Part shown: in pieces, positions 1 to 51,840 of the stretch
How the letters are laid out: the number at the start of each line of letters is the position of its first letter
Numbering within the stretch: position 1 is the first letter of the stretch
DNA from: DATKZS01 sp035527835 [NCBI: bacterium]
GTDB taxonomy: Bacteria; RBG-13-61-14
Direction: 5' to 3'
DNA length: 51,840 nucleotides
Assembly: GCA_035527835.1 (NCBI GenBank)
Contig: DATKZS010000044.1
Location: 1 to 51,840, forward strand
The notes under the pieces: model-generated
The model's database searches: none
Seen by the model: the letters and a program-made list of their open reading frames with translations, nothing else
Told to the model about the DNA's origin: nothing
Position numbers and translations under genes: made by a program

Positions 1-5
1 CGGCG

Positions 6-28
6 AGGGGCTCCGTGAGGCCCCTTTT
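6..28 (+). terminator. Probable intrinsic terminator of a gene left of the window
   Basis: A 6-bp GC stem (AGGGGC at 6-11, GCCCCT at 20-25) is followed by a short T run. It would end a plus-strand gene outside the window. The T run is short, so confidence is moderate. Confidence 0.5.
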
Positions 29-132
29 CCGGAGGCCTGTGGAAATTGTGGATAACCCTTGTGCCCCCCTCGGGCGCCCCGGAGGTGCATGACTTTAACA
101 TCGAGGCGACTTGACAATTTTATTCATAGGAG

Positions 133-192
133 ACGCCAAGACCGCCAAGAAATTCTTTTATTAATACACATTTTTCTTGGCGGTCTTGGCGT
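133..192. repeat. Tandem-word hairpin, CGCCAAG family
   Basis: The arm at 133-152 contains CGCCAAGA twice and is perfectly complementary over 20 bp to 173-192; a 20-nt AT-rich loop separates them. It lies 43 bp beyond the stop codon of the minus-strand mltD-like gene. A single arm of the same family recurs at 51680-51718. The hairpin may end or stabilise the mltD transcript, but a mobile origin is equally possible. Confidence 0.8.
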
Positions 193-234
193 TTTGGCGG
201 TTATTCTTCGCCTGTTTCATTCCGAAGAGCTGAT

Positions 235-2700
235 TTATTGATAGATGACGAGCTTCTGGCCGGGCCGGACGGAGTCGGAGGAGAGGTTGTTCCACTGTTT
301 GATCTCGGCGACGTGGACGTCGTGGTCGCGGGCGATCTGCCACAGGGACTCGCCTTCCTTGACGGTGTGTACGGTCTTTTTCTTGCCCTTGACCGATGAT
401 GAGGATGAGCTCGAGGAGGAAGTACTCGCCGAGCTTGGGGACGAAGATTTTGATCCGGGCTTGTACTCGGAGCCGGGGCATACGGCGAGCTTCTGGCCGG
501 GCCGGAGCGAGTCGGAGTCGAGTCCGTTCATGGTCTTGATCTGGGCGGTGTAGGCGTCGTAGCGCTTGGCGATGGCCCAGAGCGATTCTCCGGGCTGGAC
601 GGTATGGGTGATCTTACCGGAGCATTTGCCTGACGGCGCCGGGTTGGCCGCGGCCTGGTTTTTGTTGCTTTTCGGGGGAGGAGCCTGGGTCTGATTATTT
701 TCAGGTTGCGCTGGCGCCGAGCCTCTATATTCGGAGCCGGGCTTGACCTGGATTTTCTGTCCGGGGCGGACGGAGTCGGATGAGAGGTCATTCAGGTCCT
801 TGATGTCGGCCACGTGGGCATCGAATTTTTTGGCGATTCCCCACAAAGACTCTCCCTGCTTGACGGTGTAGATGAGCGCGCCCCTGGCGGCGGACACCGG
901 GTCCCGGGCCGGCCGGGAGGCGGTGGAGGAGTTGGCGGCTGATGATCCTGATGACGGATCGGCGCAGGCGAGGTCCGCGGTCGGGGGCAGGGAGGTGGGC
1001 GCGTCCTTGGGCACGACCAGGGTGAGCGTCTGTCCCGGCCGGATCGAGCATTGCGGGTCGAGCTTGTTCCTGGTAATGATGTCCTGGCTGTGGATGCCGT
1101 AGTAGCGGGCGATGAAATAGCAGCGGTCGCCTTCGCGCACGGTGTATTTGACGGTGCGGGTGGGGCCGGTGATCTTGGTGACGGCGGTATTGTGAGCGGT
1201 CTTGGGCGGCTTTTTGGTGGAGCCGCAGATCCGGAGGGTGTCGCCGTAAAAGATCGCGGTCGAGCTCTTGAGGCCGTTGCATTTTTTGAGGTCGGCGGTG
1301 GAGACGCCGTAGTTCTCGGCGATTTCGGAGAGGGTCTCGCCGACGGCGATGGTGTGGACCACGCGCTTGCCTTTTGTGGAATAGTGACCGCGCCCGGTGC
1401 TCTTCGAGCCCCGGCCGCCGGAATCATAGTCATACTCACGGGAGGGCTTGAGGCGGGGGTTGAAGATCGCGTCCCTGGGCGCGGGCACGGTGATGACCTG
1501 TCCCTCCCGGAGGCCGGCGCTCACGGCGAGGTTGTTCATGGAGGCCAGCATGGTGGAGCTGGTCTGATAGCCGGCGGCGATGGAGCGGATGGACTGGCCC
1601 TTTTCCACCTTGTGCTTCCTGAAGGTCACCTTGTCCTCGGCCCGGATCAGGGCGTACTCGGTGCGGAAGCGGCTGACGGCGCCTGTCGGGATGTTGACGT
1701 TGTATCTCTTGCCGGGGGGCGTGCAGAACTGGAGCAGCTCGGGGTTGAGGCGCTGGATTTCGGAGGAGGTGGCCCCGGCGAGCCGGGCGATTACCCTGAG
1801 GTCGAGGGGCTCGTTCACGGTGACGGTGTTGTACTGGAGGGGCGGGAGGATTTCGAGGTTATAGAATCCGTAGCGCTCGGGGTTTTTGGCGATGATGGCG
1901 GCGGCGATCATCTGGGGCAGGTAGTTGCGGGTCTCGAGCTTCAGGGCCTTCTGCTCGCACAGGCACCAATAGTCGGTGCAGCCGGTATGGCGGAGCTCCT
2001 TGTCAATCTTGGCCTCGCCGGCGTTGTAGGATGCCGCGGCCAGGTGCCAGTCGCCGCCGAAAAAGTCGTGGAGGTAGGTAAGATAATCGAGGGCGGCGCG
2101 GGTGCTCTTGATCGGATCGTAGCGCTCGTCCACCCAGAAATTGATGTCGAGCCCGAACTTCTTGCCGGTGGAGCGGATGAACTGCCACAGTCCGCCGGCG
2201 CCGGCATAGCTGTTGATGGTGGGGTTGAAATTGCTCTCGATCCAGCACAGGTAAAACAGCTCTTCCGGCATGCCCCGTTTCTTGAGCTCGGTATTGATCA
2301 TGTCCTCATACAGGCCCGAGCGGATCATGGCCCGCTTAAAGCCCCCGCGGCTGGACCCGGTGAAAAAAGCGATGTAGGCCGCAACGTATTCGTTGATCTG
2401 AAGGGGAAAATCGCCCAGGGACTCGATCTCCTCGGGGGCGATGTAAGTTGAGGGGGCGGAGAGCTTCTTGATCACCTCCGTCAGCGGCAGGGTCTTGTCG
2501 TACACGTGGATCTGGTCATCGGGTACGGGGAACTGATAGACGTGGTCCCATCCGTTGTCCTGGTCCTCGTCCGTGTCCGGCTGGGCCCAGGCGCGCGGTC
2601 CGGGCACGACGATCAGGGCCAAGAGCAGGCCCAGGCAGGCGCGCCACGCCCCGGGCAAAAGCTTGGTCACGGCCCGCTGTGCAATATTTCCTATCTTCAT
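235..2700 (-). CDS. mltD: MltD-like membrane-bound lytic transglycosylase with six LysM domains
   Basis: This is a periplasmic murein hydrolase that would cleave the MurNAc-GlcNAc bond of peptidoglycan and form 1,6-anhydro ends. An N-terminal hydrophobic signal ends near AWAQ (residues 37-40). The SLT domain covers about 140-275, with the catalytic Glu predicted at E155 in IESNFNP and the typical AGGLWQF and AASYNAGE motifs. Six LysM domains follow at about 362-408, 447-494, 517-564, 609-653, 697-743 and 776-820, joined by Ser/Pro/Lys-rich linkers including a long serine run near 752-769. At 821 aa it is much longer than E. coli MltD (about 450 aa, two LysM), mainly through extra LysM modules. 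The start follows an AGAGGGGA ribosome site. It is transcribed alone, divergent from the sugar dehydrogenase. Confidence 0.93.
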   Translation of the reverse strand: MKIGNIAQRAVTKLLPGAWRACLGLLLALIVVPGPRAWAQPDTDEDQDNGWDHVYQFPVPDDQIHVYDKTLPLTEVIKKLSAPSTYIAPEEIESLGDFPLQINEYVAAYIAFFTGSSRGGFKRAMIRSGLYEDMINTELKKRGMPEELFYLCWIESNFNPTINSYAGAGGLWQFIRSTGKKFGLDINFWVDERYDPIKSTRAALDYLTYLHDFFGGDWHLAAASYNAGEAKIDKELRHTGCTDYWCLCEQKALKLETRNYLPQMIAAAIIAKNPERYGFYNLEILPPLQYNTVTVNEPLDLRVIARLAGATSSEIQRLNPELLQFCTPPGKRYNVNIPTGAVSRFRTEYALIRAEDKVTFRKHKVEKGQSIRSIAAGYQTSSTMLASMNNLAVSAGLREGQVITVPAPRDAIFNPRLKPSREYDYDSGGRGSKSTGRGHYSTKGKRVVHTIAVGETLSEIAENYGVSTADLKKCNGLKSSTAIFYGDTLRICGSTKKPPKTAHNTAVTKITGPTRTVKYTVREGDRCYFIARYYGIHSQDIITRNKLDPQCSIRPGQTLTLVVPKDAPTSLPPTADLACADPSSGSSAANSSTASRPARDPVSAARGALIYTVKQGESLWGIAKKFDAHVADIKDLNDLSSDSVRPGQKIQVKPGSEYRGSAPAQPENNQTQAPPPKSNKNQAAANPAPSGKCSGKITHTVQPGESLWAIAKRYDAYTAQIKTMNGLDSDSLRPGQKLAVCPGSEYKPGSKSSSPSSASTSSSSSSSSSVKGKKKTVHTVKEGESLWQIARDHDVHVAEIKQWNNLSSDSVRPGQKLVIYQ

Positions 2701-3097
2701 TCCCCTCTAATTCGGAATCGCAAAGCCATTGCCATGTGAGCACGGTTCTACTCCGACCTCGGGCCCTTGCATCTCATAATTATTATTGCGCTTATTGTCG
2801 TGCCGGGCAGCTTGTTTATAGATGCTCGTTTAGCTTCTCCGGTTCCACTGCTCATGGCCGCGCCTTACCAGGAAGCGGACTTACCAGGCCAATCATTGAA
2901 AGATTAACCGATTTCCCGGGATTAGTCAAAGATATTTCCATCCCCCTAAAATAAAACGATATTATGGCGCCGGCCGGTCACGGGCGGGGCCTTGGCCCCC
3001 TCCTTTAATTTGCTTCCACCACCTTTATTTGTTACCTTATTGCGGTGTTCGTGAAAATTTTTGAGTTAAATTCAGCGACAATGGAGAGAATACGCGG
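2701..3097. other. Divergent intergenic region, no gene seen
   Basis: This 397-bp gap separates the divergent mltD-like and nucleotide-sugar dehydrogenase genes and must hold both promoters. It is more AT-rich than the genes. A direct repeat TTACCAGG occurs at about 2867 and 2881. I see no open reading frame with a ribosome site, no RNA gene and no confident promoter hexamers. Confidence 0.5.
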
Positions 3098-4783
3098 ATG
3101 AAAAAAGACAAGGGCGGGAACAAGGAAGTTAAAGGCCAGGAACACTCGATGAGCCCTGACGGCCGGAGGTTCGCGCTGCCTCGGGAGGACGACTACGCGG
3201 CGGAGCGGGAGCGGCTGGACAGCTTTGTGCTGGAGAAGCGGCGCGAGGGTTATGAGATCGTGGTGGTGGTGGGCCTGGGCTTCGTGGGCGCGGTGATGGC
3301 GGCGGTGATCGCGGACAGCGTGGACAAAAACACGGGGATGCCGGGCAAGTTCGTGATCGGGATGCAGCGGCCCAGCACCCGGTCCTACTGGAAGACCCCG
3401 CTCATCAACCTGGGCGAGTCCCCGATCAAGGCGGAGGACCCCGAGGTTGAAGAGCTGATCCGGCGCACGGTGCTGGAGAAAAAGACCATGATCGCGACGT
3501 ATTCGAACGACGCGCTCAAGTTCGCGGACGTGATCGTGGTGGACGTGCAATGCGATTACATCAAGGAGGACCTGGGAAAGCTGCGCTCCGGCCGCGTGGC
3601 CATGGAGGCCCTCGAATCCTCGATGCGCACCATCGCGGAGAACATGCGGCCGGAGGCCCTGGTCCTGATCGAGACCACCGTGGCCCCCGGGACCACCGAG
3701 CAGGTCGCGCTGCCCATCATGAAAAAGGCGTTCGCCGAGCGGGGCCTCAAGACCGAGCCCCTGCTCGCCCACTCCTATGAGCGGGTGATGCCCGGCCGCC
3801 ACTACGTGAAGAGCATCCGCGATTTCTGGCGGGTCTGCTCCGGGGTGGACGAGGTCAGCAAGCGCCGGGTGAAGAAGTTCCTCTCCGAGGTCCTGAACGT
3901 CGAGGACTTCCCGCTCACCGTCTTGGACCGGCCCATCGAGAGCGAGACCGCCAAGATCGTGGAGAACAGCTTCCGGGCCTCCATCCTGGCCTTCATGGAC
4001 GAGTGGACGCGCTTCGCCGAGCGTCACGGCGTGGACATCGCCAAGGTGATCGCGGCCATCAAGGTCCGGCCCACGCACTCGAACCTGATGCTGCCGGGCC
4101 CGGGCATCGGCGGCTACTGCCTGCCCAAGGACGGCGGGCTCGGACTGTGGGCGCACAAGAACATCCTGAAGGACAGCGAGGACATCTTCAAGATCACGCC
4201 GCTGGCCATTGACATCAACGACACCCGCGGGCTGCACGCCGCGGACATGATCGCGGACGCGGTCAAGGCGATGGGCAAGGACATCAAGGGCGCCAAGGTG
4301 CTGGTGGCGGGCGCGAGCTACCGCGAGGACGTGGGCGACACGCGCTACAGCGGCTCCGAGGTGGTGGCGCGGCGGCTCGCGCACCTGGGGGCCAAGGTTT
4401 ACGCCCACGACCCGTACGTGGACCACTGGTGGGAGTTCGAGAACCAGGACACCTACCCCTACCCCGGCCACTCCCTGGCCCGCTTCTTCGAGAACCAGGA
4501 AGGGCTCAAGGACCTCAAGGTCCAGAACGACCTTCCTTCAGCCCTCGAAAAAATGGACGCGGTCTTCTTTGCCGTGCGCCACGAGCCTTACCTCAAGCTC
4601 CAGCCGGAAGACGTGGTCAAATGGGCCGGAGGGCCCCTCGCCGTGATTGACGGCTTCGCCATCCTCGCCGACGACGACATCCGGCGCTTCCTGGAAATGG
4701 GCTGCGAGGTCGCGGGACTCGGCCGCGGACATATCGGAAGGATCAAGCAGGAGATAAAGCTCAAGGGCAAGAAACGGTCGTGA
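3098..4783 (+). CDS. UDP-glucose/GDP-mannose dehydrogenase family nucleotide-sugar dehydrogenase
   Basis: A cytoplasmic NAD-dependent enzyme of the family that oxidises the C6 hydroxyl of a nucleotide sugar to a uronate, for example UDP-glucose to UDP-glucuronate. The N-terminal Rossmann motif is VGLGFVG (about 57-63). The central dimerisation domain contains the motif GGYCLPKD, with the predicted thioester Cys at C341. The C-terminal UDP-binding domain starts near 398 with KVLVAGASYREDVGDTR, where other members read GxxxKxxxxDxR. At 561 aa it is about 120 aa longer than usual, with a charged 45-residue N-terminal extension and extra sequence around 75-115 and 440-475. The exact substrate cannot be read from sequence. 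A precursor for capsule or exopolysaccharide is likely. No glycosyltransferases are adjacent. Confidence 0.88.
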   Translation: MKKDKGGNKEVKGQEHSMSPDGRRFALPREDDYAAERERLDSFVLEKRREGYEIVVVVGLGFVGAVMAAVIADSVDKNTGMPGKFVIGMQRPSTRSYWKTPLINLGESPIKAEDPEVEELIRRTVLEKKTMIATYSNDALKFADVIVVDVQCDYIKEDLGKLRSGRVAMEALESSMRTIAENMRPEALVLIETTVAPGTTEQVALPIMKKAFAERGLKTEPLLAHSYERVMPGRHYVKSIRDFWRVCSGVDEVSKRRVKKFLSEVLNVEDFPLTVLDRPIESETAKIVENSFRASILAFMDEWTRFAERHGVDIAKVIAAIKVRPTHSNLMLPGPGIGGYCLPKDGGLGLWAHKNILKDSEDIFKITPLAIDINDTRGLHAADMIADAVKAMGKDIKGAKVLVAGASYREDVGDTRYSGSEVVARRLAHLGAKVYAHDPYVDHWWEFENQDTYPYPGHSLARFFENQEGLKDLKVQNDLPSALEKMDAVFFAVRHEPYLKLQPEDVVKWAGGPLAVIDGFAILADDDIRRFLEMGCEVAGLGRGHIGRIKQEIKLKGKKRS

Positions 4784-4817
4784 CACTTTCTTCTAACCCG
4801 GGAAAGGAGATCCCGCC

Positions 4818-5801
4818 ATGAAAAAGACGCTGGCTTGTCTCGTACTCGTCGCAATGATCGCGCCGCTGGCGGCGTGGGCGCAGGAGATAGATTTTAAGCC
4901 GCTGTCCCTCGCCGCGGAGAATGACCGGATCGCCAAGCTCGGCTTCGCGCCCACCGGACCCGGCAATGCGGCGGACCTGTACATCCCTTATCTGAAGGGT
5001 GAGGCCAAGATCACCCAGGAGCCATGGTTCTCGCACCTTTCCCTGCTCATGCTCAACGACCCCAAGCCCGGTGACGCGGAAAAAATCCAAAAAGCTCTGG
5101 CCGCCAGCGCCGACGATCTCAAAATTATCATGGAAGCCTCCTCCCGCCGGGACTGCACCATCTGGGGGCCTTATTGGAAAGTGGACCAGACCAAGGCCTA
5201 TTTCGAGCAGGACACTCCGAAATACATCAACCTGCGCCAATTAGGAGTATTGTTCATCGCCAAGGGTTATGAGCTTGCCAAAGCCGGCGACGCCAAGGGA
5301 GCGGCTGAGCAATACACCACCGTCCTGCGCATGGGAATACACCTTTCGCAAGACCCAACCGCGATCGGCAACGCGGTGGGCCTGGACATGAGAATGGCAG
5401 GCGCGAACCGCATGGCAAAGCTGATGAAAGACACCAATGATCCTTCGGCCGCCGACTGGGACGATTACATGAAGTCCTGTGAGGACATCAAAGCCGCTTG
5501 GAAAGCCTTCTATTGCCCCACGGGATTCGTGAGCTCGTGGGGAGAGGAGAAGGTCGAGTCCTTCGTGCGCGACAAGGACATGCCGTTCACGGCGCGCTTC
5601 GACTGCCTGGCTTGGAACCATTACTGCCTCCAGAGCAAGGTGGCATATCTCAAGTGCTATGCCATGGGCGTCCCGGGCTGGGTAAAAAAACTCGAGGCCG
5701 AAATCTCCCAGGAGAGCGATACGGCCAAACAGTTGGTGGACCAGCTCAACGCCCATCCGGGGTCCATCAAATGGATCGGAGAGGTGGAGGAAAACTACTA
5801 G
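4818..5801 (+). CDS. Secreted protein of unknown function, helical and TPR-like
   Basis: A 327-aa protein with a clear Sec signal peptide (MKK start, hydrophobic core, cleavage near AWA-Q at 20-21). The ribosome site GGAGA precedes the start. The rest is helix-rich and contains one TPR-like stretch, GDAKGAAEQYTTVLRMG, at about 157-173. I recognise no enzyme motif. It lies 34 bp after the sugar dehydrogenase and 39 bp before the first sulfatase, so it may share their transcript. A periplasmic adaptor or structural role is possible; nothing in the sequence decides. Confidence 0.8.
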   Translation: MKKTLACLVLVAMIAPLAAWAQEIDFKPLSLAAENDRIAKLGFAPTGPGNAADLYIPYLKGEAKITQEPWFSHLSLLMLNDPKPGDAEKIQKALAASADDLKIIMEASSRRDCTIWGPYWKVDQTKAYFEQDTPKYINLRQLGVLFIAKGYELAKAGDAKGAAEQYTTVLRMGIHLSQDPTAIGNAVGLDMRMAGANRMAKLMKDTNDPSAADWDDYMKSCEDIKAAWKAFYCPTGFVSSWGEEKVESFVRDKDMPFTARFDCLAWNHYCLQSKVAYLKCYAMGVPGWVKKLEAEISQESDTAKQLVDQLNAHPGSIKWIGEVEENY

Positions 5802-5840
5802 GCACGAACTCCGCCTCAGCAGCGCGGCAGATATGGAACC

Positions 5841-7205
5841 ATGAAGACCCGTCGCGAATTCCTTAAGACCTCCGCCGCCCTGGCCGTCGCTGGAGCGGCA
5901 ACCAGGGCGTGCACCAAACCTCGCCCAAAATCCGACCGGCCTAACGTCCTTCTGATCCTCGACGACGAGGAGCGCTACCACCTCCACCTGCCCAGGCTCA
6001 CGCTCCCCAACCGCCAGCGCCTCCGCCAAAGCGCCGTGGTCTTCAGCCACGCCTGTTGCACCTATCCTCTTTGCTCTCCGAGCCGCTCCACGATCTTCAC
6101 CGGGCTTTGGCCCCACCAGGCCGGCATCATCACCAACGTGGACAAGTACGCAGAAAACCCGTCGCTCGACCCCGCCATCCCCAACCTCGGCAGCGTCTTC
6201 TCGCGCGCCGGCTACGAGACCGCCTACTTCGGCAAGTGGCACCTCTCCCGAAACGGCGACGCCTACGGCACGCCCCGCGCCTATGGCTTCAAGTACCCGT
6301 TCGTCTCGAACCAGGAAGTGGGGTGGCGCACCGACCATAACGTGTCCGTGCGCGCCGCGGCCTGGCTCAAAAAGAACGCGGGCCAAACGCCCTGGCTCAT
6401 GGCCTATTGCCCGGTCAACCCGCACGACATCCTGGTCCCGGAGCTGGCCGGGCAATACGGCGGCCTGGAAAAATACGCGGCCGCCCTGCCCCCGAACTTC
6501 GCGGCCGAGCCCGCGCCCGGCATCAAGACCCTGGAGCAATACGGCGAGACCAGGATGATTAAAGACCTGGCGCCCAAGGACCGCGCCGGCTGGCTGGACT
6601 ACATCCGCTATTACTGCCGCCTGATCGAGGACGTGGACCAGCAATTGGGCCGCGTGCTCGACGCGCTGGAAGCGTCGGGCCAATGGGACAACACCATCGT
6701 GGTCTTCACCTCCGACCACGGCGAGATGGCCGGATCCCATGGCCTGGCCTATAAGGGTCACACCATGTACGAGGAAAACATCCGCGTGCCCCTCTGGATC
6801 TCCGACCCGCGCCATGTGAACGCCCCGCGCGCCCACGACGGGCTCGTCTCCCACCTCGACCTCGTCCCCACCCTCTCGGCCCTCGCCGGAGTCCCCTGGC
6901 CCGCGCCGCTCACCGGCCTCGACCTCTCACCCATCATCGAGTCCGGAAAGGACGTGGCCCGCGACCGCGTTTTTTGCGAAGGCTCCGTCCGGGTGGTATA
7001 TGGTTTCCGGGGCATCCGCACCGAACCATGGAAATACTGGCATTACAACACCGGCGAGGAGCTGCTCTTCAACCTCAAGGACGATCCCCTGGAGCTGAAA
7101 AACCTCGCCTCCGACCCAGGCTCAGCAGTCACCCTGGCCGGACTCCGGGAACAAGTCCGCCAATGGCGGCGCGACACCAACGACCCGATGAAGGAGTTCA
7201 TGTAA
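5841..7205 (+). CDS. Tat-exported Cys-type sulfatase 1
   Basis: A family S1 (arylsulfatase-like) enzyme of 454 aa that would hydrolyse sulfate esters outside the cytoplasm. The N-terminus carries a twin-arginine signal (TRREFLK) ending in ATRAC, which may be a lipobox. The core shows metal-binding Asp residues in LILDDEE (about 38-44), the formylglycine signature CSPSR with the modified Cys predicted at C78, GKWHLS, and TSDHGEM. It is clearly paralogous to the third sulfatase: both share NPHDI, GHTMYEEN and a QWRRDTNDP-type C-terminus. No formylglycine-generating enzyme or anSME is in the window. The substrate is not readable; the neighbouring fucose isomerase hints at a sulfated fucan. Confidence 0.92.
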   Translation: MKTRREFLKTSAALAVAGAATRACTKPRPKSDRPNVLLILDDEERYHLHLPRLTLPNRQRLRQSAVVFSHACCTYPLCSPSRSTIFTGLWPHQAGIITNVDKYAENPSLDPAIPNLGSVFSRAGYETAYFGKWHLSRNGDAYGTPRAYGFKYPFVSNQEVGWRTDHNVSVRAAAWLKKNAGQTPWLMAYCPVNPHDILVPELAGQYGGLEKYAAALPPNFAAEPAPGIKTLEQYGETRMIKDLAPKDRAGWLDYIRYYCRLIEDVDQQLGRVLDALEASGQWDNTIVVFTSDHGEMAGSHGLAYKGHTMYEENIRVPLWISDPRHVNAPRAHDGLVSHLDLVPTLSALAGVPWPAPLTGLDLSPIIESGKDVARDRVFCEGSVRVVYGFRGIRTEPWKYWHYNTGEELLFNLKDDPLELKNLASDPGSAVTLAGLREQVRQWRRDTNDPMKEFM

Positions 7206-7226
7206 CGCCTTTACAAGAAGGTCTTA

Positions 7227-7320
7227 TTTTGCCGCAGATGAACGCAGATGAACACAGATAAGAAAAGAAAAAAATTATTTAATTCTTATCCGCGTTCATC
7301 TGCGTTCATCTGCGGCAAAA
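7227..7320. repeat. Tandem-word hairpin, GCAGATGAAC family, copy 1
   Basis: The left arm (7227-7263) holds GCAGATGAAC-type words in tandem and pairs almost perfectly over about 37 bp with 7283-7320; the loop is A-rich. The right arm ends in AAAA. It fills most of the gap between sulfatases 1 and 2. A related copy is at 15314-15406. Confidence 0.85.
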
Positions 7321-7366
7321 AATCTACTATTGTATTTTCACGACCCCGACGAACGAGGGACATGAA

Positions 7367-9193
7367 ATGAAAAAAAATCGTCGCGCTTTCCTGGCTCAAT
7401 CGGCCGCGGCCGCGGCGCTCGCCGCCATGCCCGGCGCCGCCTGCGCCGCCGCGCCCATCTCCGGAGCCGACCGCCCCAACATCCTGTGGCTGGTGAGCGA
7501 GGACAACAGCCCCTGGCTCGGATGTTACGGCGACCCGCTCGCCGACACCCCGAACCTCGACCGCATGGCCCGCGAAGGCGTGCGCTTTACCAGCGCCTTT
7601 GCCAACGCCCCCGTGTGCGCGCCCGCCCGCTTCACCATCCACACCGGCGTGTACGCCTCTTCCGCCGGGACCCAGCACATGCGGAGCTGCAACCCCATCC
7701 CGCCCGGAATCAGGTTCTTCACCCAGTACCTCCGCGAGGCCGGCTACTACTGCGTGAACGGACAAAAGACCGATTACAACACCACGGGCACGCCGCCCGA
7801 GGCCTGGGACTCGCGCCGCTTCACCGCGTCACTCCGCGGCCTCAAGCGCCATCAGCCGTTTTTCCGCTTCATCAACTACATGACCACCCACGAGTCGTCC
7901 CTGCACAAGGTTAAGCCCGTGACGCATGATCCGGCCGCCATGCGTCTCGCGCCCTATCACCCCGACACCCCCGAGATCCGACACGACTACGCCCAGTACT
8001 ACGATCAGATCACCAGGCTCGACGGCCAGATCGGCGAGGCCCTGGCCGAGCTCGAGCGGCAGGGACTCGCCGACGACACCATCGTCTTCTACTTCTCCGA
8101 CCATGGCGGCGTGCTCCCGCGATCCAAGCGCTTCCTCTACGACTCCGGAATGCGCGTGCCCATGATCGCGCGCTTCCCGGAAAAATACCGCCACCTCGCG
8201 CCATCCGCGCCCGGTTCCACTTTTGACCAGCCCGTGAGCTTCGTGGACCTCGCGCCCACCATGATGAGCATCGCCGGCGTGCCCGTGCCCGACTACATGC
8301 AGGGCCGCGCCTTCCTGGGACCGCAGGCCGCGCCCGCGCCGCAGTACGTGTACGGCTTCAGGGGCCGCATGGACGATCGCTACGACATGAGCCGCGCCGT
8401 CCGCGACCTCAACTTCAAGTACATCCGCAACTACCACCCGTACCTGCCCTGGGGCCGCCACCTCGACTACCTCTGGCGCATGCCCGCCACCCGCTCGTGG
8501 GAAGAAATGTACCAGGCCGGAAAACTGAACGCCGTGCAAAAACGCTGGTTCGAGCCCAAGCCCGCCGAAGAGCTCTACGACCTCGCGGCCGACCCCTACG
8601 AGATCAACAACCTCGCTGGAGACCCCGCCTACCTGGAAACCATCGTGCGAATGCGCGACGCCAACCGCAGGTTCCTCCTCGATCACCACGACGCCGGATT
8701 CCTGCAGGAGGCCGAGATGGTCGCGCGCGCTCAAGGCTCCACACCCTACGACCTGGTCCGCGACCCCATACGCTACGACCTGCCCCGCGTCATGGCCGCC
8801 GCCGAGATCGCGGGCGATCCCGGACCCGGCGCCGCGGCCAAGCTTATTGAGCTCCTCAAAGACCATGACAGCGCCGTGCGCTACTGGGGCGCGGTCGGAT
8901 GTCTCGCGCTCGGGCAAAAGTCCGCGGACACGATGCCGCTCCTCACTCAAGCGCTCGACGATGACTCCGCGAGCGTCAGCGTGGCCGCGGCAGCCGCCAT
9001 GTTCAAGCTGGGCCGGCCCGGCCCGGCCCTGGCAGCGTTCAAGAAGGCGCTCCAGGACGACAACATGTATGCCGGCTTCTACGCCTCCGACATGATGGAC
9101 TTTATCGGCGCCGACGATCCGTCCCTGAACCGCCTTAAAAACAAGGCCAAGGCCCGCGTGCGAAAAGCGACGAACCTGAATGCGCTAAAATAA
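7367..9193 (+). CDS. Tat-exported Cys-type sulfatase 2 with C-terminal HEAT-like repeats
   Basis: A 608-aa S1-family sulfatase. The signal has the twin-arginine motif NRRAFL and an Ala-rich core. Motifs are WLVSEDNSPWLGCYG (metal site), CAPAR with the formylglycine Cys predicted at C84, and YFSDHGG. This lineage (SEDNSPW, HMRS) differs from its neighbours and resembles the heparan N-sulfatase-like branch of the S1 family. From about residue 480 to 590 the chain becomes HEAT/PBS-lyase-like, with units such as LLKDHDSAVRYWGAVGCLALG and ALDDDSASVSVAAAAAMFKLG, probably a protein- or glycan-contact module. The start follows a weak site; M7367 gives the Tat motif at the correct distance. Confidence 0.92.
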   Translation: MKKNRRAFLAQSAAAAALAAMPGAACAAAPISGADRPNILWLVSEDNSPWLGCYGDPLADTPNLDRMAREGVRFTSAFANAPVCAPARFTIHTGVYASSAGTQHMRSCNPIPPGIRFFTQYLREAGYYCVNGQKTDYNTTGTPPEAWDSRRFTASLRGLKRHQPFFRFINYMTTHESSLHKVKPVTHDPAAMRLAPYHPDTPEIRHDYAQYYDQITRLDGQIGEALAELERQGLADDTIVFYFSDHGGVLPRSKRFLYDSGMRVPMIARFPEKYRHLAPSAPGSTFDQPVSFVDLAPTMMSIAGVPVPDYMQGRAFLGPQAAPAPQYVYGFRGRMDDRYDMSRAVRDLNFKYIRNYHPYLPWGRHLDYLWRMPATRSWEEMYQAGKLNAVQKRWFEPKPAEELYDLAADPYEINNLAGDPAYLETIVRMRDANRRFLLDHHDAGFLQEAEMVARAQGSTPYDLVRDPIRYDLPRVMAAAEIAGDPGPGAAAKLIELLKDHDSAVRYWGAVGCLALGQKSADTMPLLTQALDDDSASVSVAAAAAMFKLGRPGPALAAFKKALQDDNMYAGFYASDMMDFIGADDPSLNRLKNKAKARVRKATNLNALK

Positions 9194-9220
9194 TTTAGGC
9201 CGCTCTGAAATCCGAGATCT

Positions 9221-9297
9221 GGTAGGACAGGCATTCCTGCCTGTCCACTGCTTCCTGCGGCAATCAAGGGCGGACAGACAAGAATGTCTGTCCTACC
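9221..9297. repeat. Nested palindromic repeat (GGACAGGCA / GGACAGACA)
   Basis: Each arm is itself a palindrome: GGACAGGCA-TTCC-TGCCTGTCC at 9225-9246 and GGACAGACA-AGAA-TGTCTGTCC at 9272-9293. The two arms also pair with each other, bounded by GGTAG and CTACC, giving a possible cruciform. It lies in the gap between sulfatases 2 and 3. Similar palindromes are scattered in many environmental bacterial genomes. Confidence 0.8.
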
Positions 9298-9346
9298 TCG
9301 CATATTGAAAGCAAACGGCTTCGCTTGGGATCGGAGGGGAGAAAAC

Positions 9347-10717
9347 ATGGACAGGAGAAGATTCATCGGGACCACGGCCGCGGCCGCCGCCATCGCCGGA
9401 TGCGGCAAGGCGGGGAAAGCCCGCGCGGCCGGCCATGACCGGCCCAACGTCCTCGTCATCCTCGACGACCAGGAGCGCGCGCCCATGCACGGCCTGCCCT
9501 ACCGCACCCCGAACCGCGACCGGCTCCGGCCCCATGCCGTCGAGTTCACCAGCGCCTATTGCGCCTACCCGCTCTGCTCCCCGAGCCGCGCCGCCATCTT
9601 CACCGGACGCTACCCGCACGACGTCGGCATCCTCACCAACGTGGACTTCGCCCTCAATAATCCCTCGCTCTCCCGGAGCGTCCCCAACCTGGCCTCCGTC
9701 TTCGGAAGCGCCGGCTACCGCACCGCCTACTTCGGCAAGTGGCACCTCTCCCACAAGGCCCACGGCCGCGAAAACCCCCGCCGCTACGGCTTTGCTGAGG
9801 TCCGCGTGGGAAACCAGCTCATGGCCTACGGCTCCGACCCCGACATTACCGGATACGCCTCGCGCTGGATCGAGCACAACAAGGACCAGGCGCCCTGGCT
9901 CGCCGTCTATTCGCCCATCAACCCCCACGACATCTGCTTCCAGTTCCTCGACAAGTATTACGGCGGAGCGCGCGATTACGACGTGGACCTCCCGCCCAAC
10001 CTGGAGAACGGCAAGGCGCCCGCGATCAAGGCCGTGAGCGATTTCAAGGAATGGTTCTGGACCAAAAACGTGATCCCCGCTGACCGGGCCGGCTGGGAAA
10101 AATACCTGCGCTACTACTGCTTCCTGATCGAAGCGGTGGACCGCGAGGTCGGCAAGGTGCTGGGGGCGCTCGAGGTGAGCGGGCAGAGCGAGAACACCGT
10201 GGTCGTCTTCACCTCCGACCACGGCGAGATGGCCGGCTCGCACGGACTCGTGCACAAGGGCCACACCATGTACGAGGAAAACCTCCGCATCCCCCTCTGG
10301 ATCGCCGACCCGCGCCACGTCTCCATGAACCGCGCCTGCGACGCCATGGTCTCCAATATTGACCTCGCCCCTACCCTATCCGGCCTCGCCGGAATCAAAT
10401 GGCCCGCGCCACTGCCGGGCATTGACTTAAGCCCCGTGGTCCGCGACGAGCCCGGAAACGAGACCGGCCATGACCACATCTTCTCCGAGGGCGCGCTCCG
10501 CCTCGACACCTGCTGGCGCGGAGTCCGCACCCGCGACTGGAAATACTTCCACTACACCACCGGCGAAGAGCTCCTCTTCAACCTCAAAAACGACCCCCTG
10601 GAAATGAAAAACCTCGCCCCCGACAACAACGCCTCCGACGTCCTCGCCTCCTTCCGCGCCCAGGTCCGCAACTGGCGCCGCGAGACCAACGACCCGGTTA
10701 AGGGATTTATGGAGTGA
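9347..10717 (+). CDS. Tat-exported Cys-type sulfatase 3 (lipoprotein-like)
   Basis: A 456-aa S1-family sulfatase, close paralogue of sulfatase 1. An upstream in-frame ATG at 9284 exists but lies within the palindromic repeat; 9347 is preferred because GGAGGGGA sits 7 nt upstream and the product then begins with the Tat motif DRRRF. The signal ends in AIAGC, a plausible lipobox with C19. The formylglycine signature is CSPSR (C77 predicted), with LILDDQE-type metal residues before it, then GKWHLS and TSDHGEM. The tandem duplication of one sulfatase type around a second type suggests several sulfate positions on one glycan. Confidence 0.92.
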   Translation: MDRRRFIGTTAAAAAIAGCGKAGKARAAGHDRPNVLVILDDQERAPMHGLPYRTPNRDRLRPHAVEFTSAYCAYPLCSPSRAAIFTGRYPHDVGILTNVDFALNNPSLSRSVPNLASVFGSAGYRTAYFGKWHLSHKAHGRENPRRYGFAEVRVGNQLMAYGSDPDITGYASRWIEHNKDQAPWLAVYSPINPHDICFQFLDKYYGGARDYDVDLPPNLENGKAPAIKAVSDFKEWFWTKNVIPADRAGWEKYLRYYCFLIEAVDREVGKVLGALEVSGQSENTVVVFTSDHGEMAGSHGLVHKGHTMYEENLRIPLWIADPRHVSMNRACDAMVSNIDLAPTLSGLAGIKWPAPLPGIDLSPVVRDEPGNETGHDHIFSEGALRLDTCWRGVRTRDWKYFHYTTGEELLFNLKNDPLEMKNLAPDNNASDVLASFRAQVRNWRRETNDPVKGFME

Positions 10718-11005
10718 GCTCGGAAGTTCTGCGGGGGGAATGTATCCGGTAATCTTCGGGAGGCCGGTTCACCGGCCTTCACGCCTTGATTCAGGCCCGT
10801 GCTTCAGCGCGGGTATTTGCGCGGCGCATCATATTGGAGACCCCGTTTAAACGGGGTTCTCGATAAAAAGGATTCATCCATCCGGCCGCCCCCAGATACA
10901 ACAGGTGGGGGTCTTGTCTATAGTGCTCATTTTCATGGGCCGGGTGATGGACCCGAGGGGGTAAAGCCCTGCGGCATTTTGGCCGGTGCTGACGGTGATT
11001 GTCCG
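10718..11005. other. Convergent intergenic region with several short hairpins
   Basis: No credible gene is visible here. Three hairpins are: GGCCGGTTCACCGGCC near 10763; a palindrome centred on GTTTAAAC at 10838-10862 (CCCCGTTTAAACGGGG core); and CCCCCA/TGGGGG at 10889-10911 followed by TCTTG. They may end the converging sulfatase and fucose-isomerase transcripts, or be decayed REP-like sequence. No T run is convincing. Confidence 0.45.
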
Positions 11006-11245
11006 TTAGGCAAAGGCGGTCACTTCCACCTGCGACTTCTTCTTCCTGGCCTCGGCAACGATGGCTTCAATACGGCCTGCGGTCTCGTCGCTGATCCACT
11101 CCTCGCCGCATTGATTGCACACCAGGGCCGGGACCTTCCTCACCACCACCACGCCGAAACCAAGCTCCGCCGTGAAGGTGGTGGTTCCAGGGCGCTTATC
11201 CCCGCCGCACCAGGGACATGGGTCGGCCTTTTTCCGCCTGCTCAT
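11006..11245 (-). CDS. YgiT/MqsA-type zinc-finger protein
   Basis: A 79-aa protein with the CPWCGG...VCNQCGE pattern of YgiT-type zinc fingers (Cys at 10, 13, 43 and 46), followed by a short helical tail. In MqsA, and in the antitoxins paired with DUF4258 toxins, this domain neutralises a small RNase toxin. Its ATG overlaps the stop of the fucose-isomerase-family gene by 4 bp (ATGA), so the two are probably translationally coupled. No toxin-like small gene lies on either side. It may therefore be an orphan antitoxin or have another role such as regulator of the sugar gene. It lacks the C-terminal HTH of full-length MqsA. Confidence 0.82.
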   Translation of the reverse strand: MSRRKKADPCPWCGGDKRPGTTTFTAELGFGVVVVRKVPALVCNQCGEEWISDETAGRIEAIVAEARKKKSQVEVTAFA

Positions 11246-12957
11246 CGCTTCCTCATCATCTTCGCCGCGTCCTCGCCTCCGTTTAAAACATAGAGCAGGG
11301 GCAGAGGCCGGTCGGAACCCTCGATGAAGGAAGGGCGGGCGGCCCAGGGGGTGATGGAGAGGACGTTGGCCAGGTCGAGCCAGTATTGGAGCCGCGCGGG
11401 TTTTAGTTTCCAGGTCATGTGGAGGTGGTTGGCGGGCGCGTATTGCTTGTACTCGATCATGGAGGCGTACTTGGGGACCACGAAGGTGTGGGGCCAGTCG
11501 GGAGTGGAGGAGCGGCACACGGCGCGCTCGAGCTTTTCGGGCAGGTCCACGGTCACGGCCTCGTCCCAGACCAGTCCCCACATGCCGGAGAGCGCGCTCC
11601 AGGCCATGCGTCCGGCGATGCCCTCGATCCCGCCCGGCGTCACGAAGGTGATTGAGTTGCCCAGCCCCGGGAAATAATTCTTGTCCGCGAGCGGCATGGA
11701 GATGCGCTTCATCAGGGCGGCCGGCCGCTCGCCGGGCCTGCCGGCCCAGTCAAAGCTCGCGCTGCCCGAGTTGTCGCCGTCCACCAGGCCCTTTTGCTCC
11801 CACAGCGTGTCGCCCTTGAGGCCCCTGATTTTGAGGCGCGCGGCCAGCTCCTTTAATTCCCAGGCCTCCCAGACCTTCCTGAAGTCCATGAACAGCGGCG
11901 GCTCGCCGCCGGAGAGCCAGGTGAAAAAGAGCATGGTGAGCAGCGCCTGCGCGTCGGCCTCGGTGGCAAAGGGCAGCGCGGGCTTACGGCCGCGGTGGTC
12001 GAAGGTCGAGTTGAACAGGCTCTCCATGGCGTCGGCCACCGGGAGCGGCAGCCCGCGCGGGTCCGAGCCCCATTCGAGCTGGCTCATGAAGCCGCCGCCG
12101 GCCGCGTCCAGGTCCTTCATCAGGCCGCGCACGATCAAGTACATGGCCAGGCTCTGGTCAAAGCGGGCCGAGTCCGCGGCGTTCTTGATGATGAGCCGCT
12201 TGCCCAGGTGCTTGTTAAACCAGCCGCGCAGCTCCTTGAGCTCCGCTTTTTTGTACGCGCCCTTTTTGAGCATGTCGGCCAGGAGCTTCATGTCCAGCCG
12301 GGTGATTTCGAGGCCGAAGGCGTTCCTGGTCTCGATCACGTGGGCGAGCGCGGTCTCCATGCCCATGGAGTCGTGGCCGAAGACAACCACGCGCCGGCCC
12401 TTGAGGCCCGTGTACGCGAGCGCGGCGTAACACCAGTCCACCAGCGCCTCCGCGGTCTTCGCGCTCATTTGCGGACGCTCGCCCGCGTCCGGCCAGTTGC
12501 CCACGTTGATGTGCGTGAGCCGGCCCGACTGCGCCAGCGCGCCGTTGGCCGCGTGCGTGAACACCACGCCCGGCCTGGGTCCGGAGTTGCCGCAGGTGAG
12601 GTTCAGCGGCGTGTCCTCGGGGAAGTGGGAGAGAAGCGAGAGCAGGCCGAGCTGGGGAAAGGCCCAGGTGTCGGGCGCGCACACCAGCATCGTCACGCCC
12701 TCGGCCTTGAACGCGCGCGCGGCCTGGTCCGCCTGGGCCTCGCCGTCCACCAGCAGGTCCGTCCACACCACGCGCGGCCACCGGCCGTCCGGGAGCTTCA
12801 CGCCCTCCGCGATTACGTCCGCCGTCATGCCGACGATGTTTTGCGCCCGCCGGCGCGAGCCCGCGTCAATCCGCGGATCGCACGTCGCAAACACCCCGAA
12901 CACCGGGAGCGATTCCCGCGCCCCCGCCGACTTGCCCAACTTCACCGCCTTGGCCAT
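11242..12957 (-). CDS. L-fucose isomerase family protein
   Basis: A 571-aa cytoplasmic ketol isomerase homologue, close in length to E. coli FucI (591 aa), which interconverts L-fucose and L-fuculose using Mn2+. By hand alignment E333 (in ATEAD) and D358 (in FMDFRKVW) match FucI's metal-binding E337 and D361, and H511 (in PANH) matches H528. I chose 12957 rather than 12975 because AGGAGG lies just upstream of the inner ATG; the outer start would place the ribosome site inside the gene. Identity to FucI is low, so L-arabinose, D-arabinose or another 6-deoxy sugar is possible. Facing three sulfatases, it fits catabolism of sugar released from sulfated glycans. No fuculokinase or aldolase is present. 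Confidence 0.8.
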   Translation of the reverse strand: MAKAVKLGKSAGARESLPVFGVFATCDPRIDAGSRRRAQNIVGMTADVIAEGVKLPDGRWPRVVWTDLLVDGEAQADQAARAFKAEGVTMLVCAPDTWAFPQLGLLSLLSHFPEDTPLNLTCGNSGPRPGVVFTHAANGALAQSGRLTHINVGNWPDAGERPQMSAKTAEALVDWCYAALAYTGLKGRRVVVFGHDSMGMETALAHVIETRNAFGLEITRLDMKLLADMLKKGAYKKAELKELRGWFNKHLGKRLIIKNAADSARFDQSLAMYLIVRGLMKDLDAAGGGFMSQLEWGSDPRGLPLPVADAMESLFNSTFDHRGRKPALPFATEADAQALLTMLFFTWLSGGEPPLFMDFRKVWEAWELKELAARLKIRGLKGDTLWEQKGLVDGDNSGSASFDWAGRPGERPAALMKRISMPLADKNYFPGLGNSITFVTPGGIEGIAGRMAWSALSGMWGLVWDEAVTVDLPEKLERAVCRSSTPDWPHTFVVPKYASMIEYKQYAPANHLHMTWKLKPARLQYWLDLANVLSITPWAARPSFIEGSDRPLPLLYVLNGGEDAAKMMRKR

Positions 12958-13052
12958 GTCCTTCCCTCCTGGCATGAGTAGCGCGGGTTTATAGCCTCTG
13001 CGCCTCTTTTCTGTTTATCACACTGTCCCTTCCCCGCACAAGTACAGAACGT

Positions 13053-13082
13053 TTGACTTTGCTTTGTTGCCAAAGCTAAATT
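13053..13082 (+). promoter_or_regulatory. Possible sigma70 promoter of the SDR/acyl-CoA module
   Basis: TTGACT (13053-13058) and TAAATT (13077-13082) are separated by 18 bp. The spacer holds the inverted repeat GCTTTG-ttgc-CAAAGC, which could be an operator. The SDR start is 24 bp further on. Confidence 0.45.
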
Positions 13083-13105
13083 CATAGCAAGGGAGGGAAC
13101 GGAAA

Positions 13106-13864
13106 GTGGGCGAGCTTCAGGGAGTGCGGGCGCTGGTGACGGGCGCGGGCCGGGGCATCGGCCGGGCGATAGCGATGAGGCTGGCGGCGGGCGGCGCCCG
13201 GGTGGCCGTGGCCGATCTTTTCAAGGACGAGCTGGAACGGACCGCGGGGCTGGTGCGGGAGGCCGGCGGCGAGGCGCTGACGATCATCGCGGACGTGACT
13301 AAACAAGATGACGTGGAGCGGATGGTGGCGGAGGCGGTCAAGGCGTTCGGCGGGCTGGACGTGCTGGTGAACAACGCGGGCGTGTCCACGGCCGGGTTCA
13401 TCGAGAGCGTGAGGGACGAGGACGTGGAGCGGGTGTTGAGCGTGAACCTGGTGGGAGCTTTGCGGGTCACGCGGGCGGCGGCGCCGCACTTGAAGAAGAG
13501 CGGGCGGGGGCGGATCATTAACATGTCTTCGGTGGAGGGCATCCGGGGCTCCGGCCTGGTGCCGGTTTACAGCTCGTCAAAAGCTGGATTGCTCGGCCTT
13601 ACCCGCAGTAACGCCATCGAGCTTGCGCGCTTCAACGTGACCGTGAACGCGGTCTGCCCCGGTCCCATTGATACGGACATGCTGGCGCCGCTGATGGCGG
13701 ACCCGCGGTTCCGGGAGAAGGTGAGCAAGGGCGTTCCACTCAAGCGCCTGGGCAAGCCGGAGGACGTGGCGGCGGCGGTGGCCTTTTTCGCGTCGGAGGA
13801 AGCGGGGTTCATTACGGGTAACGCGCTGGTGGTTGACGGGGGGATGACGGTGAAGGCGCTATGA
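13106..13864 (+). CDS. Short-chain dehydrogenase/reductase (FabG-like)
   Basis: A 252-aa classical SDR, NAD(P)-dependent. It has the cofactor loop TGAGRGIG (about 13-20), NNAG (about 89-92), the catalytic triad S142, Y155, K159 (YSSSK), and the C-terminal VVDGG of the FabG-like group. It starts with GTG behind GGGAGGGAAC. Placed before a thiolase and two acyl-CoA dehydrogenases, the likely role is 3-hydroxyacyl-CoA dehydrogenase or 3-oxoacyl reductase, but SDR substrate cannot be deduced from these motifs. It is 167 bp upstream of the thiolase, with a perfect palindrome in the gap. Confidence 0.88.
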   Translation: MGELQGVRALVTGAGRGIGRAIAMRLAAGGARVAVADLFKDELERTAGLVREAGGEALTIIADVTKQDDVERMVAEAVKAFGGLDVLVNNAGVSTAGFIESVRDEDVERVLSVNLVGALRVTRAAAPHLKKSGRGRIINMSSVEGIRGSGLVPVYSSSKAGLLGLTRSNAIELARFNVTVNAVCPGPIDTDMLAPLMADPRFREKVSKGVPLKRLGKPEDVAAAVAFFASEEAGFITGNALVVDGGMTVKAL

Positions 13865-13957
13865 AGGAAAAAGTAAAAAGGAAAAAAATGGGATGGGGCG
13901 AGGGGCTTGAGCGGAGGAGGACGTTTAAGGTGCCAATTTGTCATCTTAAAAACTGTG

Positions 13958-13984
13958 CTTGAAATCACGGATTGTGATTTCAAG
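13958..13984. promoter_or_regulatory. Perfect 27-bp palindrome upstream of the thiolase (candidate operator)
   Basis: CTTGAAATCAC (13958-13968) is perfectly mirrored by GTGATTTCAAG (13974-13984) around a 5-bp spacer. It lies 46 bp before the thiolase start and 94 bp after the SDR stop. Arm length and AT-rich symmetric half-sites are typical of a dimeric repressor site; the hairpin has no T run and so is not an obvious terminator. No cognate regulator gene is in the window. Confidence 0.6.
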
Positions 13985-14030
13985 TTCAAGCTATGGCGGT
14001 CAGAACTGAGCTGGGGATGAGGGGAATGGA

Positions 14031-15299
14031 ATGGAAGAGGTTTACGTTGTCGGCGTTGGCATGACGAAGTTCGGGAAGTGGCGGGAGGAGACGATCAAGA
14101 GCCTGGTGAAGAAGGCGGTGACGGCGGCGGTGGAGCACGCTGGGATCTCGGTCAAGGACATCGGGATGGCGGCGGTGGGGAACGCCTTCCAGGGCATCGC
14201 CACGGGTCAGGAGTCCATCCGGGGCCAGGTGGTGCTCCGGGCCATGGGCATTGGCGACATCCCGGTGATCAACGTGGAGAACGCCTGCGCCAGCTCGGCC
14301 ACGGCCTTCCAGGTGGCCTGGATGCAGCTCGCGCTGGGGCTATCGGACTTCGCGCTCGCGCTCGGCTTCGAGAAGATGTACCTGGACGACCGCGAGAAGA
14401 GCCTGTCGCTGTTCTCGGCGGCCATGGACCAGGACGTGGTGCAGGCGTTCATGAAGATGGCCAGGGCGCATGAGGCGAGCTCGCAGCAGAAGCTCGAGGC
14501 CAAGGAGAAGAAAGAGGGCGAGGGAGACCAGAAGGAAAAGGTCGGGAAGAAGAGCGCGTTCATGGACCTTTACGCGATGGCGGCGCGGATGCACATGGAG
14601 AAGTACGGGACCACGCAGCGTCAGTTCGCGGCGATCTCGTCCAAGAACCACCAGAACAGCCAATATAACCCGTATGCGCAGTACCAGCAGCCGATGACGA
14701 TCGAGGAGGTCCTGGCGGCGCCGCTGGTGTCGTATCCGCTCACTCGTCCGATGTGCTCGCCGGTGGGCGACGGCGCGGCGGCGGCGATCCTGGCGACGAA
14801 GGCGGGGCTTAAGAAGCTCACGGGCGCGAAGCCGGTCAAGGTGCGCACAGTGGCGCTGGGCTCAGGCAAGGACCGGCCGCTGAACGACCCTGACCTGGGC
14901 GAGCGGCTGTCGCGGAAGGCTTACGAGGCGGCGGGCCTGGGGCCGGAGGACGTGGACGTCTTGGAGGTGCACGACGCCACGGCGTTCGGGGAACTGCGCG
15001 CGCTGGAGGGCCTGGGCTTTTGCAAGATCGGGGAAGGCGGCCCGTTTTCGGAGGCGGGCAACACGGCGCTCGGCGGCAAGATCCCGACCAATCCGTCGGG
15101 CGGCCTGGAGAGCAAGGGGCATCCGGTGGGCGCGACCGGGGTTGGCCAGGTGTGCGAGATCGTGTGGCAGTTGCGCGGGGAGACGGGCAAGAGACAGGTC
15201 GAGGGCGCGCGCATCGGGATGTGTGAGAACGGCGGCGGAAACATCGGGGTGGAGGAGGCGGCGATGAATATCATTATTTTGGAAAGGGTGGGAGGTTAG
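14031..15299 (+). CDS. Thiolase-family acyltransferase (SCP-x/lipid-transfer type)
   Basis: A 422-aa thiolase-fold enzyme of the kind that cleaves 3-oxoacyl-CoA with CoA or condenses acyl-CoAs. Conserved residues are the acyl-accepting Cys C86 (ENACASSATAF), H364 in GHPVGATG, and C398 in MCENGGG. The sequence is nearer to the SCP2/SCP-x and archaeal acetyl-CoA acetyltransferase branch than to FadA. A Lys/Glu-rich insertion (about 143-178) interrupts the fold near the flexible loop domain. Archaeal-type members often need a DUF35 partner; none is seen here. It lies between the SDR and the acyl-CoA dehydrogenase pair. Confidence 0.87.
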   Translation: MEEVYVVGVGMTKFGKWREETIKSLVKKAVTAAVEHAGISVKDIGMAAVGNAFQGIATGQESIRGQVVLRAMGIGDIPVINVENACASSATAFQVAWMQLALGLSDFALALGFEKMYLDDREKSLSLFSAAMDQDVVQAFMKMARAHEASSQQKLEAKEKKEGEGDQKEKVGKKSAFMDLYAMAARMHMEKYGTTQRQFAAISSKNHQNSQYNPYAQYQQPMTIEEVLAAPLVSYPLTRPMCSPVGDGAAAAILATKAGLKKLTGAKPVKVRTVALGSGKDRPLNDPDLGERLSRKAYEAAGLGPEDVDVLEVHDATAFGELRALEGLGFCKIGEGGPFSEAGNTALGGKIPTNPSGGLESKGHPVGATGVGQVCEIVWQLRGETGKRQVEGARIGMCENGGGNIGVEEAAMNIIILERVGG

Positions 15300-15313
15300 A
15301 TTAAGTATGTTTC

Positions 15314-15406
15314 AAAAAACGCAGATGAACGCAGATAGACGCAGATATTTAGAATATTTTCTCCTGGAAATTATCTGTGTTCATCTGCGTTCATCTGCGG
15401 TTTTTT
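15314..15406. repeat. Tandem-word hairpin, GCAGATGAAC family, copy 2
   Basis: The left arm 15314-15347 carries three GCAGAT words and pairs with 15372-15406; the base is A6/T6, so the hairpin looks terminator-like on both strands. It lies between the thiolase stop and the first acyl-CoA dehydrogenase. An upstream in-frame ATG in the right arm would give a false N-terminal extension to that gene. Confidence 0.83.
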
Positions 15407-15451
15407 CTACCACTCTTTAAATTTCCCCAAATAGATAAGCGAGGTGGGTAC

Positions 15452-16624
15452 ATGGGCGCGGAGATGACGAGGGATGATTGGGCGGCGTTTCAGGAGATGG
15501 CGTCTGGGTTCGCGAAGCGGAGTATCCGTCCGATCCTGGAACATGAGTCCCCGGACGGGGACCTGGATCGCGTGCCGGCGGTGCTCAAGGAGGCTCATGA
15601 GACCGGACTACTGGCTTCGCCTGATCCTGATGCGCCGGGGTTCGAGACGGGGGTCTGGGGCCGGCATGCTCTCAGCGATGGGCCGTTGTTGTCGCTTCGG
15701 CTGCTCTCCGAGCTGGCTCATGCGTGCGGGGGCGTGGCCATGAGCATTCACGCCGCGGGGCTCGCGGCCCTGGTCATCGGGATGGCGGAGAACGCGGCGG
15801 GGCTGAAGGCGGGGCGGGCGGCGGTGGCGCTTTCGGAGAACGGGTTTCCGCCCGGGTTCGGGACGATCCTTGATCCGTCGCGGGCGGAGCCGGCCAGGAT
15901 CGAGACGGTGGCGGAGCATAAGGACGGGTGGACGCTCCGGGGCCGGAAGGATTTTGTGTACCTGGCGCCGGAGACGGACGCGTTCGTGGTGTTCGCGCGG
16001 GAGGGAAGCGAGTGGCGGGCGTTCCTGGTCCCGGCCTCCGGCGAGGGCGTGAGGGTGGAGGACGCGGGCCATCGCATGGGCCTGCGCGCGTGCGGGCTGA
16101 AGCACGTAATTCTTAACCGGGCGCGGGCCGGGGATGACGCGCTGCTCAAATTCGCGCGGCCGGCTCCCGAGGCGGTGATGGAATATTTGCGGACGTGGTG
16201 GCTGGGCATGGCGGCGATAGGTTCGGGGATCGCGAAGAGCGCGGAGGAAGCGGCGCGGGGGTACGCGGAGGAGCGTTACCAGGGCACGACCGAGATTATC
16301 CATCATCCGGCGGTAAACGCGCTGATGCTGGCTCAGGCTAGGGCGCGGACGGAGTCGTGCGCGGCGGTGACGGAGCGGGCGGCGCTCGCTGACGGCGGGG
16401 CGCGGCGGTCGCTGCTGGCGGCGGCCCAGGCCAAGCTCACGGGACTCTCGGACGCGGCGCAGGCGGTGACGGACTCGCTGCAGGTGTTCGGCGGTTACGG
16501 TTACATGGAGGACTACCGCATGGAAAAGCGCTACCGGGACGTGAACACTTTAAAGGGCGCGGGCGGGTCCGCGCGCGACCTGTCGCTGCTGATCGCGCGG
16601 ATCGCGGAGGAGGGCTCCCGATGA
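15452..16624 (+). CDS. Acyl-CoA dehydrogenase family protein lacking the usual catalytic Glu
   Basis: A 390-aa FAD-type acyl-CoA dehydrogenase homologue. The start at 15452 has GAGGTGGG upstream and excludes repeat-derived sequence. The C-terminal domain is typical (VFGGYGYMEDYRMEKRYRDV), but where active MCAD-like enzymes read YEGTS this protein reads GAGGSA, so the catalytic base is replaced by Gly in my alignment. The alternative Glu position of isovaleryl-CoA dehydrogenase (helix G) also appears occupied by Trp. Its stop overlaps the start of the next dehydrogenase by 4 bp. This resembles heteromeric acyl-CoA dehydrogenases in which only one subunit carries the base. A catalytically silent partner is an inference. 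Confidence 0.85.
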   Translation: MGAEMTRDDWAAFQEMASGFAKRSIRPILEHESPDGDLDRVPAVLKEAHETGLLASPDPDAPGFETGVWGRHALSDGPLLSLRLLSELAHACGGVAMSIHAAGLAALVIGMAENAAGLKAGRAAVALSENGFPPGFGTILDPSRAEPARIETVAEHKDGWTLRGRKDFVYLAPETDAFVVFAREGSEWRAFLVPASGEGVRVEDAGHRMGLRACGLKHVILNRARAGDDALLKFARPAPEAVMEYLRTWWLGMAAIGSGIAKSAEEAARGYAEERYQGTTEIIHHPAVNALMLAQARARTESCAAVTERAALADGGARRSLLAAAQAKLTGLSDAAQAVTDSLQVFGGYGYMEDYRMEKRYRDVNTLKGAGGSARDLSLLIARIAEEGSR

Positions 16625-17919
16625 AGGCGCTCACGCATCTGGACGTGGCCAAGCGGCACCTTCCCATGATCGGCCGGCTCATGGTCAGGAAGCGCTACGG
16701 CGATTTCTGGGAGGAAGAGACGCGGACGCTGCCGTGGCCGTTCGGGGGGCTTAGGCGGAAGTACAAGGCATTCGCGGACGAGTACATCCGGCCGCGCGCG
16801 CTGGGGGTTGACCAGGACGTGAGCGCGCTGGACAAGGAGTGGTTGTTCACCGAGTACGCGCGGCGCGGCTGGGCGTCGGAGCTTTTGCCGTGGCCGATCG
16901 GGGGCATGAAGGTCGCGGCGCTCCGGAGCTATGGGCTGCACGCGGCGTTGAAGATGGAGGAGTTATGCGCGGCGTGCGGGGGCATCGCGCTGATGCTGGG
17001 GGCGCACGACCTGGGGATGGCGCCGCTCTTGATGTCTGGTGACTTGAAGGTACTGTGGGACTGGACCATCCCGATTTACAAGCGGCTGAACAAGGGGGAG
17101 CGTGCGGTCTGGGCGTTCGCGATCACGGAGCCGGGCGCGGGCTCGGACGTTGAGGAGACGGAGGGCGCGCTCAAGGCCCGGGTGGTGACGCGGGCGAAGA
17201 GGGCCGAGGGCGGATACGTGCTCAACGGGCGCAAGGTTTTCATCTCGGACGGGGGCATCGCGGATTACGTTACGGTGTTCGCGTGCCTGGGCGACGAGGG
17301 GGTGGAGAGCTGGACCTGCTTCGTGGTGGAGAGCGGGATGAAGGGGTTTACGAAGGGGCGGCGCGAGAAGAAGATGGGCCAGAAGGCGGGCGACGCCACG
17401 GAACTGATTTTCGAGGACGTGTTCGTGCCGGACCGGAACCGGGTCGGCCCGGAGCGGTCAGGCTGGGCGTTGAACCGAAACGTGCTGAATTTTTCGCGGC
17501 CGGTGGTGGGGGCGATCGCGCTGGGCATAGCGCGGGGCGCGTTCGAGCATTGCCTGGAGTTTTGCCAGAATACGCGGCAGGGACCCCGGCGGCTGGTGGA
17601 GTACCAGGAGGTGCAGCTCGCGCTGGCGGAAATGATGATCCGGCTGATGGCGGGCCGGTCGCTGATCTGGCACGCGGGCCGGTTCATGCCTCCGCTGCCG
17701 CTGACCTCGGCCGCGGCCAAGGTGTTCTGCTCGGACACGGCGGTTACGGTCTGCGCGAGCGCCATGGACATCATGGGCGACCACGCTTACATGCACGGGA
17801 ACTACGTGGAGAAGGCGCTCCGTGACGCGCGGCTGACGCAGATTTACGAGGGCACGAACCAGATCAACCGGCTGGGGATCATCGAGGACATGTGGGAGCA
17901 TGAATTAAGAGAGGTTTGA
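16621..17919 (+). CDS. Acyl-CoA dehydrogenase
   Basis: A 432-aa flavoprotein that would introduce the alpha-beta double bond into an acyl-CoA and pass electrons to ETF. It shows ITEPGAGSD (FAD/substrate loop), the central beta domain (VLNGRKVFISDGG), and IYEGTNQINR, with the catalytic Glu predicted at E410. The N-terminus is about 40 aa longer than the family average and includes an unusual Trp/Arg-rich stretch. It is translationally coupled (ATGA) to the preceding Glu-less homologue, suggesting an alpha2beta2 complex. ETF is not encoded nearby. Confidence 0.92.
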   Translation: MKALTHLDVAKRHLPMIGRLMVRKRYGDFWEEETRTLPWPFGGLRRKYKAFADEYIRPRALGVDQDVSALDKEWLFTEYARRGWASELLPWPIGGMKVAALRSYGLHAALKMEELCAACGGIALMLGAHDLGMAPLLMSGDLKVLWDWTIPIYKRLNKGERAVWAFAITEPGAGSDVEETEGALKARVVTRAKRAEGGYVLNGRKVFISDGGIADYVTVFACLGDEGVESWTCFVVESGMKGFTKGRREKKMGQKAGDATELIFEDVFVPDRNRVGPERSGWALNRNVLNFSRPVVGAIALGIARGAFEHCLEFCQNTRQGPRRLVEYQEVQLALAEMMIRLMAGRSLIWHAGRFMPPLPLTSAAAKVFCSDTAVTVCASAMDIMGDHAYMHGNYVEKALRDARLTQIYEGTNQINRLGIIEDMWEHELREV

Positions 17920-18003
17920 GGTTTGGGGTTTGAGGTTTGAGGGAAGAGGCCGGCCGGCTGGCGCCTATTCCTCAAGCCTCACGCCTTTATTCGCCTCACG
18001 CCT
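17911..18003. repeat. Tandem-word sequence, CCTCAAGCCTCACGCC family
   Basis: GGTTTGAGG-type words at 17920-17942 face CCTCAAGCCTCACGCC words at 17970-18003, forming an imperfect inverted repeat between two convergent genes. A single arm of the same family occurs at about 42962-43014. Confidence 0.6.
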
Positions 18004-18006
18004 TCT

Positions 18007-19398
18007 TCATTCCATCCATTGCTTGGCCGTTGTCATGCGGTCAACATAGCCTTTGATCGCGGCTTCGGGTTCCTCGATCGCGAGCATCCGGGCGTAGCTC
18101 TTGAGCATGCCCTTGAGAAAGACCGCGGCCGGGAGCTTGGCGTAGTCCTCTTTTTCGATCGCCTCCAGGATTGGCTTCCGGATTTTGGTGGTTTCCCACA
18201 CCTGGTTCAGCGTGATGCCCTTGGCCTCCCTGCGCTCCTTGAAGAATCTTCCCGAGCCCCCGGACTCGACGTTATCCATGGGGCGGGCCTTGGCGGGCGG
18301 AGACGGGACGTCATAGACCGTGTCCTCGAAGGGCTCGCGGCCGCGGGCGGAGAGCGGCGGCTTCAGGTCCGCCCGCTTCACCCCGGCCGGGGTGATCGGA
18401 GCGGCGCCGGGCAGGGGCTTGCGCTCCCTTTCCCCGAACCGGCCCGGGTGAACGGGCGGCCCGGCCGGCTTCGCGGCCGCCAGCGCGGGCGTTTTATCCC
18501 GGGCCGGCGCGGGCGCAGGCGTTTTATCCTTGGCCGGCATGGGCGGCGGCGTTTTATCCCGGGCGGGCGCCGCTGCTTCCTCCCCCTTCCCGGCCATTAA
18601 AGGACCGGGTGCTTTCATGCCGCTTTTCTCGCCGGACGGCGGGCCAGGGGCCGCGGTCGCGCCGGCCCCTTTACCGGTCAATGCGCTGGCCGGGGCCTCG
18701 GGAGCGGGCTTGGGCTGCATTGCCTCCGGCGCGGCTGCATCCGGCCGGGATGGCGGAGCGACCGGGGGAGCTGACACCTCTGCTTTCACTGGGCCCGCGG
18801 TTGCCGGCCCCTCCAACATTTTATCGCGCTCCTCCCTCCCCAGGGCGACGGCTTCCTCGATGTCCTCCTCCTTGTCCTCGGCGGAGGTGATGCGTCCGGT
18901 CCTGGGCTGCGGCGGCGGGGTCTCGGCTACCTTGTGTTCCGCGCCGGTCTCTTGTTTTTCGGTCACATCCTGCTTTTCGTTTTCATCGGGTGTCGGCTGT
19001 TCCGCTTGCAATGACTCGCGGTCCGTGCCTTGCTCCGCGTCCGCCGGCGGGGCTTCTTCGTCGGCGCCGGGTTCCATCTGCCCGGCGGCCTCGCGGGGCA
19101 TGAGCGGCAGGGCCTCCTGTCGGGCCTTGCCGGCCTTGATGCTCTTCACGCGCTCCAGGTGCAGATGGCGGTCATATTCCCCCCTTGACTTCTCGTCAAT
19201 CAGGGTGCGATAGGCGTCCTCGATGACGCGCAGTATTTCCTCGCGCTCCGGAGCGGTGTAGAGCGAATAGCTGGCCAGGGCGTTCTTGGCGAAGATCTCG
19301 CGCACGCGGTAATATCCTTCCTGGATTTCCTTGGCCTCGGCGCCGGGGGAGATGTCGAGGATCTCGTAGCAGGAGAGGTCGTTGAATCCGGCGATCAT
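18007..19398 (-). CDS. Degenerate J-domain protein with C-terminal RodZ-type HTH
   Basis: A 463-aa protein with three parts. Residues 8-78 look like a DnaJ J-domain (CYEILDISPGAEAKEIQEGYY... and DAYRTLIDEKSRGEYD) but lack the HPD tripeptide, so stimulation of DnaK is unlikely. Residues 85-384 are low-complexity, Pro/Ala/Lys/Glu-rich, with DKTPxPxPAK-type repeats. Residues 385-463 form a helix-turn-helix like that of RodZ (FKERREAKGITLNQV), followed by YAKLPAAVFLKGMLKSYAR; no membrane helix follows. Its start overlaps the stop of the MinD-like ATPase by 4 bp (ATGA), so the two probably act together, perhaps in positioning a cell-pole or division structure. The upstream in-frame start at 19512 lacks a ribosome site. 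Confidence 0.82.
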   Translation of the reverse strand: MIAGFNDLSCYEILDISPGAEAKEIQEGYYRVREIFAKNALASYSLYTAPEREEILRVIEDAYRTLIDEKSRGEYDRHLHLERVKSIKAGKARQEALPLMPREAAGQMEPGADEEAPPADAEQGTDRESLQAEQPTPDENEKQDVTEKQETGAEHKVAETPPPQPRTGRITSAEDKEEDIEEAVALGREERDKMLEGPATAGPVKAEVSAPPVAPPSRPDAAAPEAMQPKPAPEAPASALTGKGAGATAAPGPPSGEKSGMKAPGPLMAGKGEEAAAPARDKTPPPMPAKDKTPAPAPARDKTPALAAAKPAGPPVHPGRFGERERKPLPGAAPITPAGVKRADLKPPLSARGREPFEDTVYDVPSPPAKARPMDNVESGGSGRFFKERREAKGITLNQVWETTKIRKPILEAIEKEDYAKLPAAVFLKGMLKSYARMLAIEEPEAAIKGYVDRMTTAKQWME

Positions 19399-20303
19399 GT
19401 GGGCCTCCGGGAAAGGGAGAGCATGGACTCGGTGAGCTGGCGGATCGAGCGGCTCGGCCGCGAATGCGGATAGTCCAGGATCACCGGCTTCTTGTGCCGC
19501 ACCGACTGCCACACGCTCTCGTCAAATTCCACGGCCCCCAGAAAGGGCAGGTCGAGCCCGAAGAACCTCTTGCAGACCAGGCGGGCCTCGGGCCCCAGGT
19601 CCCGGTCCTCCTTGGTCTTGACCTGGTTGATGATGAGGCCGGGGCTGAAGTTCTCCATCCTTTTGCGGATCATCTGGCCCCATTTCTCATCGAGCTTCTC
19701 GACCTCGGCCAGGAAGGCCGCGGGGGACACGCGGTTATCGTTCAGTTCGGGCGGCAGCTTTTTTTCGAGCTTTTTAAAGCCGGGAATCTCGCGGACCATG
19801 TAGAAGTAGAGCATGCGGAGCAGGCGGTACGCGTTTTCGACGGAGGTGGGCTCGGGGAGCATGACCAGCGCTCCGGTGTCGGCGGCGCAGAAGAGCTCGA
19901 CCTCGGTGAGCGACGCTCCGGTGGCGAGGTCCAAGATGACCACGTCGGCCTCCAGGGTATTGAGCTGGCGCATGATCCTTTTTTTCTGCTGGTAGCGGAT
20001 GTGGGCGGCGTCCACGGGATCGAGCGCGCCGCTGATCAGGCGGAGCCTCGGGATGTCGGTGTCAATGGCCACTTCCTCGATGTGCTCGGTGCGGCGCTCG
20101 ATGAAGTCGGCCAGGGTGGCCCGGGGTTTTTCGATGCCCAGGTTGGTGTGAAGATTGGCGCAGCCCAGGTCGGCGTCCACCAGGACGACGCGGAAGCCCA
20201 GGTCGGCCAGATGCGCGCCCATGCTGGCGGCGAGCACGGACTTGCCGGTTCCGCCCTTGCCGCTGGCCAGGGCCCAGATTTTACGGTCGAGGATCACTCT
20301 CAC
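19395..20303 (-). CDS. MinD/FlhG-like P-loop ATPase
   Basis: A 302-aa deviant Walker-A ATPase (SGKGGTGKS at 14-22), with VLVDADLGCANLHTNLG and VILDLATG, characteristic of MinD/FlhG/ParA proteins. These form ATP-dependent sandwich dimers and position division, flagellar or other machinery. The sequence GCANLHTNLGIEKP resembles FlhG more than MinD. No C-terminal amphipathic membrane helix is obvious. It overlaps the penicillin-acylase gene by 23 bp upstream and the J/HTH gene by 4 bp downstream. No flagellar or minCE genes are in the window, so the cargo is unknown. Confidence 0.88.
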   Translation of the reverse strand: MRVILDRKIWALASGKGGTGKSVLAASMGAHLADLGFRVVLVDADLGCANLHTNLGIEKPRATLADFIERRTEHIEEVAIDTDIPRLRLISGALDPVDAAHIRYQQKKRIMRQLNTLEADVVILDLATGASLTEVELFCAADTGALVMLPEPTSVENAYRLLRMLYFYMVREIPGFKKLEKKLPPELNDNRVSPAAFLAEVEKLDEKWGQMIRKRMENFSPGLIINQVKTKEDRDLGPEARLVCKRFFGLDLPFLGAVEFDESVWQSVRHKKPVILDYPHSRPSRSIRQLTESMLSLSRRPT

Positions 20304-22866
20304 CTGCCGCGGATGATTCTTCGCCGGGCGCGCCGGCGGGAATGAGCTCGAGCGTGGCCTCCTTGGCCTGCTCGATCTCTTTCCTGTCCATCATCATAGG
20401 ATGACTTTTCCCCCGAAGCCAGAGGGGAAGAATGTCGCTGTAATGCGCGGAGAAGGGCTGGCCGCACTGGCCGCCGGGATAGGCCATGCCGGCGTTTTCC
20501 AGGTCGCCGAAGTCCACGATCTGGCGCATGGATGCGCCGACCACGACGTCAAAGCCGTTGCCCAAAAGATAAAAGCCGTTGTTCACCGTCTCGCGTCCGC
20601 CGGGCCGGGGAATGGGCCGGATGTTCACGTTAAACAGGTCGGCCACGCCCTTGAGCCGGGGCGCACGGCCCAGAGGGTGAGTGAGGCGCAGCTTGTGCAA
20701 CTCGCCCCACTTCCACGTGGTCATCCGGGGCCCTTTGAGGTCGGTCAGCGACCGGATGGCCTCGCGCCACGCCATCAGGATGATGTCGTCGCGGGTCTCC
20801 TTTTGCGGGGTCCGGCGGTCGTCGAACAGGACCAGATCGCCCGAATCGAGCAGGTTCTCGAAGGCGTTGGTCCCCGACTGGATCTCCAGGAACCATTGCA
20901 GCAGCTCCGGGCTCATCTCGTCCTCGTAAGTGAGCCGGAGCGCCTGCCACCAGGTCTCGGCGAAGATGGTGGGCGCGCTGGAAGAGACGGCCATGTCCAG
21001 GTCCCAGTCCTTGACCTGGAGCCAGGCCCGCTCCAGCGTGTCGTCGCCGGCGCGGTTCAAGTCCAGGACTTCAAGGAACAGGGGCATGAGCCGGCGCGCG
21101 CGCATCGAGTAGGTGTCACTCTGGATCGCGGCCATGTCCGCGGCGCTGAATTTTTTTCCGGACTCGGCGGCGAGCAGCTCCGTGATCCGCGCGGCGCGAT
21201 AGGGAGGGCCATAGCTATAGGAGATGACGTAGGGCACCTGGTCCGGCGGCATCACCCGGTTGTTGGCCGTGACGATGTAATGGCTCTTGGGGTTGATGAA
21301 CTGGGGCAGCTCGTCGAGCGGCACGAAGCCCTGCCACTCGTGCAGGCCGTCTTGGCCGGACACGGGCACGGTCCCGTTGCTCCGGGCCCGCACCGGATAG
21401 AGCCCGGCCGCGATGTAGGCGATGTTGCCCGCGCCGTCCGCGTAAATCCAGTTCTGCACCGGACACCCCAGCCGCTGGATGCCGCCGCGGAACGTCTCCC
21501 AGTCGCGGGCCTGGTTCACCGCCGCGAACGCGCCGATCGGGTCCGTGACCTCGAAGCCGGTCCAGGAAAGCGCGAGCGCCTTGTCGGCACGCACCGGCGG
21601 ATCGAGCACGCCGTTAATGATCGGTCCGTGCCGCCCCACCCTCACCTCCAGGACTTCGTCCTTGAAGCCACCGTCCTTGTCCTGCTTGACCCGGATCTTC
21701 TCCTTCTCCACCCGGAACGGCACCCAGCGGCCCTGGAACTGATACTGATGAGCGTCAGCGGGATTGATGTCCTCGATGAAGATGTCCTCGGTGTCCGCCT
21801 GCGTGGTGGTGGCGCCCCAGGCGATCTCGCGGTTATGGCCCAGCACCACGAGCGGGATGCCGGGAAAGGTCACGCCGATCACGTCAAATCCGGCGCCCGC
21901 GAGGTGGAGCTCGTACCATACCGATGGGAGCGTGAGCTCGAGGTGCGGGTCGTTGGCAAGGATGGGCTTGCCGGACCCGGTCATGCTCCCGTCCACCGCC
22001 CAGGAATTGGAGCAGAGCGGCCGCGCCATGCCGCCGCTGAAAAAGCGGCGCAGCGCGGCGTCGGCCGCGAACAGCGACGCGATGGCATGAGGGCTGACCA
22101 CCTGCCCGAGCCCATGAATCGCCGGGGCGCGCGCGCCCTCCTCCTGTTTTTTGTTGAGGGCCTTTCCCGGCCAGTACTCGGGCGGCACGATGTCCGGCCC
22201 TTTGGCCTCGTAGAGCGGGACGATCTCCCACATGTTCTTTTCGTCGCGCTCCTCCATGATGCCGAGCCGGAGGACCTCGTTCTTCCAGTCGTTGGCCAGG
22301 CCCCATCCGATGTAAAGCGCGATGGCCAGCGTGTCGGCCGGCTCCCACGGCTCGACCGCGCTCTTCAGGGCCTTGTATTCAAGGGGAAGGTTGCTGGAGT
22401 GCCGCTCGATGTAAGCGTTGACGCCCGCGGCATAAGCGTCCAGCGCCTCCGCGGACTCGGGCGGCGCCGCGGCCAGGTTCCTCGCCGCCTGCCGGTGGAA
22501 GCCGATGGTCCGGGCCAGGCGGTCGGAGGGAAGGGCGGATTGGCCGACCCATTCCGCGAGCCGGCCCTCGCACACCCGGCGCAGGAGGTCCATCTGGAAC
22601 AGCCGGTCCTGCGCCTGCACGAACCCGGAGGCGAAAAAGAGGTCGCGCCGGGTCCGGGCGTAGATGTGCGGCACGTCCCACTTGTCGCGCACCACTCTCA
22701 CCGGCGAATCAAGGCCGGCGACCACGACCTTGCCCGCTACCTGCGGCAGCGGCTTGCGGGTAAAGATGTAAAAGAAGCTCAAGCCCAGCACGAGCAGCGC
22801 CAGGAAAAACGCCGCCACCGCCGCCCCGATCCCCCGGTAAATACGAAAAATAATACGCTTCGCCAT
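20281..22866 (-). CDS. Penicillin acylase family (Ntn-hydrolase) protein
   Basis: An 861-aa membrane-anchored or periplasmic amidase. An N-terminal hydrophobic segment (about 12-36) is followed by an alpha-chain-like region (RVVRDKWDVPHIYA). The autoproteolytic junction is predicted before S286 in CSNSWAV; this Ser would become the N-terminal nucleophile. Family motifs ANDPHLELTLPSVWYELHL and LGHNREIAWGATT follow. Members hydrolyse penicillins, acyl-homoserine lactones or other N-acyl amides; the substrate cannot be read. It is the first gene of an overlapping three-gene unit with the MinD-like ATPase and the J/HTH protein, an unexpected combination that may only reflect read-through. Confidence 0.9.
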   Translation of the reverse strand: MAKRIIFRIYRGIGAAVAAFFLALLVLGLSFFYIFTRKPLPQVAGKVVVAGLDSPVRVVRDKWDVPHIYARTRRDLFFASGFVQAQDRLFQMDLLRRVCEGRLAEWVGQSALPSDRLARTIGFHRQAARNLAAAPPESAEALDAYAAGVNAYIERHSSNLPLEYKALKSAVEPWEPADTLAIALYIGWGLANDWKNEVLRLGIMEERDEKNMWEIVPLYEAKGPDIVPPEYWPGKALNKKQEEGARAPAIHGLGQVVSPHAIASLFAADAALRRFFSGGMARPLCSNSWAVDGSMTGSGKPILANDPHLELTLPSVWYELHLAGAGFDVIGVTFPGIPLVVLGHNREIAWGATTTQADTEDIFIEDINPADAHQYQFQGRWVPFRVEKEKIRVKQDKDGGFKDEVLEVRVGRHGPIINGVLDPPVRADKALALSWTGFEVTDPIGAFAAVNQARDWETFRGGIQRLGCPVQNWIYADGAGNIAYIAAGLYPVRARSNGTVPVSGQDGLHEWQGFVPLDELPQFINPKSHYIVTANNRVMPPDQVPYVISYSYGPPYRAARITELLAAESGKKFSAADMAAIQSDTYSMRARRLMPLFLEVLDLNRAGDDTLERAWLQVKDWDLDMAVSSSAPTIFAETWWQALRLTYEDEMSPELLQWFLEIQSGTNAFENLLDSGDLVLFDDRRTPQKETRDDIILMAWREAIRSLTDLKGPRMTTWKWGELHKLRLTHPLGRAPRLKGVADLFNVNIRPIPRPGGRETVNNGFYLLGNGFDVVVGASMRQIVDFGDLENAGMAYPGGQCGQPFSAHYSDILPLWLRGKSHPMMMDRKEIEQAKEATLELIPAGAPGEESSAAGESDPRP

Positions 22867-22924
22867 TACCCGTCGAATTATAACACATCACCGCGCCCGG
22901 CAAAAAACGCGGGGCCTGCCGCGG

Positions 22925-22954
22925 TTGACAAGGCGCTCCCCGCCGGAATATAGT
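22925..22954 (+). promoter_or_regulatory. Sigma70-type promoter of the CocE-like gene
   Basis: A consensus TTGACA (22925-22930) and TATAGT (22949-22954) are spaced by 18 bp. The CocE-like start codon is 33 bp further on and has GAGGAGGGA before it. Confidence 0.72.
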
Positions 22955-22986
22955 CTTGCTGAAATTGCGATGAGGAGGGACCTTAA

Positions 22987-24825
22987 ATGACTCGCAAGAT
23001 TTTCGCGGCGTTGATCCTGGCCGTTATGCTCACCGGCACTTCCGCCTGCTACCGCATCATGGGCAGCTACCTCGAGCTGACGCCCCCCGAGCACCGGGTC
23101 AAGGCCACGGCCAATATCATGGTGCCCATGCGCGACGGGGTCAGGCTGGCCACCGATGTTTACGAGCCCGCGGACCGGGTGGGCCCGCTCCCGGTGGTGA
23201 TGACGCGGCTGCCGTACAACAAGGACTACATCCGGTCGGTGGGCGAGCTGATGGCGCAGCGCGGGTACGTGTTCGTGGCGCAGGACTGCCGCGCCACCTT
23301 CCATTCGGAGGGCGACGTTTTCGTGCCCATGGTGTACGAGCGCGAGGACGGGATGGACACGGTGAAGTGGATGGCGGACCAGGAGTGGTTCAACGGGAGC
23401 CTGGGCACGTGGGGGCCGAGCTACCTGGGCCTCACCCAGTGGGCGGTGGCCGCGGACAATCCGTATCTGAAGGCCATGTATCCGCAGATCACCACCGCCA
23501 GCCTGAGCAATGCCATCTTCCTGGGCGGCGCCTTCTCCTACCGCCTCTCCACCGGCTGGTCCGCGGGCGTGGGCAAGCAGAACGACAAGGCCCTGCCCAT
23601 CCCCTCCGGCAAGCTCGACCTGGCGAACGAGGGCTTTTTCAACGCGCCCCTTCAGCCCGACCTCAACCTCAAGTGGGAAGAGCTCTCCGGCCTGTCCATT
23701 GCACAGCTCAACGCGAAAATGGCCGAGGCCATGGGCATCGGGCAGGGCCAGGTCCCGCCCGACTTCGTGCAGAAGATGATCGGCTACATGAACTACCCGG
23801 CGTTCGCCGAGTACGCCGACGCCTTCAACTTCCACGACCAGTATAATAAAGTCGGCGCGCCCGCCCTCATGATCTCCGGCTGGTACGACATCTTCGTGGA
23901 GGGCCAGCTCCACGACTTCAGCCGCATGAGACAGTCCGCTCCCGGCGACGCGGGCAAGTACACCCGCATCATCATCGGGCCGTGGGGCCACGTCTCGGGC
24001 GTGAGAAAGGACGCGGTTCAAGGCGCCAAGCTCAGCACCATGATCAAGGACCTCCTGGTCCTCAAATGGTACGACCGCTGGCTCAAGGGCATTGACAACG
24101 GCATCGAGAAGGAGGCCCCGGTCAAGCTCTACGTCATGGGCAAGAACGTGTGGCGCGACGAGAACGAGTGGCCGCTGGCGCGCACGCAATACGTCAAGTG
24201 GTTCCTCCATAGCCAGGGCCGCGCCAACTCCGTTACGGGGAACGGGTCGCTCTCGACCCGGGAGCCGGCCGCCGAGCAAAGCGACCGCTTCACCTATGAT
24301 CCGAAAAACCCGGTGCTCACGGCGGGCGGCAACAACCTGTTGGAGGACGTGGGAGCGCGCGACCAGAAAGACGTGGAGAAGCGCGACGACGTTCTCATCT
24401 TCACCTCGGCCCCCATGACCCAGGACTACGAGGCCACCGGGCCGGTAACGGCGGTCATCTACGCGGCCAGCTCCGCGGTGGACACCGACTTCACCGTCAA
24501 GCTTTGCGACGTCTTCCCCGACGGAATGTCGCTGAACCTGACCGAGGGCATCATCCGCGCCCGCTACCGCGACTCCATCACCGAGCCGTCCCTCCTCGAA
24601 CCCGGCATGGTCTACGAGTACCGCATCAAGCTCTGGCCCACCTCGAACTGCTTCCGGAAGGGCCACCGGATCCGCATCCAGGTGGCGTCGTCATCCTTCC
24701 CCCGCTTCGACCGCAATGCCAACGCCGGCGGAGAGGGCGGAGCGATGAACGTCATCGTGGCCGAGCAGACCATCTACCACGACGCGCGGCACCCGTCATA
24801 CATTTTGCTGCCGGAGATTCCGTGA
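22987..24825 (+). CDS. CocE/NonD-family hydrolase (X-Pro dipeptidyl-peptidase S15-like lipoprotein)
   Basis: A 612-aa alpha/beta hydrolase. The signal ends in GTSAC, a lipobox with lipidated Cys C21, so it is probably membrane-anchored. The catalytic triad is predicted as S145 (GPSYLG), D301 (GWYDIF) and H335 (GPWGH). The C-terminal third (from about 460) is the jelly-roll domain of the CocE/S15 family (FTSAPMTQDYEATGPV). Members cleave esters such as cocaine, glutaryl-amides, or Xaa-Pro peptides; the substrate here is unknown. It lies divergent from the penicillin-acylase gene, so two amide/ester hydrolases share one intergenic region. Confidence 0.92.
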   Translation: MTRKIFAALILAVMLTGTSACYRIMGSYLELTPPEHRVKATANIMVPMRDGVRLATDVYEPADRVGPLPVVMTRLPYNKDYIRSVGELMAQRGYVFVAQDCRATFHSEGDVFVPMVYEREDGMDTVKWMADQEWFNGSLGTWGPSYLGLTQWAVAADNPYLKAMYPQITTASLSNAIFLGGAFSYRLSTGWSAGVGKQNDKALPIPSGKLDLANEGFFNAPLQPDLNLKWEELSGLSIAQLNAKMAEAMGIGQGQVPPDFVQKMIGYMNYPAFAEYADAFNFHDQYNKVGAPALMISGWYDIFVEGQLHDFSRMRQSAPGDAGKYTRIIIGPWGHVSGVRKDAVQGAKLSTMIKDLLVLKWYDRWLKGIDNGIEKEAPVKLYVMGKNVWRDENEWPLARTQYVKWFLHSQGRANSVTGNGSLSTREPAAEQSDRFTYDPKNPVLTAGGNNLLEDVGARDQKDVEKRDDVLIFTSAPMTQDYEATGPVTAVIYAASSAVDTDFTVKLCDVFPDGMSLNLTEGIIRARYRDSITEPSLLEPGMVYEYRIKLWPTSNCFRKGHRIRIQVASSSFPRFDRNANAGGEGGAMNVIVAEQTIYHDARHPSYILLPEIP

Positions 24826-24920
24826 GGAATCGTCATGAAAACAACGTCCAGATATTGTAACGACTGGTGGAGAGCACGATTACCTGTTAAAATAAAGTGC
24901 AGAAAGTATCGGAGAAAAGA

Positions 24921-25091
24921 ATGAAGAGAAAATTCACCGCGGTTTTCGAGAAGAGGGCCAAGTTCTGGATCGCTTATATCGAGGAGCTGCCGGGGGCCAA
25001 CACCCAGGGCCGCACTCTGAAAGAAGCCCGGGGAAATCTGGCCGAGGCCGCCAGGCTCATCATCAAAACGAACCGGGAATTGGCGCTTTAA
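24921..25091 (+). CDS. HicB-family antitoxin-like protein (orphan)
   Basis: A 56-aa protein with the HicB partial RNase-H-like fold: FTAVFEKRAKFWIAYIEELPGANTQGRTLKEARGNL, matching the family pattern of a strand pair, ELPG and a helix that begins TLKEA. The start at 24921 has CGGAGAAAA before it. HicB proteins bind and inhibit the mRNA interferase HicA and repress their own operon. No hicA-like gene (about 60 aa, with the GSH motif) lies on either side, and the protein lacks a C-terminal DNA-binding domain. Such stand-alone short HicB-like proteins are common, and many have no known toxin. Confidence 0.78.
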   Translation: MKRKFTAVFEKRAKFWIAYIEELPGANTQGRTLKEARGNLAEAARLIIKTNRELAL

Positions 25092-25110
25092 GTTTTACCT
25101 CGCCTTCAGT

Positions 25111-26481
25111 TCACCGCCGCATGGTGAGCGCCGCGAGTATTCTCACTCCCTCCGCGATCTCGTCCACCACGCAGATGCCGCGGGACTCGAGCTCCTGCCG
25201 GATCTCGGCGGCCACCTCGCCGCGGCCCATGGTCCAGGCCACCATCGGCTTCTTGTGCTTCTTCACCACGGACTCCAGGAAATCGTAATCGTAGAGCTTG
25301 ATCTTGACGAACGGCGCGAAAAAGTGGACATACACCGCGTCCACCCCCGGGTCCGCCATCGCCGCCTCCACCGTCACGTTGATGACCTCGGTCGGGCCGC
25401 GCTTCTCGATCGCCGGGTACGTGTCCACCGGGTTCGACGGCTCCATCCACGCCGGAAACACGCTCTTCATCTTCGCGAGCGTCTCATCGCTGAAGCGGGC
25501 GAGCTCCATGCCGTAGTCGGCCACGTCGTCGGAGCACACCACGCCCGCGCCCCCGGAAAACGACAGCACCGCCACCCGGGCCTTCTTGACCGGCTCCCGC
25601 TCGGTGACCGCGAAGCTCCGCGCCACGTCCATCATCTCATTCATGCCGTACACCCGGACCACGCCCGCCTGCCGAAGAGCATGGTCCAGCACCGCGTCGT
25701 CCTGACTTAGAGCCGCCGTGTGCGACGCCGCGGCCTTGTGGCCAAAGGAAGTGCGCCCGCTCTTCAGCACCACCATCGGCTTGGAGGTGGACTTGGCAAG
25801 CTCGAAAAACCTCCGGCCGCGGTTGATGGATTCGAGGTACATCGCGATCACTCCGGTCTCCGGGTCATTCACCAGGTACTCGAGCACGTCCACCTCGTCC
25901 ACGTCCATCTTGTTGCCGATGGAGCAGACCTTGGACAGCCCGAACGGCGTCTTGGAGAGAATGTGGAGCAGGAAGCCCGCCGAGAGCATCCCGCTCTGCA
26001 CCACCAGCGAGACCTTGCCCGCGATGAACCGGCCCTTCCACATCATCGGGCCCATGAACGAGAGCACCTTCATCCGACTCACGTTGATCAGGCCCATGCA
26101 GTTCGGTCCCCACAGCCGCATTCCGTACTTTTTGGAGATGGCCAGGCAGCGCTCGTGCAGCGCGAGGCCCTCGGCCCCGGCCTCCGCGAACCCGCCCGAC
26201 TCGATGATTACCCGCTTGATCCCCTTGATCCCGCACTGCTCCAGGGCCTCCGGCACCGCCGCCGCCGGGATGAACACCACCGCCACGTCAATGTCCGCCG
26301 GCACGTCCAGGATGCCGCGGTAACATTGCTTGTTCCCGATCACGTCGAGCTTCGGGTTCACCGGAAAAAAATTTTCGCCGAAGGTCTCCTGCAAACTCTG
26401 GAACAGCGAATACCCCGGCTTCATCGGGCCCGCGGTCGCTCCGATCTCCGCCACCGTTTCCGGCTCAAAGAACAACTTCAT
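25111..26481 (-). CDS. NDP-forming acyl-CoA synthetase, alpha subunit
   Basis: A 456-aa protein with the order seen in acetyl-CoA synthetase (ADP-forming) alpha subunits: CoA-binding Rossmann domain (about 1-125, FPVNPKLDVIGNKQCYRGILDVP), then two succinyl-CoA-ligase-like flavodoxin domains. The phosphorylated His is predicted at H254 in AAASHTAAL. The enzyme family couples acyl-CoA cleavage to ADP phosphorylation, or the reverse activation of acids. The ATP-grasp beta domain is absent from this protein and from the neighbourhood, so a beta subunit must be encoded elsewhere. The N-terminal glycine motif is shortened (IGATAGPMKPG) compared with the usual GAS. Confidence 0.87.
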   Translation of the reverse strand: MKLFFEPETVAEIGATAGPMKPGYSLFQSLQETFGENFFPVNPKLDVIGNKQCYRGILDVPADIDVAVVFIPAAAVPEALEQCGIKGIKRVIIESGGFAEAGAEGLALHERCLAISKKYGMRLWGPNCMGLINVSRMKVLSFMGPMMWKGRFIAGKVSLVVQSGMLSAGFLLHILSKTPFGLSKVCSIGNKMDVDEVDVLEYLVNDPETGVIAMYLESINRGRRFFELAKSTSKPMVVLKSGRTSFGHKAAASHTAALSQDDAVLDHALRQAGVVRVYGMNEMMDVARSFAVTEREPVKKARVAVLSFSGGAGVVCSDDVADYGMELARFSDETLAKMKSVFPAWMEPSNPVDTYPAIEKRGPTEVINVTVEAAMADPGVDAVYVHFFAPFVKIKLYDYDFLESVVKKHKKPMVAWTMGRGEVAAEIRQELESRGICVVDEIAEGVRILAALTMRR

Positions 26482-26542
26482 CGCATTTTTTCCTTTACTG
26501 CTTTTTGTCCATTGTACCAGTATCCCGCGCCGGACTCCACAG

Positions 26543-27133
26543 TTAGACGATGGCCATTATCTTTTCGCGCAGCGCGGCGAGGGCCCGTCCGCGGTGGGAG
26601 ACCTGGAGCTTTTGCTCGCGGGTGATCTCGGCAAAGGTGGCGCCAAGCGGCGGGTAGCAGAAGAGGGGGTCGTAGCCGAAGCCGTGATGGCCGCGGGGGG
26701 CATCGAGGATCTCGCCCGGGCACCGGCCCTCCGCGGTGATGATGTCGCCGGCGGGAGAAGCCAGGCAGAGCACGCAAACGAATTGGGCGGTGCGCGGAGC
26801 AGGGGTGCGGGCCAGCGCGGCAAGCAGCTTATTGTTGTTCATGTCGTCGCTCGCGCCCACTCCGGCGAAGCGGGCGGAAAAGACGCCCGGCGCTCCGCCC
26901 AGCGCGTCCACCGCGAGGCCGGAGTCGTCGGCCAGGGCATGCTTTTTGGCGTGCGCCGCGGTGGCGCGGGCCTTCTTGACGGCGTTTTCCAGAAAGGTCT
27001 CGCCGTCCTCGACCACCTCCGGCGCGCCGGGGAATTCGGCGAGGGAGAGGAGCTTCACGGGGAGGCCCGCGAGCGCGTGCGCGATCTCGTCGAGCTTGCC
27101 CTGGTTTCCGGTGGCGACGACAATTTCAAGCAT
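26543..27133 (-). CDS. rdgB: XTP/dITP diphosphatase (RdgB/HAM1 family)
   Basis: A 196-aa nucleotide-pool sanitising pyrophosphatase that removes ITP, dITP and XTP. Motifs are VVATGNQGKLDEI (substrate loop, residues 4-16), LADDSGLAVDALGGAPGVFSARF, and HGFGYDP followed by SHRGRAL. The inner ATG at 27133 is chosen because AAGAGAGG precedes it at the correct spacing. It follows rph on the same strand, an order common in bacteria, though here a 30-bp-arm hairpin separates the two. Confidence 0.95.
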   Translation of the reverse strand: MLEIVVATGNQGKLDEIAHALAGLPVKLLSLAEFPGAPEVVEDGETFLENAVKKARATAAHAKKHALADDSGLAVDALGGAPGVFSARFAGVGASDDMNNNKLLAALARTPAPRTAQFVCVLCLASPAGDIITAEGRCPGEILDAPRGHHGFGYDPLFCYPPLGATFAEITREQKLQVSHRGRALAALREKIMAIV

Positions 27134-27202
27134 CAGTGCCTCTCTTAGCATATCTATCGGATGAGCGGGAGGAGAATGGATGCTATGTGCGTCACAGATC
27201 GA

Positions 27203-27294
27203 GTAGAGCGTAGAGCGAAGGGCGAAGGGCGTAAATCAAATCACCGAGAAAGCAGCGGTCTTTCACGCCCTACGCCCTGCGCTCTACGCTCTAC
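27203..27294. repeat. Tandem-word hairpin, GTAGAGC/AAGGGCG family
   Basis: The left arm 27203-27232 (TAGAGCG twice, then AAGGGCG-type words) pairs over 30 bp with 27265-27294 with two mismatches. It lies between rph and rdgB within a likely operon. Arms are composed of two different words, unlike most of the other families. Confidence 0.8.
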
Positions 27295-27358
27295 CCGCCT
27301 CCGGTCCCCATCCAATGTTATTTCTCAGATCCACTCTGGAAGGTGAAGAACCTTATTA

Positions 27359-28075
27359 TTAGATGCGCAGGACTTTTTTCTGGACGGCGAAGAGCCCGCG
27401 GATGCCCTGCTCGGCGAGCGCGATCATTTTGGCGAGCTGGGCCTTGGTAAAGGGCTTGCCCTCGGCCGTTCCCTGGACCTCGATCAGCTTGCCGGCGCCG
27501 GTCATGACCACGTTCATGTCCACGTCGGCCGCGGAGTCGCGCTCGTAATCGAGGTCGAGCACCAGCTCGTTTTGGAAATAGCCCACGCTCACGGCGGCCA
27601 CCTGGTCGTTGATGGGGAAGGCACTGACCAGGTTCTCGTGCTGCATTTTGCGGCAGGCCTCGTAGAGGGCGACGTATCCGCCGGTGATGGAAGCGGTGCG
27701 GGTCCCGCCGTCGGCCTGCAGCACGTCGCAGTCCACGGTGATGGTGTGGTTGCCGATGGCGGCGAGCTCGGCGACCGCGCGGAGCGAGCGTCCGATCAGG
27801 CGCTGGATTTCCTGGGTGCGTCCGGAGACGGTTCCGCGCTCGCGGCGGGTTCGGGTCTTGGTCGAGCGGGGCAGCAGGCTGTACTCGGCGGTGATCCATC
27901 CCCTCTGGTCCTTCTGCTTTTCCATCCACTTGGGCCGGCCGGGCTCGACGGTGGCCGCGCACAGCACGCGGGTCCGGCCCACGCTGATGAGCGCGCTGCC
28001 CTCGGCGTAATCGAGCGGGTTGATCTCGATCTTGACGGGCCGAAGCGTCAGCTCCGGGCTTTTTTTCACGGGCAC
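27359..28075 (-). CDS. rph: Ribonuclease PH
   Basis: A 238-aa phosphorolytic 3'-5' exoribonuclease that trims tRNA 3' ends. The full length and motifs match the family: SVGRTRVLCAATVE, GRTQEIQRLIGRSLRA, DCDVLQADGGTRTASITG (catalytic Asp residues), and the late conserved EVQGTAEG. The start is GTG, 4 bp after the stop of the amidase gene, which implies co-transcription. Confidence 0.97.
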   Translation of the reverse strand: MPVKKSPELTLRPVKIEINPLDYAEGSALISVGRTRVLCAATVEPGRPKWMEKQKDQRGWITAEYSLLPRSTKTRTRRERGTVSGRTQEIQRLIGRSLRAVAELAAIGNHTITVDCDVLQADGGTRTASITGGYVALYEACRKMQHENLVSAFPINDQVAAVSVGYFQNELVLDLDYERDSAADVDMNVVMTGAGKLIEVQGTAEGKPFTKAQLAKMIALAEQGIRGLFAVQKKVLRI

Positions 28076-28079
28076 CGGT

Positions 28080-29237
28080 TCACTCCTTGGGGCCGAGGCC
28101 GAGCCGGGCGTTGGTCTGGCCGCGGTATTTGAGGATGGCGGAGGCCAGGGCCTCGACGATCCGGTCCTGCATGGCCGGGTTGGTGATCAGGCTGGCCTCC
28201 TCGGGACTGGTCAAGAAACCGACCTCCACCAGCACCGCCGGCGTGGTCGAGTCCATCAACACCCGAAACGGGGCCTGCTTCACCCCGCGGTTATCGGACT
28301 TGAGCACATGGGCCAGCGCGTCCTGGATGGTCTCGGCCAGTTGCTGCGACGCGGCCAGGCTCTCGGTCTGGGCCATGTTGCCGAGGATCATGCCGATGTC
28401 GGTGGTGACCTCGTCAGAGGCCGGCGCCGAGGAGGTCTCCTCGGCCTGGTTCTCCCATTCGGCCAGGTCCATGGCCGCCTTGTCGGTGGCGGTGAGGCTG
28501 GCGAAGAAGGTCTCGAACCCCTGTGCGCTCATCATCTTGTAGGCGTTGGCGTGGACCGAGATGAACACGTCGGCGTTAAGCTCGCGCGCCTTTTTAGGGC
28601 GATCGGAGAGCGGGATGAAGGTGTCGTCGTTGCGGGTGAGGTAAACGATGAGCCCGGTCTCCTTTTGCAGCCGGTCGCGCAGGCGTTTGGCGATGGAAAG
28701 GGTCACGTCCTTTTCCAGGATGCCGCCTGGGCCCTTGGCCCCCGCGTCGTGCCCGCCATGACCCGGATCGAGCACGATCACGTCCACCGGATTGCGCAAC
28801 GCCGTGCCGTTGCCCGAAAGCGGCGGATACGCCACCCGCACCGCCTCGCCCAGCACCAGCGGCAGCGCGTCCGTGAACACTGCCGCCGGAATGAAAACGT
28901 CCTTGCCCGTCCAGATCGGAGCGTATTTCAGCGGCGTCACGTGCTCGCCCGCCTTGGCTTCCTTGCGGTTCGAGTCAATCACCACCAAGGCCCGGCCCTT
29001 GCGAAAAAAGGCGAGCCCGCTCTGCGGGTCGGCAAAGCCCTCGATCCCGAGCGCCTTGGCCGAGGCCTGGAGCGGGAGGAAGACCACGTCGTCAATGACC
29101 TGGAACTCGGTGAAGGTCCCGGCCAACTTGTCGCCGAGATAGAGCTTGACCGGCTCGGCGTCGGCGGCGATGAGCAGGACGGCGGCGATCAGGGCGGCGG
29201 ATGCGGCGATCCGGCGGTATAGATACGATTTTTTCAT
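28080..29237 (-). CDS. N-acetylmuramoyl-L-alanine amidase (Amidase_3) with N-terminal copper-amine-oxidase-like domain
   Basis: A 385-aa secreted zinc amidase that would cut the MurNAc-L-Ala bond. After a signal peptide (about 1-27), residues 28-145 resemble the Cu_amine_oxidN1 substrate-binding domain (VFLPLQASAKALGIE...FIPAAVF). The catalytic Amidase_3 domain follows with predicted Zn ligands H160 (DPGHGG), E175 and H229 (SVHAN), and catalytic E338 (EVGFL). Residues about 250-295 form an insertion like the regulatory helix that autoinhibits AmiB/AmiC-type enzymes. It leads the rph-rdgB unit. Confidence 0.93.
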   Translation of the reverse strand: MKKSYLYRRIAASAALIAAVLLIAADAEPVKLYLGDKLAGTFTEFQVIDDVVFLPLQASAKALGIEGFADPQSGLAFFRKGRALVVIDSNRKEAKAGEHVTPLKYAPIWTGKDVFIPAAVFTDALPLVLGEAVRVAYPPLSGNGTALRNPVDVIVLDPGHGGHDAGAKGPGGILEKDVTLSIAKRLRDRLQKETGLIVYLTRNDDTFIPLSDRPKKARELNADVFISVHANAYKMMSAQGFETFFASLTATDKAAMDLAEWENQAEETSSAPASDEVTTDIGMILGNMAQTESLAASQQLAETIQDALAHVLKSDNRGVKQAPFRVLMDSTTPAVLVEVGFLTSPEEASLITNPAMQDRIVEALASAILKYRGQTNARLGLGPKE

Positions 29238-29272
29238 ATCTTGATTATTTTAACACGGCGAGAGGGAACAAT

Positions 29273-29303
29273 AAAAAAAGCGGGAGGCTCCGGGGCCTCC
29301 CGC
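29273..29303 (-). terminator. Intrinsic terminator of the glycine-rich lipoprotein gene
   Basis: On the minus strand GCGGGAGGC pairs with GCCTCCCGC around a 6-nt loop and is followed by seven U. It lies 21 bp beyond the stop codon. The same terminator is duplicated at 32014-32043. Confidence 0.9.
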
Positions 29304-29323
29304 TTCCCGGTTAAGCTGTTCAA

Positions 29324-31705
29324 TTATGGCGAGGGGTCAATTAAGATTCCGTCAATCCAGAGCTGGCCTTCGAGGCCGGGAGTGTCGGCGCTGCCGCCGA
29401 GAATGTTGTAGGAGCCCTGGAAGATGGAGATGATGTCCTCCCCCTCGGATAAGAGCTCAATGACGCCGCCATCGCCGCCGACGCCCGGGTTGAGCGGGTC
29501 GGCGCCGGCGTCGCCTCCGGACACGTCCAGGTTACCGACCATGGTGGTGGCGCGGCCGGCAATAAGCCCAAAGTAGCCGCCAAGGCCGCCGGTCCCGGCG
29601 CCGGTGCCGTTGCCGCCGGAGAGGTTGGCGTTGCCGGTGAAGTTAAGGTCACAGGTGGATATAATTTGAATCCCGACGGCGTCGCCGCCCGAGACATCGG
29701 CGCCGGTGCCGTTGCCGCCGGAGAGATCGAGGCTGCCGTTGAAGGTGACGCCGTCATGGCCGTAGATTTCGACGATACCGCCGAAGCCGCCGCCGAGGTT
29801 GCCGTTTCCGCCGGAGACGTCAATGCTGCCCTTGTGGCGGTAGATGGTGGTCCCGATGTATGCCTCGCCCTCCTCGGCCTCAGCGTAATAAGCAGGTTCT
29901 TCTTCACCAATGTAGCCGCTGCCGCCGTAGCCGAGTTCGCCGTCTCCGCCTCTGGCCAGGAAGTTGGTTTCGTCAATAATGGGACCGGTGGGGAGGGCCA
30001 CCAAGCCGTCGAACGACCATGGGGTATGAGTGTAAGCCTCGAAATAACCGCCCACTCCGCCATTATCGCCGCCGTTACCGCCCATGGCGCGGATGTCGGC
30101 GTAGCCCAGGAAGAAGATTCCGCAGTCGGTGGGAACGTCCCAGGAATGATAGAGCAGCGTCTGGAAGAGGCCACCGGCGCCGCCGATGTCGCCGTTGCCG
30201 CCGTTCAGGTTGACGTTGGCCGCGAGGATAATGTTGCCGGTCATGGCGCCTTGGCCATAACCAAGGTCCAGCACTCCTTGCTCCATAATTAAGAGGCCGC
30301 CGGCGTCTCCGCCCTTGCGTCCGGGGCCGTCGCCGTCGCCGCCGGAGAGGTCAATGGGGGCGGTGATGCGGATGTCTCCGGAGCCGGAATTATTGAGTTC
30401 CACGGTGTCGCCGTCGCCGCCCACGCCGAAGAGGAATGAGGTCCCGCCCTTGGACTGGATCGAGCCGGAGAGGAAAAGCTCGCCCATGGAATCGCCGTCA
30501 GTCGCGGACAGGCTGATACCGCCGCCGTTCCCCGCGTCGCCGTAGGTGGCGTTGCCGCCGTTGGCGAGCATGGCGCCCGCATAGTAAATGCTTCCGAAGT
30601 GGGAAACTATCACGATGGCGTTGGCGTGGCCGCCGTAGCCGTCGGCGCCGTCGCCGCCATTGGCGAGCAGGGAGCCGATGCCGTAGAAGTTGCTAAAGAG
30701 ATCAATGTAAATCTTGCCGGCGGACCCGCCGCGTTTTCCTTTTCCGCCGGAGGCATTGACGTTGCCGGCGACGGCCACCATCCCCTGTTCGCTGATGATG
30801 TCAAGTTCCGCCGCGGCGCCTGACCAGGCGGCCCCGGCCCCGCCGTCTCCGACGCCGTCGCCGGTTCCGCCGGAGGCGTCCACGTTGCCCAGGATGAAGA
30901 TCGAGCTAAAGGCATAGAGCACGGTTGCGCCGCCGTCGCCGCCGTCCTCCCCCGTGTGGCGCGCGCCGTCGGCGCCGGACTGGTCAATCGCGCCCCTGAT
31001 GATCATGGTCCCGCCGCACTCCAGGATGAGCCATGCCTTGTCCTTGTCTGTGCCGGGCATGCCATGACTGTTAATATCAACCGGGGCGTCTCCCACGTTT
31101 CCCGTGTCCAGGGTCTTGGTCTTGATGACGCCCTCGACCATCACGTCGAATTCAAAAAAGATCTCGGCTGAGTCCTGGCCGTCATTATTGCCCTCATTAA
31201 CATTGAGGCCCAAAGTCAGGGTCCGGCCGGGGAGCACGTGAAGGCCGGTCACGGCCACGTCGTCGAGCTCGGAGTCGCGCAGCCAGATGTTGCCATCGTC
31301 CAGGAACATGTAGTAGCCGCCGTCCTCCACCGCGTCCTGGGCCGCGGGCTGGTCCTCGTATACGTCAATGGCCATATTGGCGGCCACGACCAGCGGCACG
31401 TCCCCGAAGTCGAGCGCCGGCAATCCCTGGGGCAGGTCGAACGACATGTCAACCACCGAAGCGGCGCCCAGGATGTTGATCCCGAGGCTCCCGTCGGTGT
31501 CTAAAAAGATGCCGCCGCCCATGCCGCCGTCGCCGGTATCGCCCCTGCCGCCGTTCAGGTTGATGTTATACCTGTTGGCCGCCTTTACCCGGGCCTTGGA
31601 GAGGTCGCTGCGGCCGCCCAGGACCCCTTTGCACCCGGAAATCAGTCCCGCCAGTGCGAGCATCAGCACGCAATACTTGATGCCCGTTTTCGCCATCCCT
31701 TTCAT
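29324..31705 (-). CDS. Glycine-rich repeat surface lipoprotein of unknown function
   Basis: A 793-aa protein. The signal ends in LISGC (lipidated Cys C25 predicted), so it is a lipoprotein. After about 230 residues of less repetitive sequence with a mature N-terminal NLNGG, the chain consists of a dozen or so imperfect units of about 40 residues, each with a hydrophobic beta-like stretch followed by a turn such as LSGGNGTG, ANGGDGADG or DVSGGDAG. Asp and Asn around the GG turns suggest Ca2+ binding, and the pattern suggests a beta-helix or beta-solenoid. No enzyme motif is visible. The ribosome site AAGGAGAGG fits this start. A truncated copy of its 3' end lies just upstream. Confidence 0.8.
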   Translation of the reverse strand: MKGMAKTGIKYCVLMLALAGLISGCKGVLGGRSDLSKARVKAANRYNINLNGGRGDTGDGGMGGGIFLDTDGSLGINILGAASVVDMSFDLPQGLPALDFGDVPLVVAANMAIDVYEDQPAAQDAVEDGGYYMFLDDGNIWLRDSELDDVAVTGLHVLPGRTLTLGLNVNEGNNDGQDSAEIFFEFDVMVEGVIKTKTLDTGNVGDAPVDINSHGMPGTDKDKAWLILECGGTMIIRGAIDQSGADGARHTGEDGGDGGATVLYAFSSIFILGNVDASGGTGDGVGDGGAGAAWSGAAAELDIISEQGMVAVAGNVNASGGKGKRGGSAGKIYIDLFSNFYGIGSLLANGGDGADGYGGHANAIVIVSHFGSIYYAGAMLANGGNATYGDAGNGGGISLSATDGDSMGELFLSGSIQSKGGTSFLFGVGGDGDTVELNNSGSGDIRITAPIDLSGGDGDGPGRKGGDAGGLLIMEQGVLDLGYGQGAMTGNIILAANVNLNGGNGDIGGAGGLFQTLLYHSWDVPTDCGIFFLGYADIRAMGGNGGDNGGVGGYFEAYTHTPWSFDGLVALPTGPIIDETNFLARGGDGELGYGGSGYIGEEEPAYYAEAEEGEAYIGTTIYRHKGSIDVSGGNGNLGGGFGGIVEIYGHDGVTFNGSLDLSGGNGTGADVSGGDAVGIQIISTCDLNFTGNANLSGGNGTGAGTGGLGGYFGLIAGRATTMVGNLDVSGGDAGADPLNPGVGGDGGVIELLSEGEDIISIFQGSYNILGGSADTPGLEGQLWIDGILIDPSP

Positions 31706-32013
31706 TAACCCCTCTCCTTTGTCAATCTTTGCTTATTGAAAATTTGCTGGATACGTATTCAGCGGTTTCAATGCTACCAAGCTTTTCTTGTCAATTGCAA
31801 CCGGGCAAGGCAATACCCTCTGCGCCCATGAATTTGAGGCCGAATTCGCCACAACACCATGCCCCCCTGGGCGCCTGGGGCAATCAAAACCGCCCCAATA
31901 GTAAAGGTTGGAATCGAACGTCCCGCTGCCCCGCGTTCTTATCTTAATAGCGCAGTTGATTTCATTTTTCAAGAGGCGGGCCTGACCCGGTTCCCGGCCG
32001 GGGCCGAGGCCTG
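31706..32013. other. Upstream region of the glycine-rich lipoprotein gene
   Basis: About 300 bp between the lipoprotein start and the duplicated terminator. It is AT-richer than its surroundings and must hold the promoter, but I cannot point to convincing hexamers. A 79-aa frame on the minus strand has no ribosome site and no family resemblance, so I do not call it. Confidence 0.4.
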
Positions 32014-32043
32014 AAAAAAGCGGGAGGCCCCGCGGCCTCCCGC
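32014..32043 (-). terminator. Duplicated intrinsic terminator
   Basis: GCGGGAGGCC and GGCCTCCCGC around a 4-nt loop, flanked by A6 on the left and T4 on the right, so it can work in both directions. It is a clear relative of the terminator at 29273-29303 and follows the truncated lipoprotein copy. Confidence 0.88.
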
Positions 32044-32063
32044 TTTTCGGTCCAGCCGTTCAG

Positions 32064-32279
32064 TTATGGCGGTGGCATGACGCCGTCAATTAAGGTCCCG
32101 TCAATGCAGAGCTGGCCGTCGAGGCGGTCGGTGTCGGCGCTGCCGCCGAGTATGTTGTAGGCGCCCTGGAAGATGGCGCCCTTCCACTCGGAGAACAGGT
32201 CAATGCCGCCGCCGATGCCGTCCGCGCCGGGCACGTCGCCGCCGGAGAGGTCGGCGTTGCCGGTGAAGTTGAGGTCAAA
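32064..32279 (-). pseudogene. Truncated 3' fragment of a second glycine-rich lipoprotein gene
   Basis: The encoded piece (DLNFTGNADLSGGD... IFQGAYNILGGSADT...QLCIDGTLID) matches the last part of the intact lipoprotein (DLNFTGNANLSGGN... IFQGSYNILGGSADT...QLWIDGILID), minus one repeat unit of about 40 residues. Both DNA copies also share the terminator and the sequence between. The similarity stops at the first base of a MITE left end (32280), and no 5' part of the gene exists beyond the MITE. It has no start codon or ribosome site of its own. Confidence 0.88.
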
Positions 32280-32551
32280 GGTTCTATGCATTCGAGAGTG
32301 GATCATCCTCCGGCGGGGTTTAAGAATTTACACGGATGAACACGGATGAGACGGATGACACGGATCGGAGAATGGCCGGAAATTTCTTGATCCGTGAGAT
32401 CAGTTTCCATCCGTGGGCTTGGAAAAGATCGCTGATCTCGATGACTTGAAGGGGCACGTTTTAACTTGACGCCGACGGATGGAATACGGATCGCACGGAT
32501 ATTCTGATCCGATCCGTGAAATCCGTTCGAATCCGTTCCATCCGTGTAAAA
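32280..32551. mobile_element. Truncated MITE, copy 1
   Basis: This sequence matches the first 272 bp of the complete MITE at 50531-50854, beginning with the same terminal GGTTCTATGCA and including the internal ACGGATGA tandem-word hairpin. The last 50 bp or so and the right terminal repeat are missing. It adjoins the broken lipoprotein gene exactly at its left end. Confidence 0.85.
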
Positions 32552-32619
32552 CTTTTAAAAAAACGCATGGAGGCGGGCTTATCAAGTCAGGCCGGGACAA
32601 TAAGCGAAGGACAAGGGCC

Positions 32620-32675
32620 GTGGCGCGGGCCTCCGGCCGGAGCCCCGAGATCAGGGGGCAGGCCGCCCGCGCCAC
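32620..32675. promoter_or_regulatory. GC-rich inverted repeat upstream of the Fe-S oxidoreductase promoter
   Basis: GTGGCGCGGGC (32620-32630) is perfectly mirrored at 32665-32675, with T7 at 32691-32697. It may be a terminator isolating the downstream promoter, though the T run is 15 nt from the stem. Confidence 0.4.
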
Positions 32676-32705
32676 CAGGCAACCACTATTTTTTTCGCGC
32701 AGCCT

Positions 32706-32733
32706 TTGCCCCCGAAGTCTTGCCCCCGAAGTC
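32706..32733 (+). promoter_or_regulatory. Two tandem 14-bp direct repeats next to a -35 box
   Basis: TTGCCCCCGAAGTC occurs twice head-to-tail (32706-32719, 32720-32733), one base before the -35 hexamer. The position is that of a class II activator or a repeated regulator half-site. Confidence 0.6.
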
Positions 32734-32734
32734 C

Positions 32735-32763
32735 TTGACACCGACCGCTCGGTCTGGCATACT
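32735..32763 (+). promoter_or_regulatory. Sigma70 promoter with a TetR-like operator in its spacer
   Basis: Consensus TTGACA (32735-32740), 17-bp spacer, CATACT (32758-32763). The spacer contains GACCGCTCGGTC (32743-32754), a perfect inverted repeat of GACCG. Sequences of the ACCGACCG/CGGTCGGT type are typical operators of TetR-family repressors of acyl-CoA metabolism. The oxidoreductase start is 105 bp further on. No TetR gene is in the window. Confidence 0.75.
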
Positions 32764-32868
32764 TTGTTAGTAGGCGTCGGCCAAGACGCGGCCCATCGCC
32801 GTACTTTTTGCTTCGGAGCAGTTCCAGGTACAAGTTAAACGTATCATCAATCCAAGGAGGTAAGTTTC

Positions 32869-34947
32869 ATGTCCTTGATGCCGGGAAGCGGGTTATTTTT
32901 CGCGGCCCTGGAGGTGGTGCTGGGCGTCGCCGCGGTGACTAGCTTTTTCTGGCTGGTCTACGAGCGGATTTTCAAGCTCCTGGGCCAGGGCAAGCCGGAA
33001 GTCCGGTGGGACCGGATCAACGAGCGGGTGATGAACGTGGTCGTGAACGTGCTCGGCCAGAGGAAGCTGTTGCTGCGCCCCCTGGCGGGCGTGGTCCACT
33101 TCGGGATCTTCTGGGGCTTCATGCTCCTGGGGCTGACCATCGCCAATTTCCTCCTGAGCGGAATTCCCAACTTCCTGCCCTTTCTTCATGGAGAGGTGTT
33201 GTATATCCCTCTCACCATAGGCTATGCCTGGTACCACTTCACCATGGACACCTTCATCCTGATCGTGCTCTTGGCCATGGCCTGGGCCTTTTACCGCAGG
33301 CTGATCATCAAGCCCAAGGAGATGGAGCTCTCGAGCCAGGCGCTCATGATCCTGGGCCTTATCGCCGCCATGATGGTCACGGACCTGATGATCTCGGGCG
33401 CGGAGATCCGAATGGGCGAGGAGATGCCCGGCGGGTATCTCAGCCACCTCTTCGCCTCGATCTGGGGCGCGCTCGGCGTTGACCGCGGCATGGACTCGAA
33501 GGCCCCGCTGGCCTATGCCTTTTCCTGGTGGCTCCATTTCTTCGTCTTCTTCGGGTTCCTCAACTTCCTGCCCCTCTCCAAGCACCAGCACATCATGACC
33601 GCGCCGTTCAACGTGTTCTTCTCCACCCTCGAGCTCAAGGGCCGGGTCCAGTACATCAAGGACCTGGAGGAGCAGGAGAAGTGGGGCGTCAACTCGGTCC
33701 CGGAATTCACCTGGAAACAGCTCCTCGACGGCGTCACCTGCCAGGAATGCGGCCGCTGCGACAAGGTCTGCCCCGCCAACTTCACCGGCAAGCCGCTCTC
33801 GCCCAAGAAGCTCCACCTCGCCATCAAGCACACCATGATCCACGAGGGCCTCGCGGCCGCGGACGCGGAGCGGCTCCCCATCATCGGCGACGGGCCGGAC
33901 CAGGTGTCGCAGGACGAGCTGTGGTCGTGCACGACGTGCCGGGCGTGCATGTACGAGTGCCCGGTCATGAACGAGCACATCCAGAAGTTCGTGGACCTGC
34001 GCCGGTATCTGACGCTGATGGAAGGCAACCTGCCGACCGAGGGCCAGACGGCCTTGCAGAACATGGAGAAGAACTCGAACCCGTGGGGCTTGGGCTTTGA
34101 CAAGCGCGCGGAATGGGCGCAGGGCCTGGAGATCCCGGTTTACGGGGAGGGCGTTGCGGAGGACACGGAGTACTGCTTCTACGTGGGCTGCTCCGGCTCG
34201 TTCGACGACCGCAACAAGAAGATCGCCCGGGGCATGGCCAAGATCTTGAAGGCCGCGGGCGTGAAGTTCGCGATCCTGGGCGTCGAGGAGCAGTGTTGCG
34301 GCGACTCGGCGCGCCGGCTGGGCAACGAGTACCTCTACCAGATCCTGGCCACCACCAACATGCAGACCATGAAGGGCTACGGCGTGAAAAAGATCGTGAC
34401 CTGCTGCCCGCACGGCTTCAACACCATGAAAAACGAGTACGCGCAGTTCGAGGACCTGATCCGGAAGGAGAGCCCGGAGTTCAAGTGGGACGTCGAAGTC
34501 AAGCACGGCACGGAGCTGATCTGGGAGCTGATTGAGGCGGGCAAGCTCAAGATCCCGGCCAAGCTCAACATGACGGTGGCGTTCCACGACTCGTGCTACC
34601 TCGGCCGCCACAACGACGTTTACGACGCGCCGCGCAACATTTTGAAGGCGCTCGGCGTCACGGTCAAGGAGATGGAGCGGAGCCTGGGCCGGAGCTTCTG
34701 CTGCGGCGCCGGCGGCGGACGGATGTGGCTCGAAGAGCACCTGGGCCACGAGAAGATTTTCAAGGAGAGGACCCGCGAGGCCATCAACACCGGGGCCAAG
34801 GACCTGGCGGTGGCCTGCCCCTTCTGCATGACCATGTTCGAGGACGGCGTGAAGCAGCTTGAGAAGGAAGACGTCAAGACCTACGACGTGGTCGAGCTCG
34901 CGGCCATGGCCCTGGAAAAGGCAGGGGCCAAGGAAGCGGCGGCCTGA
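32869..34947 (+). CDS. Membrane Fe-S oxidoreductase with two CCG (DUF224) domains, probable ETF:quinone oxidoreductase (EMO type)
   Basis: A 692-aa protein. Residues 1-255 hold about six membrane helices of the NarI/DsrM-like cytochrome-b type, with possible haem-ligand His at 77, 123 and 223. Two 4Fe-4S motifs follow: C291, C294, C297, C301 and C354, C357, C360, C364. Two cysteine-rich CCG domains of the HdrB/DUF224 type come next (EQCCGD, TCCPHG and HDSCYLGRHN, FCCGAGGG, ACPFC). This architecture is that of membrane oxidoreductases linked to electron transfer flavoprotein in syntrophs and other beta-oxidising bacteria, which pass acyl-CoA dehydrogenase electrons to quinone. The AAGGAGGT ribosome site is consensus. 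ETF genes are not adjacent, so the function is inferred from architecture and the nearby acyl-CoA genes. Confidence 0.85.
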   Translation: MSLMPGSGLFFAALEVVLGVAAVTSFFWLVYERIFKLLGQGKPEVRWDRINERVMNVVVNVLGQRKLLLRPLAGVVHFGIFWGFMLLGLTIANFLLSGIPNFLPFLHGEVLYIPLTIGYAWYHFTMDTFILIVLLAMAWAFYRRLIIKPKEMELSSQALMILGLIAAMMVTDLMISGAEIRMGEEMPGGYLSHLFASIWGALGVDRGMDSKAPLAYAFSWWLHFFVFFGFLNFLPLSKHQHIMTAPFNVFFSTLELKGRVQYIKDLEEQEKWGVNSVPEFTWKQLLDGVTCQECGRCDKVCPANFTGKPLSPKKLHLAIKHTMIHEGLAAADAERLPIIGDGPDQVSQDELWSCTTCRACMYECPVMNEHIQKFVDLRRYLTLMEGNLPTEGQTALQNMEKNSNPWGLGFDKRAEWAQGLEIPVYGEGVAEDTEYCFYVGCSGSFDDRNKKIARGMAKILKAAGVKFAILGVEEQCCGDSARRLGNEYLYQILATTNMQTMKGYGVKKIVTCCPHGFNTMKNEYAQFEDLIRKESPEFKWDVEVKHGTELIWELIEAGKLKIPAKLNMTVAFHDSCYLGRHNDVYDAPRNILKALGVTVKEMERSLGRSFCCGAGGGRMWLEEHLGHEKIFKERTREAINTGAKDLAVACPFCMTMFEDGVKQLEKEDVKTYDVVELAAMALEKAGAKEAAA

Positions 34948-34968
34948 TTCCGGATTAATGCTTTGCCG

Positions 34969-34999
34969 AGAGGGCGGTCTTCGGGCCGCCCTCTTTGTT
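34969..34999 (+). terminator. Intrinsic terminator after the Fe-S oxidoreductase gene
   Basis: AGAGGGCGG pairs with CCGCCCTCT around a UUCG-type loop, followed by TTTGTTT. It lies 21 bp after the stop codon. Confidence 0.88.
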
Positions 35000-35034
35000 T
35001 GCAAGCGATCTCATAACCCTTGCAAGAAATTTTC

Positions 35035-35103
35035 AACAAGGATACTCAGGATGTTCAGGATTAAAAAACAGAAATCATCCCGGGAATCCCGAACATCCTT
35101 GTT
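35035..35103. repeat. Tandem-word hairpin, AACAAGGAT family, copy 1
   Basis: AACAAGGATACTCAGGATG on the left pairs with the complementary words at 35074-35103. It lies between convergent genes and ends 11 bp before the stop codon of the activase gene. An outer CTCATAACC at about 35010 matches the outer end of the complete copy at 42605-42763. Confidence 0.8.
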
Positions 35104-35114
35104 AATGATCTTTT

Positions 35115-36035
35115 CTAGTCCTTGCCCGCGATCACGGCCTTGATCCCGGCCGCGGTAAATACCTGTTTGATGCTTTCCATGGCCTCCGCGGATGGCGGCT
35201 TGAGGTCGGGGACCGAATATTTTTTCCCGAGGTGGCGGTACTTGGGCTCGGCCATGCGGTGATAGGGGAGCAGGTCAATCAGTTGGAGGTGTTCAAGGGT
35301 GCGGGCGAACTCGGCCATGGCCGAGATGTTGGCCGGATCGTCGGTATAGCCCGGGACCACCGGCACGCGGATGAGCATGGCGGTCCCGGAATCGTCAATC
35401 TCGCGGATGTGGGCAAGGATCGGGGAGAGCTCCACCCCGATCACCGCCCGGTGCCGCTCCGGGTCCATGATCTTGAGGTCCACCAGAGCGAGGTCCGTGT
35501 GTTCGAGCACGGCCTTGAGCCTCTCTCCTCCCACCACCCCACTGGTGTCGAGCGCGGTGTGGATGCCCTCGGCCTTGAGACGCTTGAAGAACCCGGCCAG
35601 GAACTCGGCCCAGATCATGGCCTCGCCGCCTGACGCCGTGACGCCGCCGCCGGAGGTCTCGTAATACACGCGGTCGCGCAGCACCTGGGCCGCGAGCCTC
35701 TCCACGCTGTACCATTCGCCCATCTTGCGCCGCGCCGTGGCCGGGCAGGCCTCCACGCACTTGAAACAGCGCTCGCACTCCTCGAAGCGCGGTCCGCCGG
35801 GAACCGGCGCGCCGTGGCCGCACACCTTCACGCACTCCTTGCACCCGATGCACTTTTCCGCGTAGAAAATCAGCTCCTCTTTCGCTGCCAGCCCTTCCGG
35901 GTTATGGCACCACGGGCAGGCCAGAGGGCAGCCCTTGAAAAAGACGGTCGTCCTGATCCCGGGCCCGTCCTCCGTGGAAAAGCCCTGGATGTTCGTCACC
36001 AGGGCGCGAAGCGGTTCAGTTTGCGGCGTCGTCAT
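35115..36035 (-). CDS. Glycyl-radical enzyme activating protein (radical SAM)
   Basis: A 306-aa PflA-family activase. It would use a 4Fe-4S cluster and S-adenosylmethionine to place a radical on a conserved Gly of a partner enzyme. The radical SAM motif is C36-x3-C40-x2-C43 (GCPLACPWCHN). Two further ferredoxin-like clusters are indicated by CIGCKECVKVC and CERCFKCVEAC, as in activases of glycerol dehydratase, HPAD and benzylsuccinate-synthase type rather than PflA itself. The motif SGGGVTASGGEA is typical. No glycyl-radical enzyme is encoded in the window. It is flanked on both sides by hairpins of the same family, as if bracketed. Confidence 0.92.
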   Translation of the reverse strand: MTTPQTEPLRALVTNIQGFSTEDGPGIRTTVFFKGCPLACPWCHNPEGLAAKEELIFYAEKCIGCKECVKVCGHGAPVPGGPRFEECERCFKCVEACPATARRKMGEWYSVERLAAQVLRDRVYYETSGGGVTASGGEAMIWAEFLAGFFKRLKAEGIHTALDTSGVVGGERLKAVLEHTDLALVDLKIMDPERHRAVIGVELSPILAHIREIDDSGTAMLIRVPVVPGYTDDPANISAMAEFARTLEHLQLIDLLPYHRMAEPKYRHLGKKYSVPDLKPPSAEAMESIKQVFTAAGIKAVIAGKD

Positions 36036-36049
36036 TGGTCCTCGGTTTT

Positions 36050-36149
36050 AAGAGAAGAATTATTAACAAGGATATACAGGATGTTCAGGATAAAAAAGAC
36101 CGGAAATTATCCTGGTAATCCTGTACATCCCTGTTGAAATTCTTTTCTT
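36050..36149. repeat. Tandem-word hairpin, AACAAGGAT family, copy 2
   Basis: The left arm 36050-36092 and right arm 36107-36149 pair along about 43 bp, with outer AAGA and TCTT ends and the inner CAGGATAA. The right arm abuts the stop codon of the cyclic-nucleotide-binding gene at 36150. Confidence 0.8.
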
Positions 36150-37457
36150 CTATGCCCGGAGCAGGGCATCCACCGTGCTTTTGAGGCGCTGCTCGATCAC
36201 CGACGACAATTCCTCCAGCATCGGCGAGTGGATGGCCAGAAGCTCCATGAACACCGGACGCCCCAGCCGGAACAGCACGCACCGGCTCGACGTCACCACG
36301 TCCGCGGTGTTGAGCTTGCTCTGGATCAGCGAGATCTCGCCGCAGTATTCGCCGGGTCCCAAGGTGGCGAGCTTGACCGGTCCCTTGTCCTCGTGCTGGG
36401 TCGTGACCTCGGCCTCCCCCGAGAAGATCACCCACAGGTACTGCCCCTCCTCGCCCTCCTGGATCAACTGCGTGCCCGGCTCCGCCGCCACCATGTCGAA
36501 CTTCTCCGCCAGCACCAACCGCTCCGCGTCCTCCAGGCTCGCGAACAGGCCCATGGTCTTGAAAAGCTGGTCCAGGGCGCGCTTCTTGAAAAAGTCGTAC
36601 ATCACCGACCGGATGTTCGGGTACTCTCTCATCAACTGTTCCAGGTCCTTCCTGCTGATCCGGAGCAGCACCGTCTCCGCCGCCGTCTCGCACGAGGCCG
36701 ACCGCACCGAGTCCAGAAAAAACGCCATCTCCCCGAAAAACGCGCCATCCTTGAGGTGCGCCAGCGTGATCTTCTTGTCCGACTTCGGGTGCGTGCGGAA
36801 CACCCGCACGTCCCCCTGCGACACGATGAAGAACGCGTCGCCCTTGGTCCCCTCCTTGATCACCATCGTGCCCTTGGGGATCGTCCCCACCTGGAACTTG
36901 GACACCACCTGCGTGAATTCCTCCTCCCCCAGCTTGCCGAACAGCGGCGTCTCCGGGAAGCGCCAGTCGGCGCCCTTGTCCTTGGCCCGCGCCTTCTCCC
37001 GGTGCTTGGCCTCCTCGATCTCGTCCTTGAGGCTCTTCCCTTCTTCGGCCGGCGCGGCCGGCATCACGGCTTCCAGTCCCGGCTCCGCGTCGGGCGGCGC
37101 CGCCTCGGGCTGGGGAGCGGCGGGCGCCCTGCCCCGCGCGCGGTTCAACTGTTCCAGCTTCTCCGCGATCTCCGGCCGCACCGGGTCGAGCTGCTGCATC
37201 AGCTTGTACACCGACACGGCCTGGATCAGGAACCCGCCCTTGCTATAGGCCTCGGCCACGTCGCCATAGGTCCGAAAGGCGTCGTCCACCCTTTTCAGCT
37301 TGACCAGGATGTCGCCCTGCTTCATCTTCTGACGGAGGTCCTTGGGCTGAGCCTTGACCAGGACCTCGTATTTTTCCAGGGCCTTGTCCCACTCGCCCTT
37401 CTTCAGGGCGCGCGCGGCCTGGTCCTTCACCTTCCGGAGATCAACTTTTTCCGCCAT
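36150..37457 (-). CDS. TPR protein with two cyclic-nucleotide-binding domains
   Basis: A 435-aa soluble protein. Residues 1-105 form TPR-like helices (ALKKGEWDKALEKYEVLVKAQP). A Pro/Ala-rich linker follows, then two CNB domains at about 170-290 and 303-420. CNB1 has a phosphate-binding cassette close to consensus (FGEMAFFLDSVRSAS, with R252). In CNB2 the cassette reads CGEISLIQSKLNTAD, where the Arg that binds the cyclic phosphate is replaced, so it may not bind ligand. There is no effector domain (no HTH, kinase or channel), so it is probably a signalling adaptor. Start 37457 has GAGGGGAG before it and is 2 bp after the stop of the symporter gene. Confidence 0.87.
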   Translation of the reverse strand: MAEKVDLRKVKDQAARALKKGEWDKALEKYEVLVKAQPKDLRQKMKQGDILVKLKRVDDAFRTYGDVAEAYSKGGFLIQAVSVYKLMQQLDPVRPEIAEKLEQLNRARGRAPAAPQPEAAPPDAEPGLEAVMPAAPAEEGKSLKDEIEEAKHREKARAKDKGADWRFPETPLFGKLGEEEFTQVVSKFQVGTIPKGTMVIKEGTKGDAFFIVSQGDVRVFRTHPKSDKKITLAHLKDGAFFGEMAFFLDSVRSASCETAAETVLLRISRKDLEQLMREYPNIRSVMYDFFKKRALDQLFKTMGLFASLEDAERLVLAEKFDMVAAEPGTQLIQEGEEGQYLWVIFSGEAEVTTQHEDKGPVKLATLGPGEYCGEISLIQSKLNTADVVTSSRCVLFRLGRPVFMELLAIHSPMLEELSSVIEQRLKSTVDALLRA

Positions 37458-37459
37458 GG

Positions 37460-38926
37460 TCAAGAGCTCCCCTCTTTAGCCGATGATTGGGCCGCCAGGG
37501 CCCGGTCGAATTCGGGAATGCGGGCGCGATACCCCTTGAGCTCATTCCATACCACCCCGGAAAGCAGGATCAGGGCGATCAGGTTGGGGATGGCCATGCC
37601 GCCGTTCATCACGTCGCACAGGTTCCAGACCAGGTCTATCTTGATGGTCGCGCCCACCACCAGGAAGACGCAAAACACGTAGCGGTAAGGCTTGATGGCC
37701 TTTAAGCCGAACAGGTAGCCCACGCACCGGTCGCCGTAATAAGACCACGAGATGGCGGTCGAGTACGCGAACAGGATCACGCCGATGGTGACGATGACGC
37801 GGCCGAGCCGGGCCTGCGCCGCGATATTGTGCAGGTCCGCGAGACCGGCCTGGAAAGCGAACGCCGTCAGGTCCGCGCCCCCGATGCCGCTCGTCTCCGT
37901 CCACGCCCCCGTCACCACGATCACCAGGCCCGTGATCGAGCAGATGATGATCGTGTCAATGAACGGCTCCAACAGCGCCACGTACCCCTCCCGCACCGGG
38001 TACTGGGTCTTGGCCGTGGCGTGCGCGATCGGCGCGCTGCCCTGACCCGACTCATTCGAGAACAGCCCGCGCCGCACCCCCATCTGCATCGTGTACAGAA
38101 AGAACGAGCCCGTGAACCCGCCCGCCGCCGCCGTGCCCGTAAAGGCGTCGTGCACGATCAGATACACGGCCTGTGGCAGCTCCGTGACGTTCATCAGCAG
38201 GATGATGATACCCGCGCCCACGTAAAAAATGGCCATCAACGGCACCAGCCGGCTCGCCACCTCGCCGATCCGGTGGATGCCGCCGATGATCACGACCCCC
38301 ACCATCACCGCCACCAGAATGCCGACCCCCATCTGACCCAGATCAATGCCCGTGCCCGCGATGGGGTGCGACAGCCCGGGCACGAGCGACATGAACGCCC
38401 GCGTCAGCTCGCCCGCCTGCGCCATGCACCCCGCCCCGAACGACGCGAGGGCCGCGAGAGCCGCAAACGCCACCGCCAGCCACTTCCATTTCGGCCCCAG
38501 CCCGTGCTCGATGAAGTACATGGGACCGCCCGACACGCTGCCGTCCGGGTTGATCTCCCGGTACTTCAGAGCCAGCGTGCACGACGTGAACTTGGTGGCC
38601 ATGCCCACCGCCGCCGTCACCCACATCCAGAACAGCGCGCCCGGCCCGCCCAGCCGGATGGCGATCGCCACCCCCGCGATGTTCCCCACCCCCACCGTCG
38701 CCGCCAGCGCCGTGGAAAGAGCCTGGAAATGCGACAGGTCGCCCTGATCTTCCTTCTGGTCGTAAAGACCGCGCGTCAGCCTGATCCCGTGCCGCAGCCC
38801 GAAAATCTGGATGCCCCGCATCCGGAAACTCAGATAGATGCCCGTGCCCACCAGCAGGAACACCAGCAACTTTCCCCATAAAAAATTGTCAGCGCTTTCA
38901 ACCAAAGCGTTCAACGATTCCATCAT
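37460..38926 (-). CDS. AGCS-family sodium:alanine/glycine symporter
   Basis: A 488-aa inner-membrane transporter with about ten or eleven helices. It carries family hallmarks: an N-terminal helix with FLLVGTGIYLSFRMRGIQ, the conserved LSTALAATVGVGNIAGVA, SGGPMYFIEHGLG, GLFSNESGQGSAPIAHA, and TAISWSYYGDR. The family imports alanine or glycine with Na+. The in-frame codons upstream of 38926 have no ribosome site, and the ATG pair at 38926/38923 is preferred. Its tight coupling to the cNMP-binding adaptor downstream suggests the adaptor could modulate transport. Confidence 0.94.
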   Translation of the reverse strand: MMESLNALVESADNFLWGKLLVFLLVGTGIYLSFRMRGIQIFGLRHGIRLTRGLYDQKEDQGDLSHFQALSTALAATVGVGNIAGVAIAIRLGGPGALFWMWVTAAVGMATKFTSCTLALKYREINPDGSVSGGPMYFIEHGLGPKWKWLAVAFAALAALASFGAGCMAQAGELTRAFMSLVPGLSHPIAGTGIDLGQMGVGILVAVMVGVVIIGGIHRIGEVASRLVPLMAIFYVGAGIIILLMNVTELPQAVYLIVHDAFTGTAAAGGFTGSFFLYTMQMGVRRGLFSNESGQGSAPIAHATAKTQYPVREGYVALLEPFIDTIIICSITGLVIVVTGAWTETSGIGGADLTAFAFQAGLADLHNIAAQARLGRVIVTIGVILFAYSTAISWSYYGDRCVGYLFGLKAIKPYRYVFCVFLVVGATIKIDLVWNLCDVMNGGMAIPNLIALILLSGVVWNELKGYRARIPEFDRALAAQSSAKEGSS

Positions 38927-38980
38927 GACAAGCCAATCTCTTTCGGTGCCCACACGGTTTGGGCCGCCGCTCAATCAACT

Positions 38981-41900
38981 TTACATAGTATCATCGCCCG
39001 CGAGGCGGTTCAATAAGCTGCGGATCGCCGGGAACAGGTCCTTGGGCTCCTTGGCCGCGAACCGCTGGAAAATGCGCCGGTCCGGAGTGATCCGCCACGT
39101 CTTCGGCTCCTTGATCGCCAGCGCGATCACGCCGTCCACCTGCGCCTTGGTGTCATCCGCCAACGCCACCGCCAGCTCCGTCCCCGTATAGGCCAGCTCG
39201 AGCGCCCGGATGGCAACCAGCGCCGCCTTGATCTTCGTGATCTCGATCAGCGACTGCGCCGGCTCCGGCAGCGCCCCGTAGCGGTCAATCAGCTCCTCTT
39301 TCAGGTCCGCAATCTCCCGGTCATCCCTGGCCTTGCCCAGGCGCTTGTACCAGGCCAGCCGCTGGTTCTGGTCCGGCATGTACTCGTCCGGCAAATACGC
39401 CGGCACCGGCAGCTTGATCTCCGGCTCGATCGGGGCCTCCACCGCCTCGCCCCGCTGCCGCTGGATCTCCTCCTCCAGCATCTGCATGTACAGCTCCAGC
39501 CCGATCTTGTAAATATGGCCCGACTGCTCCGCGCCCAAGAGGTTGCCCGCGCCCCGGATCTCCAGGTCGTGAGCCGCCACCCGGAAGCCCGAGCCCAGCT
39601 CCGTGAACTCCTTGAGCGCCCGGAGCCGCTGCGCCGCTTCCTTGGTCAATATCCCCTTGGCCGGCACTATGAGGAAGCAGTAGCCGCGCTCCTTGCTCCG
39701 CCCGATCCGGCCGCGCAACTGGTAGAGCTGCGCCAGCCCGAACTGGTCCGCCCGGTCTATCAGCATCGTGTTCACCGTCGGGATGTCCAGGCCCGACTCG
39801 ATGATCGCCGTGCACACCAGCACGTCAAAGCGCCGGCCCACGAAATCGTGCATCACCTTGGCCAACGCCTTCTCGTCCATCTGCCCGTGCGCCACCGCCA
39901 CCCGCGCGGACGGCGTGAGCCGCATCACCTTGTTCGCCGCGGCCTCGATCGTCTGCACCCGGTTGTGAACGTAAAACACCTGGCCCTGACGCCGAAGCTC
40001 ACGCTCGATCGCCTCCCGGATGATGCGGTCGTCCGCCCGCACCAGCTCCGTGTGCACCGCCAGCCGGTCCGGCGGAGGGGTGTCAATGATGGAAAGGTCG
40101 CGAAGACCAGCCAGCGCCATGTGCAGCGTGCGGGGAATCGGCGTCGCCGTCAGCGTCAGCGTGTCCACCGTGGCCTTCAGCTCCCGGAGCCGCTCCTTGT
40201 GACGCACCCCGAACCGGTGCTCCTCGTCAATCACCAACAGACCCAGGTCCCTGAATTTAACGTCCTTGGAAAGCAGACGGTGCGTCCCGATCACGATGTC
40301 AATCGTGCCCGCCGCGAGACCCGCCACCACCGCCTTCTGCTCCTTTACCGACTCGAACCGCGAGATCGTCCGCACCAGAAGCGGATACTTCGCGAGCCGC
40401 TTCGTGAACGTCTCGTAATGCTGCTGCGCCAGGATCGTCGTCGGCACCAGCACCGCCACCTGCCCGCCCGCCATCCCCGCCAGAAACGCCGCCCGCAGCG
40501 CCACCTCCGTCTTGCCGTAACCCACGTCCCCGCACACCACCCGGTCCATGGGCTTCTCCTCTCCCATGTCGTCCAGCACTTCCCCGATCGCCCGGAGCTG
40601 GTCCGGCGTCTCCTCGTAATCGAACGTCTCCTCGAACTCCCGGAAAACATGGTCCGGCGCCGGGAACGCGACCCCCGGGTGCGACTGCCGCTCGGCGTGG
40701 ATGCGGACCAGGTACTCCGCGAACTCCCGGACCGCCCGCTTCACCCGCTTCTTGACCCGCTCCCAGGTGTTGCCGCCCAGCGTGTCCAGCGCCGGCGGGA
40801 CCTCGGTCGGACCGCTGTACTTCGAAATCTGGTTGATGCGGTGCACCGGCACGTAAAGCATCGAGCCTTGCGCGTACGCGATCCGCGCGCTGTCCACCCG
40901 GATCTTCGGACGCTCGCGCAGGTTCACGAAGTCCCATTCCCCGACCCACTGCACCGAAAGCGACGTGAGCCCCCGGTAGATGCCCACTCCATGCTCCACG
41001 TGCACCACGAAGTCGCCCTCTCCCAGGTCCGACAGGTCGGAAATAAATTGCGTGAGCGCCCGAGGCTTCTTGCCCGGCCGGATCTTCTCCCCGAAAATCT
41101 CCGCTTCCGGCACCACCGCCAGCTTGCCCGCCACGTCCGCGAACCCGCGCTGCAGGCCCCCCACCGCGATCAGCGCGCCGCCCCCGGAAACCAGCGCGCC
41201 CGCCGCGTCGCCCGCGAGCGGCAAATCAATGCCGTGCCCGGAGAGCAGCTCTTTCATCCGGTCGGCCTTGCCCGGCATCGGGCTCACGATCAACGCGCGC
41301 ACTCCCATGTCCGCAAAGTCCCGGAGCGCGGAAATGAACGGGCCGATCGGCTCCGTGAGCTCCGGCCGCGCCCGGAACGGCGCCAGGTCCGAGCTCACGC
41401 CGGCAACGGGTCCGGCATCTGCGGCCGGCGGCGCGGGCGCCCGATAATTTTCCGCGCCGCTCTCCGGATGGCCGGCGTCCATGACCGGCCCCGCCGCCGG
41501 CTCCGGCCCCGCCGCCACCGCCGCGCACTCGGCCAGGCCCCGCTCGACCTCCGGCCCGTTCAGAAAATGCCGGGACGGCGGCAGCGCGAACAGGCCGCGG
41601 GCCAGCTCGTCGCGCCACTGCTCGTCAAGCAGCTCCAGGCGCCGCCGGAAGGCCTGGTCGCACAGGAACGGCTCGTGATACACGACCACCCAGGAAGGGT
41701 CGAGGAAATCGAAGGCGCACGATCGGCCGGGAAAGAACGCGGGCAGCATCGCCTCGATGCCCGGGAAGTGGTCCTGACGGGAGAGGCGCGAGACCACGTC
41801 GCCGAAGTCCTTGATCACGTCGGTCCCGGACCCGTCCGTCAGCCGCCCCTCCTTGAGCTCCATCATCTGCTCGTTGAGCACGGCCACGGCGCGGGCCGCG

Positions 41901-42595
41901 GACTCGTCCGTCAGGATCACCTCCTTGAGCGGCGGGATGAGAACGCGCTCGATCGGGCCCGTGGACTTCTGGGTCTCCGGGTCGAACGCCCGGAGCGACT
42001 CGACCTCGTCGCCGAACAGCTCGATCCGCGCCGGCAATTCCGCCCCCGGCGCGAACACGTCAATAATGCCGCCGCGCACGGAAAAATCTCCCGGCTCCAT
42101 TACCGACGACACCGCGGTGTAGCCGGAACGGATCAGCGCTTCCAGGAACCTCTCGCGCATGAGCCGGCTCCCCGGCCGAAGCTCGTGCAGATGGTCGCTG
42201 AAGATCTCGGGCGGCGCCGTCACCAGGAGCGCGGAATCCAGCGACGCCGCGATCATTGCCGGCCGTTCCGGGGTGGAGGCAATCATGGCGGCCAGCGCCG
42301 CCGTCCGTTGCCCGCCCGCCTGTCCCGGCATCGTCCGTAACAGGTCCCGGCCCCCGAGGTGGCGGACCAGGGCCCGGGCATCCAGGGCCCGCGCGTAAAA
42401 CTCCATCTCCGCCGCCGCCCGCCCGGCCTCGCTCTCCTCCGCCTCCACGAAAAACACCGGGCGCCTAAGCTCCCGCACCATCAGCGCCGCCAGGAACGAC
42501 CCCGAGGACCCGGCCAGCGACATGACCCGGAGGCTCCGCTTCCCCTGCCGGAGCAGCTCGATCACCGGGTATAAGCTGCTGTCACTTAATTTCAT
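38981..42595 (-). CDS. mfd: Transcription-repair coupling factor Mfd
   Basis: A 1204-aa SF2 DNA translocase that removes stalled RNA polymerase and recruits UvrA. Domain order is complete: UvrB-like N-terminal domains (about 1-340), RNA-polymerase interaction/CarD-like domain (about 520-600, GDFVVHVEHGVGIYRG), helicase lobe 1 with GDVGYGKT (689-696) and DEEH (790-793), lobe 2 with QLRGRIGRS, and the TRCF C-terminal domain (LPDEYMPDQNQRLAWYKR). A Pro/Ala/Gly-rich insertion of roughly 45 residues (about 358-402) occurs in the linker before domain 3 and probably is disordered. Confidence 0.97.
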   Translation of the reverse strand: MKLSDSSLYPVIELLRQGKRSLRVMSLAGSSGSFLAALMVRELRRPVFFVEAEESEAGRAAAEMEFYARALDARALVRHLGGRDLLRTMPGQAGGQRTAALAAMIASTPERPAMIAASLDSALLVTAPPEIFSDHLHELRPGSRLMRERFLEALIRSGYTAVSSVMEPGDFSVRGGIIDVFAPGAELPARIELFGDEVESLRAFDPETQKSTGPIERVLIPPLKEVILTDESAARAVAVLNEQMMELKEGRLTDGSGTDVIKDFGDVVSRLSRQDHFPGIEAMLPAFFPGRSCAFDFLDPSWVVVYHEPFLCDQAFRRRLELLDEQWRDELARGLFALPPSRHFLNGPEVERGLAECAAVAAGPEPAAGPVMDAGHPESGAENYRAPAPPAADAGPVAGVSSDLAPFRARPELTEPIGPFISALRDFADMGVRALIVSPMPGKADRMKELLSGHGIDLPLAGDAAGALVSGGGALIAVGGLQRGFADVAGKLAVVPEAEIFGEKIRPGKKPRALTQFISDLSDLGEGDFVVHVEHGVGIYRGLTSLSVQWVGEWDFVNLRERPKIRVDSARIAYAQGSMLYVPVHRINQISKYSGPTEVPPALDTLGGNTWERVKKRVKRAVREFAEYLVRIHAERQSHPGVAFPAPDHVFREFEETFDYEETPDQLRAIGEVLDDMGEEKPMDRVVCGDVGYGKTEVALRAAFLAGMAGGQVAVLVPTTILAQQHYETFTKRLAKYPLLVRTISRFESVKEQKAVVAGLAAGTIDIVIGTHRLLSKDVKFRDLGLLVIDEEHRFGVRHKERLRELKATVDTLTLTATPIPRTLHMALAGLRDLSIIDTPPPDRLAVHTELVRADDRIIREAIERELRRQGQVFYVHNRVQTIEAAANKVMRLTPSARVAVAHGQMDEKALAKVMHDFVGRRFDVLVCTAIIESGLDIPTVNTMLIDRADQFGLAQLYQLRGRIGRSKERGYCFLIVPAKGILTKEAAQRLRALKEFTELGSGFRVAAHDLEIRGAGNLLGAEQSGHIYKIGLELYMQMLEEEIQRQRGEAVEAPIEPEIKLPVPAYLPDEYMPDQNQRLAWYKRLGKARDDREIADLKEELIDRYGALPEPAQSLIEITKIKAALVAIRALELAYTGTELAVALADDTKAQVDGVIALAIKEPKTWRITPDRRIFQRFAAKEPKDLFPAIRSLLNRLAGDDTM

Positions 42596-42604
42596 GAGAG
42601 TTGA

Positions 42605-42763
42605 TTAGAGGCGGTTTCATAACCCCGCCAAGAATTTTTTAACAAGGATATTCAGGATGTTCAGGATTAAGAAAACCAGAAATCATCCTGGAAATCCTGA
42701 ATATCCTTGTTAATAATCTTTTCATCTGAGATGGTTGTCCTGGTTATGAAACCAGTTCTAAGA
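42605..42763. mobile_element. Small palindromic element, AACAAGGAT family, complete copy 3
   Basis: A 159-bp near-palindrome. The outer ends TTAGAGGCGGTTTCATAACC and the complement of 42744-42763 match at 17 of 20 positions, including a perfect GGTTTCATAACC. Inside is the AACAAGGATATTCAGGATG hairpin shared with copies at 35035 and 36050. No coding capacity. It looks like a non-autonomous mobile or BIME-type element. Confidence 0.7.
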
Positions 42764-42818
42764 AATATAAAGACCATTTGTAATGCTGGGTAGCGACATC
42801 ATGGGTTCATGAAAAATT

Positions 42819-42908
42819 TTTTGACAGGATTAACGGGATTTACCGGATTGCCCGAATAAGTTGATTGATTGCTCTTTCATCCTGTAAATCCTGTTAATCC
42901 TGTCAAAA
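42819..42908. repeat. Tandem-word hairpin, GACAGGATTAAC family
   Basis: TTGACAGGAT, then GGGATTTACC and similar words (from 42821), pair with the words at 42877-42906 that end TCCTGTCAA. It is separated from the previous element by about 55 bp. A single arm recurs at 51621-51651, there too preceded by TTCATGAAAA. Confidence 0.82.
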
Positions 42909-42961
42909 GACATTTTCCGGAAGGATAAAGAAGATCTATCGCGGCCCCCGCTCCGGCCCCC

Positions 42962-43014
42962 AGGCCTCAAGCCTCACGCCCCAAGCCTCACGCCTCAAGC
43001 CCCATGCCCCCACG
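42962..43014. repeat. CCTCAAGCCTCACGCC word array (single arm)
   Basis: Five or so degenerate 8-10 nt words of type CCTCAAGC/CTCACGCC in tandem, directly before the stop codon of the minus-strand gene at 43022. No pairing arm is nearby. Confidence 0.6.
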
Positions 43015-43021
43015 CCCCTCC

Positions 43022-44536
43022 TCACGACAGGAACTGGGCCAGGATGCGCTCGCCCTCCTCCGCGCCGAAGGGCATGTCATGGAGCTCGGCGCGGTTGTTG
43101 ATGTTGGCCAGCGTGGTTTCGAGGAACATCTTGAAGCCGTGGATCTCCCGCTTGAACTCGGCCCGCTTCTCCGCGACCTCCAGGTCCGCCATCTGGAAGA
43201 CGTCCACCTTCTCGAAAAACTTCTGGAAGTGCTCGCGGTCATAGGCCCGCACGAACTGGAAGCTGATGTTCTGATAGTAAAAGATGAAGTTGCGCAGCGT
43301 CTTCACCGACTCCATCATCGGGATGGTCTCGTTCTTGAGCTCGCCGTCCTCCATCACCCGCTCCGTGTTCTCGATGACCTTGTGGAACAGCCAGATGTCG
43401 CGCCGGAGCTTCAGCGACTCCTCCAAACGCGAGATGAAGTCCGGGAACACGTCCTTGCCGGAAAGCTCCGGGTCCACGATCAGCCCCATCTGGATGATGC
43501 CCTGCTGGAAAATGTTGGTGAGCAGGCCGCGCGACCGGATCACCCCGATCCGGAACGGATTGAGCTCCGTGACCTGCGCCGCGTCCTTGAGCTCCAGCTC
43601 GAACATCTTCCGGATCTCCACCGTGATCTGGTACGCCAGCGCGTCCATGTTTTCCAATAGCGCCGTCCGCGTCTCCCGCGGCAGGTATTCCCGCTTCTTG
43701 ATCACCGGCGGGAGCTCGCGCTCCAACAGGTCCACCAGCATTCGGCACTCCGAATGCACCAGCGCGAAAATCAGCAGGCAGTCCTTGAGCCGCTCGATGT
43801 CCTTGGCCTTTACGTCTACGAAGGAAAGGTAGCGCAGCAGCTTGAACATGAGCAGGAAAATCACCGACAGGTGTTTCCGGAGCACCGGGTCGCCGATGGC
43901 GCGGGCCAGCCGCGTGAAGCGCGGGCTCTTGATCACGTCGTAGTGCGGCGCGAACCCCGCCGCCTTGAACGGGTTGAAGAACCGGTTTCCCGCGATCTCC
44001 CGCCCGATCAACTGCTCGATGTTATAGAAGATGGCGTAGGAGTTCTTGGGCTGGACCAGCACGGCCTGCAAAATTTCCTGGAAATTGATGAACGCCCCGC
44101 ACAGAACGTAAAGCGATTCCTCCGGCGTCCGCTGCAACAGCGCCCGCTCGATGTGCCGCGCCCGATGGAAGTCCGAGAGCAGACGCCCCTCGATGTAGCT
44201 CTGGAAGTGCAGCGCCTTGTTCTCTTCCTCCGTGAGCAGCCCCTGCGTCAGCTTCACCACCCGCGCCACCGCGTTCCGGATGATGCGCAGCTCCCGCGAA
44301 AAATCGCGGTTCACCACGCCCTCCCGCTGGCTGATCGGCTGGTTCGCCAGGTTGAAAAAACGGTCCAGGCCCTTTAAAAACACCTCCAGCTCGAAGAGCT
44401 TCTCCTGCTTGCGCACAACCGTGAGCGAGTAGAACCACCGGTTGCGCTCGCGGATCAGCTCCTCCCGCCCCGGCTCGCTTTTATCGCCGGCGCCGCGGGC
44501 CGGAAGGGACGTGACTTTATCTTTCGGAATACTCAT
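43022..44536 (-). CDS. Unrecognised 504-aa helical protein
   Basis: I do not recognise this family. The protein is cytoplasmic by composition (no signal peptide, no membrane segment) and looks almost wholly alpha-helical, with many charged and aromatic residues, e.g. RERNRWFYSLTVVRKQEKLFELE near the start and repeated phrases such as NIEQLIGREIAGNRFFNPF and SVIFLLMFKLLRYLSFVDVKAKDIERL. No nucleotide-binding or metal motif is visible. Start 44536 is preferred because the in-frame extension to 44626 is translated tandem-word repeat. No Shine-Dalgarno sequence precedes 44536; the repeat hairpin ends 9 bp upstream. Codon use matches the neighbours. It lies between mfd and a GNAT-like gene. Confidence 0.85.
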   Translation of the reverse strand: MSIPKDKVTSLPARGAGDKSEPGREELIRERNRWFYSLTVVRKQEKLFELEVFLKGLDRFFNLANQPISQREGVVNRDFSRELRIIRNAVARVVKLTQGLLTEEENKALHFQSYIEGRLLSDFHRARHIERALLQRTPEESLYVLCGAFINFQEILQAVLVQPKNSYAIFYNIEQLIGREIAGNRFFNPFKAAGFAPHYDVIKSPRFTRLARAIGDPVLRKHLSVIFLLMFKLLRYLSFVDVKAKDIERLKDCLLIFALVHSECRMLVDLLERELPPVIKKREYLPRETRTALLENMDALAYQITVEIRKMFELELKDAAQVTELNPFRIGVIRSRGLLTNIFQQGIIQMGLIVDPELSGKDVFPDFISRLEESLKLRRDIWLFHKVIENTERVMEDGELKNETIPMMESVKTLRNFIFYYQNISFQFVRAYDREHFQKFFEKVDVFQMADLEVAEKRAEFKREIHGFKMFLETTLANINNRAELHDMPFGAEEGERILAQFLS

Positions 44537-44544
44537 AGCGGAAT

Positions 44545-44622
44545 GGTTTGTGGTTTGTAGTTTGTGGTTTGTGGTTAAAAGACATCCGCGGCTTCGAACC
44601 ACAAACCATAAACCATAAACCC
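44545..44622. repeat. Tandem-word hairpin, GGTTTGTGG family, copy 1
   Basis: GGTTTGTGG-type words (44545-44575) face AACCACAAACC-type words (44598-44622). The 20-nt loop starting AAAAGACATCCGCGGC is identical to that of copy 2, so the two are recent duplicates. It sits directly upstream of the unknown protein's start codon. Confidence 0.85.
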
Positions 44623-44705
44623 CCAACCCCTCTCTTCCCCGTTCCGGATGCCATTATGCTCCGAGTATAACAAATGAGCAACAAGAATCAATAAGGTTCT
44701 CAAAC

Positions 44706-44791
44706 GGGTTTGTGGTTTGCAGTTTGTGGTTTGTGGTTAAAAGACATCCGCGGCTTCGAACCACAAACCACAAACTGCAAACCACAAACCC
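44706..44791. repeat. Tandem-word hairpin, GGTTTGTGG family, copy 2
   Basis: A perfect 33-bp inverted repeat (44706-44738 against 44759-44791) around the same 20-nt loop as copy 1, in the same orientation. It ends 4 bp before the stop codon of the GNAT-like gene. Confidence 0.9.
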
Positions 44792-44795
44792 TTCC

Positions 44796-45851
44796 TCAAA
44801 TTTGAACTTCGTACACGTCCTCGATCCCGGCAAGCGACACGTCGTCGCAAAAGCGCCACGCCATCATGTTGACCGCCCGCGGGTAAGGCACGAACCGCGA
44901 CGCGTAAAGCGCCGCCATGGGGTAAACGCTCTTCGACCATTCCACCACCCCGGCGCAGCCCTCCTGCTTCACCTTCAATAAAAAACTCCGGATGAGGCCG
45001 CGCCGCTCCTTGAACGTGAGCCCGTCCCACGCCACGTGATTGATCCACGCCCACGGCACCTTTTGCCGCCCGATGTGATCAATCACCACGTACGCCAGCG
45101 CGCCCGCCGCCTTCCCCGCCTTCTCGTAAACCAGCGTCCGGGCGATGGGCGGCGCCATCAGCTCGCGCGCCATCTCCTCGCGCTCGAACACGCGGGCCAG
45201 CCGGACCTGGTGCTGGAAAGCGTTCATGAGCGCGAGCAACTGATTCACGTCCTCCGCCCCGGCCTCCCGCACCGCCGGGTCCGGCGCTCCCGCCGGCGGC
45301 CGGTGCGCGCCCAAAAGCTTCATCGCCGCCACCTCGTAGCCCTTCACGTTCTCGGAGGCGCGGATGGCGGGAAGGTCCAGCACGCGGCCGATTACGTGCA
45401 TCCGCTTCACCTTCTCGATCGGCTGACCCGCCATCTGAAGCTTGGCGAACAATTTACTCGAGCGGTGCCCGGTCTCCAGGTAAAAAAGAGTAAAGTCAAA
45501 CTTGAGCTCCTGGTTGCGCCTGAGTCCCTCCGCGATCATGGCCTGCGCCAGGCCCTGCCGGAAGCTCTCCTTCCTCACCACCAGCAGGCACGACAGCGCC
45601 GCCCGGTAAACCTTGCCGCCAAGCGCCATCCGGCGCGGCAGGTTGAGGAGGAAGCCCACGATCTCATCGCCCCGGTACGCGGCCATGGCCAGCCGCTTGT
45701 CGGGAACGCCCCGCATCAGATAGGCCAGGTAATCCGGACGGTACAGGTTCGGGTACGAGTCCACGTGGTACTCGTCCCGCCACGCCGTGTGCGCCATTTT
45801 CTCCAGCGCCTCGGCGTCGCCCCGGAAATCCTCGATGGATATGTCTTGCAT
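44796..45851 (-). CDS. GNAT-fold acetyltransferase-like protein
   Basis: A 351-aa protein with the pattern of a GNAT N-acetyltransferase in the first 150 residues: an early helix/strand unit, GDEIVGFLLNLPRR, then AALSCLLVVRKESFRQGLAQAMIAEGLRR, which resembles motif A (V-x-x-x-x-R-x-x-G-x-G/A). The second half (about 195-345) looks like a second, weaker GNAT fold (AGKAAGALAYVVIDHIG... LIRSFLLKVKQEGC). Tandem GNAT proteins occur among mycothiol synthase-like and lipid-linked enzymes. The substrate is unknown. The motif A loop is not canonical, so activity is uncertain. Confidence 0.65.
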   Translation of the reverse strand: MQDISIEDFRGDAEALEKMAHTAWRDEYHVDSYPNLYRPDYLAYLMRGVPDKRLAMAAYRGDEIVGFLLNLPRRMALGGKVYRAALSCLLVVRKESFRQGLAQAMIAEGLRRNQELKFDFTLFYLETGHRSSKLFAKLQMAGQPIEKVKRMHVIGRVLDLPAIRASENVKGYEVAAMKLLGAHRPPAGAPDPAVREAGAEDVNQLLALMNAFQHQVRLARVFEREEMARELMAPPIARTLVYEKAGKAAGALAYVVIDHIGRQKVPWAWINHVAWDGLTFKERRGLIRSFLLKVKQEGCAGVVEWSKSVYPMAALYASRFVPYPRAVNMMAWRFCDDVSLAGIEDVYEVQI

Positions 45852-45889
45852 GCCGGCGCCTCCTTCAAGTCATGGCGAATTATGGCAAG

Positions 45890-45917
45890 AAAAAGGGGCT
45901 GGTTTCAATCCAGCCCC
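45890..45917 (-). terminator. Probable intrinsic terminator downstream of the GMP-synthase-like gene
   Basis: On the minus strand GGGGCTGG and its complement CCAGCCCC form a stem around 7 nt (45895-45917), followed by a U-rich run. It lies about 190 bp past the stop codon at 46107, just before the GNAT-like gene. Confidence 0.65.
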
Positions 45918-45971
45918 CGGGGTTGCTGTTTCGGCGCGGATCAAGAGAGAGCTTCTTGCAAGAGTCCAGGG

Positions 45972-46056
45972 CTTGGCGTGGGAGCGCCCTTCTGGGCGCG
46001 ATCCGTTTTTCCAGCCCCGCGAAGAATCGCGCCCAGAAGGGCGCTCCCACGCCAAG
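45972..46056. repeat. Long perfect inverted repeat with GGAGCGCCCTTCTGGGCGC arms
   Basis: A perfect 31-bp inverted repeat (45972-46002 and 46026-46056) with 23 nt between. Each arm contains a smaller palindrome, GCGCCCTTCTGGGCGC. Similar GCGCCCTTCTGGGCGC modules are scattered in many proteobacterial genomes as REP-like sequences. Confidence 0.85.
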
Positions 46057-46106
46057 TCCCATGCCGGCGTCGGCCTTTTGCAAGCAGCTTGAGAGTTTCC
46101 CTTTCC

Positions 46107-47072
46107 CTACACCGCCTCGATGGTTGAGGGCGGCTTGCGGGTGATGTTATAAGTTACGCTGACCACGCCCTTGACCTCGGTGACGATGCGGTCGGCGAGC
46201 TTTTGCAGGGTCCTGAAAGGGAGCGGGGTCGGAGAGGCCACGACGGCATCGGCGCTCTCCCAGCAGCGGACCTCGATCTGGAGGCCGAACTCGCGTTTGT
46301 TGTTCCTGATGCCGGTGACCTTGTCCTCGTGGAGGATAGCCAGGTACTGGAAGGCGCCCGAGCTTTTAAGCTCGTCCTCCACGATTTTAGTGGCGGCGCG
46401 GACCACGACGATCTTCTCGGGCGTTACGGCGCCGATGACGCGGGCGGAGAGGGCCGGTCCGGGAAAGGGAAACCGGTCGTAGATTTCCTGAGGCAGGCCC
46501 AGCGCCCTGGCGACCCGGCGGACGCCGGTCTTGCGCAGCTCGATGATGGGTTCGAGCACCACGTAGCCGAAGGCCTTTTCCGTGTCAATGCCGAGCTGGG
46601 CCAGGATGTTGTGCTGGCGCTTGATGCCGGCCACGGTCTCCTCCACGTCCGTGTAGTTGGTTCCCTGCAGCAAGAAGCGGGTGCCGCTCTTTTTCACGAG
46701 CGGCCCGAACACGGTCTTGTAAAAAGTCTGGGTGATGGCCTCCCGCTTCAGCTCGGGATCGGTGACGCCCTTGAGCGCGGCAAAGAACTGCTTCTTGGCG
46801 TCAATGATCTCGACCTTGACCCCGAGCTTCCTGAAGACCGCGGCCACGAGCTGGGGCTCGCCCTGGCGCATGATCCCGTTCTCGATGAAGTAGCTCTTGA
46901 GCCTTTTTCCCAGGGCCTTGTGTCCGAGCATGGTGACCGCCGAAGAGTCCACCCCTCCGGAAAGGGCGTTCACCGCGAGCCCCGGGCCCACGGTCTCGGC
47001 AATCTCAGCGACCTTGTCATTGATGAACTTTTTCGGATCGAGATCCTCCAGCCTGATTTCCCTGATTTTCAT
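46107..47072 (-). CDS. GMP synthase ATP-pyrophosphatase subunit, no glutaminase domain
   Basis: A 321-aa homologue of the C-terminal two-thirds of GuaA, which adenylates XMP and uses ammonia to form GMP. It has the PP-loop SGGVDSS (38-44), LLQGTNYTDV, FPFPGPALSARVIG and the dimerisation-domain end RKPPSTIEAV. The N-terminal class I amidotransferase (Cys-His-Glu) is absent, as in the archaeal two-subunit enzyme (GuaAb). AAGGAGGG lies before 47072, and the in-frame codons further upstream lie in repeat sequence, so the short start is real. A separate glutaminase may be encoded elsewhere, or free ammonia is used. An XMP-like paralogue with a different substrate is also possible. Confidence 0.88.
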   Translation of the reverse strand: MKIREIRLEDLDPKKFINDKVAEIAETVGPGLAVNALSGGVDSSAVTMLGHKALGKRLKSYFIENGIMRQGEPQLVAAVFRKLGVKVEIIDAKKQFFAALKGVTDPELKREAITQTFYKTVFGPLVKKSGTRFLLQGTNYTDVEETVAGIKRQHNILAQLGIDTEKAFGYVVLEPIIELRKTGVRRVARALGLPQEIYDRFPFPGPALSARVIGAVTPEKIVVVRAATKIVEDELKSSGAFQYLAILHEDKVTGIRNNKREFGLQIEVRCWESADAVVASPTPLPFRTLQKLADRIVTEVKGVVSVTYNITRKPPSTIEAV

Positions 47073-47106
47073 GGCCAACCCTCCTTCTTGGCAAGTTTTT
47101 GTTTCG

Positions 47107-47134
47107 CACAGAGGCACAGAGTTCACAGAGAAAA
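47107..47134. repeat. CACAGAG word array (single arm)
   Basis: CACAGAGG, CACAGAGTT and CACAGAG in tandem upstream of the GMP-synthase-like gene. No clear pairing arm; the AT-rich sequence after it (47135-47162) is unlike its surroundings. Confidence 0.55.
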
Positions 47135-47202
47135 ATATTTTTTGAATTTATATTTAATTTCTCCGCGCCGCCGGGCGAAAAAGTCCTTATAAGTCCTTAT
47201 CC

Positions 47203-50403
<3,201 letters not shown>

Positions 50404-50452
50404 TATTGACTCCCTTTTTATGGCATGTGCTTGCCGGATTAATTGGGCGAAA

Positions 50453-50481
50453 ATCATACTCCTTGGGCGTAAGAATAGCAA
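50453..50481 (-). promoter_or_regulatory. Promoter of carB
   Basis: On the minus strand TTGCTA (50481-50476), a 17-bp spacer and TATGAT (50458-50453) lie 49 bp before the carB start. The complete MITE begins 50 bp upstream of the -35 box. Confidence 0.7.
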
Positions 50482-50522
50482 CAGAAAAAATGCAGGCCTT
50501 TGCTTGCGGCGACAACTTCATG

Positions 50523-50530
50523 TTTTTTAT
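50523..50530. repeat. 8-bp target-site duplication, left
   Basis: TTTTTTAT, identical to 50855-50862 on the other side of the MITE. Confidence 0.85.
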
Positions 50531-50854
50531 GGTTCTGTGCACTCGAGAGTGGATCATCCTCCGGCGGGCTTTAAGAATTTACACGGATGAAAACGGATGA
50601 AACGGATGACACGGATCAGAAAAATGGCCGGAAATTTCTTGATCCGCGAGATCAGTTCCCATCCGGAGGCTGGGAAAAGACCGCTGATCCCGATGACTTG
50701 AAGGGGTGCGATTTAACTTGACGCCGACGGATGGAATACGGATCGCACGGATATCCTGGTCCGATCCGTGAAATCCGTTCAAATCCGTTCCATCCGTGTA
50801 AAAGTCTTGGCTGATCATGCTGCAAGTATCATCCACTCTAAAATGCACAGAGCC
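50531..50854. mobile_element. Complete MITE, 324 bp, with terminal inverted repeats and target duplication
   Basis: The ends GGTTCTGTGCACTCGAG... (50531 on) and the complement of ...GTGCACAGAGCC-type sequence ending at 50854 match at 22 of 28 positions. The element is flanked by a perfect 8-bp direct repeat, TTTTTTAT. Ends starting GG and 8-bp duplications are typical of the ISL3 family, so an ISL3-type transposase is the probable mobiliser; this is inference from size and ends. There is no coding capacity. The interior holds ACGGATGA tandem words in two arms (about 50579-50618 and 50729-50804). Confidence 0.88.
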
Positions 50855-50862
50855 TTTTTTAT
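50855..50862. repeat. 8-bp target-site duplication, right
   Basis: TTTTTTAT, identical to 50523-50530. Confidence 0.85.
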
Positions 50863-51064
50863 AAAGTAATACTGACGGGCAAACTTAGGGACTCTTGGCC
50901 AGGTCTTTAAAAAAGGGCAATATCTTGCGGCAACCTTTTACCGTTTTTTCTCCTTGATTGGATCAGTCAAGATAAATCCTGTTTTTTTGCTGTTGGATGC
51001 CGCCGGGCCGTATGCTAATCTGTCCTGGTCGGTTCGGTAGGACGATTGGCAAGGAGGTGGCGCC
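50863..51064. other. Upstream region of the UspA-like gene
   Basis: About 200 bp, AT-rich on the left, with no gene visible. An imperfect inverted repeat CTTGATTGGATCAGTCAAG lies at about 50953. The promoter at 50993-51021 is listed separately. Confidence 0.45.
50993..51021 (+). promoter_or_regulatory. Probable sigma70 promoter of the UspA-like gene
   Basis: TTGGAT (50993-50998), 17 bp, TAATCT (51016-51021). The start codon is 44 bp further on with AAGGAGGTG before it. Confidence 0.55.
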
Positions 51065-51550
51065 ATGGATCAACTGAAAATCGAACACATTCTCACCCCC
51101 GTGGATTTCCTCGACATGACCGGGGAGGTCGTCAACTACGCGACCAACCTGGCGCGCATCTTCGGCGCCAAGATGACCATCCTCCACGTCGTGCACGTGC
51201 CTCCGCTGGCCGAGGCCAGTACCTGGCTCGAACCCGTGATCACGCCGAGCGTCGAGCAGGACATGAGGCTGCATCTGAAAGCCGCCGCCGAGGCCAAGCT
51301 AAAGGAACTGGCCGGGCAGTGCAAGGACGCGGGCGTGGAAACCGGTTTCGCGGTCCGGGAGGGCGTGCCCTTCGCCGAGATCATCGCGCTGGCGGAAGAG
51401 CAAAAAGCCGACCTTATCGTCATGGGCAGCCAGGGCCGGCGCGGGCTGTCGCACTTCCTGGTCGGCTCCGTGGCCGAGCGCGTCGTCCGCCGCGCCCACT
51501 GCAACGTGCTGTGCATCAAGCCGAAGCCGGAGGATCAAGGGGAGAAGTAA
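51065..51550 (+). CDS. Universal stress protein, UspA family
   Basis: A 161-aa single-domain Usp with the Rossmann-like alpha/beta fold. It has an early HILTPVDFLD and the ATP-binding pattern G-2x-G-9x-G-S/T: GSQGRRG at 121-127 and G134-S135. It is therefore of the ATP-binding (UspFG/MJ0577-like) type. Members respond to starvation, redox or energy stress and often associate with metabolic enzymes. The ribosome site is close to consensus. It stands alone. Confidence 0.94.
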   Translation: MDQLKIEHILTPVDFLDMTGEVVNYATNLARIFGAKMTILHVVHVPPLAEASTWLEPVITPSVEQDMRLHLKAAAEAKLKELAGQCKDAGVETGFAVREGVPFAEIIALAEEQKADLIVMGSQGRRGLSHFLVGSVAERVVRRAHCNVLCIKPKPEDQGEK

Positions 51551-51840
51551 GGGACTTTTTATTTCGCACAGTCATTCATGCCGCGAGGCGGCACCCTAAG
51601 TTCATGAAAAGAAGATTGTCGGACAGGATTAACAGGATTTACCGGATTAACACACTCTTGTCCAAAATAGGCCGGAAGAAAACCGCCAAGACGCCAAGAA
51701 CGCCAAGGATCGCCAAGTAAATCATGATGTTTCTTTGCGGCCCGGCAAAGAACAGCTCCGGAGCGTTGGCCCCAACCGGCTTGGCGAACCGGCCGACGGG
51801 AGCGCCAAGCAAAAAACATTCGCACCCCAGCCCTCTTAAA
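51551..51840. other. Gene-free right end with two tandem-word arms
   Basis: No gene is supported. GACAGGATTAAC words occur at 51621-51651 and CGCCAAG words at 51680-51718, each as a single arm. A frame of 88 codons on the minus strand reads through both arrays and has no ribosome site, so I do not call it. Confidence 0.6.

What the first reader, a model, noticed from the sequence alone, without database searches (positions are those of the whole stretch)
133..51718. Eleven or so families of tandem-word hairpins fill the gaps between genes
Seen directly: in many gaps a 7-11 nt word is repeated 2-4 times with variation and, in most families, mirrored to form a hairpin with 20-43 bp arms. Families and positions: CGCCAAG (133, 51680), GCAGATGAAC (7227, 15314), GGACAGGCA (9221), CCTCAAGCC (17911, 42962), GTAGAGCG (27203), ACGGATGA (32280 and 50531, inside a MITE), AACAAGGAT (35035, 36050, 42605), GACAGGATT (42819, 51621), GGTTTGTGG (44545, 44706), GGAGCGCCC (45972), CACAGAG (47107). 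The words differ, yet the architecture is the same, and word length is often near one DNA helical turn. Similar arrays are known in environmental genomes, but I know of no mechanism that explains convergent architecture with different words.
Basis: partly seen in the sequence, partly recalled or inferred. Interest (0 to 1): 0.66.

Follow-up and report, generated by a model that had tools for sequence, protein, structure and literature searches.

The report
Hairpin ends of tiny jumping elements
The hairpins between these genes look like stripped-down copies of two kinds of very small bacterial jumping elements whose ends are short repeated words that go with the one small protein the full elements carry, which would tie a long-unexplained class of bacterial DNA repeats to specific proteins.

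Summary
The arrays are real: 11 long inverted repeats in the window, against 1 in ten Markov resamplings together; 8 of the 11 are built of tandem words. No genome is held for the window, so I followed the words elsewhere.

Words spaced 8-10 nt frame genes for GxxExxY (PF13366), a PD-(D/E)XK nuclease of unknown role; 7-nt words frame genes for the four-helix protein of 23S rRNA intervening sequences (IVP, PF05635). Inverted repeats flank 69 of 87 GxxExxY and 56 of 73 IVP genes; shifted and random boxes give none; Y1-transposase genes have terminal repeats without words. Word class follows the protein tree. Arms covary with the protein; DNA just inside and outside them does not.

Elements are present or absent at matching sites: one plasmid IVP insertion with a probable 8-bp target duplication, four ORF-less hairpins and one IVP element between sister genomes, GxxExxY in 2 of 12 comparable Bacteroidales gaps.

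Best reading: the window hairpins are ORF-less copies of such elements; 9221 and 45972 are REP-like instead. That the proteins do the moving is inferred.

The parts
133..192 (.). CGCCAAG hairpin, 20-nt identical arms; 8-10-nt (GxxExxY-type) class
7227..7320 (.). GCAGATGAAC hairpin, 38-nt arms, words 10 nt apart; GxxExxY-type class
15314..15405 (.). GCAGATGAAC hairpin, second copy; GxxExxY-type class
17911..17981 (.). GAGGTTT / CCTCAAG 7-nt array, weakly mirrored; IVP-type class
27200..27297 (.). GTAGAGC / GTAGGGC 7-nt hairpin, 36-nt arms; IVP-type class
32327..32550 (.). ACGGAT arrays inside a longer element, copy 1; GxxExxY-type word
35035..35103 (.). AACAAGGAT..CAGGAT hairpin, degraded copy; GxxExxY-type class
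36065..36135 (.). AACAAGGAT..CAGGAT hairpin, second copy
42636..42716 (.). AACAAGGAT..CAGGAT hairpin, third copy, 32-nt arms
42819..42908 (.). GACAGGATT hairpin, 30-nt arms, words 9 nt apart; GxxExxY-type class
42958..43010 (.). GCCTCAA/GCCCCAA 7-nt array without a mirrored arm; IVP-type period
44545..44628 (.). GGTTTGT 7-nt hairpin, 32-nt arms; IVP-type class
44706..44791 (.). GGTTTGT 7-nt hairpin, second copy with the same loop, 33-nt identical arms
47102..47180 (.). CACAGAG array, weakly mirrored; GxxExxY-type word
50578..50802 (.). ACGGAT arrays inside a longer element, copy 2; GxxExxY-type word
51621..51652 (.). ACAGGATTA array without a mirrored arm; GxxExxY-type word
51680..51717 (.). 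CGCCAAG array without a mirrored arm; GxxExxY-type word

Best explanation
The tandem-word hairpins are ORF-less (non-autonomous) copies of two classes of very small mobile elements. A full element is about 0.4-0.7 kb: an array of about 3-5 copies of a short word, one small gene, and the same array inverted. Class 1 carries GxxExxY, a PD-(D/E)XK nuclease, with words spaced 8-10 nt. Class 2 carries the 23S rRNA intervening-sequence protein (IVP, an Avd-like four-helix bundle), with 7-nt words. Proposed working: the protein binds the repeated word in the arms, perhaps as the hairpin formed on single-stranded DNA or RNA, and helps to excise and insert the element; ORF-less arms are moved in trans; the number of words changes by whole units; words drift together with the protein, giving one architecture with many words. 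SHOWN in sampled relatives: the anatomy, the link of spacing to gene class, word-protein covariation, insertion polymorphism with and without the ORF (7-nt class) and with the ORF (8-10-nt class), one change by two words, one probable target duplication (7-nt class). INFERRED: that the window's own hairpins arose this way (same words or periods, same position in gaps), that the proteins bind the words, and that they catalyse movement.
For: Inverted repeats flank 69 of 87 GxxExxY and 56 of 73 IVP genes (cross-locus null 46 of 1716 and 30 of 1440; shifted boxes 0 of 78 and 0 of 93; random boxes 0 of 930). Words recur in 42 of 69 and 43 of 56 such arms, in 0 of 15 Y1 arms; spacing 8-10 nt in 87 of 89 and 7 nt in 137 of 160 steps. 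All six 8-10-nt window words occur at GxxExxY genes. 10 of 10 plasmid loci fetched show the arms. Word classes on the GxxExxY tree: 16 changes against 42.4 shuffled, 0 of 200 as low. Arms, but not inner spacers or outer flanks, covary with the protein. Filled and empty plasmid sites with a probable 8-bp duplication and a 14-nt (two-word) difference. 5 of 12 simple insertions between sister genomes are heptamer hairpins, four without ORF, and their three words also frame IVP genes in the same genome. GxxExxY elements in 2 of 12 radA gaps, with different words. Nuclease core kept in 67-68 of 68.
Against: No GxxExxY, IVP or Y1 gene or remnant in the window and no genome to look in. The exact heptamers of the window were not found at an IVP gene. 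18 of 87 and 17 of 73 genes lack arms of score >=35. Exact target duplication not shown for GxxExxY; plasmid sites B and C are imprecise. GxxExxY genes are framed in two opposite word orientations, not explained. Genomes with ACAGGATT arrays all have PF13366 (15 of 15) but so do 36 of 45 without (p 0.095). Word labels were defined after seeing the arms. Covariation could in part be retained common ancestry of the arms. Heptamers in Xanthomonas are reported at conserved places (PMC4692102, passages). Some window arrays are not mirrored.
Confidence: 0.72

Rival explanations
1. Passenger model: the hairpins are mobile, but an unrelated enzyme (a Y1/RAYT transposase or a reverse transcriptase) moves them in trans; GxxExxY and IVP ride inside or regulate.
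For: Y1 genes are common in the same genomes (49 of 60). IVP resembles Avd, a partner of a reverse transcriptase in diversity-generating retroelements. Neither protein is a known transposase.
Against: Y1 genes are framed by other, word-free repeats (0 of 15). One genome with ACAGGATT arrays shows no Y1 match (G057). Words covary with GxxExxY and IVP. I did not search for reverse transcriptases in these genomes.
Confidence: 0.17
2. Transcription terminators or RNA-processing hairpins kept for function, with words arising by local duplication.
For: They lie in gaps, often after genes, and form strong stems.
Against: Present or absent at matching sites; same words in distant lineages and tied to a gene. 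The terminator scan of 1-20000 found 19 sites against 16.4 expected, but its loop limit of 8 excludes most of these stems, so it is no fair test (the second scan failed).
Confidence: 0.05
3. Simple-repeat slippage: short words expand by replication slippage and hairpins form by chance or by strand switching, with no element.
For: Copy number changes by whole words (L339 against L350); heptamer excess has been ascribed to slippage (PMC4679880, passages).
Against: Arms frame a gene of a given family, are inverted, share loops between copies in the window and insert as units.
Confidence: 0.03
4. All are REP/REPIN elements of RAYT transposases.
For: 9221 and 45972 have GTAG-like or GTGGGAG heads and palindromes (the GTAG tag is from PMC3733652, passages; the GTGGGAG type is recalled).
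Against: The tandem-word hairpins lack such heads; Y1 genes are not framed by such words.
Confidence: 0.03

Closest known systems
23S rRNA intervening sequences (IVS) with the S23/IVP gene
   Same: Same protein family inside inverted repeats; described as selfish, and a mobility role for the ORF has been suggested (PMC4990558, passages).
   Different: Here the elements sit in gaps between genes, the arms are tandem 7-nt words, and ORF-less copies abound. The known IVS is in rRNA and is cut out by RNase III; its arms were not compared here.
REPIN / RAYT (REP-associated tyrosine transposase) systems
   Same: Dispersed non-autonomous palindromes plus one dedicated protein gene framed by the same repeats.
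   Different: Unrelated proteins (PD-(D/E)XK nuclease or four-helix bundle, not Y1); ends are tandem words, not one GTAG-tagged palindrome.
MITEs
   Same: Short ORF-less inverted-repeat elements, copies of ORF-bearing ones.
   Different: The ORF-bearing parents found here encode no recognised transposase; ends are word arrays that change by whole words.
Heptamer repeats: TAACTGA of Beggiatoaceae, GGGAATC of Xanthomonas, GGGGA(C/T)T of Nostoc; cyanobacterial STRR (the last recalled)
   Same: 7-nt tandem words, mostly intergenic; inverted pairs reported in Xanthomonas; mobility and a repeat-binding protein were considered for TAACTGA.
   Different: Those papers' passages name no partner gene; the link to IVP is proposed here and was not tested for those exact words.

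Membership tests
GxxExxY elements (class proposed here) | word core spaced 8-10 nt in inverted arrays, same cores as at GxxExxY genes | tested here: met
   window 133, 7227, 15314, 36065, 42636, 42819; unmirrored at 51621 and 51680, weak at 47102
GxxExxY elements (class proposed here) | GxxExxY gene between the arms, or such a gene elsewhere in the genome | tested here: inconclusive
   none in the window; no genome held
IVP / intervening-sequence type elements | inverted arrays of 7-nt words | tested here: met
   window 27200, 44545, 44706; weak at 17911, unmirrored at 42958
IVP / intervening-sequence type elements | IVP gene in the element or genome | tested here: inconclusive
   none in the window; no genome held
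IVP / intervening-sequence type elements | location in 23S rRNA and excision by RNase III (classic IVS) | tested here: not met
   window hairpins are in gaps; Rfam finds no rRNA in the window. So not classic IVS; excision not testable
MITE | presence/absence at orthologous sites with target duplication | tested here: inconclusive
   shown for relatives of the 7-nt class elsewhere, not for the window copies
REP / RAYT | GTAG-type head and single palindrome | tested here: not met
   tandem-word hairpins; only 9221 and 45972 look like it
Intrinsic terminator | GC stem, short loop, T-run | tested here: inconclusive
PD-(D/E)XK nuclease (for GxxExxY) | D...ExK core and fold | tested here: met
   D 68 of 68, E and K 67 of 68; model pLDDT 96.6, Cas4 SSO0001 Z 9.6; Foldseek alone gave no match at E <= 0.001

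The most novel reading that the evidence does not exclude
GxxExxY proteins are word-specific nucleases that mobilise a class of bacterial elements with inverted tandem-word ends, and IVP does the same job for heptamer words. Together they would account for much of the unexplained 7-10-nt tandem-word hairpins of environmental bacteria and would make rRNA intervening sequences one branch of a far larger intergenic family of mobile elements without a classical transposase.
Probability: 0.5. Interest if true: 0.9.

Novelty: new variant of a known kind. Interest (0 to 1): 0.8.

Why it matters
GxxExxY is widespread (51 of 60 genomes), yet in the held library only two papers contain the name, and the one I opened mentions it in passing. 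Heptamer repeats and rRNA intervening sequences have each been described without an agreed origin. Tying the repeats to two small proteins turns a cataloguing puzzle into a testable question of protein-DNA or protein-RNA recognition, with a ready-made series of matched words and proteins across phyla, and gives genome annotators a simple rule for a common kind of intergenic DNA.

Tried and rejected
Transposase or reverse transcriptase in the window: none named among the 30 main ORFs scanned with Pfam (three shorter ORFs were not scanned). Rfam: no match. tRNA: none. Close relatives of the window: none recognised (TRCF 44-57% identical in the best segments, 17 genomes). Six words as text in papers: no hits. 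Lag autocorrelation failed for most GxxExxY arms because the spacing varies (which also stopped with a file-writing error after printing its counts); recurrence of a 5-mer at 6-12 nt was used instead, so that range is imposed. GxxExxY empty site in G016/G092: the region is rearranged. Genus of G031 holds only itself. Plasmid sites B and C: no clean junction. Gemmatirosa GxxExxY locus: no empty relative. Solved structure for GxxExxY by sequence: none at E <= 1. PADLOC hits to Cas4 and to a homing endonuclease are weak (E 0.003-0.008). Terminator scan uninformative. In one search, the first look, two IVP loci with short flanks were dropped.

Choices that could bias: the threshold of 35 was set; word classes were defined after seeing the arms, and 68 of the 74 GxxExxY genes with arm score >=30 could be labelled and entered the tree. 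Of profile hits (104 GxxExxY, 83 IVP, 31 Y1), those under 80% of the profile, exact duplicates and those with under 80 bp of flank were dropped (87, 73, 30 kept). Y1 genes also exceed their cross-locus null only in part (23 of 578 null pairs >=35). Flanks were fetched for part of the genes found: GxxExxY 70 stretches (30, 40), IVP 50, plus 29 and 30 loci from other groups; plasmids 10 of 45 records; empty plasmids of site A 3 of the 6 listed at 87% coverage. L103 and L112 were first fetched by word, but the same genes are in the list. In one search, 21 radA loci were examined and 9 gave no gap.
Full report
OBSERVATION. The window is 51.8 kb, 63% GC, 89% covered by the ORFs I drew. Genes look housekeeping or metabolic (sulfatases, acyl-CoA dehydrogenases, Mfd/TRCF, carbamoyl-phosphate synthase and others); no transposase or reverse transcriptase was named among 30 ORFs scanned. 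An ungapped scan finds 11 inverted repeats of score >=14; ten first-order Markov resamplings gave 0 nine times and 1 once. 8 of the 11 have recurring words in both arms. Some copies share loops: the three AACAAGGAT hairpins align end to end, and the two GGTTTGT hairpins have the same loop, so these are copies, not separate inventions. 9221 and 45972 are single palindromes with GTAG-like or GTGGGAG heads and are set aside as REP-like; 42962, 51621 and 51680 are unmirrored.

THE LEAD. No genome is held for the window, and the best CarB relatives, 75-81% identical, come from many phyla. I searched the word ACAGGATTNACAGGATTNACAGGATT (up to 2 mismatches) in 60 genomes of the phylum of G003, the genome of L003, a Hydrogenedentota MAG: 15 of 60 carry it, up to 22 matches per genome; the reversed control gave none. 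In two loci (L103, L112) facing arrays about 460-530 bp apart enclose a small ORF. The one of L103 (again as L144) is a GxxExxY protein by TIGR04256; that of L112 is in the PF13366 list.

TEST OF THE LEAD. In those 60 genomes PF13366 was found in 51, PF05635 (IVP) over its cut-off in 40, PF01797 (Y1) in 49. In 31 genomes of other groups PF13366 was found in 14 and PF05635 over cut-off in 20. For distinct, nearly full-length genes with flanks, the best local alignment of the left 300 bp to the reverse complement of the right 300 bp scored >=35 in 69 of 87 GxxExxY and 56 of 73 IVP loci. Controls: cross-locus pairs 46 of 1716 and 30 of 1440; boxes shifted by 900 bp 0 of 78 and 0 of 93; random boxes in CarB/TRCF loci 0 of 930. 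Y1 genes have such repeats in 15 of 30, but in none of the 15 does a 5-mer recur three or more times at 6-12 nt, against 42 of 69 GxxExxY and 43 of 56 IVP arms (shuffled arms 1.0%, 0.4% and 2.4%). Spacing separates the classes: GxxExxY 8, 9 or 10 nt in 87 of 89 steps, IVP 7 nt in 137 of 160. The six 8-10-nt word types of the window all occur at GxxExxY genes (for example L281 CGCCAAG, L157 CGCAGAT, L287 ACGGATGAACACGGAT, L189 AACAAGGAT..CAGGAT, L112 GACAGGATT, L129 CACAGAG). The 7-nt window words have the IVP period, but I found no IVP gene with exactly those heptamers. All 10 plasmid loci fetched (7 IVP, 3 GxxExxY; cyanobacteria, Bacteroidota, Gemmatimonadota; 10 of 45 records) show the arms, scores 36-113.

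WORD AND PROTEIN GO TOGETHER. On a tree of 68 GxxExxY proteins the six word classes need 16 changes; shuffled labels need 42.4 on average, 0 of 200 as few (few columns, 25 of 65 inner branches open). Shared 6-mers of arms rise with protein identity (Mantel r 0.42 and 0.32, 0 of 1000 permutations as high). Control for simple co-inheritance: for GxxExxY pairs at 50% identity or more, arms share 0.186 of 6-mers, for more distant pairs 0.064; for IVP 0.116 and 0.025. Inner spacers (0.039/0.036; 0.043/0.038) and outer flanks (0.045/0.045; 0.049/0.045) show almost nothing (r at most 0.09). So the words, not the element's DNA as a whole, are kept with the protein. The simplest reading is recognition of the word by the protein; that is an inference.

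MOBILITY. (A) Plasmids of Trichormus variabilis ATCC 29413 (L339) and Scytonema NIES-4073 (L350) carry an IVP element two genes upstream of a TrbI/VirB10-type gene; plasmids of Aulosira (L347), Fremyella (L348) and Nostoc linckia (L356), 97-98% identical over 87% of the query, lack it. The junctions read GTAATAAA on the left and GTAATTAA on the right; the empty site has one GTAATTAA: a probable 8-bp target duplication with one change. L339 and L350 differ by 14 nt in the left arm, two words. A further plasmid (L349) keeps an array and the start of the ORF only. At site B the empty sites are imprecise and L353 holds an ORF-less heptamer hairpin in the same gap; site C is too diverged. (B) In about 78 kb of synteny between sister genomes G016 and G092, 12 simple insertions were found; five are heptamer hairpins (57550, 67785, 69730, 72414 without ORF; 77792 with IVP) and one is REP-like. 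The three words of the ORF-less ones also frame IVP genes in G016: GTRAGGC at C54:78065 (the element of 77792), GTGAAAN at C54:79177, GCTCATR on C25. (C) Between radA and the next gene, 10 of 12 comparable Bacteroidales gaps are 8-90 bp without GxxExxY; two hold GxxExxY elements with different words (L340 CACAGAG; L395 CGCAGATTT, ORF apparently frame-shifted by eye). An exact GxxExxY duplication could not be read, the nearest empty gap being in another species (radA protein 94% identical, gap DNA not alignable).

PROTEINS. GxxExxY keeps D, E, K and Q of the nuclease core in 67-68 of 68 sequences. The model (pLDDT 96.6) is closest to Cas4 SSO0001 (Z 9.6); archaeal Holliday-junction resolvases are among the rows at Z 6-7, a range that the tool warns may only mean a common fold; Foldseek itself gave no match at E <= 0.001. 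IVP matches Avd of diversity-generating retroelements (E 4e-9) and the solved protein XCC0516 (2gsc).

WHAT DOES NOT FIT. GxxExxY genes are framed in two orientations, words reading towards or away from the gene, sometimes by a whole hairpin on each side; this may point to circular or tandem intermediates but is unexplained. About a fifth of the genes lack strong arms. Genomes with ACAGGATT arrays all have PF13366 (15 of 15), but so do 36 of 45 others (p 0.095). Heptamers of Xanthomonas are reported at conserved places (PMC4692102, passages).

PRINT. Searches for GxxExxY (two papers, one opened, a passing mention), for six words (none), and for IVP or short repeats with mobility showed no listed title or abstract that makes this link; only open-licence papers are held. 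Papers seen as passages: PMC8934634, PMC4990558, PMC3733652, PMC4679880, PMC4692102. The IVS paper recalls an older proposal that the IVS ORF served mobility, and the TAACTGA paper considers a repeat-binding protein as the mobile element; the present data fit both.

VERDICT. The puzzle of one architecture with different words has a good candidate answer: two classes of word-ended mini-elements, each with its own small protein. The step from association to mechanism needs the bench.

Noticed in passing
window 9221-9297 and 45969-46059: Single palindromes with GTAG-like or GTGGGAG heads, probably REP elements; no Y1 gene was detected in the window.
   Followed up: partly
window 32256-32600 and 50500-50870: Two closely similar copies of a longer element of roughly 300 bp that encloses the ACGGAT arrays; by eye the second copy has outer inverted ends around GAGTGGAT.
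   Followed up: partly
window 32706-32744: Perfect 14-nt tandem duplication TTGCCCCCGAAGTC upstream of the iron-sulphur protein gene at 32869.
   Followed up: no
L338 and L341 (cyanobacterial plasmids): An IVP gene with heptamer arms lies between cas6 and cas4 of CRISPR loci in two different plasmids, L338 annotated as type I-D.
   Followed up: no
L188 (G050:C223): Two nearly identical GxxExxY genes in direct tandem about 640 bp apart, each with CACCAAG arms.
   Followed up: no
G016:C54 near 79,000 and G092:C8 near 57,400: The same gap holds different IVP-like ORFs with different words (GTGAAAN; GTTCAAC-type) in two sister genomes (read by eye for the second).
   Followed up: partly
L343 (Gemmatirosa kalamazoonensis plasmid 1): The GxxExxY locus matches at least 26 places in its own 1.1-Mb plasmid (limit of pieces reached), so its arrays are highly repeated there.
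   Followed up: no
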